Origin: Flavobacterium franklandianum
Lineage (GTDB): Bacteria > Bacteroidota > Bacteroidia > Flavobacteriales > Flavobacteriaceae
DNA length: 64,000 nt
Direction: 5' to 3'
Assembly (NCBI RefSeq): GCF_007097365.1
Contig: NZ_VJZR01000005.1
Coordinates: forward strand, 62,001-126,000
Part shown: piece after piece, positions 1-64,000 of the stretch
Layout of the letters: every line of letters begins with the position of its first letter
Numbering within the stretch: position 1 is the first letter of the stretch
Notes under the pieces: generated by a model
What the model saw: the letters and a program-made list of their open reading frames with translations, nothing else
Told to the model about the DNA's origin: nothing
The model's database searches: none
Translations under genes and position numbers: made by a program

Positions 1-3000
1 CCAGCTTTAGACGGAGTGAAATATGGCGTTTCATGGGGGGATTATGACAACGATGGGTTTCCAGATTTGTTTTTTACTCATCTTTATAAAGTACAACTTT
101 TTCGAAATAACGGTAATGGCACTTTTACTGATAAAACAACTCAAGCCGGATTAGTAAAAAACAATAATTGTTGGAACACAAGTGCTACTTGGTTCGATTT
201 CAATAAAGACGGATTTCTTGATATTTACATCGGAAATTGGGAAAAATGCGATTACAATAGTTTTTATATCAATAACGGAAATGGGACATTTAGAAATGCA
301 ACAGACAAAGTAAACGGTACTGTTAAAAACAAAAGAACCTACATGGGCATTCCTTTTGATGTGAATACCGATGGATGGATGGATTTGTATGTCACTAATG
401 ACAATAAGGTTCCGAATGACTTATATATAAATATTGATGGAAACAGTAGTTTTGAAGACGCTAAAAAATATGGACTTGATAATTCAGGCACCGATATGGG
501 CATTGGCATTGGAGACTATAATAATGATGGCTTTTTTGATTTCTTTATTACCAATATCAACAATAATGTTTTCCTAAAAAACAACGGCGACAACACCTTC
601 AAGAATATTGCTATCGAAAAAAACATGCATAATACAGGATGGGCTTGGAATAATATATTTGCCGATTTTGACCTCGATGGTGATGAAGATTTGTTTGTTG
701 TCAATGGTTTTAGCTTAACTGGACCTCAAAAAAATCGGTATTTTAAAAACTTATTTAATGAGGGTAAAGATGCCTTTCAAGACGCTTCAGATGCAGTAGG
801 TTTAGGAGATTTTACCATTGGGACAAGTGCTTGTGCTTTTGATTTTGATAATGATGGCGACCAAGATGTATTGGTGTCAAACAATGATAGGTCGTCATAT
901 TTTTATAACAATCCAACCATTAAAAACGATCAATCTACTCTATTAAAATGGTTTAAAATTTCATTACAAGGGACAGTTTCTAACCGAGATGCAATTGGAA
1001 CTACAATAACTGTATCAACAGATGTAGGCGCTTTTCACAGGTATTATACGGGATTAGGTTTTTTATCTCAAAGCCTTCAACCCACTCATTTTGGTTTAGG
1101 AAAAGCTACTAAAATTATTGAAGTTACCATTAAATGGCCTTCTGGATTAATAGAAAAATATCAAAATTTCGAAACCAATACTTTCATTAAGTTTACAGAA
1201 GCTTCAGGATTTAAAGTGGTTGATGTTAAGCCGATAAATTATATATATGGTTGTACTGATCCAAAATCCTGTAATTATAATTCAATGGCTACAAAAGACG
1301 ATGGTAGTTGTGTTTATTTACCATCAAATGAAATTCTAGGAACTACAACCTCTGGATATAATAATGAAGATACTTATACGTATAACTTGCCTCCAAATTA
1401 CCAAATTATTTGGACCGTTAAAGGTGGTGAAATCATAGAGGGCAAAGGTACTTCATCAATAAAAATAAAATGGGAGCTAGAAACTACTGGGAGAATTACG
1501 GCAGTTGTATCTAATACTAGTTGTTCTAGCACTGTATCAGAATTAAATGTACAACTCCAACTAAATAACGTTTCAAAAAACATTTCTGTTGCTAGAATTT
1601 GGAATGAAGCCTTGTTAAAAGCGATACAAAAAGATTTTGCAAGACCTACAGTTCATGCCAGAAATTTGTTTCATACTTCAGTTGCTTTGTATGATAGTTG
1701 GGCGATTTATGATCCCAATGCCAAACCTTATTTAATGGGCAATACTATCAACAATTTCGCAAGTGAATTGAAAGATTTTAACCCTTTAGAAGACCCGAAA
1801 ACTTCCAGCGAAAAGGCGATGAGTTATGCTGCCTATAGATTGTTAACGCATCGTTTCAAAAATTCCCCGGGTAGTGAAAAAAGTTTGGCAAGATTTAATT
1901 TGATTATGAATCAATTGGGGTACGACATCAATTTTACATCAACTAATTATGAAACAGGAAATGCTGCCGCATTAGGCAATTATATTGGTCAAACTCTTAT
2001 AGATTATGGTCTTGTCGACGGCTCTAATGAAGCAAACAAATATGCAAATACATTCTATAAACCTATAAACCCCTCATTAAATGTTAGGGTCAAAGGAGGC
2101 AAAACAGGAATGTTAGACCCAAATCGTTGGCAACCATTATCCTTTGACACTTTTATTGATCAAAGTGGAAATATAATTCCCGGCTCAACCCCAGAATTCT
2201 TAAGCCCAGAATGGGGCAAAGTATTTCCATTTGCTTTAACCAAAGAAGATAAATCAATTTTCGAAAGAGAAAACAATAAATATGAAGTTTATCATAATCT
2301 TAAGTCACCTCCACAATTAAGTATTAGTTCAAAAACGGCTTCAAGTGATCAGTACAAATGGAACTTTTCATTAGTTTCGTATTGGAGTTCTCATTTAGAC
2401 CCTAATGATGGAGTAATGTGGGATATATCGCCAAAAAATATCGGCAATATTGATTTGAAACTTATCCCAAATGATTTTTCTGAATATCCTAATTTTTATA
2501 AAGCTCGTGAAGGTGGCGATATAAGTAAAGGACATCCTTTAAACCCTGCAACAGGAAAACCATACGATTCACAAATTGTACCAAGAGGTGATTATACTAG
2601 AGTACTAGCTGAGTTTTGGGCAGATGGTCCAAACTCTGAAACACCTCCTGGACATTGGTTTACAATCTTAAATTATGTTAACGATCATCCGTTGTTTACA
2701 AAAAAATTTAATGGAAAAGGAAATGAATTAACACCCTTAGAATGGGATGTGAAATCCTATTTTATTTTAGCTGGAGCTTTACATGACGTGGCTATAACAG
2801 TGTGGTCTATCAAAGGGTGGCATGATTATGTGAGACCCATTTCTGCGATTCGATACATGAGTGAACTAGGTCAAAGTTCCGATGTAACATTACCCAACTA
2901 TCATATTGGAGGAATCCCTTTAGCGGATGGATTTGTTGAAATCGTAAAAACTGGAGATGTATTAAGTGGCACAAACAATGAAAATATTGGCAAAATAAAA

Positions 3001-3696
3001 TTATTTGCTTGGAAAGGGCATGATTATATTAAAAATGCTACAACTGATTTGGCGGGTGTGGGATGGATTCTAGCAGAAAATTGGTGGCCGTATCAACGAC
3101 CTTCTTTTGTCACTCCACCGTTTGCCGGATACATTTCAGGGCATTCTACTTTTTCTCGAGCAGCTGCAGAAGTCTTGACATTACTAACTGGCGATGCCTT
3201 TTTCCCTGGTGGCATGGGAGAATTTAAAGCCAAAAAAAATGATTTTTTAGTTTTCGAAAAAGGACCTTCAGTAGATGTTACCTTACAATGGGCTACTTAT
3301 AAAGACGCTTCTGATCAAACCAGTCTATCTCGAATTTGGGGAGGAATCCATGTGCCAGTAGATGATTTACCGGGTAGACTTTTAGGCGAAAAAATTGGAG
3401 TCGACACCTACAATTTTGCCCTACCCTACTTTAGTTCAGATACTGTTATTACTTCATCTAATGAGATTACTATTTATCCTAATCCATCTATCAATAAAGA
3501 AGTAAATATTTCAAATACAAAAGCTACAGATGACTTCATGCTTTTTGATTTAAGTGGAAAATTGTTATCACCTGTAGACAAAATATACAATGAGTCAACA
3601 AGAATTACATTCCTGAAACTACCTCAAACTATTACTTCAGGAATTTATATATTAAAGGTGAATGCTCAAGCAAAACTATTATTTGTAAAAGAGTAA
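1..3696 (+). CDS. VCBS/ASPIC-UnbV repeat protein fused to vanadium haloperoxidase/PAP2 domain, T9SS tail (5' partial)
   Basis: The reading frame is open at base 1, so the true start lies upstream; the GTG at 16 is internal. About 1231 residues are visible, numbered here from base 1. Six calcium-loop motifs of the DxDxDGxxD type (for example DYDNDGFPD, DFDNDGDQD) mark VCBS/FG-GAP repeats over roughly residues 10-310. An ASPIC/UnbV-like segment follows (about 325-400), then a GCTDP...DDGSC cysteine motif and an Ig/PKD-like segment (about 445-520). From about 530 to 1145 lies a vanadium haloperoxidase/PAP2-type domain with the full signature: K938-x6-R945-P946, SGH ending at H1048, and S1110-R1111-x5-H1117-x3-D1121. 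The C-terminus (YPNPS...) is a type IX secretion sorting domain. It is probably an exported or cell-surface halide-oxidising enzyme or acid phosphatase; the substrate cannot be told from sequence. Confidence 0.88.
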   Translation, partial: PALDGVKYGVSWGDYDNDGFPDLFFTHLYKVQLFRNNGNGTFTDKTTQAGLVKNNNCWNTSATWFDFNKDGFLDIYIGNWEKCDYNSFYINNGNGTFRNATDKVNGTVKNKRTYMGIPFDVNTDGWMDLYVTNDNKVPNDLYINIDGNSSFEDAKKYGLDNSGTDMGIGIGDYNNDGFFDFFITNINNNVFLKNNGDNTFKNIAIEKNMHNTGWAWNNIFADFDLDGDEDLFVVNGFSLTGPQKNRYFKNLFNEGKDAFQDASDAVGLGDFTIGTSACAFDFDNDGDQDVLVSNNDRSSYFYNNPTIKNDQSTLLKWFKISLQGTVSNRDAIGTTITVSTDVGAFHRYYTGLGFLSQSLQPTHFGLGKATKIIEVTIKWPSGLIEKYQNFETNTFIKFTEASGFKVVDVKPINYIYGCTDPKSCNYNSMATKDDGSCVYLPSNEILGTTTSGYNNEDTYTYNLPPNYQIIWTVKGGEIIEGKGTSSIKIKWELETTGRITAVVSNTSCSSTVSELNVQLQLNNVSKNISVARIWNEALLKAIQKDFARPTVHARNLFHTSVALYDSWAIYDPNAKPYLMGNTINNFASELKDFNPLEDPKTSSEKAMSYAAYRLLTHRFKNSPGSEKSLARFNLIMNQLGYDINFTSTNYETGNAAALGNYIGQTLIDYGLVDGSNEANKYANTFYKPINPSLNVRVKGGKTGMLDPNRWQPLSFDTFIDQSGNIIPGSTPEFLSPEWGKVFPFALTKEDKSIFERENNKYEVYHNLKSPPQLSISSKTASSDQYKWNFSLVSYWSSHLDPNDGVMWDISPKNIGNIDLKLIPNDFSEYPNFYKAREGGDISKGHPLNPATGKPYDSQIVPRGDYTRVLAEFWADGPNSETPPGHWFTILNYVNDHPLFTKKFNGKGNELTPLEWDVKSYFILAGALHDVAITVWSIKGWHDYVRPISAIRYMSELGQSSDVTLPNYHIGGIPLADGFVEIVKTGDVLSGTNNENIGKIKLFAWKGHDYIKNATTDLAGVGWILAENWWPYQRPSFVTPPFAGYISGHSTFSRAAAEVLTLLTGDAFFPGGMGEFKAKKNDFLVFEKGPSVDVTLQWATYKDASDQTSLSRIWGGIHVPVDDLPGRLLGEKIGVDTYNFALPYFSSDTVITSSNEITIYPNPSINKEVNISNTKATDDFMLFDLSGKLLSPVDKIYNESTRITFLKLPQTITSGIYILKVNAQAKLLFVKE

Positions 3697-4134
3697 AATT
3701 AAGATTTGTACGTAACCCTTGTGAAGGTTCAGCTAGTATTTCCAGCTATGTTTTTTTGTTTTTCTTTGTCTAATGACATTCAAAGATTAAACAATACCTT
3801 TCTTGTAAACTACATATCAAAATAAACATTAAATAGCTCTTCTAAGCTTTAAGAGGTTAAAAATTATTTTTGGAAATATCCATTGCAAAATCGACAATAT
3901 TGTATCACAAATTCATTTATTAATTGGCTATTTTTGACAAGATAGACAATCTTCTAAATGCTGTAAGTCATATAAATAATTTACAATTGATTCAGGCATA
4001 AATAGTATTCTTATTAAATTAATAAGTATTTTATGTTGTTTATTATAATTCCGATTAGCATTAAATAAAAGTCCAATAATTTGAACTACATTTATTGCCT
4101 ATCGACATTAACCATTGTAAAAATATCAAAAATC
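3697..4134. other. Intergenic region, no gene
   Basis: These 438 AT-rich bases separate the haloperoxidase fusion from the SDR gene. I see no open frame worth calling. Several TATTTTTG strings (near 3870 and 3928) match the Bacteroidota -7 element TAnnTTTG, but no TTG sits at the expected 18-20 nt upstream, so no promoter is assigned. The SDR frame can be extended to a TTG at 4081, but the extension shows no family similarity. Confidence 0.5.
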
Positions 4135-4842
4135 ATGATCGATATAAAAGGAAAAAATGCTCTAGTTACAGGTTCTAGCCGCGGAATAGGGCAACAAATT
4201 GTTATAGGACTAGCTCAATTAGGATGCAACATTATTGTTCACGGAAGAACTAAAGAAAGTTGTGCTAAAACACTTGATTTAGTCAAGAACTTTAATGTAA
4301 AAATATATTGTGTCTATGGCGAACTATCTAGTGAATCCCAAGTAAACCTAATCATAAAACAAGTAAAAGAATTACATATTAATATAGATATTTTATACAA
4401 TAATGCTGCAGTAATGACGCCCTATCATACCGATTTTTGGAATCATAGTTGGGATGAATGGATGGAAAGTTTCAAAGTAAATGTATTTGCCATGTACAGT
4501 TTATGTCGTGCATTTATCCCCTCAATGATAGAAAATGGTTTTGGCCGAGTAATAAACTTAACATCTGGAATAAAAGGAGAACCCGAACTAGCCCCTTACG
4601 GAGCTTCAAAATGGGCAGTTAATAAGTTGACTGATGATCTTTCTATAAAACTTCAAAATACTCCAGTGAGAATAAACACGCTAGACCCAAGCTGGCTACG
4701 AACAGATTTAGGAGGCGAACATGCAGACAATCCCGTCGAAGCAGTAATGCCAGGAGCTCTAGCTCCTGCACTTATAGAGAATGATGGACCAAATGGTCAA
4801 GAATTTTCTGCTTTAGACCAAAACTCTATTTTCTCTAAATAA
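4135..4842 (+). CDS. Short-chain dehydrogenase/reductase (SDR)
   Basis: This 235-residue Rossmann-fold oxidoreductase has the classical SDR motifs: cofactor-binding TGSSRGIG at the N-terminus, NNAA in the middle, the catalytic serine near S144 (LTSG), and Y155-x3-K159 (YGASK). It should reduce or oxidise an alcohol or carbonyl group with NAD(P)H in the cytoplasm. The substrate is not evident. I chose the ATG at 4135 because the family similarity begins directly there (MIDIKGKNALVTG) and the preceding stretch back to the TTG at 4081 looks untranslated. The next gene begins 21 bases after the stop on the same strand, so the two are probably co-transcribed with the downstream sugar genes. Confidence 0.85.
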   Translation: MIDIKGKNALVTGSSRGIGQQIVIGLAQLGCNIIVHGRTKESCAKTLDLVKNFNVKIYCVYGELSSESQVNLIIKQVKELHINIDILYNNAAVMTPYHTDFWNHSWDEWMESFKVNVFAMYSLCRAFIPSMIENGFGRVINLTSGIKGEPELAPYGASKWAVNKLTDDLSIKLQNTPVRINTLDPSWLRTDLGGEHADNPVEAVMPGALAPALIENDGPNGQEFSALDQNSIFSK

Positions 4843-4863
4843 TAAACTCAAAACAATTATAAA

Positions 4864-6234
4864 ATGTATTATAAATTTATTAAATATATCGCAATCATAC
4901 TGATTTTAACTTTTTCCAACAACATAATAATAAGCCAAAACAGAAAAAATAATAACCCAACCAATGGTGCTCTAATATACAAATCTTATAAACCAAAATC
5001 ATCTGATAAAATCATAAACAGAAAAGAATACAAGAATAAGTTGTATGGATTTTGGCTTGGCCAATGCATTGCCAACTGGACAGGTTTAGTAACTGAAATG
5101 GATAAAATTGGCTCTATTGGCGAAATTAAAACAGGTGCTTTTTACACTCGTGACGATTGGGGAAAAACAGATCAACCAAGTGTTTGGGGGCAAGGTGTTC
5201 CTAGTAATTTATCAAAAAATATTGATTTTGTATTTGTAAACCCTAATGATATTTGGGGTTCAGATGATGATACCGACATAGAATATCTATATCAAGAATT
5301 GCTTTACACCAATAAAAAGTCAATTCTTACTGGCAAAGAAATACGTGATGGTTGGCTAGCTCATATTAAGAAAGAAGAAGAAAATTATTTATGGGTATCC
5401 AACCAAAAAGCTTTTGATTTGATGAATCAAGGAATGATCCCCCCTGCTACAAGTGACCCAATAAATAATCCAGATTCTGAAATGATAGATGCGCAGTTAA
5501 CAACCGAAATTTTTGGTTTTTTTGCTCCCGCCAGACCTGATATTGCATTAAAAATGGCCTCCTTACCTATTGCAACAACCGCAAGTAATAATGCCAAATT
5601 AATTTCTGAATTTTATGTCTTGATGTATTCTTTAGCATCTGCTGTAGATGATAAAAAATCTGATAAAGACAAAATACTTTGGATGGCAGACAAATCAAGA
5701 AAACACCTTCCAAATGATTCATACCCTGCCAAAATGTATGATTTTATAAAAAGCAAGTATTTAGCAAACATACCTTGGGAGCAAACTCGGGATGAAGTGT
5801 ACCAAAGATATCAAGTGGAACAAGCAGACGGATATACTATGACCTCAGAAAACAGATATTGCAATGGTTGTTTTGCAGCAGGAATCAATTTTGCATCGAG
5901 TATTATTAGTCTTCTTTATGGAGAGGGAAATATTGTCGAGACGATAAAAATAGGTGCTCTTGCAGGTTGGGATTCTGACAATCCTACAGCAACTTGGGGA
6001 GGCTTATTGGGTTTTATGATAGGTAAAGATGGCGTTGAAAAAGCTTTCAATCGCAATTTTTCAAACCAATTTAACATTCATCGAACTAGGATAGGTTTTC
6101 CAAATAATGGCATTGACTCCTTTGAAAATATGGCTCAAAAGGGATTGATTATTATTGATAGAGTGGTTCAGGAAGAAATGAATGGTGGCGTAAATTTAAA
6201 AAAAGAGGTTTGGTATGTACCCACCTTAAACTAG
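4864..6234 (+). CDS. Exported ADP-ribosylglycohydrolase-family protein
   Basis: This 456-residue protein has an N-terminal signal peptide (hydrophobic IAIILILTF core, then SQN), so it is predicted to leave the cytoplasm. The ADP-ribosyl-GH fold is recognised by the early KLYGFWLGQCIANWTG segment, an acidic metal-site cluster SDDDTD around residue 135, and the C-terminal WDSDNPTATWGG motif (W369, D370, D372). These are the places where the family binds its paired Mg ions. Family members remove ADP-ribose from proteins or cleave related ribosides. Exported members beside carbohydrate genes are not well characterised, and here the neighbours are a dehydrogenase, a GH9 enzyme and a sugar symporter. 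A role in glycoside cleavage is inference. Confidence 0.78.
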   Translation: MYYKFIKYIAIILILTFSNNIIISQNRKNNNPTNGALIYKSYKPKSSDKIINRKEYKNKLYGFWLGQCIANWTGLVTEMDKIGSIGEIKTGAFYTRDDWGKTDQPSVWGQGVPSNLSKNIDFVFVNPNDIWGSDDDTDIEYLYQELLYTNKKSILTGKEIRDGWLAHIKKEEENYLWVSNQKAFDLMNQGMIPPATSDPINNPDSEMIDAQLTTEIFGFFAPARPDIALKMASLPIATTASNNAKLISEFYVLMYSLASAVDDKKSDKDKILWMADKSRKHLPNDSYPAKMYDFIKSKYLANIPWEQTRDEVYQRYQVEQADGYTMTSENRYCNGCFAAGINFASSIISLLYGEGNIVETIKIGALAGWDSDNPTATWGGLLGFMIGKDGVEKAFNRNFSNQFNIHRTRIGFPNNGIDSFENMAQKGLIIIDRVVQEEMNGGVNLKKEVWYVPTLN

Positions 6235-6385
6235 CAAAATGGCTAAGTGCTTTTTTTTGAATTAAATAGCTCCTGTTTTTATAAAGAAAACACAAACAAT
6301 TCAGCTTTATTTATCGATTTGCTAACCTTTATATAAATTCACCTTAATGCGTATTTAAAGAACAAAAAAATAAATATTGAAAACC

Positions 6386-8089
6386 ATGAAAACAACTATC
6401 AAAAAACTGTTTTTATTTTTATTCTTGCTTTTTTCGATTTCATCCGTTCAAGCGCAAACAATCCTACTCAATCAGATTGGATATAAACCAATTTCCGAAA
6501 AACGAGCCTTTATTTGTGATTCAGACGTGAAAACTTTTAAAATTATAAATACTTCAAACAATGAAGTTGTTTATAATGGCGAAATTTCATCCCCTAAATA
6601 TTGGGAATCCGCAGGTAAAAATGTGAGTATTACTGATTTTTCAAGTATTCAAAAATCCGGAAAATACACAATTGTTGTTGGAAATTCTTCTAAAACAATT
6701 ACCATTGATAATGTTGTTTATGAAAATTTAGGAACAAAATCACTCGAAGCCTTTTATTTGGCGCGTGCCTCCGAAACTATTTCAGAAAAATACGCCGGAA
6801 TTTATGCTCGCCCTTTGGGTCATCCTGACGATAAAGTAATTATTCACGCATCGGCAGCTACTGATAAAAGACCTGAGGGTTCAATAATTTCCTCCCCAAG
6901 TGGTTGGTATGATGCGGGCGATTATAACAAATACATTGTAAACTCGGGAATTACGGTTCATACTTTGCTTCAATTGTACGAAATGTATCCTGAATATTCG
7001 AAAAACTTGAAATTAAAAATTCCTGAAAATTCCAATCAAGTTCCTGACCTTTTAGATGAAATATTGGTCAATTTACGTTGGATGTTGACCATGCAAGATC
7101 CAAATGATGGTGGGGTGTATCATAAATTGACTAGCAAAAATTTTTGCGGAATGATTATGCCACAAGACGATAAATTAGATCGATATGTAGTAATGAAATC
7201 TACTGCGGCTACCCTTGATTTTGCTGCTGTAATGGCAAAAGTTTCTCGTGTTTTTTCTAAATATGAAAATGAATATCCTCATTTGTCGAACTTATGTTTA
7301 ATTAGATCAAAAAACGCTTGGAACTGGGCGCAAAAAAATCCGAATGTGTTGTATGTGCAACCAAAAGATATTTCAACTGGCGAATATGGAAACAAAAACA
7401 TAGACGATGAAAAGTACTGGGCAGCTATCGAGCTTTACCTTTCTACCAAAAATGAAGTCTATTTAAATCATTTGCCTACAGATTTAAAAATAACAACCCC
7501 TACTTGGTCACAAGTGGAATCCCTTGGTGCTTTTTCGTTAATTTCTTCTACTGACAAAATAAAGGATGGTAAAATAAAAGACAAAATTGAACTTATAAAA
7601 CAAAATTTATTAAACACAGCGGATCAATTATACAAAATAAATCAAAAATCGCCATTCAAAATTTCGATGAATTCTTTTTCTTGGGGAAGCAATAGCGATT
7701 TAGCAAACCAAGGCTTATTATTGTTACACGCCTATACCATTTCAGGGGGAAAAAAATATTTTAAAGCGGCCGAAGATTGCCTTCATTATATCCTTGGTTC
7801 AAATCCGTTGAACATGTGTTTCGTAACCAGTTTTGGAGACAATAGTCCAAAACACATTCACGACAGACGCTCTTCGGCAGATAAAATCGATGCGCCAATT
7901 CCGGGACTTTTAGTTGGTGGGCCAACAACAACAGCAAAGTCAGACTGTGGGGAAGATAAATACAAATCAACTTTTCCAGCGCTTTCTTATGCAGATATGG
8001 AATGTAGCTATTCTACAAATGAAATTGCAATAAATTGGAATGCACCCCTTGCCTTTCTTGTAAACGCCATTAATGCCATTAACAAATAA
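6386..8089 (+). CDS. Glycoside hydrolase family 9 (cellulase-like) with N-terminal Ig-like domain
   Basis: The 567-residue protein begins with a signal peptide ending in VQAQ. Residues about 23-110 resemble the Ig-like cellulase N domain (ILLNQIGYKP...). The (alpha/alpha)6 catalytic domain follows, with the catalytic base motif DAGD (D176, D179), a GSNP loop, an H-DRR substrate loop and the catalytic acid E546 in NEIAINW. GH9 enzymes hydrolyse beta-1,4-glucans or act as exo-glucosidases or glucosaminidases. With a GPH symporter immediately downstream, cleavage of oligosaccharides for uptake is plausible. A TTG at 6377 is in frame, but the ATG at 6386 gives the normal signal peptide and is preferred. 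Confidence 0.88.
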   Translation: MKTTIKKLFLFLFLLFSISSVQAQTILLNQIGYKPISEKRAFICDSDVKTFKIINTSNNEVVYNGEISSPKYWESAGKNVSITDFSSIQKSGKYTIVVGNSSKTITIDNVVYENLGTKSLEAFYLARASETISEKYAGIYARPLGHPDDKVIIHASAATDKRPEGSIISSPSGWYDAGDYNKYIVNSGITVHTLLQLYEMYPEYSKNLKLKIPENSNQVPDLLDEILVNLRWMLTMQDPNDGGVYHKLTSKNFCGMIMPQDDKLDRYVVMKSTAATLDFAAVMAKVSRVFSKYENEYPHLSNLCLIRSKNAWNWAQKNPNVLYVQPKDISTGEYGNKNIDDEKYWAAIELYLSTKNEVYLNHLPTDLKITTPTWSQVESLGAFSLISSTDKIKDGKIKDKIELIKQNLLNTADQLYKINQKSPFKISMNSFSWGSNSDLANQGLLLLHAYTISGGKKYFKAAEDCLHYILGSNPLNMCFVTSFGDNSPKHIHDRRSSADKIDAPIPGLLVGGPTTTAKSDCGEDKYKSTFPALSYADMECSYSTNEIAINWNAPLAFLVNAINAINK

Positions 8090-8139
8090 AAAAAAAGAAT
8101 TTTTAAACAGTAAAAAAACCAACCAAACCGAAATTGATT

Positions 8140-9738
8140 ATGAATAATAAAATATCGTTAAAAGAAAAGATTGGATACGCATTAGGAGATGGTGCTGCAA
8201 ATATTGCTTGGAGAGGTGTAGCGACTTTTTTATTTATATACTATACCGATGTTTTAGGATTGAGTCCTGTAGTCGTGGGAGTTTTAATGCTAGTTGCTCG
8301 TTTTAGCGATGGAATTGCCGATATAATAATGGGAGTTGTTGCGGATAGAACCACATCAAAATATGGAAAATTTCGCCCTTGGATTTTATGGTCGGCAATT
8401 CCATTAGGGGTTATTCTTGCTTTATTATTTACAAATCCTGACTTTGGCTCTTCAGGTAAATTATTGTATGCTTACATAACCTACATCTTTTTTACCTTAA
8501 TTTATACAGTAAATAACATTCCTTACGGAGCCCTTATGGCAGTAATGACGGGCGACGACAAAGAAAGAACAAGTTTGGGTTCTTTTAGAATGGCTGGAGC
8601 TTTTGGAGGCGGAATGATTGTGCAAGGAGCGCTACTTTTTTTAGTTGCCTATTTCGGTAATGTAAACCCATCAATAGAAGTCAATAAATTGAGTGATGAA
8701 AAATACAATGTGATAGTTTCTGCTTCAAATGATGTCCAAAATGCTACTATTAAAACCGAAAATGGGTTTGCCACATTTGCTTTTAACGATGCTACATTAA
8801 GTCCCGAAAAAAACACTCCAACCAATAGAAAAAGTTTTGCTATGGAAGCAGATAAAAAATATTCCTTTACTGTCGCTGGAGAGCCTAATATAACCGAAAG
8901 TTCTATTTCAATCGTTGATCAAAATCGTGGTTATAGCAACTCAATGTATTTGATGTCTGTCTTTCTAACGTTCTTTATGTTTATCACTTTTTATACGACC
9001 AAAGAAAGAGTACAACCACCAAAAACTCAAGAAAATAATTTAAAACAAGATTTAAAAGAATTAATTGCAAATAGACCTTGGGTAGTTCTGATGTTCGTTG
9101 GATTATTATTCAATGTTTATAATTCTATCAAACAAGGCATTGTTATTATCTACTTTACACATTATTTGAATAATCAATTATTGTCAGCCTCTTTTTTGAT
9201 TGGATTAGCATTAGTATCGGTAGCAGGCGCATTGGCAACAGCCCCTTTAGGAAAGAGATTTGGCAAACGGAACTTATTCATCTACTCATTATTGTTTTCT
9301 GGAGCAGTAAATGCTTTACTCGTTTTTTGTGATTCTACAAATATTGAAGCCATTTTTGCACTTGGAATGGCATCTGAATTTGCGGCGGCTATGTTTCCTA
9401 CCTTGTTTTTTGTAATGCTTGGTGATGCAGCTGATTATTCTGAATTCAAAAACGGGCGAAGAGCTACTGGACTTATTTATTCGGCTGGATCATTCGCTAC
9501 CAAATTTGGTGGTGGAATTGCCGGAGCTATTATTGGTTTAATTCTAGGCGCATTCCACTATGACGGACAGGATGCAACTGCAATAAAAAGTTCAATCCCA
9601 GGGATAATTATGCTTATGAGTTGGGTACCAGCAGTCATCACAATTCTAGCAGCTGGATTTATGTTTTTATATCCACTCAACCAAAAAAAGATGGACGAAA
9701 TCACAATAGAATTGAACTCTAGAAGATTAAAAGAATAA
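8140..9738 (+). CDS. GPH-family sugar:cation symporter (MelB-like MFS)
   Basis: This inner-membrane transporter of about 532 residues belongs to the glycoside-pentoside-hexuronide cation symporter group. It starts KEKIGYALGDGAANIAWRG and has the RFSDGIADIIMG segment typical of MelB-like carriers, followed by many hydrophobic helices. Between two helices (about residues 180-280) it carries roughly 95 hydrophilic residues (KYNVIVSASNDVQ to VDQNRGYSN) absent from the compact family core. It probably imports the product of the GH9 enzyme 50 bases upstream. The ATG at 8140 is preferred over the TTG at 8134. A strong hairpin ends the transcript at 9762-9797. Confidence 0.87.
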   Translation: MNNKISLKEKIGYALGDGAANIAWRGVATFLFIYYTDVLGLSPVVVGVLMLVARFSDGIADIIMGVVADRTTSKYGKFRPWILWSAIPLGVILALLFTNPDFGSSGKLLYAYITYIFFTLIYTVNNIPYGALMAVMTGDDKERTSLGSFRMAGAFGGGMIVQGALLFLVAYFGNVNPSIEVNKLSDEKYNVIVSASNDVQNATIKTENGFATFAFNDATLSPEKNTPTNRKSFAMEADKKYSFTVAGEPNITESSISIVDQNRGYSNSMYLMSVFLTFFMFITFYTTKERVQPPKTQENNLKQDLKELIANRPWVVLMFVGLLFNVYNSIKQGIVIIYFTHYLNNQLLSASFLIGLALVSVAGALATAPLGKRFGKRNLFIYSLLFSGAVNALLVFCDSTNIEAIFALGMASEFAAAMFPTLFFVMLGDAADYSEFKNGRRATGLIYSAGSFATKFGGGIAGAIIGLILGAFHYDGQDATAIKSSIPGIIMLMSWVPAVITILAAGFMFLYPLNQKKMDEITIELNSRRLKE

Positions 9739-9761
9739 AATTAAGATAGATTTTAAAAATA

Positions 9762-9797
9762 AAAATTCCTTAAAATTATAAAATTTTAAGGAATTTT
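9762..9797. terminator. Perfect 16-bp inverted repeat terminator
   Basis: Arms at 9762-9777 and 9782-9797 are exact reverse complements around a 4-base loop, with A and T runs on both sides, so it can act in both directions. It closes the symporter transcript. Its position 5 bases before a tRNA-Ser end relic mirrors the palindrome next to the intact tRNA-Ser at 25965. Confidence 0.85.
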
Positions 9798-9801
9798 GTT
9801 T

Positions 9802-9820
9802 TCGCAGAGAGGAAGGAATT
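9802..9820 (-). other. Relic of a tRNA-Ser 3' end
   Basis: Bases 9802-9816 are identical, in the same orientation, to 25962-25976, which is the 3' acceptor and T-arm end of the intact tRNA-Ser. The match continues with one mismatch for a few bases and then stops. The rest of the tRNA is missing. It may be an old attachment site or a deletion remnant. Confidence 0.5.
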
Positions 9821-9848
9821 TGTATCACCTCCTACTAATGCATTATAG

Positions 9849-9935
9849 ACTGCCCCCAAAAGTTAGACACTATTTGGAGGTATTTTTATGGAAAGAAAAA
9901 AGAAAAAAAAGCTATACAGTCAACAGAAATGACGA
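9849..9935 (+). mobile_element. IS3-family-like terminal fragment
   Basis: The string at 9849-9870 (core GCCCCCAAAAGTTAGACA) resembles the terminal inverted repeat of IS3-family insertion sequences. An ATG at 9888 follows, opening a lysine-rich start like an IS3 OrfA, but it stops after about 14 codons. No transposase and no second inverted repeat are visible, so this is a decayed end only. Confidence 0.45.
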
Positions 9936-9939
9936 ACGG

Positions 9940-10657
9940 GAATGGAGGGTGACCCTGTTTCAAAATATTATAACGATCCTGAAACAAGTTTAGGGGAAGC
10001 CCCCTAGAAGTGAGGAATGGATGCTAAATTTTTCGGATTCTTTTCTCTTTCTTTTCGAGAAAATTCACCATAGTTATTGTAGAAGATTTTAAACACCCCC
10101 ACCGCAGAAAAAAAATGATTGTAGCGGTAGCGGAAATGATTATTTTTCGTGGAGCGAAGTCGGCGGTGATGCGGCAATCGAACAGCCACGACAGGACGGG
10201 AACGGAATGTAGTCCCGTCTTTTGCGAGAAGAAGTGGAGAGAAGTATTGCGAGTTTGAAACGGCGGGGAAGAAATATAAGACTGCCAATGGCGTGCCTTG
10301 ATTTAGGGAAAAGCGACCATCGATTGCGAGTCGGATGTTTGTTAAAAGAGGAATTTTGTAATCAAAGTGAAGGGTTTCTATAGAATGGAAAAATGCAAGA
10401 GAAAGAGAGCGGAGCCAACCCTGATAGCTGCGCGAAGGAGCCACCGCTGAAAAAACTGAGGGCGGCAGACAAAATACTGCTGGAATGCAGTGAAATGAAT
10501 GAGAGCGCTTGTAGCGGAATGGAATGGAGCGTTAAGCGAACGAATGACTGTAACGAAATGAAGCTGTATTGTGGATGCATAAGCCCGACCGAACAAAGGG
10601 AACGACTGTAAAGAGACCGCTTGATTGTTCTTACTTACATTATTTAGAATTTGTTTT
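9940..10657. other. GC-rich non-coding island, possibly a structured RNA or repeat
   Basis: About 600 bases here are visibly richer in G and in purines than the AT-rich surroundings. All frames give only low-complexity translations without a credible start or domain. Small hairpins are present: TAGGGG/CCCCTA near 9991-10006, and GACGGGA/TCCCGTC near 10196-10221. Recurrent GTAGCGGAA and AACGAAATG strings occur in the right half. It does not show the conserved core strings of tmRNA or RNase P RNA. From memory, similar purine-rich intergenic sequences recur in Flavobacterium genomes, but I cannot confirm that here. Confidence 0.4.
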
Positions 10658-11794
10658 TTATTTTGAAACAAAAAACTTATAAATACAAATAGAATAGTAT
10701 TCATCTCTGGGATTTAATATAGTAGTGGGAAAATGTATTTTATTAGGACTATCAGGAAAATGTTGGGTTTCAAGACAAAATGCGACTCTATATTCATATA
10801 GTTTACTGTTTTTTCCAGTTTCGGTTCCATTCAAAAAATTGCCTCCATAAAACTGTAAACCAGGTTCATTTGTATAAACTTCCATAGTCCTTCCTGACAC
10901 AGGTTCTATGACTTTTGCTGCATAGTTTAGACCTTCCAATTTTTGATTTAGGACAAAATTGAGGTCATAACCAAGTCCATATTTTAGTTGCTGATTTTCA
11001 GTGTCTACTCTCTGGCCAATCTCAATCATTTTTTGGAAGTCAAAAGGTGAATTTTCTACACTAGCGATCTCTCCTGTTGGAATCAATCCATTATCAACGG
11101 GAGTATAATATGCTGCATTAATTTGCAAAAGATGGTTATTAATTGTACCATTTCCTGCTCCTTTTAAATTAAAAAATGAATGATGTGTTAAGTTTATAAC
11201 TGTTGGTTCATCAGTAGAAGCCCAATACTCTATTTTCAATTCATTGTTATCTGTAAGTTTGTAAACAACTTTTATAGTAAGATTTCCAGGATAACCCTCC
11301 TCTCTATTTTTGGATATATATCGCAACTCTAAAGTTTGACCGTCCACTTGTTTTGCATCCCAAACAACAGATTCTAAGCCTTTGTTTCCTCCATGAAGAT
11401 GGTTAAGTCCATTGTTTTTGGCTAAATCATATTCTTTACCATTTAATGCAAATTTTCCATTAGCAATACGATTACCATATCTTCCGATTAAAGCTCCAAA
11501 ATATTTTTCTTTAGACTTTAAATAATCTTTAATATTTGAATATCCCAAAACTATGTCCTCATAATGACCTTTTCTATCTGGCGTCCACAATGAAACAACT
11601 TTGCCTCCATAATTAGTAATTTCCGAAATCATTCCCGAATGATTCTTTAAAGTGTACAATCGCACTTGTTTACCGTCAATTTCTGTTTCAAAATCACTTT
11701 TATTAAGTAATGTAATGGAGGTATGTGTGTTTTTCTGCCCCAATGTTGTAAGGGATATAAATAAAAAAGACATAATTAAAATCGCTTTTTTCAT
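10658..11794 (-). CDS. Exported aldose 1-epimerase (galactose mutarotase)
   Basis: A 378-residue protein with an N-terminal signal peptide (MKKAILIMSFLFISLTTLG). The mutarotase fold is shown by NRIANGKF, the HGGNKG loop, the catalytic histidine region THHSFFNL, YTNEPGLQFY, and the C-terminal ETQHFPDSPN motif holding the catalytic glutamate. It interconverts alpha and beta anomers of galactose or related sugars and, being exported, would act in the periplasm on released monosaccharides. It is the last gene of the minus-strand polysaccharide cluster. The final residues ICIYKFFVSK run slightly past the usual family end. Confidence 0.9.
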   Translation of the reverse strand: MKKAILIMSFLFISLTTLGQKNTHTSITLLNKSDFETEIDGKQVRLYTLKNHSGMISEITNYGGKVVSLWTPDRKGHYEDIVLGYSNIKDYLKSKEKYFGALIGRYGNRIANGKFALNGKEYDLAKNNGLNHLHGGNKGLESVVWDAKQVDGQTLELRYISKNREEGYPGNLTIKVVYKLTDNNELKIEYWASTDEPTVINLTHHSFFNLKGAGNGTINNHLLQINAAYYTPVDNGLIPTGEIASVENSPFDFQKMIEIGQRVDTENQQLKYGLGYDLNFVLNQKLEGLNYAAKVIEPVSGRTMEVYTNEPGLQFYGGNFLNGTETGKNSKLYEYRVAFCLETQHFPDSPNKIHFPTTILNPRDEYYSICIYKFFVSK

Positions 11795-11857
11795 TGTTGT
11801 TTTTTTAATGTTTTTTGACTAAATTTTCGATATTTAATATACTATTAGATTATAGGT

Positions 11858-13600
11858 TTAATCAATTATTATTTTCTCGTAAATTGTAGTTATTTCAGTG
11901 GTAATATGAAGAAAATATAATCCTGATTTTAAAGACGAAACATCAACCTTACATTCCCCATCAGTCGTAGTCGTATTAGTTTCTCTTATAGTTTTCCCTG
12001 CAATATCAATAATTTTTATTTGTACAATGCTGTCTTGGTTATTTAGTCCAGTAATTGTAAATTTTTCTTTTGCTGGATTTGGATAAATTTTCACCGTGTT
12101 AGACCTATCCATATTTAATGTGTTTAACGTTGCTCTCACAAATTCAAGTTTAAACTGTTGATTATCTGTTCCAGTCGAAGCATTTTGCTGAACATTTCCC
12201 CCGTTAACATTGATGTCAGCAGCATCTATCTCGAGTGCTTTACCACTATTCTTATTAGTAATACTATAATTCCCTGAACCGATATCCGTTATGGTCCATA
12301 ATTGGCAAGGAGCTCCATTAGGCGTCCAAATTGCGGCACTGGCGAGATTAGAAACGCTACAACCTCCAATTTCCATTGCTAAACCACTCAATGCAGATAT
12401 AAAAGTATAATAACCATCCCCAGTAGCTTGAATCCACCATTGTTGTCCGAGTCCACCGTTATCTTCCCACTGTATGATGCTTGCAGGATTGCCATAAACA
12501 GCTCCACCAATTTCTACTAATTTTGTGGTGTTCTTTTGTTTAATCTTATACAGCCCATTTGCCATAGCTTGAATAGGCAATGCAGGCTCTCCACTAGGGG
12601 CTTTTATTGGTTCACCTATAACGGAAGGCTGTCCAAATTGTGGAATTCCGCTTCCATCAAAAGTGATTTTTTGAGCTCTTGTAGTTCTAGTATTTCCGCA
12701 ATCACCTCCAGAATTTGGCGTTGCATGATATGCAAACCAATCTTCAGAACCGTCTGGAGATTTAAAGAAACAATTGTGTCCCGGACCATAGCTACGGGTT
12801 GCTGCATTTGTTACAAAAACAGGGTCATGCATCTTTGTCCAAGAAGACAGAAGTAAAGGATTAGCAGTATCATTCATATACATCATCCCCATTTTGTAGT
12901 CTGGTGTCCAACACCCATTGGCAGAATAGGCCATAAATACCTTTCCGTTTTTTAAAAGAATTTCAGGTCCTTCATTTACATCACCAAAATTCCCTCCAGA
13001 CAATTCCCCTGGGCTTGATAACAATGACCTTGAGCCAGTCAGAGTCCAAGGATTACTCATTAAAGACACATAAATTCTTTGCGGTTTATCTCTTCCAAGT
13101 GCATTTGTTGTTGCATCTATTCCTGACCAGAAAAAATAGCGATTACCTAAAAGTTCCAGAACAGTTCCATCTATAGCATAATAATCCGCACCCGCCGAAG
13201 AAAGCTTTCCCCTGAAATTCCAATTATTTGACATTGGGTCGCTGTTACTATTTTCGATCACGAATGATTTTTGAACATTTGACCCAGTTTCTTTAGCTGT
13301 ATAATAAATGTACCACTTTCCATCTAGTCGATGTAATTCTGGCGCCCAATAATCCCCTGTTTGAGCACCCACATTTCCTGGCCCAAATAATTTTGTGAGC
13401 CGTACTTGTTTTAAGCCTTCAAGAGTTGTTGCTTTTTTAATAGAAATGTCTCCACCCGTAGTTCCAGTGTAATAATAGTACCCATTTACATAAGTAATAT
13501 GGGGATCTGCTAGATCTGCAATAGGTTGAGTGAATGACTGAGACATTCCCATTTGAAAATAACAAATACAAAGAACTACAAACAATTTATTTAATTTCAT
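11858..13600 (-). CDS. GH43 glycosidase with ricin-B lectin domain and T9SS tail
   Basis: This secreted 580-residue protein has a signal peptide (to about residue 20) and a five-bladed beta-propeller GH43 domain. The three expected acidic residues are visible: D32 in ADPH, D144 in AIDG and E210 in NEGP. A WAPELH motif also fits the family. Residues about 345-485 form a ricin-B-type carbohydrate-binding module with three repeats. The C-terminus (YPNPA..., KSGLYFL) is a type IX secretion sorting domain, so the enzyme is probably displayed or released at the cell surface. GH43 enzymes attack arabinose- or xylose-containing glycans. The propeller resembles exo-arabinofuranosidase types, but the linkage cannot be fixed. 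Confidence 0.9.
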   Translation of the reverse strand: MKLNKLFVVLCICYFQMGMSQSFTQPIADLADPHITYVNGYYYYTGTTGGDISIKKATTLEGLKQVRLTKLFGPGNVGAQTGDYWAPELHRLDGKWYIYYTAKETGSNVQKSFVIENSNSDPMSNNWNFRGKLSSAGADYYAIDGTVLELLGNRYFFWSGIDATTNALGRDKPQRIYVSLMSNPWTLTGSRSLLSSPGELSGGNFGDVNEGPEILLKNGKVFMAYSANGCWTPDYKMGMMYMNDTANPLLLSSWTKMHDPVFVTNAATRSYGPGHNCFFKSPDGSEDWFAYHATPNSGGDCGNTRTTRAQKITFDGSGIPQFGQPSVIGEPIKAPSGEPALPIQAMANGLYKIKQKNTTKLVEIGGAVYGNPASIIQWEDNGGLGQQWWIQATGDGYYTFISALSGLAMEIGGCSVSNLASAAIWTPNGAPCQLWTITDIGSGNYSITNKNSGKALEIDAADINVNGGNVQQNASTGTDNQQFKLEFVRATLNTLNMDRSNTVKIYPNPAKEKFTITGLNNQDSIVQIKIIDIAGKTIRETNTTTTDGECKVDVSSLKSGLYFLHITTEITTIYEKIIID

Positions 13601-13792
13601 GAATTTTATTTTTGATTTTTCAATAATCCAGCAGCCTATTAAGTTCTATTGTTTTTTCTATACACTTGAGATATTTTATCAAGCAGACCGAATGTCACTA
13701 TTTTTGATACTATTTTTTCTTTATTAATTTGTCGCAATAAGAATCATAAATAGAATGATTTTAAAAAAAAAATAGTGAATTATCTTGTATCA

Positions 13793-14854
13793 TTATTTTT
13801 TTGCGGTCAATTTTTTTATCAAATTAACTTCATCTTGACGATAAGGCGTGCCATCCTTTTTAAACACATCGTGGAACCATTCGACAGGCTCTTCTCCACT
13901 TAACATAGGAGTATCCCATTGATAAATAGTATTTGACTTCCCTGCTACCAAGCCCCAATTAATTGCTCCAATGTTTTCTTTCTTTAACAATGGCAAAATA
14001 TTTGAAAACCTGCTATTTCTAGTTCGTGCCATATATTCTGTACAAATCATGGGTCTGCCATGTGATTTTAATAAATGAATTACTTGTTGGTGCTCTGCAA
14101 CATCCCCATAATGATGGTAGGTAATAATATCAGAGTTTAATGCTTGGAAAGCATTAAGTTCTTGAAAACTCCAAGTCCACAATCCAGCCGTTAAAGGCTG
14201 ACTAGGGTTAATTTCTCGAGCCCATTCAAAAACTTTAGTAAGCAGATTAATTGACGAATTTAATTTATCATTATTTCCAGGTTCATTATATAAATCCCAC
14301 ATCAGAACACGGTCATCATTAGAAAATGTTTTGATAATATCTTGAACATAAATTTTTAGTTCCGGAAAATTTTTCTCTTCTTTATAAGCAGGGTCGCCCG
14401 GATCTTGTACCCAACCAGAATTATGTATTCCAGGTTTAGGACTTGGCTGTACACCCATTTTTGGGTTTTTATCCCATACATCATCAAATATCACAAAAAT
14501 AGTTTTAATACTGTGTTTATCTGCTATTTTTAAATATGTTTTGATCCGATTTTTAAACCCTTCGGGATTCTCCTTGTAAACTAAACTATGCAGGTATACA
14601 CGCATCGTGTTCATTCCAATACTTTGAGCATACCCCAATTCTTTGTCGATTGTTCCTTGATCAAACGTGTCTGCCTGCCACATCTCCAATTGATTTATGG
14701 CAGTACTTGGGATAAAATTAGCTCCTACCATCCAATTATTTTGAGCATACCAATTTTCTGCTTTCGTAATGGACCATTTATTCTGATTGTTTTCTTGAGC
14801 TAATCCTACATGTATAGTAAGAATTAAAAACAGGTTTAAGATGTATTTTTTCAT
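13793..14854 (-). CDS. Secreted GH5-like clan GH-A glycoside hydrolase
   Basis: A 353-residue TIM-barrel enzyme with a signal peptide ending about residue 20 (VGLAQ). The clan GH-A catalytic pair is visible: acid/base E191 in LYNEPGN at the end of strand 4, and nucleophile E273 in CTEYMAR at the end of strand 7. A HHYGD segment fits strand 6. The overall shape is that of GH5-like cellulase/mannanase/xylanase proteins, but the exact family and substrate are uncertain. It lies between the two GH43 genes and is separated from the susCD-GH43 transcript by a hairpin. Confidence 0.83.
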   Translation of the reverse strand: MKKYILNLFLILTIHVGLAQENNQNKWSITKAENWYAQNNWMVGANFIPSTAINQLEMWQADTFDQGTIDKELGYAQSIGMNTMRVYLHSLVYKENPEGFKNRIKTYLKIADKHSIKTIFVIFDDVWDKNPKMGVQPSPKPGIHNSGWVQDPGDPAYKEEKNFPELKIYVQDIIKTFSNDDRVLMWDLYNEPGNNDKLNSSINLLTKVFEWAREINPSQPLTAGLWTWSFQELNAFQALNSDIITYHHYGDVAEHQQVIHLLKSHGRPMICTEYMARTRNSRFSNILPLLKKENIGAINWGLVAGKSNTIYQWDTPMLSGEEPVEWFHDVFKKDGTPYRQDEVNLIKKLTAKK

Positions 14855-14899
14855 TTTAATATTATTGAGATTTAATTAAATTTTTTCTTTTTTCTTTTA

Positions 14900-14932
14900 A
14901 AAACTACCGTTTTATTAAAAAACGGTAGTTTT
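14900..14932. terminator. 14-bp inverted repeat terminator or attenuator
   Basis: Arms 14900-14913 and 14919-14932 are perfect complements with a 5-base loop and flanking A/T runs. On the minus strand it lies between the susC-susD-GH43 genes and the GH5-like gene, so it may end or reduce transcription into the distal enzymes. Confidence 0.75.
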
Positions 14933-14998
14933 TTCAACTAACTAACCAAACCTTTAACCCTCTAAATATTATTATTTTAAGGATTAAATATCTTTAAA

Positions 14999-16066
14999 TT
15001 ATTCCCCTGCAGGAATATTTATTTCTTTATTTAGATGCTCCGGAATTCCAAAAACTGGAAAGCCATTGTTGTCCCACGTAAATTGCTGCATTCTCATTGA
15101 TCTATTTTCGCCACATCCTTGTTCAGGTTGCGGGTTGGCATGATATAAAATCCAATCCTCTTTGCCGTTCAGCGATTTAAAGAAAGAATTGTGACCAGGC
15201 CCAAAACTATTGCCAGTTGTATTGGATGTAAAAAGAGGATTGTTCTTGGTTCTTGACCACGAGTTTACATCTAAAGGATTTTTGGATGCATCCATCGATA
15301 TCATTCCTATACTATATCCATCAGTCCAACAACCTCCAGCCGAATAAAACAAGAATATTTTGTTGTCTTTAATTAAAAATTGAGGTGCTTCTAATACTAA
15401 CGGATTGGTATTATTAGTTTCCCAAGGTTCTATTGGTTTTAATAAACACACTCTTTCCGTTGAAACTTTAAAGGGGGTTTCCAATTTGGCTATGTATAGA
15501 TTTTGACTGACATTAGTATCACCAGCCCATCCAGACCAAGCAAAGTAATACTCATTGTTAATCTCGATATGGGTTCCATCGATTGCCCATTTATCATCGG
15601 GCAATTTTAATTCCCCCTTATCTATCCACATTCCTTGAAAAGGATCTTGTGATGTGTTTTCAAGAACCCACATTTTGTGATTTTTATTATCGCCATCACT
15701 TGCAGCGTAATAGACATACCATTTTCCATTAATTTTATGTAATTCGGGCGCCCATATTTCTTTCGAATTAAAACCAGATGAAGGCGGGGTCCAAATTATT
15801 TTTTTTGTACCATTTTTAAGTTCAGACATTTTCTCTGTTCTTATTAGTGTAATATTATCACCAGTAGTAAATGTCACCAAATATTCATTGCCATTTTTAT
15901 AAACCCATGGATCTGCTCCAGAGATCATAATAGGATTTTTAAAGGTATTAGGTTTAGTAGGTGGGTCAATTTTTGGGCTTTCATTGTTAATTTGGCCGCT
16001 GCTGCAAGAAACAAATAAACTTACTGCACAAGAGACTATAAAAATACACCTGTATTTTCTAAACAT
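14999..16066 (-). CDS. GH43 family glycosidase lipoprotein
   Basis: A 355-residue surface or periplasmic lipoprotein. The signal peptide ends in the lipobox LFVSC with Cys21 as the lipidation site. The GH43 propeller has D52 (ADPW), D163 (AIDG) and E226 (LEAP), the base, pKa modulator and acid of the family, plus IWAPELH. It resembles arabinan or arabinofuranoside-cleaving GH43 members. I chose the ATG at 16066 because it has a good A-rich leader and starts the signal peptide. The longer frame from 16111 adds 15 residues that would spoil it. It follows susD and is probably in the susCD operon. Confidence 0.87.
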   Translation of the reverse strand: MFRKYRCIFIVSCAVSLFVSCSSGQINNESPKIDPPTKPNTFKNPIMISGADPWVYKNGNEYLVTFTTGDNITLIRTEKMSELKNGTKKIIWTPPSSGFNSKEIWAPELHKINGKWYVYYAASDGDNKNHKMWVLENTSQDPFQGMWIDKGELKLPDDKWAIDGTHIEINNEYYFAWSGWAGDTNVSQNLYIAKLETPFKVSTERVCLLKPIEPWETNNTNPLVLEAPQFLIKDNKIFLFYSAGGCWTDGYSIGMISMDASKNPLDVNSWSRTKNNPLFTSNTTGNSFGPGHNSFFKSLNGKEDWILYHANPQPEQGCGENRSMRMQQFTWDNNGFPVFGIPEHLNKEINIPAGE

Positions 16067-16178
16067 TATTTTTAGCAAAGATTCCATAACTGCGACCATT
16101 AAATTTAACATTGTAATAGAACCCGTTGGGTGTAATTAATTTTCAATAATTATGGCCAACGGGTTAATAATCTATATT

Positions 16179-17690
16179 TTACCAATTAGGATTCTGTGAC
16201 ATATTAGGATTAATATCCAGATCTCTTTGCGGAATAGGCAGTAATTCGTGTTTGCCTTTAACAAAATTATTAAATCCAGGATCTTTGCTACTTAATGTTG
16301 GTGCTAGATCACCCCACCTTTTTAAATCATTGAACCTGTGACCTTCTCCAGTTAATTCTAGAAGGCGTTCGTGTTTAATTTGTGTTAAAAATGCTGTTTG
16401 CGACATACCTGTTGTTAAGGGAGCTAAACCAGCTCTTGCTCTAACTCGATTAACATATTGATAGGCATCATTTGTTTTTCCAGTTGCATTTAAACATTCC
16501 GCATACATTAAAAGCACATCGGCATACCTAATAAATCTGTAGTTATTTATTCCTCTATAGCCTTCAAAATTTCTGGCATGGTCGTGAAGAAACTTTCTAA
16601 AGGAAACGCGTTTATTGTTGCCATATCTTTGCAAAAATGTCTCGCCATATACCATTGTGGCAGCAGGACCGGCCTCGTTAGTAAAGTTGTACAGAAATGT
16701 TGCAGGCAGTCGAGGATCTCTTTGGTTGGTAATGGTTTTCTCAATTTCGAATTCAGCAATTGGCCATCTTAGAGCTTCAGCATCTGACCAGCCTACTCCA
16801 GGTGGTGCATAAAATTGTCCAACAGAGGTTCCAAAATTATGGTTAGCAGTTTGTACATCATTATCCGTTCCTTCAGTAGGGTTTTCTATATAACTCCATT
16901 CAATTACAGATTCAACATTAAATTCCGAAGTAATTTTAAAATTATCGGCATAATTAGATACTAAATTATAACTACTCGCGCCATCTCCAGTAACTAAATA
17001 ATCAAGCGCTTTTTTTGCTGATTCATAATCACGAATTTGCATGTAGGCTTTTGCTAATAAAGCATTGGCACCTCCTTTAGTAATTCTTCCTTGATCCTTA
17101 GGATCGGCATAATTTTTAGGTAAACGGGCAGCGGCATCAGTTAAGTCTTTAATTACTTGAGCCCAAACTTGCGTCTCACTTGAAGTTGCCGGTAAATCTG
17201 TTGGTGCAGATGGTCCTAATTGCAGAACAACATTGCCCCACAAACTGGCTAAATGATAATAATGCATACCTCTAAAAAAATATGCTTCTCCTAACACTCT
17301 TTCTTTTAAGTTTGAATCCATACCAATAGCTGGTACATTTGCAAGTACAGCATTTGCTCTATTAATCCCCACATAATTGTCGAAATATACATCGACCATT
17401 GGTCCAAAATTTGAATCCGGTTGTATGAAATTATTAATTGCATTAGCTAAATCACTCCACGGACTATAACTAACACCTACATCTGATCGTACATCGTAAA
17501 GCATGGGTTGCCATCTTGAAAATCCTCCTCGATGTAAGGTACTGTAGCAAGAATTTATACCTTTTATGGCATCTGTTTCGTTTTTCCAAAAACTTTGGTT
17601 CGTTACTTCGTTGGGGTTAACTTTATCTAACTCGTCACTGCAAGAAGAGATAACAGTTAACAGTACAAATAATATAAATATGTTTTTCAT
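16179..17690 (-). CDS. SusD/RagB-type glycan-binding lipoprotein
   Basis: A surface lipoprotein of about 503 residues with lipobox VISSC. It has the SusD-like layout: a helical TPR-type scaffold, the YFFRGMHYYHLASLWG segment, and a C-terminal RYADVLLMYAECLN plus ERLLELTGEGHRFNDLKRWG region diagnostic of SusD/RagB proteins. It binds glycan at the surface and caps its SusC partner to deliver oligosaccharides. The ATG at 17690 lies 25 bases after the susC stop; the frame back to 17726 would overlap susC and disturb the signal peptide. Confidence 0.95.
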   Translation of the reverse strand: MKNIFILFVLLTVISSCSDELDKVNPNEVTNQSFWKNETDAIKGINSCYSTLHRGGFSRWQPMLYDVRSDVGVSYSPWSDLANAINNFIQPDSNFGPMVDVYFDNYVGINRANAVLANVPAIGMDSNLKERVLGEAYFFRGMHYYHLASLWGNVVLQLGPSAPTDLPATSSETQVWAQVIKDLTDAAARLPKNYADPKDQGRITKGGANALLAKAYMQIRDYESAKKALDYLVTGDGASSYNLVSNYADNFKITSEFNVESVIEWSYIENPTEGTDNDVQTANHNFGTSVGQFYAPPGVGWSDAEALRWPIAEFEIEKTITNQRDPRLPATFLYNFTNEAGPAATMVYGETFLQRYGNNKRVSFRKFLHDHARNFEGYRGINNYRFIRYADVLLMYAECLNATGKTNDAYQYVNRVRARAGLAPLTTGMSQTAFLTQIKHERLLELTGEGHRFNDLKRWGDLAPTLSSKDPGFNNFVKGKHELLPIPQRDLDINPNMSQNPNW

Positions 17691-17715
17691 AATTTTTTGT
17701 TTTAATTTTTTGTTT

Positions 17716-20700
17716 TTAAAATTCAAGATTTACTCCAAATGCAATGATTCGACTTGCTGGCCAGTTTCCATTGTCAACACCTCTTTCCAGAATTCCATTT
17801 CCTTGAACATCAGGATCAAGCCCAGAATATTTCGTGATTGTAAATAAGTTTTGTCCCGTTGCATAAACACGCAATCCTGTTATTTTTACTTTTTTTAGAA
17901 CGTCTTCACTAAACGAATAGCCTAATTGTATATTTCGTAATCTTAAGTATGAACCATCTTCCAACCATCTATCTGAACTAAATCTTGCATTATCAACTAA
18001 ACCTTGGTCATTAGTGGCTACACCAATTCTAGGATCGCTAGTATTTGTATTCGCTGCAGTCCAAGGATTTACATCACTTCTAAAGTTTGTGTTTTGATAT
18101 GAATCTAATTGCTGTCTCACGCTATTAAATATTTCGTTTCCAAAGACTCCCACAAACTGCGCACTTAAATCAAAATTTTTGTAATTAGCACCGAACTGTA
18201 TTCCTGTTTGTAATGTTGGCCAAGAAGAAGATCCACTAAAGTCCCTGTCCGTATCTGTTATTTTACCATCGCCATTAACGTCTATAAATTTGACATCACC
18301 AGGTTTTGCAAAAGGCTGGATTGGATTGCCATTTAAAGAATGAGCAGCGATTTCAGCTTGACTTTGAAAAAGGCCATCTGTTTTTAACAAATACCATTGG
18401 CCTAATGGTTGTCCCACCTTGGATCTGGTCAATCCAGTTTGTATGTAATCTATGCCTTCTCCACGGTTTCCAACTTCTTCTACTCGGTTTTTAATGGTTG
18501 TTAAATTAAACCCTACATTCCATTTTAACTCATTAGAAGTATTCTTATATGATGCTTCAAGTTCAAAGCCAGTATTTCTAATAGAACCAGCATTTACAGG
18601 AGGAGTACCCCCTAAATTACCCAAATAAACAGCGATTGGCAAATTGGTAACCAATGCGTCTTCGGACAATGAATTGTAATAGGCTGCTGAAAGTTTTACT
18701 GCATTATTAAATAATGATGCTTCTAAACCATAATTTTGGGTCTTTCTATTTTCCCAACGCAAATCAGGGTTTACCAATGTTGCTTGGTATGAACCAACCT
18801 GCGCAACGCCACCAAGAATTGCTCTAGTATTGTTATTTATTGTTCCTTGCCAATCAAAAGAACCTAAAGTTACGATTCCTAACTCACCATAAGATGCATT
18901 TACTTTTAAATCATTAATCCACGGAACATTGAAAAAACTCTCTTTACTAATTCTCCAAGCACCAGCGATTGATGGGAAATTTCCAGTTCTATGTGCTTTG
19001 CTAAAACGACTATCTTCATCAATCCTTCCCGTAAGCGTTAGATAATATTTACTATCATAATCATAATTTATTCTTCCTAGATAACCAAAAGTTCTATAAT
19101 CATCGGTGATTGCTCCCTCGCTAACTGATGTTCCTGTTGTTGAATTTATTTCAGTAAATATTTGATCTCCCAATTCTGTAATGTCACTTCTCACTGCTAA
19201 GGAGAAATCTCTTTTTGTTTGTTGATCCGAAATACCTACAACTCCATTTAGGTTATGTTTCCCTACTTTTTTATTGAAATTAAGGGTATGTTCCATCAAA
19301 ATACTGCTAAATCTAGATCTGTTATCAGCAATGAAACTAGGGCGAACTGCAGCATTAAATTGGGTAACTCCATTTCGTCTTATGCCTTTAGAAAAGTCGT
19401 AACTTGCTTCAATACCAACATTGAATTTATAGCTTAACCCTTCCATTATATCTACATTCACAAAAGCATTACCTACTATTTTTGCAAAATTTATTCTTTC
19501 TCGTAAAACATCAGTAACAGCAACCTGATTTTTTGAAAATGAAACCGCATCAACAGTGCCTATTCCCCATCCACCTGGATTATTAGCATTTATGTATTCA
19601 GCACCTTTGACAGGAATAACGGGCAACATAGTGACCATATCAAAAAAAGGATTTCCAGTATCAAAAGACCCTAAAGGTTGTTTGGTGTTTGAATTTGATA
19701 ATAATAGGTTTTCACCAATAGTTACTATTCCCTTTTTCATTTGGGTATTTATCCTAAAAGTAGTTCTTTGAAAAGACCTGCCAATTAGAACTCCTTTGTT
19801 TTCATACTGACTTGCTGAAAGAAAATAAGATGAATTTTTACCGCCCCCAGAGGCTCCAATGTTCAAATCTAAAGTATTTCCAGTTTGAGTAACTTCATTT
19901 TGCCAATCGGTATTTATATTAGGATTGAAATTTGCTCCAACTGATGATGGAGGAATTAACCCAGAATTTGTAAAACTTGTTTTTTGTAAATTTGCGTATT
20001 GGCTGCTATTCATTACATCCCAAGTTTGCGGTATTTGCTGTATTCCCGTATTGAGAGTAACAGAAATTTTAAGTGGACCTTCTTTTCCAGATTTAGTTTT
20101 TATAATAATTACTCCATTTGCAGCTCGTGAACCATAAATTGCAGCTGCAGATGCATCTTTTAAAATTTGTATTGACTCAATATCATTGTTGTTTACTGTT
20201 TGATTGGCATCAGCAATCATTCCGTCAATGATGTATAATGGATTAGAATTGACAAAGCTAGCTGCGCCTCTAATTTCTATCTGAGAGTTTTGCCCAGGTT
20301 GCCCACCATTTCTCACAGTTATCCCTGCAGCTAAACCTTGTAAGGATTCCGCAAGAGAATTGGTGATGTTTTTATTTATTTTTATTGGGTCTACAACAGA
20401 AACAGCACCAGTTAGATCTTTCTTTCTAATTGATTGATACCCTATAATTACCACCTCATCTAAGTTATTGCTATCTGCAATCAGGACAACATTAATTGTT
20501 GCACGACCGTTCACTTCTATTGATTGGGATTGAAAACCAATATAGCTGAAATCTAATACAGCATTAGAAGGTATGTTTCGTAAAACGAATTTTCCATCAA
20601 AATCGGCAGCAGATCCCGTCTGGGTTCCAGAAATTAATACATTGGCACCAGGTAATGGAGTTCCGTCAATACCTTTAATTTCACCACTGATTGTTATTTG

Positions 20701-20790
20701 ACTTTGGGAGTAGGCGCTATTTGTGAACGCAAACAAACAAAATGTTAGTGTAATGGCTAATTTAATTAGTTTTGGTACATTTTTTTTCAT
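17716..20790 (-). CDS. SusC/RagA-type TonB-dependent outer-membrane transporter
   Basis: A 1024-residue TonB-dependent transporter. It has a signal peptide, a carboxypeptidase-regulatory-like domain (about 30-115, GEIKGIDGTPLPGANV), a plug domain (about 120-230, DEVVIIGYQS and IEIRGAAS, IQILKDASAAAIYGSRAANG) and a C-terminal beta-barrel ending in a terminal phenylalanine. Together with the SusD protein encoded directly downstream it imports oligosaccharides across the outer membrane. A 224-base divergent region separates it from the hybrid regulator, which is expected to control it. Confidence 0.96.
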   Translation of the reverse strand: MKKNVPKLIKLAITLTFCLFAFTNSAYSQSQITISGEIKGIDGTPLPGANVLISGTQTGSAADFDGKFVLRNIPSNAVLDFSYIGFQSQSIEVNGRATINVVLIADSNNLDEVVIIGYQSIRKKDLTGAVSVVDPIKINKNITNSLAESLQGLAAGITVRNGGQPGQNSQIEIRGAASFVNSNPLYIIDGMIADANQTVNNNDIESIQILKDASAAAIYGSRAANGVIIIKTKSGKEGPLKISVTLNTGIQQIPQTWDVMNSSQYANLQKTSFTNSGLIPPSSVGANFNPNINTDWQNEVTQTGNTLDLNIGASGGGKNSSYFLSASQYENKGVLIGRSFQRTTFRINTQMKKGIVTIGENLLLSNSNTKQPLGSFDTGNPFFDMVTMLPVIPVKGAEYINANNPGGWGIGTVDAVSFSKNQVAVTDVLRERINFAKIVGNAFVNVDIMEGLSYKFNVGIEASYDFSKGIRRNGVTQFNAAVRPSFIADNRSRFSSILMEHTLNFNKKVGKHNLNGVVGISDQQTKRDFSLAVRSDITELGDQIFTEINSTTGTSVSEGAITDDYRTFGYLGRINYDYDSKYYLTLTGRIDEDSRFSKAHRTGNFPSIAGAWRISKESFFNVPWINDLKVNASYGELGIVTLGSFDWQGTINNNTRAILGGVAQVGSYQATLVNPDLRWENRKTQNYGLEASLFNNAVKLSAAYYNSLSEDALVTNLPIAVYLGNLGGTPPVNAGSIRNTGFELEASYKNTSNELKWNVGFNLTTIKNRVEEVGNRGEGIDYIQTGLTRSKVGQPLGQWYLLKTDGLFQSQAEIAAHSLNGNPIQPFAKPGDVKFIDVNGDGKITDTDRDFSGSSSWPTLQTGIQFGANYKNFDLSAQFVGVFGNEIFNSVRQQLDSYQNTNFRSDVNPWTAANTNTSDPRIGVATNDQGLVDNARFSSDRWLEDGSYLRLRNIQLGYSFSEDVLKKVKITGLRVYATGQNLFTITKYSGLDPDVQGNGILERGVDNGNWPASRIIAFGVNLEF

Positions 20791-21014
20791 TTTTTAATAG
20801 TTTTATTTGGTTAATATTAAACAAATCAAGAGTAAAAAAAATCATTAATCTGTATTTATTGTGTCTTTTTTTATACAAATCATTTAAAATATTATTTTTA
20901 TCACGATATTATTAATTATGGAATGAATTGTATAATTTTAAGATGATATGTATTAAAAAGTAGTATTCTATTTATTTACTTTTATTCACAAAAAACAGCC
21001 ACAAATTTAAAAGA
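20791..21014. promoter_or_regulatory. Divergent control region between susC and the hybrid regulator
   Basis: This AT-rich 224-base region must hold the promoter for the minus-strand susC operon and that of the plus-strand regulator. No exact TAnnTTTG plus TTG pair is clear in either direction, so the assignment rests on gene arrangement alone. Confidence 0.5.
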
Positions 21015-24000
21015 ATGAATAAATTTATCCTTAACCTCCTATTACTCTTTTTCTTCACCCAATTTTTATTGGGACAAGAATTTTATTTCAAACATTACAA
21101 AAGTGAAAATGGATTATCCCACAATACCGTTCTTAGTTCTCTTCAAGATAAAAAGGGATTTATGTGGTTCGGCACCAAAGATGGTTTAAACCGTTTTGAC
21201 GGTTACACATTTAAAACTTTTCGTAATGACACCAATATTCCCAAAAGCATAGGGAGTAATTTTATAGAATGTCTTCACGAATACAATGGCCAATTATGGG
21301 TCGGGACGAATAATGGTTTATTTCAGTACAATGAAAAATCAGAAGATTTTAGCCTATTACACGAGTCGCTAAATAAGCCTATTGTTGATATTGAAAATGA
21401 TGCTGATGGAAATCTCTGGTACATAGCAGACTTAACTTTATTTAAATACAACATAGCATCAAAAAAGACAGTTAGTTTTAAAAACACGCTATTGTTTAAC
21501 GTCGAAGAAATTTCTAAAACACCTAAAGGCAACATTTGGGTTGCATTTAATAATAATTTATTTGGTTACTCAAAAGAAACTAATACATTTAACAAGATTG
21601 AAATTAATATTAAAACAAAAAATAAACTTCCTATTAGAATTAGTAAAATAGTATGCGAAAATGAAAACACCATTTATATCGGGACACAAAATAGTGGTGT
21701 AATTGTATATGATGTTCTAAAAAATAGCATCAAAAGATTGCGTCTCAATACAGAAGAGCCTTTATATGTTCGGGATTTTTTAAAAATTAATGCTGATGAG
21801 TTGTGGATTGCAACAGAGTCCGGATTGATACTTTATAACTTAAAAAACGCTACTTATAAAAATTTGACCAAGAGCTATAATAATCCATATGCACTATCCG
21901 ATAATGCCGTTTACACCCTGACGGCAGACTCGGAAGGAGGGGTTTGGATCGGCACTTATTTTGGAGGAATCAATTATTATCCCAAACAATACATTCCATT
22001 CAAAAAATATTTTCCAAAACTTGGAGAAAATTCTATCAGCGGCAATGCCGTACGTGAAATTCGATCGGATCATTATGGAAATTTATGGATTGGGACGGAA
22101 GATGCCGGACTCAATAAATACAATCCAAATACAGGAATTTTCACTAATTACAATCCTTCAAAAAGTTCTAACCACTTATCCCATAACAATATTCATGGGC
22201 TTTTATTACAAGCCAATACACTATGGGTAGGTACTTTTGATCGTGGAATTGACCTTCTGGATATTGCTACCGGAAAAGTAATCAAACATTACAGTGTAGG
22301 CGATGGACACGGTCTTTCGAGTAATTTTGTTTATACCCTATATCAAAACAAATTAAAACAAATTATTGTCATTACATCAACGGGTATCCAAACTTATAAT
22401 ACTGAAGAAGATACCTTTATCAGTCATAAAGGGTTTCCGGAAGGGGTTTTTTACACCTCTTTTCTGGAAGACAAAAAAGGCAATCTATGGGCTGGTACTT
22501 ATTGGGACGGAATAATTTGTTATAATCCAAGTACTAATCAAAGAATTGTTTTTAAACAAAATAAAAACAATTCAACAAGTATCAGTAATAATGGAATAAA
22601 TGGGATTTTTCAAGACTATAAAAACGATTTGTGGATTGCCACAGAAAATGGGCTTAATGTTTATAATTATAAAGGGAAAGGCTTTAAAAAGTACACGACC
22701 AAAGATGGATTTCCCAGTAATGTGTTCTATTCTATTATAGAAGGTGAAAAAAATATTCTCTGGATCAGCACATCAAAAGGGTTGGTTGAATTCAATCAAG
22801 ACACCAAAAAAATTAAAGTGTACACGGAAGATAACGGACTTTTAAACAATCAATTTAACTACAATTCAGCGTACAAGGACAAGAACGGCACTATTTATTT
22901 TGGAAGCACGAGTGGCATGATCGCCTTTAATCCAAAAAAGTTTATCAAAAATACTTATCGCCCCTCCATCTTCATCACCGGTATAGAAATAATCAGTAAA
23001 GAAGCCTCTGAGAGCACCAATATATCAGCTTTAAATAATTCTATTACCAATCACAATGAAATCATATTGCAGCCAGATGAGAATTCTTTTAATCTTGATT
23101 TCACTTCCCTAAGCTACACCGCTCCAGAAATGGTGGAATATTGGTTTCAGCTTGATGGCTCAACCAACGACTGGATTTCCTTAGGAAAAAGGCATAAAGT
23201 ATATTTTACAGGTTTATCCTCCGGCACATATGATTTTAAAGTAAAGGCACTTAACGTAAATGGCACATGGAGCAAATCGTTGCCATTGCAAATTACAATC
23301 TTACCACCTTTTTGGAAAAGTAATCTGGCTTATGTTTTTTACTTTTTGATCTTAATTGGTTTGAGTTTTTTGGGCTTTAGATTTTATCACAATAGAATCA
23401 AAACTAAAAACATGTATTTAATAAATGAACTCAATAACAAAAAAGAAAAAGAATTGTACAATGCCAAAATAGAATTTTTTACCAATATCTCACACGAGAT
23501 TCGCACACCCTTGAGTTTGATTAAAAGCCCATTGGAAAAATTGCTAGAAAAAGTTGATTTAAAGAGCGAAATAAGGGAGAATCTGTCTATTATGGATAAA
23601 AATGTAAGTCGTTTACTTCATCTAGTTAGTCAATTATTGGATTTTAGAAAAACTGAACTAGAATCTGTCAGTTTAACCTTTGTCAAAACCAATATTTCAA
23701 ATTTAATAAGAGAAACGCACACCCAATTCAGTCAAATCATAGATAGTAAGAATATCGATTTTGAACTTAAAATGGAAACGGAGAACCTAATTGCCTATGT
23801 TGATGTTGAAGTATTGACCAAAATATTGAGCAATCTTTTTAATAATGCCATAAAATATTCAAAATCGAATATTATTCTATCGTTGACCAATAAGGAAGGC
23901 TATTTTAAATTAACCATAAAAAATGATGGTAAGCTCATCCCGCCCCATCTTCGAAACAAAATATTTGAACCTTTTTTTAGGGCACCAGGAACCGAAAATC

Positions 24001-24986
24001 AGTCCGGAACTGGCATTGGTCTTGCTCTGGCCTATTCGCTTGTAAAATTGCACAAAGGAACGCTGAAATTGGACACTAGTGATGCTGCTATGAATAGTTT
24101 TGTGCTTAAGCTTCCTCTACATCAGGAAAAAGAATTCGATTTTTTCGATTCCGAAAAATCAGACATAAAGGAAGATACGGCGTTGTCGATGCATAAATTT
24201 CAGATAGAAAACAATAAACCAACTCTCCTTTTGATAGAAGACAATGAGGATTTATTGGATTTCATTGCTAAAGATTTAATGGAAAATTATACCATTCTAA
24301 AATCATCAAATGCAATACAAGCATTAGAAATTGTTGATTGCGAAAATATCCAATTGGTAATCAGTGATGTAATGATGCCTGAAATGGATGGATTCAACTT
24401 CTGCGAAAAAATGAAAACCAATATCAATACCAGCCACATTCCCATTATTCTATTGACTGCCAAAACTTCTATTGGAGCCCGAATAGAAGGGCTGGAATCT
24501 GGTGCAGATGCCTACATTGACAAGCCTTTTTCAATGGAATATCTAAAAGTCCAAGTGTCTAATTTATTAGAGAATAGAAAAAATATAATAGAACATTATT
24601 CAAGTTCACCCTTGGCGCACATCAGAACAATGGCCCATACGAGTGTCGATGAAAAATTTATAAAAAAACTTGATGAAATTATAATCAGAAACATTTCAGA
24701 TTCTAACTTAAGCGTTGATACCCTGGCCGAGAATATGAATATGAGTCGATCCACTTTATATAGAAAAATTAATAGTATTTCCAATTTGAGTCCAAATGAT
24801 TTAATAAATATTACTAGACTTAAAAAAGCAGCTGAATTGTTAAAAACAGGAAATTATAAAATATATGAAATAGCGGAAATGGTTGGTTTTAATTCACAAG
24901 TGAGTTTTGGCAGAAGTTTTCACAGACAATTTAATATGACACCCTCTGAATATGTAAAGTTTGAGATTAAAAAAGACAATAAATAA
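21015..24986 (+). CDS. Hybrid two-component system regulator (HTCS) of the polysaccharide locus
   Basis: This 1323-residue protein contains sensor and regulator in one chain: signal peptide, about 14 Reg_prop propeller repeats (for example LWVGTNNGL, IWIATENGL-type), a Y_Y_Y domain (about 690-760), one membrane helix (about 770-792), a HisKA domain with H827 in SHEIRTP, an HATPase domain (GTGIGLALAYSLV), a receiver domain with D1118 (SDVMMPEMDG) and K in KPF, and an AraC-type HTH at the C-terminus. It senses a glycan fragment in the periplasm and activates transcription of the adjacent susC operon. Its position divergent to susC supports that target. Confidence 0.96.
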   Translation: MNKFILNLLLLFFFTQFLLGQEFYFKHYKSENGLSHNTVLSSLQDKKGFMWFGTKDGLNRFDGYTFKTFRNDTNIPKSIGSNFIECLHEYNGQLWVGTNNGLFQYNEKSEDFSLLHESLNKPIVDIENDADGNLWYIADLTLFKYNIASKKTVSFKNTLLFNVEEISKTPKGNIWVAFNNNLFGYSKETNTFNKIEINIKTKNKLPIRISKIVCENENTIYIGTQNSGVIVYDVLKNSIKRLRLNTEEPLYVRDFLKINADELWIATESGLILYNLKNATYKNLTKSYNNPYALSDNAVYTLTADSEGGVWIGTYFGGINYYPKQYIPFKKYFPKLGENSISGNAVREIRSDHYGNLWIGTEDAGLNKYNPNTGIFTNYNPSKSSNHLSHNNIHGLLLQANTLWVGTFDRGIDLLDIATGKVIKHYSVGDGHGLSSNFVYTLYQNKLKQIIVITSTGIQTYNTEEDTFISHKGFPEGVFYTSFLEDKKGNLWAGTYWDGIICYNPSTNQRIVFKQNKNNSTSISNNGINGIFQDYKNDLWIATENGLNVYNYKGKGFKKYTTKDGFPSNVFYSIIEGEKNILWISTSKGLVEFNQDTKKIKVYTEDNGLLNNQFNYNSAYKDKNGTIYFGSTSGMIAFNPKKFIKNTYRPSIFITGIEIISKEASESTNISALNNSITNHNEIILQPDENSFNLDFTSLSYTAPEMVEYWFQLDGSTNDWISLGKRHKVYFTGLSSGTYDFKVKALNVNGTWSKSLPLQITILPPFWKSNLAYVFYFLILIGLSFLGFRFYHNRIKTKNMYLINELNNKKEKELYNAKIEFFTNISHEIRTPLSLIKSPLEKLLEKVDLKSEIRENLSIMDKNVSRLLHLVSQLLDFRKTELESVSLTFVKTNISNLIRETHTQFSQIIDSKNIDFELKMETENLIAYVDVEVLTKILSNLFNNAIKYSKSNIILSLTNKEGYFKLTIKNDGKLIPPHLRNKIFEPFFRAPGTENQSGTGIGLALAYSLVKLHKGTLKLDTSDAAMNSFVLKLPLHQEKEFDFFDSEKSDIKEDTALSMHKFQIENNKPTLLLIEDNEDLLDFIAKDLMENYTILKSSNAIQALEIVDCENIQLVISDVMMPEMDGFNFCEKMKTNINTSHIPIILLTAKTSIGARIEGLESGADAYIDKPFSMEYLKVQVSNLLENRKNIIEHYSSSPLAHIRTMAHTSVDEKFIKKLDEIIIRNISDSNLSVDTLAENMNMSRSTLYRKINSISNLSPNDLINITRLKKAAELLKTGNYKIYEIAEMVGFNSQVSFGRSFHRQFNMTPSEYVKFEIKKDNK

Positions 24987-25198
24987 GTTATTTGATATAA
25001 TTAAATAGTTTGATTTTTAAACCCAAAGCAATCACCTATATGTAGGCCTCAAGTATTCCTTAAAAGATTAATTTGAAATATATTTAAGTAATATGGTTTT
25101 AACCTTTTTTCCTGTCATTTGATATTTCACTTACAAATTTTACATTTATATGAAACAATTAACAGGTTTGTGACGCAATTATGACGCAATCCATTTAA

Positions 25199-25806
25199 TT
25201 AATAATACGTTCCAGCACCTTTTTCCTGAATCTTTAAAAACACCAATATCTATCTATGCTTTTAAATCTCGACTAGCCGTTGCATCTGATATTTCACTTA
25301 ATAATTGGAAATCCTTATTGGTTATTTTTTTATTCTTTTTCACGAATTCAACTGCTACAATTTGTCTTTCGCTTAAACCCAAAGATTTGAGTTGTTCCGT
25401 ACTGTATTTGTCTTTGAATAAAGTTACTAATATGCCACCGTCTAATGCCGTAATTGTTGGTTCGGATAACCCTGCTTCTTTACAACTGTTGACGATTTTT
25501 AGTGCACCACGACCCTACAAATCAATGTATCCTGCTTTGAAACAGATGTCTGTAATTACGGGATTTCTTGGGCGTGAAACATGGTGGCGTTTTAATCTTT
25601 CAAATTCCACTCCTTCCCAGTAAATTTCCTTCGTTCCAAATCGTGAGCTTATTGTCATAAACACGAAGTTGAACCATTGAGCCCATATATGTTCGATTCA
25701 CTGATGCGTTTAACAACATTCCTCGAAATGCCGCCACCGGGTATTCTCCTTTTTCTACTCGTTGCAATCCTTTAAAATCTACTGATTTGGTGAAAAACTT
25801 ATAGTT
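25199..25806 (-). pseudogene. Decayed ATP-binding/AlbA_2-type regulator, C-terminal fragment
   Basis: Read on the minus strand, this stretch gives a clear remnant of the ATP-binding regulator family that pairs an AlbA_2/AAA_4 domain with a winged helix: GLQRVEKGEYPVAAFRG, VQLRVYDNKLTIWNEG, RPRNPVITDICFKAGYID and GRGALKIVNSCKEAGL appear in order. A one-base frameshift follows WNEG near 25620, a TAG replaces the expected tryptophan before GRGALK, another stop lies in the winged helix near 25260, and a second frame change precedes the end. The N-terminal half is missing. Such regulators often travel with mobile DNA, and this one sits just inside the tRNA-Ser end. Confidence 0.8.
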
Positions 25807-25831
25807 TAATTGCCATGTTCATCAATTTAGC

Positions 25832-25866
25832 AAGACCCTAATAATGACGATTTTATAGGGTCTTTA
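25832..25866. terminator. Terminator-like hairpin
   Basis: Nine-base arms at 25832-25840 and 25856-25864 are exact complements, followed by a T-rich stretch on the plus strand. It lies just beyond the pseudogene end. Confidence 0.55.
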
Positions 25867-25908
25867 TTTATAATAAAGAATGAACATTTTGGAAGGTTGT
25901 TAAACGAA

Positions 25909-25942
25909 AAAACCCCTTAAATCATATGATTTAAAGGGTTTT
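25909..25942. terminator. Terminator downstream of tRNA-Ser
   Basis: A 34-base palindrome with 17-base arms and a single mismatch, flanked by A and T runs. On the minus strand it follows the tRNA-Ser 3' end by about 22 bases and is the likely terminator of that tRNA. Confidence 0.8.
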
Positions 25943-25964
25943 GATAGGGTTTTTGAAATAATCG

Positions 25965-26049
25965 CAGAGAGGAAGGGATTCGAACCCTCGATATGTTGCC
26001 ATATACACGCTTTCCAAGCGTGCGCCTTCAGCCACTCGGCCACCTCTCT
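25965..26049 (-). tRNA. tRNA-Ser (GGA)
   Basis: Read on the minus strand, a cloverleaf of 85 bases forms. The acceptor arms AGAGAGG and CCTCTCT pair, with discriminator G. The D arm (GGCCGAGTGGCTGAAGGC), an anticodon loop CTTGGAAAG giving anticodon GGA, a long type-II variable arm and the T arm GGGTTCGAATCCC are all present. CCA is not encoded. Confidence 0.96.
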
Positions 26050-26111
26050 ATTTAATTTGAGGTTGCAAAGAACACGAAAAAAATTGATTAAAGAAAATTA
26101 TAATTCGATTT

Positions 26112-27140
26112 TTATGCAACTTCTCCTCGCAAAGATGTTTCAAATATTGTTTTGAAAATAGTTGGAGAAACATTTTGTCCCAACAAGTACATTAATTTTG
26201 TAATTGCTGCTTCGGTGGTGATGTCTTTTCCAGAGATCACCCCTATTTTCTTCAATGCGGTACTAGTTTCATATTTTCCCATTGTTACACTTCCGATGGA
26301 ACATTGGGTTACATTAACGATGTGCAAACCTCTTGCAATTGCGTTTTTCAAAAGATTTAAAAACCAGTCTTCTGTTGGCGCATTTCCAGCACCATAAGTT
26401 TCTAATACAACTCCCTTAAGTTGGGGAATATTAAAAATAGCTGATAAAACAATTTCACTAATTCCGGGAAACATTTTTACTATAACTACGTTGCTATCTA
26501 AATTTTTATGAATCTTTAGTTTTCTTATCCTTGTTTTTGGTAAAAACAATTCGGGAAAAGTCTTCAAATTCACTCCCGATTCTATCAAAGTAGGATAATT
26601 TGGTGAGATAAATGCATTGAAATTTTCCGCATTTATCTTGGTAGTTCTATTTCCTCGATACAATTTGTATTCAAAATAAAGGCATACTTCGCTAATTACA
26701 GCCTTGTTTTCTTCCTTTAAAGAGGCAATCTGAATGGCAGTTATTAGGTTTTCCTTGGCATCGGTTCGTAAGTCTCCTATTGGCAATTGTGAACCTGTAA
26801 AAATTACTGGTTTTGATAAATTTTCGAGCATAAAACTCAAAGCTGATGCTGAATACGACATGGTATCGGAACCATGTAGCACTACAAACCCATCAAAATT
26901 ATCATAATTATCTTCGATGATTGTGGCAATTTCAGCCCATTTTTCTTGATTCATTGTAGAAGAATCGATTGGCTTTTTGAAAGAAACCGTTTCGATGTCA
27001 CAATCTAATTGTTTTAATTCAGGGATTTTTTGAAGTAATTTGCTAAAATTAAAATTCTTGAGTGCTCCTGTTTCAAAATCTTTCATCATACCTATAGTTC
27101 CACCGGTATAAATCAATAGAATTTTGGCTTTAGATAACAT
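26112..27140 (-). CDS. ansA: Type I L-asparaginase
   Basis: This 342-residue enzyme has both asparaginase signatures: the N-terminal LLIYTGGTIGM (catalytic threonine in TGGTIG) and the central VVLHGSDTMSYSASAL (HGTDT-type, with SDT in place of TDT). A GSQLPIGDLRTDAKEN segment fits as well. It hydrolyses asparagine to aspartate and ammonia. No signal peptide is seen, so it is the cytoplasmic type I form. Its start overlaps the end of the acyltransferase gene by 11 bases, implying an operon. Confidence 0.92.
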   Translation of the reverse strand: MLSKAKILLIYTGGTIGMMKDFETGALKNFNFSKLLQKIPELKQLDCDIETVSFKKPIDSSTMNQEKWAEIATIIEDNYDNFDGFVVLHGSDTMSYSASALSFMLENLSKPVIFTGSQLPIGDLRTDAKENLITAIQIASLKEENKAVISEVCLYFEYKLYRGNRTTKINAENFNAFISPNYPTLIESGVNLKTFPELFLPKTRIRKLKIHKNLDSNVVIVKMFPGISEIVLSAIFNIPQLKGVVLETYGAGNAPTEDWFLNLLKNAIARGLHIVNVTQCSIGSVTMGKYETSTALKKIGVISGKDITTEAAITKLMYLLGQNVSPTIFKTIFETSLRGEVA

Positions 27141-28266
27141 TTTCGTATTTTAACTTATTGACAACAGGATTGGCATACATCGCCAAGAAACTTTGAAGTG
27201 CAAATGGATTACAGTGGTCAATCCGCATTTCTAATCTGCGCTCAAAAAGTGACTTTTCGTTTTCTGTATACAAGTGTTGGTGTCTTGAGGTTTTATGCAA
27301 AATATCGTAAGCAATATAATTGGTTGGCCAAAGTTTATAACTACTCAAAATAGAATCATCAATTACCTGAGCCAAAGCTTGAATTTGTTTGTTTGAAGTA
27401 TCATAATTGGCTTTTATATCGTCGATTTCAGTTTCAAGAATATCTCCTATATGAATATGAATTCTTTTCTTTTGACCTATAATTCCACTCAACAAAGTCA
27501 TAATATCCTCGTTTTTCTCTTTGATGTAAATTTCATTATTGTTTTCAGCCATTAACTGAGGCATTTTTAACGCATCGGTTGGGTCATATTCATAAGAAAT
27601 TGAAACAGGAACCACCTTTATTTTTCTGAAATAATCCATCAAATTCTGCTCATCAGACCCCATTCCAATCATTTTTAGAACAGCTGGATTCGTTTCGTCA
27701 TTTCCGTCCTTGGTTCTTCCTTCTCGTTGAGCTATCCAAACAGAACGATTTTCGTGGACTAACAATTGAGCTATATAATGGGAAAGTAACTTAGAACTAA
27801 CTAGTAATTCTCTGGGAGCCAAACCACGTTGCACCAAAAAATTTCTGTTTAATTTAGCCAACATTCTTAAAAATGGTTTTTTAACTAAATTATCTCCTAT
27901 GGCAGAGGAAGTCATCAATTTTCCGTGTTCAAACAAACTAGCATTTAAAAAAGTGGTGTCTAAAACAATGTCTCGATGATTCGAAATATATAGATAAGGT
28001 GTATTATTATCTAATTTTTCAAAACCTGAGGTGGTTAAACCCTCTGAACTTTTTTCCAGCACTTGTTTTACACCGAAATAAATAAAATTACATTGAAAAT
28101 CACGAATAGAATGGGTTTTTTTAAGTTGATCTTTCCAAACTTCATCCTCAACTTTTGGAAAACAAAAGTTCATTAATGCTTTCATCATTGGATGATCCAC
28201 TATTTTTAAAATCCCTTCATTAATTTCTGTATCATAAAACGGCCGGATGGCATCGAATCTCTTCAT
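27130..28266 (-). CDS. 1-acyl-glycerol-3-phosphate acyltransferase-like protein
   Basis: A 378-residue protein of the PlsC-type acyltransferase superfamily, with the active-site motif NHRDIVLD (NHx4D) and a later EGRTKDGND segment matching the glycerol-phosphate binding block. It is longer than a standard PlsC (about 240 residues), like the Bacteroidota cytoplasmic glycerol acyltransferase group. It probably acylates a phospholipid precursor at the inner membrane. It is the first gene of a two-gene operon with ansA. Confidence 0.82.
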   Translation of the reverse strand: MKRFDAIRPFYDTEINEGILKIVDHPMMKALMNFCFPKVEDEVWKDQLKKTHSIRDFQCNFIYFGVKQVLEKSSEGLTTSGFEKLDNNTPYLYISNHRDIVLDTTFLNASLFEHGKLMTSSAIGDNLVKKPFLRMLAKLNRNFLVQRGLAPRELLVSSKLLSHYIAQLLVHENRSVWIAQREGRTKDGNDETNPAVLKMIGMGSDEQNLMDYFRKIKVVPVSISYEYDPTDALKMPQLMAENNNEIYIKEKNEDIMTLLSGIIGQKKRIHIHIGDILETEIDDIKANYDTSNKQIQALAQVIDDSILSSYKLWPTNYIAYDILHKTSRHQHLYTENEKSLFERRLEMRIDHCNPFALQSFLAMYANPVVNKLKYENVI

Positions 28267-28326
28267 TTTGATAATTTAATTAGACAAATGAACAAAAAAA
28301 AACTTAAAGTTAAATAATTAAGATTG

Positions 28327-29094
28327 TTAAATACCAAATATAGCTTTAGAATTTTCGGTGGTAATTTCTGCAATTTCCTCTTGTGGCAGATTATAAATTT
28401 CTGATAGTTTACTAACAACATTTAACAAATAACTGCTTTCGTTGCGTTTTCCTCGAAAAGGAACGGGTGCCAAATAAGGCGAATCGGTTTCTAGGACAAT
28501 ATGTTTCAAATCGATCTTACTCAAAAATTGGTCGATTTTTCCGTTTTTGAACGTTACGACTCCACCTATTCCCAATTTCATATTAAACGAAATGGCTTGT
28601 AATGCCTGTTCATAAGTTCCAGAAAAACAATGAAAAATCCCGAACAAATCAGCCGATTTTTCTTCTTCCAAGATTTCGAAAATTTCATCGAAGGCATCGC
28701 GACAGTGAATAACGATGGGCAATTTATAGCGTTTCGCCAATTGAATTTGTTTTCTAAAAGCATCTTGTTGCTGTGGCAAAAATGTTTTATCCCAATACAA
28801 ATCGATGCCAATTTCGCCAACTGCAAAGAACTTCCTTTTGGCTAATTCTTTCTCAACATGTTGCAATCCTTCGAGATAATTGTCTTTAACGTGTGTGGGA
28901 TGCAAACCCATCATCAAAAAAACATTTGCAGGATAGCTTTTCTCCAAATCATACATCGATTGTGTAACTGTAGAATCGATGGAGGGAATAAAAAACCGTG
29001 AAACACCGGCAGCGATGGCACGCTGAATCATTTCGTTTCTGTCAATGTCAAATTCGTTGGAATATAAATGGGTGTGGGTATCGGTAATTATCAT
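28327..29094 (-). CDS. TatD family metal-dependent hydrolase (DNase)
   Basis: A 255-residue TIM-barrel metallohydrolase with the TatD motifs: DTHTHL at the N-terminus, GEIGIDLY, HCRDAFDE, HCFSGTYEQA and ETDSPYLAPVPFRGKRN. The family cleaves DNA as a 3'-5' exonuclease and needs divalent metal. The ATG at 29094 was chosen because MIITDTHTHLY is the usual start. The 14 extra residues possible from 29136 are not conserved-looking. Confidence 0.93.
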   Translation of the reverse strand: MIITDTHTHLYSNEFDIDRNEMIQRAIAAGVSRFFIPSIDSTVTQSMYDLEKSYPANVFLMMGLHPTHVKDNYLEGLQHVEKELAKRKFFAVGEIGIDLYWDKTFLPQQQDAFRKQIQLAKRYKLPIVIHCRDAFDEIFEILEEEKSADLFGIFHCFSGTYEQALQAISFNMKLGIGGVVTFKNGKIDQFLSKIDLKHIVLETDSPYLAPVPFRGKRNESSYLLNVVSKLSEIYNLPQEEIAEITTENSKAIFGI

Positions 29095-29146
29095 TGATGA
29101 TCTTAAATTAAACAGCAAAGATACAATCTTACTCAAAAAAATGAAG

Positions 29147-29216
29147 CATATAAGGTCAGATAAGCTTTGGAATACATTACTTAAATGACCTTAAATGTCT
29201 TATATGGTAAAAAAAT
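29147..29216. repeat. Short inverted repeat; dispersed-repeat copy A
   Basis: Bases 29147-29164 and 29180-29197 form an imperfect hairpin (15 of 18 pairs). The right arm plus following bases (29180-29216) match 42294-42330 at 33 of 37 positions. It lies between the anti-sigma gene and tatD and could act as a terminator for the sigma operon. Confidence 0.6.
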
Positions 29217-29938
29217 CAATCCAATTCGTTCAACAATTGTTGCACTTGGTCGTAATCCTCAAAATCATCGGGAATTGTCAACAGAATCTCTTTACAAGAT
29301 TTATACTCTTTCTGTTTCAATTTTAAAAGTGCTAAGTACCAAGTCGCTTTGTGTTTATAAACAGAAGTTCCTGATTTTAACTCTGACAAATTGGTTTCTG
29401 CTTTTTGAAATTGATTGTTTTCCAAAAGCGAAACCGCATAGAAAAATTGGATTTCAGGCGATTTTTTTTCTTTTAAAACGGTTTCAAATTGCGGAATAGC
29501 AGCCTTGTAATTCTTAGTATTGAATGCGTCTTGCGCCAATTTTAAATTTTCGTTTACATCGCCTCTTTCGATGAAAGTTGCCATTTCCGGACTATTATAA
29601 TCGTCAAAAGATGGGTTTATATTCTGAAAAAAAAACAATCCTAACAAAACAGCTACCGAAGCTGCTGCTGCATATTGCCAAGATTTTAAAGCTATAACTT
29701 TTGATTTTTTTGCTTTAAAATGTTCCTTGGAAACTGATTTTAAATTCTTTTTGAAAGCTTTTAATTCCTGTTCATTCCCAAATTTATGCTCCAAATGAAG
29801 ATGTAATTCCTTAAATATTTCAAATGTTGAAGCGAATTCTTTGTCTTCGGCCAATTGTTTTTCGAAAATTGTTTTTTCTTCGGCAGACAATTCGTTTTCG
29901 ATATATTGACCAAATAATATGTAGCGTTCCTCGTTCAT
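29216..29938 (-). CDS. Membrane TPR protein, candidate anti-sigma factor
   Basis: A 240-residue protein with a charged helical N-terminus (about 1-80, MNEERYILFGQYIENELSAEEKTIFE), a single transmembrane helix (about 87-105) and a C-terminal TPR-like helical region (about 130-240). The N-terminal layout is that of anti-sigma factors, which hold an ECF sigma at the membrane. The gene begins 2 bases after the stop of an ECF sigma gene, which supports that role. No zinc-binding cysteine/histidine motif is visible. The TPR part would face the periplasm and may receive the signal. Confidence 0.7.
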   Translation of the reverse strand: MNEERYILFGQYIENELSAEEKTIFEKQLAEDKEFASTFEIFKELHLHLEHKFGNEQELKAFKKNLKSVSKEHFKAKKSKVIALKSWQYAAAASVAVLLGLFFFQNINPSFDDYNSPEMATFIERGDVNENLKLAQDAFNTKNYKAAIPQFETVLKEKKSPEIQFFYAVSLLENNQFQKAETNLSELKSGTSVYKHKATWYLALLKLKQKEYKSCKEILLTIPDDFEDYDQVQQLLNELD

Positions 29939-29940
29939 GG

Positions 29941-30525
29941 CTAATTGATTTTTAAAGATTTAAAGCGATTTGTTTCTTGAACCCACTGGGTTAATTGACC
30001 TACGCATAACGATTTTTTCTTTCGAACATAGCCATAAGTTACATTGAGTTTTTCGGCAACTTCCTCCATAGATTTGATGGTAAAACTCAATTTCAATAAC
30101 TCTTGGCATTTGTCGCCCAGTTTTTGAAACATCAAATCAAAAAGTTTTTGTTTTTCGTCGAATATTTCGGTTTCTGTTACCATTTCCTCTGTGGGTTCAT
30201 TATTAGATGGCAAATCTTCATCGATTGTTACCCCCTTATTCGAAGATTTTTTTATTTCGTTCAACCATTTTCTTTTACACAATAAGAAGAAGTAAGCATC
30301 AAACGGGCAAGTTAGTTGGAGCTTTTTGGCTTTAGCCTGATTAAAAAGTAAAATCATAATTTCCTGAACGACATCTTGTGCCTTGTCTAGATCGCCTGAA
30401 TTGTTCCTTATATAATGAACGACTTTGGGAACGAACTTCTTGTAAATAGATTGAATTATCGCCGAATCATTATTGGCAAGTCCATCAATGTAGATTTGGT
30501 CGAGATGAATAGTGGTTTTGGACAT
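29941..30525 (-). CDS. ECF-type RNA polymerase sigma factor
   Basis: About 194 residues. Region 2 is recognised by YKKFVPKVVHYIRNN and DKAQDVVQEIMILLFNQA, and region 4 by CQELLKLSFTIKSMEEVAEKL followed by the helix-turn-helix NVTYGYVRKKKSLC. No extra domain is present. It should redirect RNA polymerase to a small regulon. The ATG at 30525 is used because the upstream extension to 30567 overlaps a promoter-like repeat and is not sigma-like. The anti-sigma candidate is immediately downstream in the same operon. Confidence 0.9.
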   Translation of the reverse strand: MSKTTIHLDQIYIDGLANNDSAIIQSIYKKFVPKVVHYIRNNSGDLDKAQDVVQEIMILLFNQAKAKKLQLTCPFDAYFFLLCKRKWLNEIKKSSNKGVTIDEDLPSNNEPTEEMVTETEIFDEKQKLFDLMFQKLGDKCQELLKLSFTIKSMEEVAEKLNVTYGYVRKKKSLCVGQLTQWVQETNRFKSLKIN

Positions 30526-30558
30526 AAAAAAACTTTTTATCGAAAATACTAAAAAAAG

Positions 30559-30590
30559 GGGTAACAAATATAAAACCGAGTTGATATAAC
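30559..30590 (+). promoter_or_regulatory. Promoter-like repeat, copy 1
   Basis: GGGTAAC, 15 bases, then TTGATATAAC. Two more copies with exactly the same spacing lie at 30717 and 30786. It ends 41 bases before the ATG of a 21-codon frame on the plus strand and lies 33 bases upstream of the minus-strand sigma gene. Confidence 0.65.
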
Positions 30591-30631
30591 TATATAAAAC
30601 AAAAATTAAAGCTTTCTAAATCTTTTAAATT

Positions 30632-30697
30632 ATGAAAAAGTTAAAAAAATTAGGAATGACTTTCATTTTCAAACTTTGGACATTAATAACCCGATAA
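30632..30697 (+). CDS. 21-codon leader-like open frame
   Basis: ATG at 30632 to TAA at 30697 encodes MKKLKKLGMTFIFKLWTLITR: a basic start followed by a hydrophobic stretch, like the first part of a signal peptide. Its ATG is the same distance (about 40 bases) from repeat copy 1 as the lipoprotein ATG is from copy 3. It may be a truncated paralogue or a leader peptide; expression is unproven. Confidence 0.35.
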   Translation: MKKLKKLGMTFIFKLWTLITR

Positions 30698-30716
30698 AAA
30701 AATAATTCAAAATAAA

Positions 30717-30748
30717 GGGTAACAATTAAAACCGCAAGTTGATATAAC
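30717..30748 (+). promoter_or_regulatory. Promoter-like repeat, copy 2
   Basis: GGGTAAC-N15-TTGATATAAC again. It shares a further upstream block with copy 3 (19 bases common from TCAAAATAAA onward). A five-codon frame follows directly and no gene starts at the 40-base distance, so it may be a tandem upstream site for the lipoprotein gene. Confidence 0.65.
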
Positions 30749-30785
30749 AATGAAACCAGAATAAATAAATAAAAATCAAAATAAA

Positions 30786-30817
30786 GGGTAACAATATCAA
30801 ACCCGAATTGATATAAC
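30786..30817 (+). promoter_or_regulatory. Promoter-like repeat, copy 3
   Basis: Third copy of GGGTAAC-N15-TTGATATAAC, ending 40 bases before the lipoprotein ATG at 30858. It is the best candidate for the promoter of that gene, possibly read by the adjacent ECF sigma factor. Confidence 0.7.
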
Positions 30818-30857
30818 AACAGAAAACAATAAACAAACAATTAAAACACTAGAAATT

Positions 30858-31841
30858 ATGAAATCAAATTTTAAAAACATCGGACTTTTAGCTTTAGCAA
30901 CAATCCTTTTTGCAAGCTGTACTAACAATGAAAACACAACTCCAATTCCTCCTTCGGCAGCAGCTTTCAAAGGAATTAAGGAAAACGGACTCAAAAAGAA
31001 CACCCAAAACTTCACTGCAACTGCAGGAGCTGGGGTTATCACATTAACATCTGCAAAAGGAGTGGTTATAACATTAAACGGAAACGCATTGACCAAAAAT
31101 GGAAACCCTGTAACCGGAGCAATTGACATTACATTTGTGGAACTTTTCGACAAAGGAAATATGCTAATTTCAAACAAACCTACAATGGGAGTGATGCCTG
31201 ACGGTAAAAAAAGTTTACTGAAATCTGGAGGAGAATTTTTCATCAAAGCTTCTCAAGGTGGTGTAGATTTAGTTTCAACTGGCGGAATTCAACTTCAAGT
31301 TCCCGTAAATTTAACTGGAACAATGGATACAGGGATGCTTTTTTGGGCTGGCGATACAAAAGACCCTGAAAACCTTGCTTGGGTAAATCCTCGTAACGCA
31401 GCTGGAACTGGAGGTCAAAAAGATGGAAATGTTGGTTTTGGTCAAAATAGTTATAATGTTACTTTTGGAAACTTTGGTTGGACAAATGTGGATAAATTTT
31501 ACAGCGATCCAAGACCAAGAACAACAATTTTAGCAGCCGTTCCAACAGGATACGACAATACAAATAGTGCTATTTATTTGTCTTATGATGGCGAAGGTCA
31601 AAATGCGCTTGCTAAACTAGACACTTACAATCCAACAACATTACAATTTAGCGAACATTATGGCCAAATTCCAATAGGATTAGCTTGCCACGTTATTTTT
31701 GCCACCGAAGATAATGGAAACTGGAGATACGCCATCAAAGCTGTAACGGTTGCGCCTGGCGATGTTTACACCTTCACTTTGGGAGAAACTACTGTAGTAA
31801 CTGAAGCTCAATTAGTAGCAGCCATCAACGCAATACAATAA
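30858..31841 (+). CDS. Hypothetical lipoprotein of the ECF/LytTR locus
   Basis: A 327-residue lipoprotein with lipobox LFASC (Cys21). I do not recognise a named family. The region about 55-150 (ITLTSAKGVVITLNGNAL...PVTGAIDITFVEL) looks like a beta-rich domain seen in Bacteroidota surface proteins, where a secreted sandwich is followed by a W-rich C-terminal half. Residues 38-48 (KGIKENGLKKN) recur, nearly unchanged, in the repeat protein encoded at 35543. A hairpin follows the stop at 31862. The gene stands behind three promoter-like repeats, so it may be a major target of the sigma factor. Confidence 0.75.
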   Translation: MKSNFKNIGLLALATILFASCTNNENTTPIPPSAAAFKGIKENGLKKNTQNFTATAGAGVITLTSAKGVVITLNGNALTKNGNPVTGAIDITFVELFDKGNMLISNKPTMGVMPDGKKSLLKSGGEFFIKASQGGVDLVSTGGIQLQVPVNLTGTMDTGMLFWAGDTKDPENLAWVNPRNAAGTGGQKDGNVGFGQNSYNVTFGNFGWTNVDKFYSDPRPRTTILAAVPTGYDNTNSAIYLSYDGEGQNALAKLDTYNPTTLQFSEHYGQIPIGLACHVIFATEDNGNWRYAIKAVTVAPGDVYTFTLGETTVVTEAQLVAAINAIQ

Positions 31842-31861
31842 ACGAAAAATATAATTTTTAG

Positions 31862-31890
31862 AAAAGTGGTGATTTGCTCACCGCTTTTTT
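31862..31890 (+). terminator. Rho-independent terminator
   Basis: Arms 31862-31872 and 31878-31888 pair with one wobble, and a T run follows. It separates the lipoprotein gene from the LytTR/LytS pair. Confidence 0.8.
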
Positions 31891-31907
31891 CTATTTTTAA
31901 AAAATAT

Positions 31908-32615
31908 ATGATACTGATAAAAACCATACTTGTAGATGATGAAATTCTAAACCTCAAAAATTTAGAAATTATTTTGAATGAAAATTTTCCAGAAATAGAA
32001 ATTCTAGGCTTATTTCAAACGGTAGAAGACGCAAAATCATTTATAGAAAACAATCCTATTGATTTGCTTTTCTTGGATATTTCGATGCCAATAGAAAACG
32101 GATTCGATTTGTTAGAGTATTTTCCAGTAAGAGATTTTCAGGTAATATTCGTCACTGCTCACGAAGATTATGCCATACAAGCTATTCGAGTTGGCGCCAT
32201 AGATTATATTTTGAAACCGATTCTTATTTCGGAATTGAGGATTGCCATTGCTAAAGTTTCGGAAATTTGTGGCTTGATAAACAAACCTGATTCTGCAAAC
32301 AAACTAACAATAACTTACGAGGGCGGAAAATCAATTTTAGATTTTGATGAGATTCTTTATCTAAAAGGTTTCGACAATATCACAACAATTTACCTCACCA
32401 AAAACCGAAAACTAACCGTTGCAAAAACCTTGAAACATTTTGAAGACATCCTGGAAAAAGACTTTTTTAGAATTCACAAATCGTTTATTGTAAATTTAAA
32501 GTTTGTATCCAAAATTTTGTCAAAAGAAGCCTATTTTCTGGAGTTAAACGAAGGCACACTATTGCCAGTTTCAAGACGAAATTATAAAAATTTGAATGAT
32601 GTTCTAAAAAAATAA
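31908..32615 (+). CDS. LytTR-type response regulator
   Basis: A 235-residue regulator. The receiver domain has VDDE near the start, phospho-acceptor D57 (LFLDISMP), the T in VTAHED and K in LKPI. A LytTR DNA-binding domain fills about 135-235 (DEILYLKGFDNITTIYL, FFRIHKSFIVNL, VSRRNYKNL). The ATG at 31908 follows the terminator; the GTG at 31866 lies inside that hairpin and is rejected. The cognate kinase starts 3 bases after its stop, so the pair is one operon. Confidence 0.95.
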   Translation: MILIKTILVDDEILNLKNLEIILNENFPEIEILGLFQTVEDAKSFIENNPIDLLFLDISMPIENGFDLLEYFPVRDFQVIFVTAHEDYAIQAIRVGAIDYILKPILISELRIAIAKVSEICGLINKPDSANKLTITYEGGKSILDFDEILYLKGFDNITTIYLTKNRKLTVAKTLKHFEDILEKDFFRIHKSFIVNLKFVSKILSKEAYFLELNEGTLLPVSRRNYKNLNDVLKK

Positions 32616-32618
32616 TTG

Positions 32619-35435
32619 ATGAAAAGAGCATATATAATCCTAATTTTTTTAGTTTTTAATTCCATATCGAATGCTCAAATTCAATATACATTCAACCGTT
32701 ATACTACCGACGATGGTTTGCCAACCAATTCCATTTATTGCATCACCGAAGATAAAAACGGGGGAATTGTTTTAGGAACAGATAATGGTTTGACTTTTTT
32801 TGACGGAAACATTTTTAAAACTTTAAATGTAAAAGACGGATTGATAAATCCATACATCGTTGCAGTTGCTAAAGATGAAAAGGATGTTATATGGCTTATA
32901 AATTATGGAGGAGAACTTCAAAAGTTTGTAAACAATACCATAATTACAACCCCATTTTTAACCGAACAAACCAATTCCATTTTAAACGCAGCATCCAAAA
33001 TTTATGTTTATACAACCCAAAACAGGTATTCGAACAAATCCTATTATTATCGAGTAATAAACAAAAAAAACGGGCTGGTTTCTAAATCTAAAAATACTAA
33101 TAACCCGACAAAATTTGCTTCGCCAGTATTTTGCCAGAACAATAAAGAGATTAAAACAATAAATAATAATTTAATTTTTGACAATCATAAAATTGCAATT
33201 CCCAAAGACGTTTCATTATTGCATAAAGTGATTTTTAGAAAAAATAATGTTTGCCTTTTAGATGAAAATTATCTTTTTATTCTTGATTTCGACGGAACTG
33301 TTTTAAGCAAAATAAAACTTCCAAATTCACTATCAAAAAATGCAGTTTATAAATATGATTTTATAACAGACAAGCAAGAAAACTGTTGGTTAAACATCCA
33401 AAACAAAGGGCTTTTTATTTTAAAATCAAACAATTGGATTGCAATAAATGAAAATTTAGGGTTAAGTTCTGCTGACAATATTAATTTTATTTATAATGAT
33501 TCAACCGGGAAAATTTGGATTGCTACCCACGAAAAAGGCTTGTTTTGCATTCCAAATATTGACATTCAATTCATAAAATTCCCTAATGAGAATAATTATT
33601 TTAACGGATTTGCTTATTCGTTAGATAAAAACACATTGTTTTTTTCGTCGAAATTCAACTTGTATTCCTTAGACAAAACAAACAACATCAAACCAATAAA
33701 AAGATCAAAAGAGGAAATAAAGATTGACAACTTCAATTCAATTCCAGTGTTTTTTACTAACAAAACAAATCCGCCAACTTGGGACAAAAACACACAAATT
33801 CTACTCGTTCAAGGCCGAGCTTTATTGAAATATGAAACGCCAATTAGTTATACATTATACGGAAGAAATAGTTTGCGTCATTATAACAATCAAATGTCTT
33901 CACAACCTGAATCACCTATTCAAGAAAAAATAAGAAGGGTAATTTTATACAAAAACGATTATTATTTCAGTAATTCTGAAAAAATAAATATCCGAACTTT
34001 TAATGAAAAGGAAATTAAAATTAAACGGGAATTAAAATTTAAAATTAAAGGATTTATTCAAGATTTTGCTTTCATAAAAGACACTATGTGGATTGCTACA
34101 GAAGGTAAAGTTTACAAAGCTTTCAACGAGAAAATTGTAGATAGCATTTCATCGATAAACAATATTCCTGTTGAAAATATAAACAGAATAAAAACTATAA
34201 ATGACGCTGTTTATTTGTGGAATATGAATGGTTTGTTCGTTTTGGGTCCAAAAGGGAATAGAGTGCTAAACAAACATAATTTTTTGCCAAGCAATGATGT
34301 TAATAATGTTACATTATTCAACAATCAATTATTGGTTGCAACCAAAGATGGATTGGCAAAAATAAACGCTACTTTAATTCTGAAAAAATCTACAAAACCT
34401 GTCTTTAATGTGCTTTACAATGCTAAAATTGAATCTAAAATCGAGATTTCGTCTGACGAAGAATTGGTCAAACTAGAATTTAAAATTAAAAATTTTGAAG
34501 CTCCAAAAAACCAAATAATTCAATATAAAATGGATCATTTGCATTGGATAACTACACAAAATTTATTTGTTAATTTTCAATCCTTATCTTACGGCAAACA
34601 TTCTGTTTCTGTTCGGGTAAAAGATGTGAATTCCGACTGGACAATCCAAAATATTAGTATAAAAAAAGCCTATCCATTTTATTTAAAATGGTGGTTTGTC
34701 TTGCTGGCTAATTTAGTCGCTTTAGGATTGATTTATTTGATTTATCGCTATCAGATTACTAAAATAAAGCGCAAGAAACAGCAAGAAATTGCCACCAATA
34801 ATAAAGTAGCCGAATTGCGTCAAAGTGCACTTTCAGCAATGATGAATCCTCACTTTGTGTTCAATTCTCTCAATGCAATCCAGTATTTTGTAAACAGTAA
34901 CCAAAAGGAAAAAAGCAGCGAACATTTAGGAAAACTGGCCCGATTGGTTCGATTGTTTTTGTCGCACGCTTCGGAACCTTTTATCAGTTTAGAAGACGAA
35001 ATCAAGCGATTAAAAATCTACTTGGAACTAGAAAAAGTGCGGTTTAATAATTTTGATTTCACTTTCAACATTGAGAATAAAATTGACATCCATCAAACCA
35101 AAATTCCAAATATGATTGTACAACCGTTTATAGAAAACGCAATTCTTCACGGCGTTTCACATCTTAAAGAAAATGACGGAAAAATTGATTTGAATTTTCA
35201 TTTACAAAAAAATATTTTAACTATTGAAGTTATCGATAACGGTTTTGGAATTGACACGAACAAACCCAAAAACGCCAGTCACATTTCAAAAGGAGCTGCA
35301 ATTATTAACGAAAGAATCGAAATTTTGCAACAATCCTATCCCGAAAAAGTGTTTACGATAACACAACGAGATGCGTTTCCAGACCCAATTCGAAAAGGAC
35401 TTAAAGTGGTTATTGTGGTTACTATTTTAGAATAA
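32619..35435 (+). CDS. LytS-type sensor histidine kinase with Reg_prop propeller
   Basis: A 938-residue membrane kinase: signal peptide, an extracytoplasmic propeller with Reg_prop-like repeats (YTTDDGLPTNSIYCI, GTDNGLTFFDG, IWIATHEKGLF), a Y_Y_Y-like segment, one membrane helix (about 692-712), a short coiled coil, and a His_kinase domain with the phospho-acceptor H745 in MNPHFVFNSLN. An HATPase domain (QPFIENAILHG, DNGFGID) ends the protein. It should phosphorylate the LytTR regulator encoded immediately upstream. The ATG at 32619 is used rather than the TTG at 32616. Confidence 0.95.
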   Translation: MKRAYIILIFLVFNSISNAQIQYTFNRYTTDDGLPTNSIYCITEDKNGGIVLGTDNGLTFFDGNIFKTLNVKDGLINPYIVAVAKDEKDVIWLINYGGELQKFVNNTIITTPFLTEQTNSILNAASKIYVYTTQNRYSNKSYYYRVINKKNGLVSKSKNTNNPTKFASPVFCQNNKEIKTINNNLIFDNHKIAIPKDVSLLHKVIFRKNNVCLLDENYLFILDFDGTVLSKIKLPNSLSKNAVYKYDFITDKQENCWLNIQNKGLFILKSNNWIAINENLGLSSADNINFIYNDSTGKIWIATHEKGLFCIPNIDIQFIKFPNENNYFNGFAYSLDKNTLFFSSKFNLYSLDKTNNIKPIKRSKEEIKIDNFNSIPVFFTNKTNPPTWDKNTQILLVQGRALLKYETPISYTLYGRNSLRHYNNQMSSQPESPIQEKIRRVILYKNDYYFSNSEKINIRTFNEKEIKIKRELKFKIKGFIQDFAFIKDTMWIATEGKVYKAFNEKIVDSISSINNIPVENINRIKTINDAVYLWNMNGLFVLGPKGNRVLNKHNFLPSNDVNNVTLFNNQLLVATKDGLAKINATLILKKSTKPVFNVLYNAKIESKIEISSDEELVKLEFKIKNFEAPKNQIIQYKMDHLHWITTQNLFVNFQSLSYGKHSVSVRVKDVNSDWTIQNISIKKAYPFYLKWWFVLLANLVALGLIYLIYRYQITKIKRKKQQEIATNNKVAELRQSALSAMMNPHFVFNSLNAIQYFVNSNQKEKSSEHLGKLARLVRLFLSHASEPFISLEDEIKRLKIYLELEKVRFNNFDFTFNIENKIDIHQTKIPNMIVQPFIENAILHGVSHLKENDGKIDLNFHLQKNILTIEVIDNGFGIDTNKPKNASHISKGAAIINERIEILQQSYPEKVFTITQRDAFPDPIRKGLKVVIVVTILE

Positions 35436-35542
35436 AACACCCTTTTTTACCGTTCCCTAAATGAAACCTACCGTATTCTAAATGGTTTTGGTTTGTGTGT
35501 TCTATTTACCATAGTTTTATTATATATAAAATTCTAGAAACT

Positions 35543-38263
35543 ATGAAATATTCAAAATCAATTTTTAAAATTCTGATCGTTTTGTTTTTCCTAACGCAAA
35601 ATAGTTTTGCAACCACAAAACCAATTATTGGAATTGGCATTGTGGTTAAAAAAAATCCTGGAGGAGGATATAGTACTGTTCAAACAGAAAATGGAGGCGG
35701 TTTCTCAACCCAACTTAGCGAAGGTGTTTATGAACTTTCTTTTCCGCAGGATCAATTGCAAACCAGTATCAACGGAATTGTAAAAGTGAATTATCCTAAA
35801 AGTGGCTATCAATATGATGGTTCTGGGGTTGAAATGGTTTTAGACAACTCGCTAATAAAAGTGAATTCAAAAGTAATGAAAGGGAATTTATTTGCTGTTG
35901 ATAAACAAAATAACATTACCATAACAGTTCCAAAAGGTGGCGCTAAGCTTTCAGGCAAATTAAGTTGGAATGATGCCGTTATGACGAATTCAATTAGTTG
36001 TCCGGATGGATTTATAATGCAAAACGGGGAATGCGTTTCCATAAATAACATTGAAAATCAACAAGCGCGAACAGAGGGGAAAATAAAGGGTAAGATAATA
36101 CAATCCGGCGACAACGGGATGATTAGTGTTTCATTGAATGCCAATGGCGGAACTTCCTCGTCAACGGGTGTTGACAATAGTTTAAGTTTTAATCCAAGTT
36201 TGGGTATCGCAATACATTGGAAAAACTTTGGGATTAGTTTAGATGCCGGAACATTCAGCACCAAACCTGATTTTGATTTTAATGCTTATGCTGCTCCATT
36301 GCAAAATTTAGATTTTTTGACCATTACAAATACTAAAAGTGATTGGACTAGTACCTACTTTATGCTTGGACCACAATATACAATTCCCTTAAGTCCTTCT
36401 CAAAGTAATGAGTCGGGAAGGCACACTCCTTTTCACAACAAACTAACTTTTACACTCGCATTAAAAGGAGGATTAACCATAAACAAGGCGCCAGAATTCT
36501 CCGTGATGGATAAAAGCACGCCACCAAAAAGTATTGCCAGTTATACTGCGCCTCAAGACTATAAAACAAATGCGTTTAGTTTGAAACCAAGTATCGGTTT
36601 TGACTATTGGATAAACGAAAATTTTGCACTAACAGCAAATGCACAGTATTTGATGCAGACTGGGCAAAAGGAATTTAAAACAGGTTATATAGATTTGACT
36701 AACGTGAACTTGGCTCCGCCAATTTCTCCAGACCAATTTCAAAAAAATATTTCAACAGCACCAAAAGCAATGACAAACACCAAAGGGCCAGAAAATTATA
36801 TGAGTTTTGGTTTTGGAATTACCTATAGTTTTAACAAAGGCGGAGGTGATTGTGATGATAAATCAGATATTACTTCAAATGGGGCACAAAAAAAAGGGAT
36901 TGCCGAAGGAGGTTTAAAAAAGAATGATGCCGAACAATTGGTAGTTTCATCTGCTAATATAAAAGAGATATTAGTTCCAAAATCGTCTAACAGTACGAAT
37001 AGTAACGTAACTATAATGATTATAAAAGGAATGGGTGAAACAACAACCGAAGGCGCACCCATAGTTATAGGAAATACGCTATCAGGCAATATCAAGATGG
37101 TTAAAGGGATAAGTAATGCCGGAATTTTAGTCGAAATGACACAAAAAGAAAACGGAGACTATTTTGCGGGCTACACTGATAAAAATGGTGATTTTTTGTT
37201 GGGACCAGCAAGTGATTCGCTTCACACAGCATCGATAAATGGAGTGGAATATGGGGAGATAAAAATTATAGGTAATACCAAAGATAATACTGAAACTACT
37301 GCTAGCCGCAAAGGAATAAGAGAAAACGGTTTAAAAAAGAATGATGTTGAAACTGTCGCTAATGAATCAGAAATCAAACAAATCGCCGAAACATTAATCA
37401 ATTATAGAAAAGGCTGGGACGGGTCTATAAAAGGAGTTGAAGGTAAAAATGCAGCTAATGTAAAAGCTATTGCAGAAACATTGGTCAACTTGGCTCGAAA
37501 AGGTTGGGATGGTTCCATAAAAGGAAATAAAATTGAAAGCGTAGCTAATGAAGCAGATGTGAAAGCAATTACCGAAACATTAGTCAATATACGAAAAGGT
37601 TGGGATGGTTCCATAAAGGGGAATAAAGTTGAAAATGAAGCGAATGAAGCTGATGTAAAAGCAATTGCAGAAGCATTTGTCAATTTGCGAAAAGGTTGGG
37701 ACGGATCCATAAAAGGAAATATTATAGAGAATGTTGGATCTGAGGAAAGTGATGACAATATTGAATCAATACACATAAAAGTAACTATAACAACGAAAGT
37801 TGGATTCTCTGACTGCGAAAGTCCAGGGTATTTTTTTTGTATAGGTGTAGAAATTGGTACTTTGGTAAACAATCATAATTTGGGTGATTTACCTTTAGAA
37901 AAAGACCAATTAACAACCAATACCAATGTAGAAATAGTGAATGGAAATACCATAAAAGTCACTTCCATTGGAGTCAAAAGCACCATTTCTGAAAAAACAA
38001 TGTCTGAATTCGCTAATAAAACACAGAAAAATAAAGAATTCACTTTGGATTATAATGTGTTAAAAGAGATCTGCAAAACACTTAATTTAAATACCCCAAA
38101 TGAACCAGTTATTTTTAAAGCAGAAGATCAAAAATATGAAGTAATCAATACCATTAAAGAAGGAAAAGAAGTTCAAATTTTGAAAATACACCAAAAAACA
38201 AAAATTAATATAGACGGAAGAGCGTACTCTTTATCAATGTTAATAACAAGTGGCAAAGATTGA
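35543..38263 (+). CDS. Outer-membrane-type protein with 32-residue tandem repeats
   Basis: A 906-residue protein with a signal peptide. About residues 25-150 form a beta-rich domain (PIIGIGIVVKKNPGGGYST). Residues about 195-435 look like a membrane beta-barrel (FGISLDAGTF, LGPQYTIPL, FGFGITYSF). After a linker come about 4.5 tandem units of roughly 32 residues, with core RKGWDGSIKG followed by an EANEADVKAIAETLVN-type helix. A C-terminal domain of about 170 residues has no recognised family. The ATG at 35543 gives the signal peptide. The TGA stop sits inside what looks like another repeat copy. Function unknown; the context suggests envelope sensing or structure. Confidence 0.8.
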   Translation: MKYSKSIFKILIVLFFLTQNSFATTKPIIGIGIVVKKNPGGGYSTVQTENGGGFSTQLSEGVYELSFPQDQLQTSINGIVKVNYPKSGYQYDGSGVEMVLDNSLIKVNSKVMKGNLFAVDKQNNITITVPKGGAKLSGKLSWNDAVMTNSISCPDGFIMQNGECVSINNIENQQARTEGKIKGKIIQSGDNGMISVSLNANGGTSSSTGVDNSLSFNPSLGIAIHWKNFGISLDAGTFSTKPDFDFNAYAAPLQNLDFLTITNTKSDWTSTYFMLGPQYTIPLSPSQSNESGRHTPFHNKLTFTLALKGGLTINKAPEFSVMDKSTPPKSIASYTAPQDYKTNAFSLKPSIGFDYWINENFALTANAQYLMQTGQKEFKTGYIDLTNVNLAPPISPDQFQKNISTAPKAMTNTKGPENYMSFGFGITYSFNKGGGDCDDKSDITSNGAQKKGIAEGGLKKNDAEQLVVSSANIKEILVPKSSNSTNSNVTIMIIKGMGETTTEGAPIVIGNTLSGNIKMVKGISNAGILVEMTQKENGDYFAGYTDKNGDFLLGPASDSLHTASINGVEYGEIKIIGNTKDNTETTASRKGIRENGLKKNDVETVANESEIKQIAETLINYRKGWDGSIKGVEGKNAANVKAIAETLVNLARKGWDGSIKGNKIESVANEADVKAITETLVNIRKGWDGSIKGNKVENEANEADVKAIAEAFVNLRKGWDGSIKGNIIENVGSEESDDNIESIHIKVTITTKVGFSDCESPGYFFCIGVEIGTLVNNHNLGDLPLEKDQLTTNTNVEIVNGNTIKVTSIGVKSTISEKTMSEFANKTQKNKEFTLDYNVLKEICKTLNLNTPNEPVIFKAEDQKYEVINTIKEGKEVQILKIHQKTKINIDGRAYSLSMLITSGKD
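37310..37717 (+). repeat. Tandem 90-96 bp coding repeats (RKGWDGSIKG units)
   Basis: The KGWDGSIKG core recurs at 37409, 37499, 37595 and 37691 with periods of 90, 96 and 96 bases. An earlier degenerate unit starts near 37310 as RKGIRENGLKKN. The units stay in frame in the host gene. Such arrays can change copy number by slippage. Confidence 0.85.
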
Positions 38264-38281
38264 AATGGTTCCATAAAATGA
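38255..38281 (+). other. Repeat-unit relic across the stop codon
   Basis: In frame, the bases read K D stop N G S I K stop, aligned with K G W D G S I K G of the array. The stop TGA at 38261-38263 corresponds to the repeat TGG codon, and a second TGA replaces GGA. About 22 of 26 bases match the array unit. Confidence 0.5.
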
Positions 38282-38380
38282 GATAAAAAGAACTTAGAAC
38301 ATCTTATGATATATATTTCTACCGGAAAACATCAATAAGGTTTTGAATTCTAGAAATAATAATAAAATCAACCAACAATA

Positions 38381-39163
38381 ATGCACCCCGAACTATTCCA
38401 TTTTCAACTCCCTGAAATATTGACATATTTGTTTCATATAAAACAAGTGATGGTTTACACTTATGCGTTTTGTATCGTTCTTGGAGGTTTAGCATCCGCC
38501 ATATACACGAAAAGAGCGGCACAAAAAGATTTAGGAATTAAGAACCTTTCCAACAACTTTTTTTACCTGATATTCATCAGTGGTTTTGTGGGTGGAAAAT
38601 TGTTTTTTTACCTCGAAAATCCTTTATATTACTGGAATAATCCAAGTTTATTATTAGATAATTTTTCGGGCGGGTTCGTATTTTACGGTTCGTTTGTAAC
38701 CATAATTCCCGTGATTGTTTGGTATTTAAAAAACCAAAATATTCCGGTTTTACCAATGTTGGATATCTTGGCAATTACCACATTAATAGTTCACGCTTTT
38801 GGACGACTTGGTTGTTTCAACGCAGGTTGTTGCTACGGTTCACCTACAAAAAGTTTGTTTGGAATGCCTTTTCCAACAACAAATCACGTTGCTGTTCATC
38901 CTACCCAGCTTTACGAAGTGTATATTTTACTGATTCTTTTGGGATTTCTAACAATTATTAAAAAACATAAAAAATTTCAGGGGCAAATCTTCTTGTTATA
39001 CATCAGTTTATACGGCATAAGTCGGGCAATATTAGAACTTTTTAGAGGTGATTCCAGAGGTTATATAATCAAAGATGTTTTGTCTCACTCTCAATTTATT
39101 GCAGTAGTTTTATTATTGATATCCCTGTTTTTTTATAAAAAATTAAACAAAAAAATAAATTAA
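38381..39163 (+). CDS. Divergent prolipoprotein diacylglyceryl transferase (Lgt)-like membrane protein
   Basis: A 260-residue polytopic membrane protein of the Lgt superfamily, shown by HPTQLYE near residue 173 and GRLGCFNAGCCYG with R142. Canonical Lgt transfers diacylglycerol from phosphatidylglycerol to the lipobox cysteine, using a conserved histidine in a GG-x3-HGG type loop. Here the same loop reads GGFVFYG, so Tyr102 takes the place of that histidine, and a cysteine-rich CFNAGCC replaces the usual GNFxN. It is therefore likely a paralogue with altered or unknown chemistry. A lipoprotein gene starts 18 bases downstream. Confidence 0.82.
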   Translation: MHPELFHFQLPEILTYLFHIKQVMVYTYAFCIVLGGLASAIYTKRAAQKDLGIKNLSNNFFYLIFISGFVGGKLFFYLENPLYYWNNPSLLLDNFSGGFVFYGSFVTIIPVIVWYLKNQNIPVLPMLDILAITTLIVHAFGRLGCFNAGCCYGSPTKSLFGMPFPTTNHVAVHPTQLYEVYILLILLGFLTIIKKHKKFQGQIFLLYISLYGISRAILELFRGDSRGYIIKDVLSHSQFIAVVLLLISLFFYKKLNKKIN

Positions 39164-39181
39164 TCCTTAAATAATCAGAAA

Positions 39182-40030
39182 ATGAAAAACAAATTTTTAA
39201 AAATTATTTTGCCAATGCTGCTTGTTGTTGTCGCAATATTTATTATTGGACCTGGATGTTCGCCAACACCAACACCGCCACCGCCACCTATAGTTGAAAA
39301 AGCCATTGTTGTAGATGCTGCCACTGGTGATCCTTTTCCAGATATTACAGACAAAGATTGCGTAGGTAATTATATAACAAATGGGTATTTCAACACAACC
39401 GTTCAAAGTCCAAATATTCAAGTCGATGAAGACATTATTGCAGCAACTGGCTGGAGACGGGTTTGGAAAAAAAATCCTCCTTTTAATGTCATAGGAGCCG
39501 ATTTATTTTCATCGGGAACATCACCAATGGGAATATCGCCAGCACCAGCTCCAACTTCTGGAAATTATGCCAGTATGTGGGTTACTAATAAGAGCACTGA
39601 TCCCAATCAGTACAGAGAAGCAATGTTTAATAGATTGCATCATTATATTAAACCAGAGCCAGTGCCCGTGACTTACGTCCTGGAATTTAAAACCGCCAAG
39701 TTGAATAATACTGCTCAACAAGTTGAAATCAGTATTTATGGTGTTAATTATGACGACATAGCACCCGTAACACTTCCGCTACAACCTTCAGTAATAGCTA
39801 CACCAACAAACATAAATTTGTTTGGCGCTGCCAATACCGTTTTTTTAGGCACTATAATAATTCCAGCTGGAGCAAATAATACTTGGGTAAATCAGAACAT
39901 TGCTTTCACTCCTAATTCAAAAGAATATCCAGTTGGCGGATTCAATTATATTCTAATTACAAGAAGTGATAATGAAGGAAAAGGAATGGCATATTGCGCA
40001 TTCGATGATTTTTGTTTACACAAAAAATAA
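39182..40030 (+). CDS. Hypothetical proline-rich-linker lipoprotein
   Basis: A 282-residue lipoprotein with lipobox IIGPGC, followed by a short TPTPPPPP linker and a beta-rich globular part (about 55-282) containing NGYFNTT, SGNYASMWV and AYCAFDDFCLH. The last segment resembles the jelly-roll carbohydrate-binding type domains of surface proteins, but I cannot name a family. It follows the Lgt-like gene by 18 bases and is probably co-transcribed with it. A terminator follows at 40083. Confidence 0.7.
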   Translation: MKNKFLKIILPMLLVVVAIFIIGPGCSPTPTPPPPPIVEKAIVVDAATGDPFPDITDKDCVGNYITNGYFNTTVQSPNIQVDEDIIAATGWRRVWKKNPPFNVIGADLFSSGTSPMGISPAPAPTSGNYASMWVTNKSTDPNQYREAMFNRLHHYIKPEPVPVTYVLEFKTAKLNNTAQQVEISIYGVNYDDIAPVTLPLQPSVIATPTNINLFGAANTVFLGTIIIPAGANNTWVNQNIAFTPNSKEYPVGGFNYILITRSDNEGKGMAYCAFDDFCLHKK

Positions 40031-40082
40031 AATTAAACCTTCAAAACAAGGTGACAACCTCATAAACTATTTGATTTAATTT

Positions 40083-40111
40083 AAAAGTGACGATTTATTC
40101 GTCACTTTTTT
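40083..40111 (+). terminator. Rho-independent terminator
   Basis: Perfect 11-base arms (40083-40093 and 40099-40109), a 5-base loop and a T run directly downstream of the lipoprotein gene. Confidence 0.85.
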
Positions 40112-40130
40112 CTATTTTTAAAAATATTTT

Positions 40131-40212
40131 GAAGCTAATCCTGCTGTTCGCTATATCTTTTCCCACGCAAAAAAGCGCGGAAAAAGGATGCCGCTGCCAT
40201 CAGGGCTAAAAA
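40131..40212 (+). repeat. Intergenic repeat element of Flavobacterium type
   Basis: This GC-richer block contains CTGCTGTTCGCTATATC, an imperfect hairpin around CACGCAAAAAAGCGCGG, and GGATGCCGCTGCCATCAGG. From memory, closely similar blocks recur between genes in Flavobacterium genomes. Only one copy is in the window, so repetition is not shown here. It lies directly before the PKD/barrel gene. Confidence 0.5.
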
Positions 40213-40222
40213 CGTCTCGGCT

Positions 40223-42181
40223 ATGAAAAAACTTTTATCTTTTATCTTTTGTCTTTTATCTTTTGTCGTTTTTTCACAAGTTAAAGTAAAAGATACCGTA
40301 ACCCGAAAAGCCAAAATCACTTATAATCAAAACAGAAATGCGGTAACTTTCAAACCTGAAACTCCTCCTTTAATCCCGATTGCTGGCGCACCAAAACCTT
40401 CTTATTCCTATTTATGGGAATTCGGAGATGGTCATTACAGCAAAGAACCCGAACCCAAACACGTTTATAAAAACAAAGGAACATACAAAACCAGACTTGC
40501 AGTAACCAATAATTACGACAACGGAAAACCACCAGCAACCCGACCAAAAACACTTGCCGTAAACGAAATTTCAAGTGAAGAGGTTTATACTGATATAGCT
40601 TCCATCGAAGACCAAAACGGCTTGGCCATCCAGAAAAATTGCGATCCCATTCCCGATCAGCAAATGGAGGTAATCGTGAGCTATCAAAATATGGAAAACT
40701 ACGTTGCCGATGGAAAATTATATCTTTTCTACAACGAAAAACAATTTAAAAACGACAATTTTGAATTGGTCGATTTTAGGACTTATGCAGGCGAAAGAGA
40801 AGTCAAGGAAAATCTGGTTGCAACTGTGAATGATTTAGAAAACTCGGATTTGTATTTGGCTTACGAAGAGGCGCTGTCAACAGCCAAAAAATACAAAATT
40901 ACCACTACTGAAGAAGATTTAGACGCTACTTTATTAGAAGCCTATAAAACCTATAAAAAAGCAACCATATTAGAATTTGACGGAGTCAATCCAGGCGAAA
41001 CCCGTAACGTGTTTTTTACTCACAAAACCACACCAGAAATGATTAAAGATACCAGTGCAACGGTAACAATACGTAGTGTTTTTGTCCCAAACAGAAGTTT
41101 TAAAAACCACAAAGTCAAAAATCTCGAAATGGAAATTGTAACCTCGCACGACCCAAACAAAATGGGTTCCAACGGAAGCTTTATGAACTACAGATTGGTG
41201 CGATTCAAAAGAGTCAACTTCAAAACACGTTTCCAGAACAATGGTGAAGGCCCAGCAAGAATGATTCGGTTAGAAACCGATATTCCGGATATGTTCGACA
41301 AAAAGACTTTCCAAATAGAAGATATGTATCCCAAATGCCCGATTTGTCCAAAAGGCGAAGAACCTACAACAAGTTGCCTTGACACCATCATCAAGCAAAA
41401 ACAAATGTTTTTTACTTTCAAAAACATCTATTTACCAGGAAGCACACAAAAAAACGTCAAAGAAAAAGACAGTACCAAAGGCTTTGTCAAGTATTCGATG
41501 AAGTTCAACAGAGACTTTCACAAAACGAAAACCAAAAGTAGAACCGCTATTATTTTTGATAAAAACGAACCTATTGTTACAAATTATGCCACTACACGAT
41601 TCTTGCCAGGAATTTCCATAGGTGTCAAAGCAGGATACAATTATTATCCTGATTTAGAAAATTCAAAAAGTTATTTTGTGGGTGCGACCATTTCGCCTTT
41701 TAAATCCTACCGTTTTTATTGGCAAGCAGAATTAATTAATAGCATCAACAAATTCAATTTAGGAACGACAATTACGACAGGTTTTGTAACAACGAATAAT
41801 GGAGTTAGACAACCCACACGGACAACCACAACACTAAGTTATTCAAATTTCAATAACGAAATCCCTCTTCTTATTCGCTATAATATTAATAATTTCATCG
41901 GAATTGGAGCAGGAGTTCAAGCCAATATTAACGCATCGGAAAAGCAAGAACAATACACTAAAATAGAATATTTAGAATCTGAAAAAACAAATGCTATTGT
42001 TCTTAAAACCGACGAAACCATTTTGTCTAGCAGTAAAAATTTTACAAATATAAAAACAGGTTTATTGTTTGATTTAACCATTGGCGCGGCAAGAATTGGA
42101 CCAAGTTTTGGCGCGAGGTATGTGATGAATTTCGAAGACAATTTCAATTATTTTCAGTTGTATGGGATTTGGAAGTTTTAA
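40223..42181 (+). CDS. PKD-domain protein with C-terminal outer-membrane barrel
   Basis: A 652-residue exported protein: signal peptide (LSFVVFSQ), a PKD domain at about 55-115 (YLWEFGDG, KHVYKNKGTY), a long mixed region containing a conserved-looking DPNKMGSNG and a C-P-x-C pair (YPKCPICPKG), and a C-terminal segment (about 455-652) with alternating strands that looks like an outer-membrane barrel ending in tryptophan-lysine-phenylalanine. No named family beyond PKD can be assigned. It is transcribed toward the CHAT gene, 136 bases downstream. It may be the outer-membrane part of the same envelope system. Confidence 0.72.
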   Translation: MKKLLSFIFCLLSFVVFSQVKVKDTVTRKAKITYNQNRNAVTFKPETPPLIPIAGAPKPSYSYLWEFGDGHYSKEPEPKHVYKNKGTYKTRLAVTNNYDNGKPPATRPKTLAVNEISSEEVYTDIASIEDQNGLAIQKNCDPIPDQQMEVIVSYQNMENYVADGKLYLFYNEKQFKNDNFELVDFRTYAGEREVKENLVATVNDLENSDLYLAYEEALSTAKKYKITTTEEDLDATLLEAYKTYKKATILEFDGVNPGETRNVFFTHKTTPEMIKDTSATVTIRSVFVPNRSFKNHKVKNLEMEIVTSHDPNKMGSNGSFMNYRLVRFKRVNFKTRFQNNGEGPARMIRLETDIPDMFDKKTFQIEDMYPKCPICPKGEEPTTSCLDTIIKQKQMFFTFKNIYLPGSTQKNVKEKDSTKGFVKYSMKFNRDFHKTKTKSRTAIIFDKNEPIVTNYATTRFLPGISIGVKAGYNYYPDLENSKSYFVGATISPFKSYRFYWQAELINSINKFNLGTTITTGFVTTNNGVRQPTRTTTTLSYSNFNNEIPLLIRYNINNFIGIGAGVQANINASEKQEQYTKIEYLESEKTNAIVLKTDETILSSSKNFTNIKTGLLFDLTIGAARIGPSFGARYVMNFEDNFNYFQLYGIWKF

Positions 42182-42208
42182 TTATTGGCACACAGATGAC
42201 ACAGATTT

Positions 42209-42247
42209 AAACAGATTGTCACGAATTTATTTTATCAAAATCTGTTT
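42209..42247. repeat. AAACAGATT inverted repeat
   Basis: Nine-base arms at 42209-42217 and 42239-42247 lie in a CACAGAT-rich context between the PKD/barrel gene and the CHAT gene. Such CACAGATT strings recur between genes in this group, by memory. It may terminate the upstream transcript. Confidence 0.45.
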
Positions 42248-42293
42248 GAATCGGTAGCCTTTTCATATCATCTATGAATTCAAAATAGTCCAA

Positions 42294-42330
42294 CTTAAAT
42301 GAACTTATATCCCTTATATGGTAAAAAAAC
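42294..42330 (+). repeat. Dispersed short repeat copy B, spanning the CHAT start codon
   Basis: It matches 29180-29216 at 33 of 37 bases, including CTTAAATGA and TTATATGGTAAAAAAA. The ATG of the CHAT gene (42318) lies inside it, so the translation start region is part of the repeat. Confidence 0.65.
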
Positions 42331-44939
42331 TTTTTTATCTTCTACTATTCTTAACTCTAAATATTTTTGGACAAAATCCGCTTGCACCAGAAGATAAAAT
42401 TTACAATGCCGTAGATGACTTTGTGACCAATCCTTCTTCGGAAAGTTTACAAAAACTAGAAGCAACCGAAAAAAATTTTTGGAAAAATCCAAAGCCAAAA
42501 TCCACGAAGGAATTACTTGCAATTGTAGTTTTAAATTGTAATAAAGCCTATTATGAAAGCAAATTTGGCAAGACCAATCAAGCCATTTTAAGTTATGAAA
42601 AAGCCTGGTCTGTTTATCAAAAATACAAACTTTCAGGTTATGATATCACAGAATACTGCTTGAAACCGTTGGGCAATCTTTACACGATTATGGGCGATTA
42701 TGACAATGCCGAAAACACCATAAAACAATATTATTTTATTGCTAATGTTGAGAAAGACCAGTCACAAAAAACAGCAGCAATTATCAATTTATCGAACGTG
42801 TACCAAAACACAGGCAGGATTAATGAAGCAATTGATTTACTCGAAAAAACTATTAAAACCGAGAAATTATCTGCCGTTCAAAAAGGAAATATATGGAACA
42901 ACTTGGGGAATAATTATGTGTTGAGTTATAAAAACCCAGACTTTTCAAAACGGATCCCAAATATTTTTAAAAAACTAGAAAGCTCCTATTTTTCCGCCAT
43001 TCAATTATTGCAATCAGATAAAACCCAAACCGAAACATTGGCCAATTGTTACCGTAATTTATCCGCAATAAATATGCAATGGCAAAATATTGAATTAGCG
43101 AATTCCTATTTTGAAAAAGCAAAAAAATATTTCTTTGCATCACCAAATATATCGTCTCGTAAACTAGCAAAATTCAATTATGAAGAAGCCAATCTGTTAT
43201 TTCAACAACAAAAATATACAGACGCAAGCAAGATTATATCATCCGTTTTCAAGACTTTAATTCCAACCTATTCCTATCAAAAAAACATTCTACCTAGCCC
43301 AAATGCACTTTATGCCGAAACCATTTTATTGGACGCATTGGACTTACAAGCCGAAATTTTTGTAGAACAAAACCAGCCTAAAAAAGCGTTAAAAGCTTAT
43401 TCGCTTTCGTTTCTAATCGAGGATTTGTTTGCCAATTTGCTGGTTTATGAAAATTCCAAAATCATCAATCAAATCCGCATCAGGAACAGAACCGAAAAAT
43501 GCATTTCCATTTATGACTTTCTTTATCAAAAAGAAAATATAATCGCTTATTTAGAAAGTGCTTTCCAACTTCAAGAACGAACCAAATCGGGTGTTTTGAA
43601 AAACTATCTTTCCAACAAAAAAACAGCTTCCAGAGAAGAAACATTGCATTTAGAACAACTTCAAAACTGGAACAACGAAATCGTCAAAGAACAGCAAAAA
43701 GGAGACTTGGCAAACGTTGCGAAAATAAACGAAGCCATAAAAAGACAAAACGAATTGATGCTTTCTCTAAAGAAAATTAGATCGAAAAATCAAATTAATA
43801 AAGCGGAAAACATCGATTTAAAATCCTTGTATTCTAAACTCGAGAAAGACAAAGCGATTATGGTGGAATATTTTTCGGGTTTTGAAACAATGTACATTTT
43901 CACCTTGGCAAACCAAAGGATAAACCTCGAACATATTAACGTAACTGATACGGCAATACCAAAAATAATTTCATTTTTGGATTATTTTAGCGATGCCAAT
44001 AAAATTACCGATAATATTTCGGGTTATAACCATTATGGTAATTCATTGTATAAAATGTTGAAATTGCCAACAAATGCAACTTATCAAAACCTCATCATTA
44101 TTCCTGATGGAATATTGAATTTCCTGCCTTTTGAAGCTTTGATTACGAAAGAATCCAGCACGACCAATTTTACCAAAATGCATTATTTACTGAACGATTT
44201 CAGGATTGCCTACAATAATTCGGCAACATTTTATTTGGAAGGAAAACCCATTTCAAGCGACAAGAAATCAGTTCTCGGAATTTTTCCTGTTTTCGAAAAA
44301 ACCAATTACGAATTGACGTTTTCCAAAGCTGAAATGGAATCAATCAAAAGTAATTTCGACGGACAGTTTTTCAATAATTCAAACGCCACTTTCGATAATT
44401 TTAAAATGAATGCTAACCATTATTCCATTTTACATTTGAGCACCCATGCCACTTCTGGCAATACCGAAACTTCTGCAAATATTAAATTTTATGATCAGGA
44501 GGTTCTATATTCAGAGTTGTATAACCTCCATATAAATCCTGACTTGGTAGTTTTGAGCGCCTGTGAAACCGGAATTGGAAAACTTTACAAGTCCGAAGGA
44601 GCAATGAGTATTGCTCGAGGATTCCAGTTTGCCGGAGCACAAAATTTATTGTTTTCATTATGGAAAGTAAACGATTATACAACTTCGGTATTTATGAATT
44701 ATTTTTATAAAAACATCAAAAAAAACATTCCTTATTTTGAAGCTAATGCCAATGCCAAAAGGAATTTCCTGAAAGACGAATCGGTATCAAATGCAAAAAA
44801 ATCGCCTTATTATTGGAGTGCATTTGTGTATTATGGGGAACTTGAAACCTCTAAACCACAATCAAATTATTATTTTTATATTCTGGGTTTATTGATTTTA
44901 ATTGGATTATTTTTGGCCTTTAATCGTTACCGAAAATGA
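42318..44939 (+). CDS. Membrane-anchored TPR-CHAT (caspase-like) protein
   Basis: An 873-residue protein with a signal peptide (to about 18), helical TPR-like repeats (about 60-440), a charged helical linker, and a CHAT domain (about 590-845). The caspase-type catalytic pair is present: H710 in LHLSTHAT and C749 in LSACETG. A single C-terminal helix (about 852-869) anchors it to the inner membrane, placing the protease domain in the periplasm. CHAT proteases usually act on specific partners after a signal relayed by their TPRs. Its stop overlaps the retropepsin-like gene start by 4 bases (ATGA), giving translational coupling. Confidence 0.9.
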   Translation: MVKKLFYLLLFLTLNIFGQNPLAPEDKIYNAVDDFVTNPSSESLQKLEATEKNFWKNPKPKSTKELLAIVVLNCNKAYYESKFGKTNQAILSYEKAWSVYQKYKLSGYDITEYCLKPLGNLYTIMGDYDNAENTIKQYYFIANVEKDQSQKTAAIINLSNVYQNTGRINEAIDLLEKTIKTEKLSAVQKGNIWNNLGNNYVLSYKNPDFSKRIPNIFKKLESSYFSAIQLLQSDKTQTETLANCYRNLSAINMQWQNIELANSYFEKAKKYFFASPNISSRKLAKFNYEEANLLFQQQKYTDASKIISSVFKTLIPTYSYQKNILPSPNALYAETILLDALDLQAEIFVEQNQPKKALKAYSLSFLIEDLFANLLVYENSKIINQIRIRNRTEKCISIYDFLYQKENIIAYLESAFQLQERTKSGVLKNYLSNKKTASREETLHLEQLQNWNNEIVKEQQKGDLANVAKINEAIKRQNELMLSLKKIRSKNQINKAENIDLKSLYSKLEKDKAIMVEYFSGFETMYIFTLANQRINLEHINVTDTAIPKIISFLDYFSDANKITDNISGYNHYGNSLYKMLKLPTNATYQNLIIIPDGILNFLPFEALITKESSTTNFTKMHYLLNDFRIAYNNSATFYLEGKPISSDKKSVLGIFPVFEKTNYELTFSKAEMESIKSNFDGQFFNNSNATFDNFKMNANHYSILHLSTHATSGNTETSANIKFYDQEVLYSELYNLHINPDLVVLSACETGIGKLYKSEGAMSIARGFQFAGAQNLLFSLWKVNDYTTSVFMNYFYKNIKKNIPYFEANANAKRNFLKDESVSNAKKSPYYWSAFVYYGELETSKPQSNYYFYILGLLILIGLFLAFNRYRK

Positions 44940-45373
44940 AAACCCTTCCCGATATTCTAAAAAAAGAAAACTACAAAAAAATAAAATTCAAGGTTTCGAA
45001 AACACAACATTTGCTCATCAAAGCAAAAATTAATGGTGTTAAAGGTAATTTTATCCTTGACACAGGTGCTTCTAATAGTTGTATTGGTTTTGAAAGCGTA
45101 GAATTGTTCTTATTGGAAGCCAAACATTCGAAAACAAAAGCTTCAGGTGCAGGCGCAACAGGAATGTCGACACAGATTGCCGTTGGTAATAAATTACAAT
45201 TAGGCAATTGGAAACACATTGATTTTGATCTCGTTATTTTTGATTTATCCCACGTAAACGAAGCTTTGGTTGCTTTTAAAGCAAAACCAGTTCACGGTAT
45301 TATTGGTGCCGATATTTTAATGAAAGGCAAAGGGATTATTGATTATTATAATCATTGTTTGTACTTACTTTAG
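44936..45373 (+). CDS. Retropepsin-like aspartic protease
   Basis: A 145-residue single-domain protein with the retroviral-type aspartic protease motif FILDTGASNS (catalytic D42) and the later hydrophobic-glycine HGIIGADIL segment that completes the fold. Such proteins work as homodimers. No signal peptide is visible, so it is probably cytoplasmic. It is coupled by a 4-base overlap to the CHAT gene, suggesting that the two proteases are made together. Its 3' end overlaps the convergent MFS gene by 38 bases. Confidence 0.85.
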   Translation: MKTLPDILKKENYKKIKFKVSKTQHLLIKAKINGVKGNFILDTGASNSCIGFESVELFLLEAKHSKTKASGAGATGMSTQIAVGNKLQLGNWKHIDFDLVIFDLSHVNEALVAFKAKPVHGIIGADILMKGKGIIDYYNHCLYLL

Positions 45374-46583
45374 CGTTATTCTTAAACGAAAAATAAGCAA
45401 TAATTGTGCTCAATAACATTAAAAAACCACCCAAAACAAAGGGTGCGGCAGCAAATTGAAAAGGAGCTTCTTTGTGTGTAAAAAAATAAAACACAGTCGA
45501 CATCATCGGTGGTCCAATAATGGTTGAAGCACTCATTAAACTAGTCATTGCTCCTTGAATTTCACCTTGTTCAGATGGTGCAACTTTACTCGCAACTATG
45601 GCTTGTAATGCCGGACCGGCAATTCCTCCCAAACAATAAGGTACAAGAAAAACTAACATCATCCAACTTTGATTGGCTATTGCGAACAAGAACAATCCAA
45701 TAGTATACAACGCCAATCCTACATAAATACTTTTTTCGTTACCCAAACGCGGATTGACCCAACGTACTAAACCACCTTGAACAATTCCAACAAGTAATCC
45801 GACTAGTCCCAAAGAGAGACCTACCATTTTTTCGTTCCAATTAAAACGGTACATGGTAAAATAGCTCCAATTGCTTTGCACAGCGTGGGAAGCAATATAT
45901 AGTAAAAAAATAGCCAACATTAATCCAATTAGAGAAGGATGTTTTTTGATGCTTTTTAATGCTCCAACTGGGTTAGCACGTCTTATATCAAATTCGCGTC
46001 GATTATTTTTTGATAATGATTCTGGCAAAATAAAATAACCGTACAAAAAGTTAATCATACACAATACAGCTGCTGCATAAAAAGGAACTCTTGAACCATA
46101 ATGCCCCAAAAAACCACCTATTACAGGTCCAATAATAAATCCTAATCCAAAAGCGGCCCCAATCATTCCAAAATTTTTAGCACGATTCTCTTGTGTACTA
46201 ATATCCGCAATATAGGCAGATGCAGTTGTTATACTTGCTCCAGTAATACCTGCTAAAATTCGTCCAATGAACAACCAAAATATGGTAGGCGCAAAAGCTA
46301 ACAGCAGATAATCTAGCGAAAATCCAAATAATGAAATTAAAATAATAGGTCTTCGACCAAATTTATCGCTTAAATTTCCAATTATTGGCGCAAAAATAAA
46401 TTGAGTAATGGCATAGGCAAAGGTCAACCAACCACCATATTTAGCGGCCTCACTAATATCTCCATTAATAAGTTCTTTAACTAATTTAGGTATTACTGGA
46501 ATGATAATCCCCCACCCTGTAATATCAATTAACATGGTGATGAAAATAAAACCAATTGCGGCCTGTTTTTTTGTTTTTGACAT
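45336..46583 (-). CDS. TCR/Tet-family MFS drug exporter
   Basis: A 415-residue membrane protein with twelve hydrophobic segments. The MFS loop motif GNLSDKFGRRPI, the antiporter-type GRILAGITGASITTASAYIAD and the second-half GPALQAIVASKV fit the tetracycline-resistance-like (TCR/Tet) efflux family. It should export a small drug by proton antiport; the substrate is unknown. The ATG at 46583 (MSKTKKQAAIGF) is preferred over a start at 46631, which lies across the odhB terminator. Confidence 0.9.
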   Translation of the reverse strand: MSKTKKQAAIGFIFITMLIDITGWGIIIPVIPKLVKELINGDISEAAKYGGWLTFAYAITQFIFAPIIGNLSDKFGRRPIILISLFGFSLDYLLLAFAPTIFWLFIGRILAGITGASITTASAYIADISTQENRAKNFGMIGAAFGLGFIIGPVIGGFLGHYGSRVPFYAAAVLCMINFLYGYFILPESLSKNNRREFDIRRANPVGALKSIKKHPSLIGLMLAIFLLYIASHAVQSNWSYFTMYRFNWNEKMVGLSLGLVGLLVGIVQGGLVRWVNPRLGNEKSIYVGLALYTIGLFLFAIANQSWMMLVFLVPYCLGGIAGPALQAIVASKVAPSEQGEIQGAMTSLMSASTIIGPPMMSTVFYFFTHKEAPFQFAAAPFVLGGFLMLLSTIIAYFSFKNNAKVSTNNDYNNQ

Positions 46584-46607
46584 AATAATCTTTGAAGGTA
46601 AAACTAC

Positions 46608-46638
46608 AAAAAAACCAGTTTGATTTCTCAAACTGGTT
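46608..46638 (-). terminator. Terminator of the odhAB genes
   Basis: Perfect 11-base arms at 46613-46623 and 46628-46638 with a 4-base loop. On the minus strand a T run follows the stem. It lies just after the odhB stop. Confidence 0.8.
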
Positions 46639-46663
46639 ATAAGTTAAGTTTTGATATTGAATA

Positions 46664-47893
46664 TTACATTTCAAATGCTTTCTTAGGATTTCCACCGCAA
46701 AGCAATTCTACTGGGTTTTCCAAGGCTTCTTTCACGGCAACCAAGAATCCAACAGACTCACGACCATCGATAATTCTGTGGTCATACGAAAGGGCAACAT
46801 ACATCATGGGGTGAATTTCTACCTTGCCGTTTACCGCAATGGGACGCTCGATAATGTTGTGCATTCCAAGGATTCCAGATTGTGGCGGGTTGATAATTGG
46901 TGTAGATAGCATAGAACCAAATACGCCACCATTTGTGATTGTAAATGTTCCTCCAGTCATATCGTCAACGGTGATTTGTCCGTCACGTGCTTTTAATGCT
47001 AGTCTTTTTATATCGGCTTCAATGCCACGAAAAGTTAAGTTTTCGGCGTTGCGAACAACAGGAACCATCAATCCTTTTGGACCTGAAACGGCAATCGAAA
47101 TATCACAGAAATCATAAGCTATTTTATAATCACCATCCATCATGGAGTTAACGTCTGGATATAATGCTAAAGCTCTTGTAACCGCTTTTGTAAAAAACGA
47201 CATATATCCTAATCCAAGTCCGCCGTGTTTAGTTTTGAACGCATCTTTAAATTCGTTTCGCAACGTATTGATTGGCGTCATGTTTACTTCGTTGAAAGTA
47301 GTCAACATAGCCGTATCATTTTTGGCAGCCACCAATCTTTCGGCAACTTTACGACGCAACATCGATAATTTGGAACGTTCAGAACCTCTATTTCCGCCAG
47401 TTGGAGTTCCCATAGATGGAACGGCATTTACAGCATCATCTTTGGTAATTCTTCCATCTTTTCCAGTTCCAACAATGTCAGAAGGTTGGATGTTTTTTTC
47501 GTCTAATATTTTTCTTGCTGCTGGAGATGGAGTTCCAGATGCATAAGAAGTTGGTGCTACTGGAGCTGCAACTTTTACTTCTTCTTTCTTCACTTCAACA
47601 GTTTTTGGTTCTTCTTTTTTAACTTCGGCAACTGACGCTGAAGCGGATGGTTTTGCAGCATCGGTATCAATATGACACACAATTGCCCCAACAGCTACTG
47701 CATCACCTTCTTCTGCTTTTAGAGAGATGATTCCGCTAGCTTCTGCTGGCAATTCAAGTGTTGCTTTGTCAGAATCAACCTCGGCAATGGCTTGATCTTT
47801 TTCTACATAATCACCGTCTTTTACTAGCCATGTAGCAATTTCAACTTCTTTTATAGATTCCCCTGGTGATGGGACTTTCATTTCTAAAATCAT
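46664..47893 (-). CDS. odhB: Dihydrolipoyllysine succinyltransferase, E2 of 2-oxoglutarate dehydrogenase
   Basis: A 409-residue E2 component. A lipoyl domain (residues 1-80) carries the lipoylation lysine in DSDKATLE. An alanine/proline/lysine-rich linker, an E3/E1-binding domain ([24 protein letters not shown]) and the catalytic acyltransferase domain with the C-terminal [15 protein letters not shown] motif follow. It transfers succinyl groups to CoA in the TCA cycle. The E1 gene lies immediately upstream on the same strand. Confidence 0.97.
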
Positions 47894-47932
47894 CTTATTT
47901 ATATTAAATTATGAATCTTAAATCTTTTTATT

Positions 47933-50710
47933 TTAACGAACAAAATCTTTTTCAAAAACCATTTTAATTGCTTTTGCGTGTCGATTTTTAGACCTTGTGT
48001 AACTTCCTGAAGCCGATGCAGAGGATACTCTTAAGGAAGCCAATCTCAAATTTACTTGATTGAAATTCATCAGCATATAACCATAAGCTCCCATGTTTTT
48101 AGGCTCTTCTTGTGCCCATACAAAATCATCTGCATTTGGATATTTGGCAATAATTTCTGTTAATTGATCAGCAGGCAATGGAAATAGTTGTTCGATTCTC
48201 ACAACAGCCACATCTTTTCTTCCTCTTATTTCTCTTTCAGCAGTAATATCATAATAGAATTTTCCTGTACAGAAAACTAGGGTTTTAACCTCAACTTTAT
48301 TTACGGTTTCATCATCGATAGTTTCTTGGAAACACCCATTTTCTAATTCTTCGATGCTAGAAACGACTCTTGGATCACGAAGCAAACTTTTTGGTGTAAA
48401 AACAATAAGCGGCTTGCGGAATTTTAATTTCATTTGTCTTCTCAACAAGTGAAAGAAGTTGGCTGGCGTTGTACAATCGGCAACAAACATATTCTGCCTG
48501 GCACAAAGTTGCAAAAAACGTTCCATTCGTCCTGATGAATGTTCTGCTCCTTGGCCTTCATAACCGTGAGGTAATAATAATACGATTCCGTTTTGATTGT
48601 TCCATTTGTCTTCTCCACAGGAAATATATTGGTCAATCATAATTTGAGCACCGTTCGAGAAATCACCAAATTGTGCTTCCCAAATAGTCAATGCGTTAGG
48701 ATTAGTCAAAGCATATCCATAATCAAAACCTAGAACTCCATATTCTGACAAAAGCGAGTTGAAGGCGTTGAATTTCCCTTTTTTCCCTTCTAAACTATTA
48801 ATTAAAGCTACTTCTTCTTCTGAATCTTCTACTTTTACAACGGCGTGACGATGAGAAAAAGTACCACGTTCTACATCTTGCCCCGATAAACGAACATCAA
48901 AACCTTCTCTTAATAAAGAACCGTAGGCCAGATGCTCAGCCATAGCCCAATCAAGCTTATTGGTTTCGAAAAACATTGTTTTTCTGTCGTTGATTAATTT
49001 TTGAACTTTGCTAATGAATTTCTTGTCTGATGGCAAATTACAAATAGCATTGGCAACAGCCGTAAGACCTTCCTTTGAATAGGTTGTGTCCACTTTTGTA
49101 AGCATTTGTGATATTCCAGCACTTTCAAAACCTTTCCATTCGTTTTGCAAAAAAGGAGTAATTATGGTCAATTCTTTTTTGCGAGATTCTTCAAGGCTAA
49201 CTTCTAAATCAGCTTTGTATACTTTCTCTAAATCTTTTACATAAGAGTCATCAATAACGCCTTCGGCCAATAATTTTTCGGCGTAAATATCTCTAGGATT
49301 TTTATGTTTGGCAATGATTTTATACAGGATTGGCTGTGTAAATCTAGGTTCGTCACCTTCGTTATGACCGTATTTTCTATAACCTAATAAATCGATGAAA
49401 ACGTCACGACCAAAATGCATTCTAAAATCTAATGCAAATGACATAGCGTGTACAACGGCTTCGGCATCATCGGCATTGACGTGCAATACTGGCGAAAGTG
49501 TTACTTTGGCCACATCTGTACAATATGTCGAAGAACGGGCGTCAAGATAATTTGTTGTAAAACCAACTTGGTTGTTGATAACAACGTGAATGGTTCCGCC
49601 TGTTTTGTAGCCATCCAATTGCGACATTTGAATGATTTCATATAAAATTCCTTGCCCAGCTATCGCAGCATCTCCGTGAACAGCTATTGGCAATACTTTT
49701 GAAAAATCGTTTGGGAAATATTTGTCTTGTTGGGCTCTTGTGATTCCTTCAATTACGGCACCAACGGTCTCTAAATGCGAAGGATTTGGCGCCAAATTGA
49801 TAGTAATGGTTTTTCCTGAACTAGTTCTTTTTTCAGCACTTAGTCCTAAGTGGTATTTCACATCGCCATCAAAATATTCTTGATCGTTATAATCTTTACC
49901 ATCAAATTCACTAAAAATATCTTGAGTAGATTTTCCGAAAATATTAGCCAAAACATTCAAACGACCACGGTGAGCCATTCCCATCACAAAATGTTCGACC
50001 CCTTTTTCTGCCGCCTGTTCAATCAAAGCATCGATAGCTGGAATGATAGATTCTCCTCCTTCAAGCGAAAATCTTTTTTGCCCAACATACTTGGTGTGCA
50101 AGAAATTTTCAAAGGCAACCGCTTGGTTAAGTTTGTGCATTATTGCCTTTTTCTTTTCAATCGAAAAATCAGGTTGGTTGTCGTTGTGACCAATTTTACT
50201 CTGAATCCATTTGATATCATTTGGATTCCGGATATACATATATTCAACACCAATAGATTGGCAGTAAATTTTGTCCAAATGACCTAAGATTTCAGCCAAA
50301 CTACAAGGCTCAATTTTGATAATTCTGGCAGCATCAAAAACCAAAGGTAAATCGGCTTTAGAAAGCCCAAAATTCTCTAGGTCTAATGTTGGTGAGTAGG
50401 TTCTTCTTTTGTGAACTGGATTTGTTCTGGTAAACAAATGACCACGACTTCTGTAGGCATCAATTAATTTGATTACATTAAATTCCTTCAGAAGTTTCTC
50501 AGTTCCACCATTATTTTCGGCTGATGCAACTGGTTTTATTTCTGGCTGAATTACTGGATTTTCACCATTATAAGTTGCTATTCCAAAGTCGAAACCTTGA
50601 AAAAAACCTCTCCAACTAGGTTCTACACTATCTGGATTTTCTAAATATTGATCGTATAACTGGGCAAAAAATTCGGTATGAGCCGCGTTTAAGAATGAAA
50701 ACCTGTCCAT
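47933..50710 (-). CDS. odhA: 2-oxoglutarate dehydrogenase E1 component
   Basis: A 925-residue thiamine-diphosphate enzyme. The short N-terminal segment FLNAAHTEFFAQLYDQYLENP, the ThDP-binding HGDAAIAGQG...VINNQVGFTT region, MGMAHRGRLNVL and the C-terminal GYEGQGAEHSSGR are diagnostic of SucA/OdhA. It decarboxylates 2-oxoglutarate and passes the succinyl group to OdhB. On the minus strand, TACTTTTG just upstream (about 50752-50759) fits the -7 element of Bacteroidota promoters, although no clear -33 TTG is spaced correctly. Confidence 0.97.
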   Translation of the reverse strand: MDRFSFLNAAHTEFFAQLYDQYLENPDSVEPSWRGFFQGFDFGIATYNGENPVIQPEIKPVASAENNGGTEKLLKEFNVIKLIDAYRSRGHLFTRTNPVHKRRTYSPTLDLENFGLSKADLPLVFDAARIIKIEPCSLAEILGHLDKIYCQSIGVEYMYIRNPNDIKWIQSKIGHNDNQPDFSIEKKKAIMHKLNQAVAFENFLHTKYVGQKRFSLEGGESIIPAIDALIEQAAEKGVEHFVMGMAHRGRLNVLANIFGKSTQDIFSEFDGKDYNDQEYFDGDVKYHLGLSAEKRTSSGKTITINLAPNPSHLETVGAVIEGITRAQQDKYFPNDFSKVLPIAVHGDAAIAGQGILYEIIQMSQLDGYKTGGTIHVVINNQVGFTTNYLDARSSTYCTDVAKVTLSPVLHVNADDAEAVVHAMSFALDFRMHFGRDVFIDLLGYRKYGHNEGDEPRFTQPILYKIIAKHKNPRDIYAEKLLAEGVIDDSYVKDLEKVYKADLEVSLEESRKKELTIITPFLQNEWKGFESAGISQMLTKVDTTYSKEGLTAVANAICNLPSDKKFISKVQKLINDRKTMFFETNKLDWAMAEHLAYGSLLREGFDVRLSGQDVERGTFSHRHAVVKVEDSEEEVALINSLEGKKGKFNAFNSLLSEYGVLGFDYGYALTNPNALTIWEAQFGDFSNGAQIMIDQYISCGEDKWNNQNGIVLLLPHGYEGQGAEHSSGRMERFLQLCARQNMFVADCTTPANFFHLLRRQMKLKFRKPLIVFTPKSLLRDPRVVSSIEELENGCFQETIDDETVNKVEVKTLVFCTGKFYYDITAEREIRGRKDVAVVRIEQLFPLPADQLTEIIAKYPNADDFVWAQEEPKNMGAYGYMLMNFNQVNLRLASLRVSSASASGSYTRSKNRHAKAIKMVFEKDFVR

Positions 50711-50830
50711 AATTGTATAGAATATGCTTTTTTGTTAAAAATAGTTTGGCAAAAGTACAATAAATCAATACACATACTATATTTTTTTACGTACTTTTAC
50801 GTAATATTTTGTTAAATTAATCATCAAAAC

Positions 50831-51370
50831 ATGAAAGAAAATCATCATTTGACCCTTTTTAGAACATTATTAGTTTTACTGCTCCTTTCCCTTTATAATC
50901 ATATATCAGCACAAGGGCTAACTTATGCGACTAAACAACCTAATGATTTCTGGAAAAATGTACAATTTGGGGGTGGAATCGGATTGAATTTTTCTTCTGG
51001 TTATACTGATGTTTTTCTGGCACCAAGTGCTATATATAATTTCAATCATATCGTTGCATTAGGAGCGGGAATAAATTTGAACTACGTTGATTCGAATAAT
51101 TATTATTCTTCCTTAGTTTATGGGATAAGCACCATTGTTTTGATAAATCCAATTCCGGAAATCCAATTTTCAGTAGGACTAAATGAATCTCGTGTCAATT
51201 ATCAAGAAGAAGGTTTCAGTGATTATTCTGAGGATTTTTGGGATACGAGTTTAATTCTTGGTGCAGGTTATCGAACAGGAAATGTAACTATAGGTGTAGG
51301 TTACAATGTCCTTCAAAATGATCGTTATGACACCGACCCTTTTGTGCCTTTTGTCAGGGCTTATTTTTAA
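50831..51370 (+). CDS. Small outer-membrane beta-barrel protein, function unknown
   Basis: A 179-residue exported protein with a signal peptide (LLVLLLLSLYNHISAQG). The rest alternates aromatic and polar residues in about eight strands (FGGGIGLNFSSGY, IVALGAGINLNYV, LGAGYRTGNVTIGVGYN) and ends in phenylalanine, as small outer-membrane barrels do. It is divergent from odhA. No enzyme motif is present. Confidence 0.7.
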   Translation: MKENHHLTLFRTLLVLLLLSLYNHISAQGLTYATKQPNDFWKNVQFGGGIGLNFSSGYTDVFLAPSAIYNFNHIVALGAGINLNYVDSNNYYSSLVYGISTIVLINPIPEIQFSVGLNESRVNYQEEGFSDYSEDFWDTSLILGAGYRTGNVTIGVGYNVLQNDRYDTDPFVPFVRAYF

Positions 51371-51451
51371 TCCTAAACCGTAACATATTAATAATACCAA
51401 GCAACCTTATTACCTCAACTATTTGTCTTTTTTTTAAAAAAATCTACCACA

Positions 51452-52777
51452 ATGAAAAATCTTTATTTTACAATTATATTATTATTCTCTATTTCAATTT
51501 TAGCGCAGAATAATTTAAAATCGGGTCCAATGGTTGGTTACAGCGAGATGAAAGAAGCTGTAATTTGGTTGCAAACTAAAAAAAAAGCCTCCGTTTTTGT
51601 TGAATATTATAGTACCGATGAAAAGACAACTATTTTAAGAAGCGAATCATACCTTACAAAAAAAGACGATGCTTTTACATGTCACGTTTTATTAGATCAG
51701 CTACAACCTGGTAAAAAATATTTTTACTCCGTTTTTATAGACAAGAAAAAAATTAATTTTTCTTATGAAACTTCTTTTACTTCAAAAAAATTATGGCTGT
51801 GGCGAGAAAATGCACCCGATTTTTCTTTTGCTCTTGGAAGTTGCACCTATATAAACGAGGAAGCAGTAGACAGACCTGGCAAAGGATACGGTTCTAATTA
51901 TTCGATTTTTGAGGCCATTAATTCCAAAAACCCAGACATCATGCTTTGGATGGGAGACAATATATATTTGAGAGAAGCAGATTGGGACACTAAAACAGGC
52001 ATTTACCATCGTTATACTCATTCACGCTCGATAAAAGAGTTACAACCATTACTGGCCAAAACACAAAATTTTGCCATTTGGGACGATCACGATTTTGGAC
52101 CAAATGACAGTGACCGAAGTTTTTATAACAAACACATTTCCCAACAAGCATTCAAAGATTTTTGGGCCAATAAAAGTTATGGTTTAGATACAAATCAAAA
52201 TGAAGGAACTTGTTCCACCTTTAGTTGGTCTGATGCCGATTTTTTTCTGCTGGACAATCGTTTTTTTAAGTCACCAAATGATAGAAAAACGGGAGAAAAA
52301 ACTATTTTGGGTAAACAACAACTGGAATGGTTGATTGACGCTCTAGCCTCATCGAAAGCAGCTTTTAAAATAATTGCAATTGGCGGACAAGTATTGAATT
52401 CTTCCGCAAGATTTGAAAATTATGAATGTTATAAAGAAGAAAAAAATTACTTGCTGGAACAAATTAAAAGCAATGCTATTAAAGGTGTATTATTTCTAAG
52501 TGGCGACAGACATTTTACCGAATTATCCAAAATATCCATTTCTGAAACACAGCAAATTTACGATTGGACAGTTTCTCCTCTTACTTCAAATATAGCAACA
52601 ACGTACAAAGAAGACACTAATATAAATAGAGTTGAAGGAAGTTTGTTCGTCGAAAGTTGTTTTGGAATTATTTCATTTTCTGGCAGTAAAGAGACTCGGC
52701 AAATGAAATTGACTTTGTTCAACAAAGAAGGAATAGAACTATGGAATAAAGTAATCTTGAAAAAGGAGTTGGAATAG
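51452..52777 (+). CDS. PhoD-family alkaline phosphatase
   Basis: A 441-residue exported phosphoesterase with signal peptide ISILAQ. An N-terminal Ig-like domain (about 20-115, GPMVGYSEMKEAVIWLQTK) precedes the metallophosphoesterase domain with the PhoD motifs: FALGSCTY, MLWMGDNIYLRE, AIWDDHDFGPND and LSGDRHFTEL. It releases phosphate from phosphodiesters or monoesters outside the cytoplasm. Its stop abuts the stop of the convergent minus-strand gene without a gap. Confidence 0.92.
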   Translation: MKNLYFTIILLFSISILAQNNLKSGPMVGYSEMKEAVIWLQTKKKASVFVEYYSTDEKTTILRSESYLTKKDDAFTCHVLLDQLQPGKKYFYSVFIDKKKINFSYETSFTSKKLWLWRENAPDFSFALGSCTYINEEAVDRPGKGYGSNYSIFEAINSKNPDIMLWMGDNIYLREADWDTKTGIYHRYTHSRSIKELQPLLAKTQNFAIWDDHDFGPNDSDRSFYNKHISQQAFKDFWANKSYGLDTNQNEGTCSTFSWSDADFFLLDNRFFKSPNDRKTGEKTILGKQQLEWLIDALASSKAAFKIIAIGGQVLNSSARFENYECYKEEKNYLLEQIKSNAIKGVLFLSGDRHFTELSKISISETQQIYDWTVSPLTSNIATTYKEDTNINRVEGSLFVESCFGIISFSGSKETRQMKLTLFNKEGIELWNKVILKKELE

Positions 52778-53131
52778 CTAATACTTGTTCCTAAACCACA
52801 CTTTTTGCCAATCTCTTTTTAAAATCAAAAAGGCAACATTTTCAGCTAAAATCACTAAATCTGAACCATCCAATTTTTTTATTTGGTCTTCAGAAACGTC
52901 AATAATGTATAGTAGATTCAAATATTCGGCAAATTTGTATTGAATCATTCGATAGATTTTCTCGTGTAATTGAATTTTTAATTCCTCGGGCGAAATACTT
53001 TTAGGAAAATCAATTCCTTCATTGGCCAAATTAAAATCTTTATTGAGTTGTTCAATTAATTTCAGGTACAAAGATTCCTTTTCGGCTTCTTCGAGCAATT
53101 GATTGGCATTTAATGGAGCAATAAAATTCAT
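52778..53131 (-). CDS. Hypothetical protein beside polyprenyl synthetase
   Basis: A 117-residue, mostly helical, soluble protein without signal peptide or recognised domain. It starts 14 bases after the polyprenyl synthetase stop and is probably in the same operon. Its stop meets the phosphatase stop directly. No function can be assigned. Confidence 0.7.
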   Translation of the reverse strand: MNFIAPLNANQLLEEAEKESLYLKLIEQLNKDFNLANEGIDFPKSISPEELKIQLHEKIYRMIQYKFAEYLNLLYIIDVSEDQIKKLDGSDLVILAENVAFLILKRDWQKVWFRNKY

Positions 53132-53145
53132 AACGCGTTTAGGAA

Positions 53146-54120
53146 TTAGACGTTTCTGTTCATTAAATTTTCTCCAAAATCTTTTAGAATTGCTTTTTTA
53201 TCTTTGGAAATGTCAATTTTTTCTAACGTTTCAAAAGCCTTAAAAGTAAAGTCTTCAATGGCTTTTTGAGTGGCGGTAGAAGCCCCTGTCGAGTTGAAAA
53301 TTTCTTTCACAGCATTAATTTTGTCCTCGTTATCTTCTAATTGAACTGAAAACAATTGTGTTAATAATTCTTTTTCATCCGTTTTCGAAAATTCGATTGC
53401 TTTGAGATACAAATACGTTTTTTTATTTTCGATAATGTCTCCTCCTACCTGCTTGCCAAAGGTGTTTGGATCACCCAAAGCATCTAAATAATCATCCTGC
53501 AACTGAAATGCCAATCCCAAATTAAGACCAAAATCATAAATTAATTTGGAATTTTCCTTAGATGTTTGGGCTATTATCGCCCCCATTTTCATAGCCGCAG
53601 CAACAAGAACAGCAGTTTTATACTCAATCATTTTCAAGTATTCAGAAATCGTAACATCAATGCGAGTTTCAAAATCAACGTCGTATTGTTGTCCTTCACA
53701 AACTTCTAGGGCGGTTTTGCTGAATAATTTGGCCAGTTTCCGAAACGTTTTGGGTTGGTAATTTTCGAAATATTGGTATGCCAAAATCAACATTGCATCT
53801 CCAGAAAGAATACCAGTATTGATATTCCATTTTTCGTGAACTGTAACTTTACCTCTACGCAAAGGAGCATCGTCCATAATATCATCGTGAACCAAGGAGA
53901 AATTATGAAAAACCTCAACAGCCATCGCCGCAGGCAGGGCCAATTTATAATCTACATCAAAAATATCGGCAGTCATTAATGTCAATATTGGACGTAATCG
54001 TTTCCCTCCCAATTGCACGATATAATCTATGGGCTGATAAAGATTCTTGGGTTCTTTATCGAAGTTTTGACTTTCTAAATAAAGTAAAAATTGTTCTTGG
54101 TATTCGTTTATAGGAAGCAT
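53146..54120 (-). CDS. Polyprenyl synthetase (trans-isoprenyl diphosphate synthase)
   Basis: A 324-residue enzyme with the family motifs in order: GGKRLRPIL, the first aspartate-rich DDIMDDAPLRRG, and the second LAFQLQDDYLDALGD. It condenses isopentenyl diphosphate into a longer allylic diphosphate for quinone or carotenoid side chains. Chain length depends on residues before the first motif (VEVFHNFSLVHDD) and is not resolved here. Confidence 0.93.
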   Translation of the reverse strand: MLPINEYQEQFLLYLESQNFDKEPKNLYQPIDYIVQLGGKRLRPILTLMTADIFDVDYKLALPAAMAVEVFHNFSLVHDDIMDDAPLRRGKVTVHEKWNINTGILSGDAMLILAYQYFENYQPKTFRKLAKLFSKTALEVCEGQQYDVDFETRIDVTISEYLKMIEYKTAVLVAAAMKMGAIIAQTSKENSKLIYDFGLNLGLAFQLQDDYLDALGDPNTFGKQVGGDIIENKKTYLYLKAIEFSKTDEKELLTQLFSVQLEDNEDKINAVKEIFNSTGASTATQKAIEDFTFKAFETLEKIDISKDKKAILKDFGENLMNRNV

Positions 54121-54213
54121 TTAGATTGATTTTTAAAAACCAAATTTAAAGCAAGTTATGGAAAGTAAAAAACCTCAGCGTTTAAATTAATGATAATTTT
54201 TTAAAAATACTTT

Positions 54214-54253
54214 GGAAACTATTTTGGTATTTAAAGTTTCCTATATATATTTG
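54214..54253 (+). promoter_or_regulatory. Promoter and palindromic operator of yceI
   Basis: A -33 TTTG (54223-54226) and -7 TATATTTG (54246-54253), 19 bases apart, make a good Bacteroidota sigma promoter. GGAAACT (54214-54220) and AGTTTCC (54235-54241) form an inverted repeat with 14 bases between the arms, overlapping the promoter. The same layout precedes the tetR gene. Confidence 0.75.
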
Positions 54254-54304
54254 CACCAAAAATTAAAACCTAAAAGCCTTTTACCTTTATAAAACTAACC
54301 AATT

Positions 54305-54820
54305 ATGGCAACGAAATGGACTATAGATTCTAACCAATCTGATGTATTAATCAAAATGAAAGACTCTACAATTACTTATTTGGGTGGTGAAACCAATCAT
54401 TTTGACGGTTTTGTATCTCTTGAAGAAGATCAAATTGAGGATGCGTCGCTTGAATTTTTTCTAGACAGCAATACTTTCACCTCTCAAAAAAGTTCCGCAT
54501 CATCGCAAATAAAAAACAATACTGCATCAAAAAAGAAGCCTTTAATCAGATTCAAATCGACTTCATTTCAGAAGTTTAAGAACAACATCAATTTCTTGAA
54601 AGGGTATTTAACGATAAAAGATGTAACCAAAATGGTTGAACTTGATGCGGAATTCATCGGAATCAACAATTACAATGGTTCTAAAAAAGCGGCATTTGAA
54701 ATAAAAGGAGATATTAATAGAAACGATTTTGGATTGGATAAAGATTTCAACAATTCGAAAGAGAAATTTGGTTTTGGAAAAAACCTGAAATTAGTCGCCA
54801 ATTTAGAATTTTCAATTTAA
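54305..54820 (+). CDS. YceI family protein
   Basis: A 171-residue protein of the YceI lipocalin-like fold: WTIDSNQSDVLIKMKDS at the start, FDGFVSLEEDQIEDASLEFFLD, and a DVTKMVELDAEFIG region. YceI proteins bind polyisoprenoids or other lipophiles. No signal peptide is visible, so this copy is cytoplasmic. Its promoter carries the same palindrome as the tetR gene, so it should respond to that regulator, linking it to the efflux operon. Confidence 0.9.
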   Translation: MATKWTIDSNQSDVLIKMKDSTITYLGGETNHFDGFVSLEEDQIEDASLEFFLDSNTFTSQKSSASSQIKNNTASKKKPLIRFKSTSFQKFKNNINFLKGYLTIKDVTKMVELDAEFIGINNYNGSKKAAFEIKGDINRNDFGLDKDFNNSKEKFGFGKNLKLVANLEFSI

Positions 54821-54866
54821 AAGTTAAATTATCATATAACAAACATTAAGTTAAAGTAATCATTTC

Positions 54867-54906
54867 AGAAACTTTATTTGTATTAAAAGTTTCCAATTTA
54901 TATTTG
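54867..54906 (+). promoter_or_regulatory. Promoter and palindromic operator of the tetR-efflux operon
   Basis: TTTG (54877-54880) and TATATTTG (54899-54906) are 18 bases apart. AGAAACT (54867-54873) and AGTTTCC (54888-54894) are an inverted repeat with 14 bases between the arms, exactly as in front of yceI. It is the likely autoregulatory site of the TetR protein. Confidence 0.75.
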
Positions 54907-54942
54907 AATAAATAAAAAATCTGATGTATTTCAGCAATTACA

Positions 54943-55539
54943 ATGAAAGAAAAAATCATAGCAAAAGCCGCCGATTTATTTATGAAACTAGGTTTCAAAA
55001 GTGTCACAATGGACGATATTGCTGGAGAAATGTGCATCTCTAAAAAAACAATTTATAAATATTTCTGCAACAAAGAAATTCTAATCGAGGAGTCGACCGC
55101 AATGGTCCACAAAGCAATTCATCAAAGCATTGACACCATCGTGGATAAAAATTACAATGCCATCGAAGAAAACTTTGAAATCAGAAAAATGTTTAAAGAA
55201 ATGTTTAAATCAGGCGATCACTCCCCTGTTTATCAATTAAAAAAACATTATCCAGAAATTTACGATTTGGTTATGTCAAGAGAAATAACCGAATGTAATT
55301 TTGTTTTTAAGCAAAATATTGAAAAAGGTATCCAACAGGGTTTATATCGAAAAGACATCGTTGTCAACACCTATGTTGAATTTTATTACACCTTAATTTT
55401 TAGCATTAATGGAAATGTCAGCTCCGAAAAAGAAGCTAGTGTCCTTGAACTACAAGCATTAGAATACCACACCAGAGCCATGGCAACAGCCGAAGGAATT
55501 ATCGAACTAGAAAAACAATTACATAACTATCATCAATAA
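54943..55539 (+). CDS. TetR/AcrR family transcriptional regulator
   Basis: A 198-residue regulator with the TetR N-terminal HTH (KAADLFMKLGFKSVTMDDIAGEMCISKKTIYKYF) and an all-helical ligand domain. It should repress its own operon and yceI through the shared palindrome. Its stop overlaps the TolC start by one base, placing it first in the operon tetR-tolC-MFP-RND. Confidence 0.93.
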   Translation: MKEKIIAKAADLFMKLGFKSVTMDDIAGEMCISKKTIYKYFCNKEILIEESTAMVHKAIHQSIDTIVDKNYNAIEENFEIRKMFKEMFKSGDHSPVYQLKKHYPEIYDLVMSREITECNFVFKQNIEKGIQQGLYRKDIVVNTYVEFYYTLIFSINGNVSSEKEASVLELQALEYHTRAMATAEGIIELEKQLHNYHQ

Positions 55540-56876
55540 TGAAAAAACTATTTTTAACACCCTTACTCTTTTTTGCCCTGACGGCAAATGCGCAAGACAG
55601 CAAGAAAAGCTTCAATTTTAGCCTCGAACAAGCTATCAGCCAGGCTCTGACTAATAATTATTCGGTTATCAATGCTGGAAGAGACATCGAAGCTTCCAAA
55701 GAAAAAAAATGGGAAACTACCGCAGCGGGTTTACCACAAATTAATGCAGGACTAGATTACACCAATAATATTGTGTTGCAAAAATCAGTTGTTCCAGCCG
55801 AATTTTTTGGTGGAGAACCAGGGACCTATGCCACGGTTGCCTTTGGAACAAAGCACAGTATGATAGCACGCTCTACTTTGAGCCAAATAATATTTGATGG
55901 TTCGTATGTCGTAGCATTGCAAGCTTCAAAAACTTATTTGAAATATTACGAAAATGCCAAACAAAAAACAGATGTCGAAATCAAAGAAGCCGTAATCGAC
56001 TCTTATGGAAATGTTTTATTAGCCGAAGAAAGCATCGCAATTCTCGAAAAAAACAAAGCCACTTTAGAAAAAACGTTGTCAGACACTAAAGCAACTTTCG
56101 AAAACGGCTTGATAGAAGAAGAAAGTGTAGAGCAATTGCAAATCACACTCACCTCTATAAATAGCACTCTAAACTACAATAAAAGATTGGTTGATGTAGC
56201 CTACAAAACGCTTAAAATCACTTTAGGAATTGACATTAATGACGATTTAAAACTAACCGATAAATTAGATAACTTGACTGTCTCTAATTTAGATTTGGCC
56301 CTTGCTGAAACTGAATTTGCAGTTGCGGATAATGTAAATTATCAAATGGCTTTGAATTTTCAGGAGCAAAGAGAACTAGAATTGAAATTACAAAAAAGTA
56401 AAGCTTTACCATCCTTATCAGCGAATTTGAATTTTGGCTACACCGCATTCAAAGATCAATTTCAATTTTTTACAAAGAATCAAAATTGGCTCAATTATTC
56501 CAATATTGGCGTAAGCTTGAATGTGCCAATTTTCAGTAGTTTGGCCAGAAGTTCAAGAACACAACAAGCCAAAATAGCTTTGGATCAAGCCAAAACACAA
56601 TTGTCAGAAGCAGAACAAAAATTAAAATTACAATATGCTTCGGCCAAAAGTGATTATGAATTTAGTATCGAAGAATATGCCACAGCAAAATCGAATTTGA
56701 GTCTTGCCGAAAGAATCGAAAGAAAGCAACAAATAAAATTTACCGAAGGCTTGTCTTCTAGTTTTGATTTTAATGATGCACAAAGACAATTGTACACTAA
56801 TCAACAAAATTATCTGCAATCAATGGTTAATGTAATCAATAAAAAAGCAGCTTTAGAAAAAATAATTAACAAATAG
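55539..56876 (+). CDS. TolC-type outer-membrane efflux protein
   Basis: A 445-residue protein with a signal peptide (ALTANAQ) and two long coiled-coil halves typical of outer-membrane efflux proteins (SLEQAISQALTNNYSVI, LYTNQQNYLQSMVNVIN). It forms the trimeric exit duct for the RND pump encoded downstream. Confidence 0.92.
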   Translation: MKKLFLTPLLFFALTANAQDSKKSFNFSLEQAISQALTNNYSVINAGRDIEASKEKKWETTAAGLPQINAGLDYTNNIVLQKSVVPAEFFGGEPGTYATVAFGTKHSMIARSTLSQIIFDGSYVVALQASKTYLKYYENAKQKTDVEIKEAVIDSYGNVLLAEESIAILEKNKATLEKTLSDTKATFENGLIEEESVEQLQITLTSINSTLNYNKRLVDVAYKTLKITLGIDINDDLKLTDKLDNLTVSNLDLALAETEFAVADNVNYQMALNFQEQRELELKLQKSKALPSLSANLNFGYTAFKDQFQFFTKNQNWLNYSNIGVSLNVPIFSSLARSSRTQQAKIALDQAKTQLSEAEQKLKLQYASAKSDYEFSIEEYATAKSNLSLAERIERKQQIKFTEGLSSSFDFNDAQRQLYTNQQNYLQSMVNVINKKAALEKIINK

Positions 56877-56908
56877 AACAAAGAAAATAGAATCAATACT
56901 TTATAAAT

Positions 56909-58048
56909 ATGAAAAAAATTATCCTAATAACTGTACTTTCAATTTCATTGTTTTCTTGCGGAAAGAAAGAAGACAACACGAACATTGACACTTTAATCGC
57001 ATCAAAAAACGTAACTGCCCTTCAAGCCAAAAAAGGATTGATTCAAGCTGATTTAGCGAAAATAGACGAAGCCTTAGCCAAATTAGACGTTAAAAAAGAT
57101 GAAGCTTTGGTTTCTGTTGAAACAGTAAAAGACACTGTTTTTAGTCATTATCTTGAAATTCAAGGAAGCGTAGATACCAAAGAAAACATATTGGTTCAAC
57201 CAGAATATCAAGGAACGCTGCTTTCATTGAACGTAAAAGCTGGACAAAGAGTTTCGAAAGGGCAAATTCTTGGTCGAATTGATGATGCAGGATTAAGCCA
57301 GCAAGTGGCAAGTTTAGAAAACCAATATACTTTAGCAAAAACGACCTTCGAACGTCAAAAAAATCTTTGGAATCAAAAAATCGGATCTGAAATTCAATAT
57401 TTACAAGCACAAACCCAAATGATTTCGGCTCAAAGAGGAGTAGCTCAAATAAAAGCGCAATTATCAAAAACAATAATAAGAGCACCATTTACAGGAACTA
57501 TCGATGAAGTTTTTGTCGAAAAAGGTCAAGTTGTGGCACCAAGTGCTCAAGGATTAATGCGTATTGTAAATTTATCGAATATGTATGTTTCAACATCAGT
57601 TCCTGAAACCTATATTGGCAAATTAAAAGTAGGTACTGGAGTAGATGTTTTATTGACTTCTTTAGGAAAAACATACAAAGGAAAAGTACGTCAAATTGGG
57701 AATTTTGTGAATCCAAGCAATAGAAGTTTTGGTATTGAAGTAGGAGTTCCAAATCCTGAAAATTTATTACGTCCGAACCAAGTAGCCAGTCTTAAAATCA
57801 CAGATTATGTGAGCAAAAACGCAGTCGTTATCCCTACGAATGTGATTCAAGAAGATGGTGAAAAAAATAAATATGTTTATATCGTAACCAATTCAAATGG
57901 AAAAACTGGAATTGCAAAAAAAGTAATCGTAAAACCAGGACAATCTTCGGATAATGTTACCGAAATTTTAAGCGGATTATCAGCCGAAGATATAATTGTT
58001 ACCGAAGGAGCTAATGCCGTTTCAGAAGGAATGAAACTTAATTTCTAA
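56909..58048 (+). CDS. RND efflux membrane-fusion lipoprotein
   Basis: A 379-residue periplasmic adaptor with lipobox LFSCG, so it is anchored by lipid. It has the biotin-lipoyl-like halves (VQPEYQGTLLSLNVKAGQRVSKGQILGRID and IRAPFTGTIDEVFVEKGQVV), a coiled-coil hairpin between them and a beta-barrel domain. It joins the RND pump to the TolC-type duct. Confidence 0.93.
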   Translation: MKKIILITVLSISLFSCGKKEDNTNIDTLIASKNVTALQAKKGLIQADLAKIDEALAKLDVKKDEALVSVETVKDTVFSHYLEIQGSVDTKENILVQPEYQGTLLSLNVKAGQRVSKGQILGRIDDAGLSQQVASLENQYTLAKTTFERQKNLWNQKIGSEIQYLQAQTQMISAQRGVAQIKAQLSKTIIRAPFTGTIDEVFVEKGQVVAPSAQGLMRIVNLSNMYVSTSVPETYIGKLKVGTGVDVLLTSLGKTYKGKVRQIGNFVNPSNRSFGIEVGVPNPENLLRPNQVASLKITDYVSKNAVVIPTNVIQEDGEKNKYVYIVTNSNGKTGIAKKVIVKPGQSSDNVTEILSGLSAEDIIVTEGANAVSEGMKLNF

Positions 58049-58050
58049 AA

Positions 58051-58160
58051 GGGTTTAAAGGTTTAAGAGTTTAAAGTTGTTTAATGTCCTCCCAAATATT
58101 AAACCTTTAAACAACTTTAAACCATCTTAAACAATTTTAAACAACATTAAACTTTAAACT
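58051..58160. repeat. TTTAAAC-rich intergenic repeats with inverted arms
   Basis: TTTAAA/GTTTAAAC-type strings recur about ten times. Arms 58069-58082 and 58109-58122 are exact 14-base inverted repeats. It lies inside the efflux operon, between adaptor and pump genes, and could lower pump expression. Confidence 0.6.
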
Positions 58161-58172
58161 AAAAATAAAAAG

Positions 58173-61100
58173 ATGCACAGTATTAATCATAAAAAATTCG
58201 GCATTTCAAACTGGGCGGTAGACAATCGCGTTACCGTTTATATCATAACTGCTTTAATTGTAATTACAGGCGTTTACGCTTATATCACAATGCCTCGTGA
58301 AGATTTCCCAGAAATCATCGAAAACAAAGTATATATTTCGTCTGTATTTCCTGGAAATTCTGCCGAAGATGTAGAGAAATTGGTCATCAAACCATTAGAA
58401 AAAGAAATCAAAAACATTAGTGGTGTCAACAAAGTAACTTCGAGCTCGTTTCAAGATTACGGAATGATTATAGCCGAATTTGACGACGACATTTCGATTG
58501 ATGCCGCCAAAGTAAAAATCAAAGACAAAGTTGATAATGCCAAAGCACAAACCGATTGGCCCAATTTGGATAACGGAAGCAAGGTAGAACCTAATGTTTT
58601 TGAATTGAACATTTCAGAAGAAGTACCTATTTTGAACATCAATTTACAAGGGAATTATACCACACAACAACTTAAAAAATACGGAGAATTAATTCAAGAT
58701 GATCTCGAAGAAATATCCGAAGTGAAGAAAGTGGACATCCTTGGTGTAGATGACAAAGAAGTTGAAATTGCAGTTGACATTTTCAAAATGACAGCAGCAC
58801 AAGTAACTTTCGACGAAATTCAGAATGCAGTGAAATATGAAAATATGACACTTTCTGGAGGAAACTTGGTTTCTCAAGGTTCTAGAAACAACATTAGAAT
58901 TGTAGGTGAAATCAAAGACCCAAAAGAGCTAGAAAATATCATTGTAAAATCATATGGCGGAACAGTTTATCTAAAAGATATTGCAGTAGTCAATTTCAAA
59001 GAGAAAGAAAAAACAACTTTCGCTCGCGAAAAAGGACATGAAGTGGTAATGCTTAGTGTGAAAAAACGTTCGGGTCAAAATATGATTTCGGCTATCGAAC
59101 AGGTGAAAGAACGAGTAGAAAAAGCGAAAGCTTCCTATTTGCCCAAAAACTTGAAAATTGAAATGACAAACGACCAATCTTCTCGTGTAGAACATCAGGT
59201 GGATGAATTGTCGAATCATATTATTTTCGGGATTATACTGGTAATGATTGTGTTGATGTTTACAATGGGACTTAGAAACTCCTTGTTCGTAGGAGCAGCA
59301 ATTCCGTTATCGATGATGATTGCTTTTGCCATACTTTCGGCTTTAGGATTAACCTTGAACACGATGGTACTTTTTGGATTAGTTATGGGATTAGGAATGC
59401 TAGTCGATGATGGAATTGTGGTCGTGGACAACGTTTTTGCCAATATGAAAAAAGGAATGGATCGGGTTACGGCTTCAAAAGTGGGTATTGGCGAAATCGC
59501 TTGGCCGGTAATTTCATCGACAGCTACTACATTAATGGCGTTTTTACCTTTTGCCTTATGGCCAGGAACTATGGGTAAATTTATGAAATATTTCCCAATG
59601 ACTTTGACCGTAACACTTACCGCTTCGCTATTTGTGGCGATGGTTGTCAATGCAGCAATGACGGGAGGTTCGATGGATATAGAAGATAGAAATATTTCTA
59701 AAAAGAACCTAAAATTCTATACTATTCTATTTTTGGCATTCGGAATATTTTTGGCTTTTATTGGGTCGAAATATACGTATGATAGTAAATTGATGAGAGG
59801 AATTGGACATTTATTGTTGATTGCTACTGGTTTAATGTGGTTGTATTTTCTTAAATTGTACCAATGGACACAAGATTTTCAACATAGCTTTTTCCCGAGA
59901 ATGGAAGAAAAATACAAAGTGTTTTTAGCAAAAATCCTAACCCAAAAGAATTCTTGGATTGCCTTAGTGTCAATTATTGGAATGTTGTTTTTCTCTTTTG
60001 TTTTACTAGGTGTTTTCCCAAGAAAAGTATTGTTTTTCCCGGACAACATCCCGAATCAAGTAATTGCTTACATCGAATATCCACAAGGAACTTCGATAGA
60101 GAAAACGAACAAAGCGACCTTGTTTGTCGAAAATCAAATCATTGGAATTTTACAAAAATATGTTGACCCCAAAACCGATAAAAACTTCCTGGCAGAAAGT
60201 ATCGTTTCTCAGGTGGGAATTGGCGCTGGAAATCCAAATGTAGATGCAGGTTCCGCTTCGGAAACGCCATTTAAAGGAAAAGTAACGGTAAGTTTCTCGG
60301 AATTCAAATTCCGTGAAGAAGTGAAAACCGAAGTCGTTTTAGAAGAAATTCGTTCTAAAGTGAAAGCCATTGCCGGCGCCACAATTACGGTCGAAAAAGA
60401 TGCCAATGGCCCACCAGCCGGTTATCCTATTAGCATCGAATTGAAAGGAGAAGATTATGATTTGATGTTGAAAGAAGCCGATAAAATGATTGCTTTTGTC
60501 AATTCGAAAAACATTCCTGGAATCGAAAAATTGAGTATTGACATCAACAGAGACAGTCCAGAACTGGAAGTAAAAGTAGATAGAGTAAATGCTGGAAGTA
60601 TGGGCGTTTCTACTGGACAATTGGGCTTTGCCTTACGTCGTTCGGTTTACGGTCAAGAAATTTCGACGTACAAAGAAGGCGATGATGATTACAATATCGT
60701 AATGCGTATGCAAGACGATCAACGCAAGAACGAAAATATTCTTTTCAATCAATCATTGACGTTTAGAAACCAGAATAACGGTCAAATCGTACAAATTCCA
60801 ATTTCGGCTATTTCACAAACCGAAAAAACAATGACGTATAACCAGATCAAAAGAAAGAATAACAAGCGAATAATGACCATTTATTCGAATGTCTTGACTG
60901 GTTTTAATGGAGATGAAATTACCAAACAAATCCAAACCGAATTAAAAAATTATGAATTGCCAAGTGATGTGACTTATTCCTTCTCAGGAGTGCAAGAAGA
61001 ACAGGGCAAAAACCAAAGTTTCTTAATGTATGCACTTTTCTTAGCACTAGCAGGAATTACGCTTATTATTGTTTTGCAATTTAATTCAGTATCGAAAACT

Positions 61101-61655
61101 ATGGTAATTTTGTTCACAGTTATCTTGAGTTTCAGCGGTGTTTTCTATGGCTATGTTATTGCAGGAATGGATTTTGTAATCCTGATGACAATGATGGGAA
61201 TCATCTCGCTAGCGGGTATTGTGGTAAAAAATGGTATTGTATTGATGGATTTCTTTGTTTTGTTATTAGACAAAAAAGTTAACGATAATAAGCTAAAAAG
61301 TCACGACGATTTATCGCTTGAGGAAATAAAAGAAGTGATTATCGAATCTGGAAAATCGCGTTTGCGTCCGGTATTATTGACCGCTTTAACAGCCGTTTTA
61401 GGATTGATTCCGTTAGCGATTGGATTGAACTTTGACTTCTTTACCTTGATTACCGATTTTAATCCACACTTTTTTATGGGTGGAGACAACGTAGTTTTCT
61501 GGGGACCACTAGCTTGGACAATTATCTTCGGACTGACGTATGCCACGGTGTTGACCTTGGTGATGGTTCCGGTAATGTTCTATTTAGTAAAAAGAACAAA
61601 ATACTGGTTGCGTGACAGAAGAGAAGCTAGAGCTGCCCGAGCTATCGAAAGCTAG
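58173..61655 (+). CDS. RND efflux pump permease (AcrB family)
   Basis: A 1160-residue inner-membrane pump with two homologous halves, each with a large periplasmic domain. The start ISNWAVDNRVTVYIITALIV, PREDFPEI and the proton-relay segment GLVMGLGMLVDDGIVVVDNV (two aspartates) fit RND drug/metal exporters. The longer-than-AcrB length comes from an extended middle membrane region (about 505-575). It completes the tripartite system with the two genes upstream. A terminator follows at 61679. Confidence 0.95.
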   Translation: MHSINHKKFGISNWAVDNRVTVYIITALIVITGVYAYITMPREDFPEIIENKVYISSVFPGNSAEDVEKLVIKPLEKEIKNISGVNKVTSSSFQDYGMIIAEFDDDISIDAAKVKIKDKVDNAKAQTDWPNLDNGSKVEPNVFELNISEEVPILNINLQGNYTTQQLKKYGELIQDDLEEISEVKKVDILGVDDKEVEIAVDIFKMTAAQVTFDEIQNAVKYENMTLSGGNLVSQGSRNNIRIVGEIKDPKELENIIVKSYGGTVYLKDIAVVNFKEKEKTTFAREKGHEVVMLSVKKRSGQNMISAIEQVKERVEKAKASYLPKNLKIEMTNDQSSRVEHQVDELSNHIIFGIILVMIVLMFTMGLRNSLFVGAAIPLSMMIAFAILSALGLTLNTMVLFGLVMGLGMLVDDGIVVVDNVFANMKKGMDRVTASKVGIGEIAWPVISSTATTLMAFLPFALWPGTMGKFMKYFPMTLTVTLTASLFVAMVVNAAMTGGSMDIEDRNISKKNLKFYTILFLAFGIFLAFIGSKYTYDSKLMRGIGHLLLIATGLMWLYFLKLYQWTQDFQHSFFPRMEEKYKVFLAKILTQKNSWIALVSIIGMLFFSFVLLGVFPRKVLFFPDNIPNQVIAYIEYPQGTSIEKTNKATLFVENQIIGILQKYVDPKTDKNFLAESIVSQVGIGAGNPNVDAGSASETPFKGKVTVSFSEFKFREEVKTEVVLEEIRSKVKAIAGATITVEKDANGPPAGYPISIELKGEDYDLMLKEADKMIAFVNSKNIPGIEKLSIDINRDSPELEVKVDRVNAGSMGVSTGQLGFALRRSVYGQEISTYKEGDDDYNIVMRMQDDQRKNENILFNQSLTFRNQNNGQIVQIPISAISQTEKTMTYNQIKRKNNKRIMTIYSNVLTGFNGDEITKQIQTELKNYELPSDVTYSFSGVQEEQGKNQSFLMYALFLALAGITLIIVLQFNSVSKTMVILFTVILSFSGVFYGYVIAGMDFVILMTMMGIISLAGIVVKNGIVLMDFFVLLLDKKVNDNKLKSHDDLSLEEIKEVIIESGKSRLRPVLLTALTAVLGLIPLAIGLNFDFFTLITDFNPHFFMGGDNVVFWGPLAWTIIFGLTYATVLTLVMVPVMFYLVKRTKYWLRDRREARAARAIES

Positions 61656-61678
61656 ATTTTTCAAACTTTAAATATGGA

Positions 61679-61710
61679 AACCACCCGAGATTTATTTTGG
61701 GTGGTTTTTT
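61679..61710 (+). terminator. Rho-independent terminator of the efflux operon
   Basis: AACCACCC (61679-61686) and GGGTGGTT (61699-61706) pair around a 12-base loop and are followed by a T run. Confidence 0.85.
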
Positions 61711-61785
61711 GTTTTTTGTAGGAATGGATTGAGTATATTTGGGATGTGATAAGCTATAAAGTAGTAATGATTAACCCATTGAAAT

Positions 61786-61920
61786 ATGATAGAAAAAGAA
61801 CATTTTTTAAAACCATTAGAAATAGAAATATCAGCAGCTACAATTGGAATTAATTGTGAAGATTGGTATTGTCATAAACCCGATAGCTCGGATTTACATA
61901 AATCTCCTCATAAACGCTAG
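61786..61920 (+). CDS. 44-codon open frame truncated by a repeat
   Basis: ATG at 61786 to TAG at 61920. The first 30 residues look protein-like (a run of E, F, L, I, then CEDWYC); the last part is read from the start of the 99-bp repeat. A TATATTTG string lies at 61734. It may be the remnant of a gene interrupted by the repeat; no family is recognised. Confidence 0.3.
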   Translation: MIEKEHFLKPLEIEISAATIGINCEDWYCHKPDSSDLHKSPHKR

Positions 61921-62078
61921 CGCAGTTTTGCAAACTGTGCCCACAATCGAGAGCAAAAAGTTTAATAGCTTAAACGAAACCGATAGCTCGGATTTACATA
62001 AATCTCCTGATAAACGCTAGCGCAGTTTTGCAAACTGTGCCCACTATCGAGAGCAAAAAATTTAATAGATAAAACGAA
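61881..62078 (+). repeat. Two tandem 99-bp repeats with internal hairpins
   Basis: Copy A (61881-61979) and copy B (61980-62078) differ at only a few bases. Each holds two inverted repeats: GATTTA/TAAATC and GCAGTTT/AAACTG. They lie upstream of the reductase gene. REP-like origin is possible; no nearby transposase is seen. Confidence 0.85.
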
Positions 62079-62097
62079 TCTAAAAGAACAACTAATT

Positions 62098-63039
62098 ATG
62101 GAAAAAAACAATAATGAGGTAAACCGTCGGGAGTTTTTAAAAGTAACCACAAAATTTACTGCTGCAACAATTTTTATTGGTTTGGGAAGTTCAGCACTTT
62201 TTGGTGCCAATACTGGAAACCAAAAGAAAATGTCAATTCCAACTGTGACTCTCAACAACGGTGTGGTAATGCCAAGACTAGGATTTGGTACAAATACCCT
62301 TGCTGACGCTGTAGGTGTTCGAAGTGTTTCCGAAGCCATTTCAGTAGGATATCGCCTCATTGACACTGCTCATATTTACGGAAATGAAGCAGCTGTAGGA
62401 GAAGGAATCAGGCAAAGTGGCATTGATAGAAAAGAACTGTTTTTAACATCGAAACTTTGGGTTGACTTTGCGGGTTATGAAAACACTAAAAAAGCATTTG
62501 AAACTTCTATAAAAAAATTGGGTGTAGATTATCTCGATCTTTATCTTATCCATAGACCTAGAGGAGATGTAAAAGGGTCTTGGCTAGCAATGGAAGAACT
62601 TGTTAAAGCTGGTAAAATTAGAGCTATTGGTGTGAGCAATTTTGACCCTGAGCAAATGAAGGAGTTGTTGTCATATGCCAAAATTGCACCCGCAATCAAT
62701 CAAATTGAGACCAATGTTTTCTTTCAGGAGAAAGATTTATATCCTTTATTGAAGGGTTCAGCGACCCAAATAGAAGCTTGGTCTCCTCTGGCAGCTGGTC
62801 GTGGTGGAATTTTTAGCAACCCAATACTAGCTGCTATCGGCAAAAAGTATCAAAAGAGCATTGCTCAAGTTTGCTTAAGATGGCACTATCAACGGGGAGT
62901 TGTTACTATCCCAAGATCTTCCCAAAAAGCACACATGATTGAAAATCTGAATATTTTCGATTTTGAACTTGCAGAGTCTGACATGCAAACCATAGCAACT
63001 CTCGATTTAAATACTACTCAATTTCCGGAGTGGAAATGA
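62098..63039 (+). CDS. Aldo/keto reductase with twin-arginine-type signal
   Basis: A 313-residue (alpha/beta)8 reductase. The N-terminus (NRREFLKVTTKF, then a hydrophobic segment) is a Tat-type export signal. The catalytic tetrad is visible: D and Y in DTAHIYGNEA, K in TSKLW and H in YLIHRP. The cofactor end VVTIPRSSQKAHMIEN fits NADPH binding. Members reduce aldehydes and ketones; export through Tat would allow folding with cofactor before leaving the cell. The 99-bp repeats end 19 bases before the ATG. Confidence 0.9.
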   Translation: MEKNNNEVNRREFLKVTTKFTAATIFIGLGSSALFGANTGNQKKMSIPTVTLNNGVVMPRLGFGTNTLADAVGVRSVSEAISVGYRLIDTAHIYGNEAAVGEGIRQSGIDRKELFLTSKLWVDFAGYENTKKAFETSIKKLGVDYLDLYLIHRPRGDVKGSWLAMEELVKAGKIRAIGVSNFDPEQMKELLSYAKIAPAINQIETNVFFQEKDLYPLLKGSATQIEAWSPLAAGRGGIFSNPILAAIGKKYQKSIAQVCLRWHYQRGVVTIPRSSQKAHMIENLNIFDFELAESDMQTIATLDLNTTQFPEWK

Positions 63040-63418
63040 GATAAATAAATTCTTGTTTTAGTGTTTTTTAGTTGCACATGAATTTAAATAAGTGACAATC
63101 CGATCCCTATTTGGAAAGCCGTTTTGTAATTAGAAAAGGTGTAATTTTGAAATCAAGAAAACCTTGACCATTACAAAAATCAAAATCGGCTGTTACAAAA
63201 ATTTGTGACAGCCGATTTTTTTATAGACGTTACAGTATTGATTTAATACACAGAAAGAGCTATTTATTTTCTAAACTATTACTCAGATTTCTGTCATCAT
63301 GAACGTCTTTCTATCTAGTAAATTTAAAAAAATAATATTTACAAAAAAAATATTTCATAAAGAATTTGTCCATTTCAATCAAAAACAAAACAATAATACC
63401 TTTTTGCCAATATTTGTC
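63040..63418. other. Intergenic region with one terminator
   Basis: These 379 bases separate the convergent reductase and thioredoxin-like genes. I see no open frame. A hairpin at 63182-63219 can end both transcripts. Confidence 0.6.
63182..63222. terminator. Bidirectional terminator
   Basis: 18-base arms (63182-63199 and 63202-63219) pair with one wobble and have A/T runs on both sides. Confidence 0.85.
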
Positions 63419-64000
63419 TTACAACTGATTCAAAAGTGAGTCCAATACATTTTGTAACTCAGGATTAGATGGTCTTGCTGCATCTGAATTCACCACATTT
63501 CCGTTGGGGTCAATCAAAATAAATCTAGGAATGCTAATTACTCCAAAACCTTTCATAAAATCCGAGTTCCAGTTTTTGTCAGCAAAAAGCTGAACGCCTC
63601 CTAATTGTTTTTCGGCAACAAACGTTTTCCATTTATCGTGATCTTTATCAACATCTACAGAAATGCTAATAAATGCAATGTTTTTGTCGTGATATTTTTC
63701 TTCTATTTTTTTCAACGCTGGAATTTCGGCACGACAAGGTCCGCACCAAGTTGCCCAAACATCTACATATACATATTTTCCTTTAAAATCTTCAAGTTTT
63801 GTTTTGCCACCTTTGTGATTTTCATAATCAAATGAAGGCGAAGCAGTATTGTTCAGTTTGCTTTTTGCCAAATTCGCTTCATAATTTTTTTTGTAATATT
63901 TTACTATACTGTTGTAATTATTATCAATGCTTTTCTTTTGAAGTACAACAAATTCAGGGTCTAATTTTTTGTCTTCTAAACGTTTCAAATCATCGGCTTT
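63419..64000 (-). CDS. TlpA/thioredoxin-like disulfide protein (5' partial)
   Basis: The minus-strand frame is open at base 64000, so the N-terminus lies outside the window; the visible part is about 193 residues. It ends with a thioredoxin/AhpC-TSA-like domain with the redox motif ATWCGPCRAE, VYVDVWA before it and the cis-proline region SIPRFILID. The part before it (charged helices, SIVKYYKKNYE) resembles the helical DUF-type lead-in of Bacteroidota thiol-disulfide oxidoreductases. It probably reduces or oxidises cysteines in the periplasm; export cannot be confirmed without the N-terminus. Confidence 0.87.
   Translation of the reverse strand, partial: KADDLKRLEDKKLDPEFVVLQKKSIDNNYNSIVKYYKKNYEANLAKSKLNNTASPSFDYENHKGGKTKLEDFKGKYVYVDVWATWCGPCRAEIPALKKIEEKYHDKNIAFISISVDVDKDHDKWKTFVAEKQLGGVQLFADKNWNSDFMKGFGVISIPRFILIDPNGNVVNSDAARPSNPELQNVLDSLLNQL

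Follow-up and report, generated by a model that had tools for sequence, protein, structure and literature searches.

Which genes of this interval of Flavobacterium franklandianum belong together, and could its CHAT protease control the ECF sigma factor encoded with it? A preliminary description of the window (the whole stretch of 64,000 nucleotides analysed here) had assigned all eleven genes to one envelope system tied together by LytTR/LytS and the sigma factor. Every gene that it named was found where it had been placed. We compared the interval with a set of 150 relatives and 80 named loci.

A conserved module and an insert

29216..29938, minus strand: predicted membrane TPR anti-sigma factor
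29941..30525 (longest frame to 30567), minus strand: ECF sigma factor
30559..30590, plus strand: motif copy 1, GGGTAACA-N14-TTGATATAAC
30632..30697, plus strand: predicted 21-residue microprotein, MKKLKKLGMTFIFKLWTLITR
30717..30748, plus strand: motif copy 2, exact match
30786..30817, plus strand: motif copy 3, exact match
30858..31841, plus strand: lipoprotein, lipobox Cys21
31862..31898, plus strand: predicted intrinsic terminator
31908..40030, plus strand: insert (LytTR regulator, LytS, repeat barrel, Lgt-like protein, 282-residue lipoprotein)
40050..40080, plus strand: degenerate motif copy with 3 mismatches, a candidate only
40083..40120, plus strand: second terminator-like stretch
40223..42181, plus strand: predicted outer-membrane protein with PKD, DUF7619 and a C-terminal DUF7849 beta-barrel
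42318..44939, plus strand: TPR-CHAT cysteine protease, predicted exported, with a C-terminal membrane anchor
44936..45373, plus strand: retropepsin-like aspartic protease, adjacent to the module

On sequence comparison, the interval is made of two parts, a conserved module and an 8.2-kb insert. In the module, the genes of the TPR anti-sigma and the ECF sigma factor diverge from those of the lipoprotein, the DUF7849 barrel protein and the TPR-CHAT protease; the retropepsin gene follows. This order is unchanged in nearly all loci read, and in most of them the module lies at one site, adjoining TatD. This CHAT was found at more than 500 bits in 34 of the 150 relatives, the five weaker of 39 genomes being counted as lacking it. 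The lipoprotein accompanies it in 33 of the 34 (exception G047), as does the anti-sigma (exception G031, whose contig stops inside the sigma gene). Among 79 distinct CHAT loci, which include five distant ones (L145, L146, L149, L158, L166) and several truncated by contig ends, 67 hold both sigma and lipoprotein, invariably on opposite strands (67/67); the duplicates L084, L142 and L107 were removed before these counts and those of terminators. The grouping of sigma/anti-sigma, lipoprotein, DUF7849 protein and CHAT is thus upheld by the comparison with relatives. Lipoprotein relatives also occur, mostly with lower scores, in 14 genomes without this CHAT, which counts against the explanation that we favour below.

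The five genes of the insert do not belong to this group. They are present at the module site in the window only, and are missing from the nearest relative, L104, and from the other loci read; LytTR, LytS, the Lgt-like protein and the 282-residue lipoprotein were sought within the fetched loci, and the barrel has a relative in one of 149 other genomes. Between the lipoprotein and DUF7849 genes, 67 of 69 loci have a gap below 1.5 kb; it measures 8.4 kb in the window and 2.8 kb in L148. By inspection, the LytTR gene more likely starts at 31908 and that of the barrel at 35543. LytTR is a response regulator, and LytS combines Reg_prop, Y_Y_Y (below cut-off) and His_kinase domains. The Lgt-like protein matches Pfam LGT (5.6e-51) but falls below the Lgt equivalog cut-off (TIGR00544, 98.6 bits versus 118.9), and another Lgt lies at G000:C3:6220-7104. 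We regard the LytTR/LytS/Lgt block as an insertion unrelated to the module. Nor do the genes form one simple run, as had been described, because the lipoprotein gene and LytTR are separated by a predicted terminator; the second terminator-like stretch, close to the insert's right end, is part of a repeat with 75% identity to the one at 31862. The sequence KGIxENGLKKN, by which the lipoprotein had been denoted earlier, does not mark the lipoprotein family: in a loose form it was found in 3 of the 37 orthologues and relatives scanned (window, L096, L078), and it occurs in the window's barrel in two KGI and four KGW versions.

The retropepsin is identified by PF13650 (46.4 bits, cut-off 24.3; aspartyl protease, 6.4e-12), has no membrane segment that we could find, and shares its DTGAS sequence with at least 95% of 31 aligned proteins. 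Its gene overlaps that of CHAT by 4 nt, in line with the coupling described earlier, but the two are no obligate pair: the retropepsin is present in 80 of the 150 genomes, 34 with this CHAT and 46 of the 116 without. In all six examined loci without the CHAT operon and sigma gene (L099, L101, L189-L192), it adjoins TatD. This distribution rules it out as a module member.

A repeated motif between the sigma and lipoprotein genes

The region separating the sigma and lipoprotein genes (30559-30817) contains three exact copies of GGGTAACA-N14-TTGATATAAC, a feature absent from the preliminary description. No further exact copy exists anywhere in the 3.8-Mb genome, and none of 100 shuffles of the window reached three matches. 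With up to 2 mismatches, the motif occurs in this intergenic region in 65 of 67 loci, 151 times forward and never in reverse; L118 and L124 lack it at this threshold, which is a point against the favoured explanation. Over 2.1 Mb of loci, 165 forward and 4 reverse copies were counted, with 1 in a backward control. With at most 1 mismatch, it is found in 29 of the 34 genomes with this CHAT versus 3 of the 116 without (Fisher p 1.5e-22, which is a guide only because the genomes are related). A frame starts within 120 nt of 122 of the 160 different copies, at 20-79 nt in 108 of these cases. In the window, copies 1 and 3 lie 41 nt upstream of the 21-codon ORF and 40 nt upstream of the lipoprotein ATG. 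Other small envelope-type proteins are likewise led by the motif, as is a recurring microprotein of 21-22 residues. Also to be set against the favoured explanation, a looser form with 2 mismatches shows no excess in the window's own genome (33 versus 66 in the backward control).

The primary-sigma box TAnnTTTG is missing from the motif, and so is the CGT box found in SM6 promoters of F. psychrophilum. It tracks the sigma factor and not LytTR, since LytTR is missing from other motif-bearing loci where the motif is conserved; we accordingly rejected it as a LytTR binding site. The sigma factor matches TIGR02937 (58.7 bits, cut-off 42.9), with Sigma70_r2 at and Sigma70_r4 below their cut-offs, and orthologue comparison makes the ATG at 30525 a more likely start than 30567. 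In G077 and G049, the anti-sigma is fused in frame to the sigma factor, whose region 4 is gone, and these genomes have no lipoprotein, no CHAT and no motif (1 mismatch allowed). Taken as sequence patterns, these data suggest that the motif is probably the promoter of the module's ECF sigma factor, with GGTAAC as the -35 and GATATAA as the -10 element. As in F. psychrophilum SM6, flavobacterial promoters would thus be assigned to an ECF sigma factor; the SM6 promoters, in the part of that study available, have a CGT -10 box and lead type IX secretion and other genes (PMC9723704), whereas the present motif is nearly confined to one locus.

Six other genomes have relatives of the microprotein behind a motif copy, making 9 copies across 7 genomes with the window. 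Codon comparison gave no sign of purifying selection, non-synonymous exceeding synonymous changes in all differing pairs of equal length, so the case for this predicted gene rests on its position and recurring residues.

By the rule used for the window, 65 of 69 loci have a predicted terminator behind the lipoprotein gene, parting CHAT from the motif promoters, and the degenerate copy at 40050 lies upstream of the terminator that precedes DUF7849. Within 150 nt upstream of the genes, the primary-sigma box was found 3 times versus 7.3 expected for DUF7849 (not enriched), 12 versus 7.6 for CHAT (a slight enrichment), 19 versus 13.7 for sigma, and 7 versus 7.7 for the lipoprotein, this last count including three sites far from the truncated gene of L095; the shuffles used here and for the terminators preserve base composition only. 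The terminator and the box counts for DUF7849 and CHAT all weigh against the explanation favoured below.

The putative inhibitor and the predicted exported protease

Several observations make the TPR protein the candidate membrane-bound inhibitor of the sigma factor: its TPR matches, its gene adjoining that of sigma in the loci read, the two fusions, and its hydropathy, from which about 88 residues are predicted to be cytoplasmic, followed by one membrane segment (89-107) and a C-terminal TPR part predicted to be periplasmic. This is the arrangement of a membrane anti-sigma factor, in its predicted orientation. Named anti-sigma profiles stayed below cut-off (NF052375, 20.1 bits versus 100; NF047528, 16.7 versus 200). 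A match between its TPRs and those of CHAT had been suggested; no special kinship was seen in a profile comparison, which gave a probability of 44%.

The lipoprotein matches no Pfam family above cut-off. In its structural model, residues 48-215 resemble GAIN/ZU5-type domains and residues 219-313 an Ig/transthyretin-like domain; the best Foldseek rows, CGTases with a TM of ~0.2, were judged spurious. The window's protein contains no CxH, the C-terminal active site by which the GAIN/ZU5 autoproteolytic superfamily is characterized in the available part of PMC3482391. The DUF7849 protein was modelled with a run of C-terminal strands at low confidence (pLDDT 67, pTM 0.41).

CHAT is recognized by PF12770 (155.4 bits, cut-off 24; 2.8e-45), and its presumed catalytic residues His710 and Cys749 are invariant in 15 of 15 aligned sequences. 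Searching solved structures by sequence returned TPR-type matches only (55), all inside the TPR part. Hydropathy, on which the topology of both CHAT and anti-sigma is based, places a C-terminal membrane segment at 850-868, and such a segment is present in 33 of the 34 CHATs of the relatives' set. By a stricter rule, an N-terminal segment is present in 16 of the 34, the window's CHAT not being among them, which disfavours the explanation proposed below.

Many Bacteroidota encode CHAT proteases with predicted export; we know of no function for them. We scanned 40 CHAT loci without the full module (L145-L183 except L147 and L148, which carry it, plus L193-L195; L196 has no CHAT and was excluded) from Saprospiraceae, Aureispira, Tenacibaculum, Flavobacterium paralogues and others; several lie on short contigs, among them L163 with a close orthologue. 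A sigma/anti-sigma pair was present in 16 of them (raw count), the lipoprotein in none of these 16 and a DUF7849 relative in one. Against the favoured explanation, the remaining 24 have no such pair within the fetched stretch. Where distant CHATs occur with the pair, 20 of 22 have a signal-like start and 18 of 21 a C-terminal segment; the group without the pair, into which L147 and L148 had also fallen, was left aside.

A possible proteolytic switch and its alternatives

The explanation that we favour, with about even confidence, is a flavobacterial module in which the ECF sigma factor transcribes its neighbours from the repeated motif and the predicted periplasmic CHAT cuts the predicted membrane inhibitor. 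At rest, the anti-sigma would tether sigma to the inner membrane, its own TPR part lying alongside the CHAT domain in the periplasm. An envelope signal, perhaps via the barrel protein, would switch on CHAT, which would cleave the anti-sigma in its periplasmic part, and sigma would be released after additional proteolysis. Freed sigma would drive strong output of lipoproteins and small envelope proteins, and read-through of the terminator would yield more barrel protein and CHAT in a positive feedback. Such a role for CHAT fits the predicted topology and the adjacency of CHAT, sigma and anti-sigma genes in distant Bacteroidota.

This arrangement recalls the type III-E CRISPR relay as described in the available part of PMC10028731, where the TPR-CHAT protease Csx29 cleaves Csx30, the inhibitor of CASP-sigma: there too, a TPR-CHAT is encoded with an ECF sigma factor and its inhibitor, with sigma sites within the locus. 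Here, in contrast, the protease is predicted to be exported and membrane-anchored, the inhibitor is a predicted membrane TPR protein, a lipoprotein and a barrel protein accompany the module in Flavobacteriaceae, and no Cas protein was found among 14 proteins scanned from the interval. RseA/DegS and RsiW-type proteolysis, named in the same source, likewise combine an ECF sigma with a membrane anti-sigma that is first cut outside the cytoplasm, which is a prediction in our case; unlike there, the candidate first protease is a locus-encoded CHAT cysteine protease and the sensor part is made of TPRs. Bacterial caspase/EACC2 neighbourhoods also join a caspase domain, an ECF sigma and an adjoining TPR (DUF1822) gene, but with other domains (EACC2, TRADD-N) and, in the part of PMC8195603 available, with no lipoprotein or barrel described. 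A literature search covering few subscription journals returned no publication that links a flavobacterial CHAT to an ECF sigma and a TPR anti-sigma.

CHAT, lipoprotein and DUF7849 protein could instead all be outputs of a sigma factor freed by another protease in a DegS/RseP-type relay, forming an envelope effector set in which CHAT trims the lipoprotein or barrel protein. We consider this a serious if less probable alternative. The CHAT gene is found behind a sigma-type promoter and next to secreted partners, its presumed catalytic residues are conserved, and the modelled lipoprotein is similar in fold to processed GAIN/ZU5-type domains; yet the terminator-like hairpin intervenes between promoter and CHAT in nearly all loci, and the 16 distant pairs do without the lipoprotein. 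An anti-phage or self-killing system, with CHAT as executioner and sigma as alarm, appears unlikely. A CHAT protease does serve type III-E CRISPR (PMC10028731, part available), and PADLOC models match CHAT (TPR model, 4.3e-9) and retropepsin (PDC-M08B, 4.5e-7), but the former match spans the TPR repeats only, the retropepsin is outside the module, the module keeps its site beside TatD in most loci, and other motif-led products resemble envelope proteins.

We find it quite improbable that a regulator encoded elsewhere binds the motif, sigma being a mere neighbour. The link between sigma and motif is drawn from sequence, and G047 and G048 have copies at further loci; nevertheless, motif and module largely share presence and absence, the spacing and position upstream of ATG suit a promoter, and the motif is lost jointly with sigma region 4 in two genomes. 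Least credible, and largely refuted, is the single system of eleven genes. Its genes are contiguous and mostly co-directional, and in G048 a gene related to that of the inserted barrel is preceded by a motif copy, 26 nt from its ATG, but the insert is missing from related loci and no copy with up to 5 mismatches was detected in the stretches scanned upstream of LytTR, barrel, Lgt-like protein and 282-residue lipoprotein.

In animal PIDD and NLRP1, domains of the ZU5 type are paired with caspases. More tentatively than for the flavobacterial module, we propose a Bacteroidota-wide, CRISPR-independent periplasmic switch, in which an exported, membrane-anchored CHAT would cut a TPR anti-sigma and fire a dedicated ECF sigma. 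In Flavobacteriaceae it might command an exchangeable row of envelope cargo, with a sigma promoter per gene; this cargo would include the 21-residue microprotein, which is new, and the GAIN/ZU5-like lipoprotein, which may pair with the caspase-like protease much as in these animal proteins. If CHAT does control the sigma factor, CHAT-gated sigma release would be a wider bacterial switch and not a peculiarity of CRISPR, facing the envelope in this case. The steady sigma/anti-sigma partner and the recognizable promoter make the function of CHATs with predicted export a testable circuit, and the motif yields a list of likely outputs, among them a microprotein so short that gene finders usually miss it.

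Composition and conservation of the module

The genes named in the preliminary description were all recovered at their coordinates, and its domain claims agree with domain matches. A hydropathy prediction gives the anti-sigma a single membrane segment (residues 89-107), and the TPR-CHAT protease is likewise predicted to have one close to its C-terminus (850-868). His710 and Cys749 of CHAT are unchanged in 15 of 15 aligned sequences, and its gene has a 4-nt overlap with that of the retropepsin, the aspartic protease encoded 3' of it.

We searched 150 relatives with the CHAT and with the lipoprotein, counting matches above 500 bits as this CHAT. It is present in 34 of the 150 genomes (39 for a CHAT match of any strength), 33 of which also encode the lipoprotein. 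Relatives of the lipoprotein, with mostly weaker scores, also occur in 14 genomes lacking this CHAT. Nearly all loci read show the order TatD, anti-sigma, sigma, then divergently lipoprotein, DUF7849 barrel protein, CHAT and retropepsin; a different gene occupies the lipoprotein position in G047, some loci carry a second lipoprotein, and G106 has its retropepsin elsewhere, G069 on a separate contig. At least 80 CHAT loci were obtained from a scan of named genomes, with the gene order kept in Flavobacterium (including F. johnsoniae CI04), Aquimarina, Olleya, Winogradskyella, Bizionia, Algibacter, Dokdonia, Mariniflexile and Hyunsoonleella; Psychroflexus (L126) retains anti-sigma, sigma, lipoprotein, DUF7849 and CHAT. 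The module is real and conserved. The lipoprotein gene of one relative (G062; L095, L096) is divided over two contig ends.

A promoter-like motif and the genes behind it

Between the sigma and lipoprotein genes, repeat finding revealed a stretch of about 67 nt in three related versions, overlooked in the preliminary description. The motif core GGGTAACA-N14-TTGATATAAC occurs without mismatch at 30559, 30717 and 30786, on the strand facing the lipoprotein, and the 3.8-Mb genome holds no further exact copy. A looser form of the motif, with up to 2 mismatches allowed, adds a single site with 1 mismatch and a further 29 with 2, for a total of 33 versus 66 in the backward control. Because this looser form is commoner in the control, only the near-exact motif is informative in the genome.

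Sigma and lipoprotein are both present in 67 of 79 distinct CHAT loci, and in 65 of these 67 at least one copy (up to 2 mismatches) lies between them; copies there number 151 forward and 0 reverse. The complete set of searched loci (121 sequences, 2.1 Mb) gave 165 forward and 4 reverse copies, with 1 in the backward control. At up to 1 mismatch, the motif was found in 29 of the 34 whole genomes with this CHAT versus 3 of the 116 without (compared by Fisher test). The remaining five CHAT genomes (G008, G025, G061, G088, G106) have copies at 2 mismatches, and one of the three motif-positive genomes without this CHAT, G074, has a short contig that encodes lipoprotein, sigma and anti-sigma together. 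An AAC in the upstream box is typical of ECF promoters; given this AAC and its spacing (GGTAACA, 16 nt, GATATAAC), the motif fits such a promoter. It is probably a promoter of the module.

For 122 of the 160 different motif copies, a frame of 15 codons or more opens with ATG within the next 120 nt, in 108 of these 122 at 20-79 nt; some of the 38 frameless copies stand ahead of another copy. The longer products comprise 65 lipoproteins (that of the module, plus others some 199 residues long), a family of 21 members that are 98-101 residues long and contain a hydrophobic stretch, and 16 exported-looking proteins of 143-165 residues; three longer products outside these families are single cases. 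A peptide of 21-22 residues with an ITR end follows nine copies in seven genomes, at a distance of 38-41 nt. Its representative in the window is:

30632-30697, predicted microprotein (ITR-ending peptide)

Under a rule requiring a hairpin followed by a T-run, a terminator is predicted between lipoprotein and DUF7849 in 65 of 69 loci versus 1 of 69 shuffled, and between DUF7849 and CHAT in 3 of 69. No enrichment of a primary-sigma box was found before DUF7849. We therefore infer that the lipoprotein is made in excess, and that expression of CHAT depends on read-through or on a promoter not recognised here.

The insert and the retropepsin gene

The region 29216..45373 had been described as a single candidate envelope system. 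The 150 relatives and at least 80 named loci instead resolve two units, the conserved module and an insert (31908..40030) comprising LytTR, LytS, a repeat barrel, an Lgt-like protein and a 282-aa lipoprotein. Among the named CHAT loci compared, only the window has these genes between lipoprotein and DUF7849, where they follow the post-lipoprotein terminator. The nearest relative (L104, CHAT 85% identical) has none of them, and its one terminator matches both terminator-like stretches bordering the insert. Features within and beside the insert are:

35495-38263, repeat barrel (KGI repeat twice, KGW repeat four times)
38381-39163, second homologue of Lgt, carrying GRLGCFNAGCCYG at the place of the classical Lgt motif, GRxGNFxNxExxG
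40144-40161, intergenic stretch CTGTTCGCTATATCTTTT, with 7 genome sites at up to 2 mismatches and 0 in the backward control

The last is likely an intergenic repeat. Another Lgt is encoded at G000:C3:6220-7104. A relative of the inserted barrel in G048 stands at another locus, adjoining a two-component system, with a perfect motif 26 nt 5' of its ATG.

Of the 150 genomes, 80 encode the retropepsin; 34 of these 80 also have this CHAT and 46 lack it, which argues against an obligate pairing of the two proteases. It adjoins TatD in six loci devoid of this CHAT operon and sigma (L099, L101, L189-L192), in two of them directly between TatD and sucB. The retropepsin is a gene next to which the module lies. 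At L099 and L101, in genomes without this CHAT, lipoprotein relatives are found close to retropepsin and TatD.

CHAT and the anti-sigma

High-scoring anti-sigmas occur in 36 genomes, namely 33 of the 34 with this CHAT, G074, G077 and G049. In the last two, genome searches returned no match to the lipoprotein, CHAT or the motif at 1 mismatch, and DUF7849 is absent from the 12 kb read. Both (L187, L188) encode a single natural in-frame sigma/anti-sigma fusion that keeps sigma region 2 and, of the anti-sigma, the membrane and TPR part; sigma region 4 and the first part of the anti-sigma are missing. Since the same fusion is common to both, it probably arose in one event. A dedicated sigma is consistent with the targets being absent along with the region that reads the promoter.

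Forty CHAT loci lack the full module. A sigma/anti-sigma pair lies within about 5 kb of CHAT in 16 of them, many abutting it, and no lipoprotein was found in these 16; the other 24 show no pair within the stretch covered. In a Tenacibaculum (L168), five tandem CHAT genes adjoin one such pair. Most CHATs of the family are predicted to end in a membrane segment and, when a lenient rule is applied, to begin with a signal-like sequence, which would place CHAT with the TPR part of the anti-sigma.

In type III-E CRISPR systems, a CHAT protease is known to relieve a sigma inhibitor (PMC10028731). By analogy, and from the arrangement of the genes, CHAT may act on the anti-sigma, a cut that would relieve the sigma. 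The module is undescribed in the literature searched; its novelty lies in its combination, with the action of CHAT on the anti-sigma as the proposed central step.
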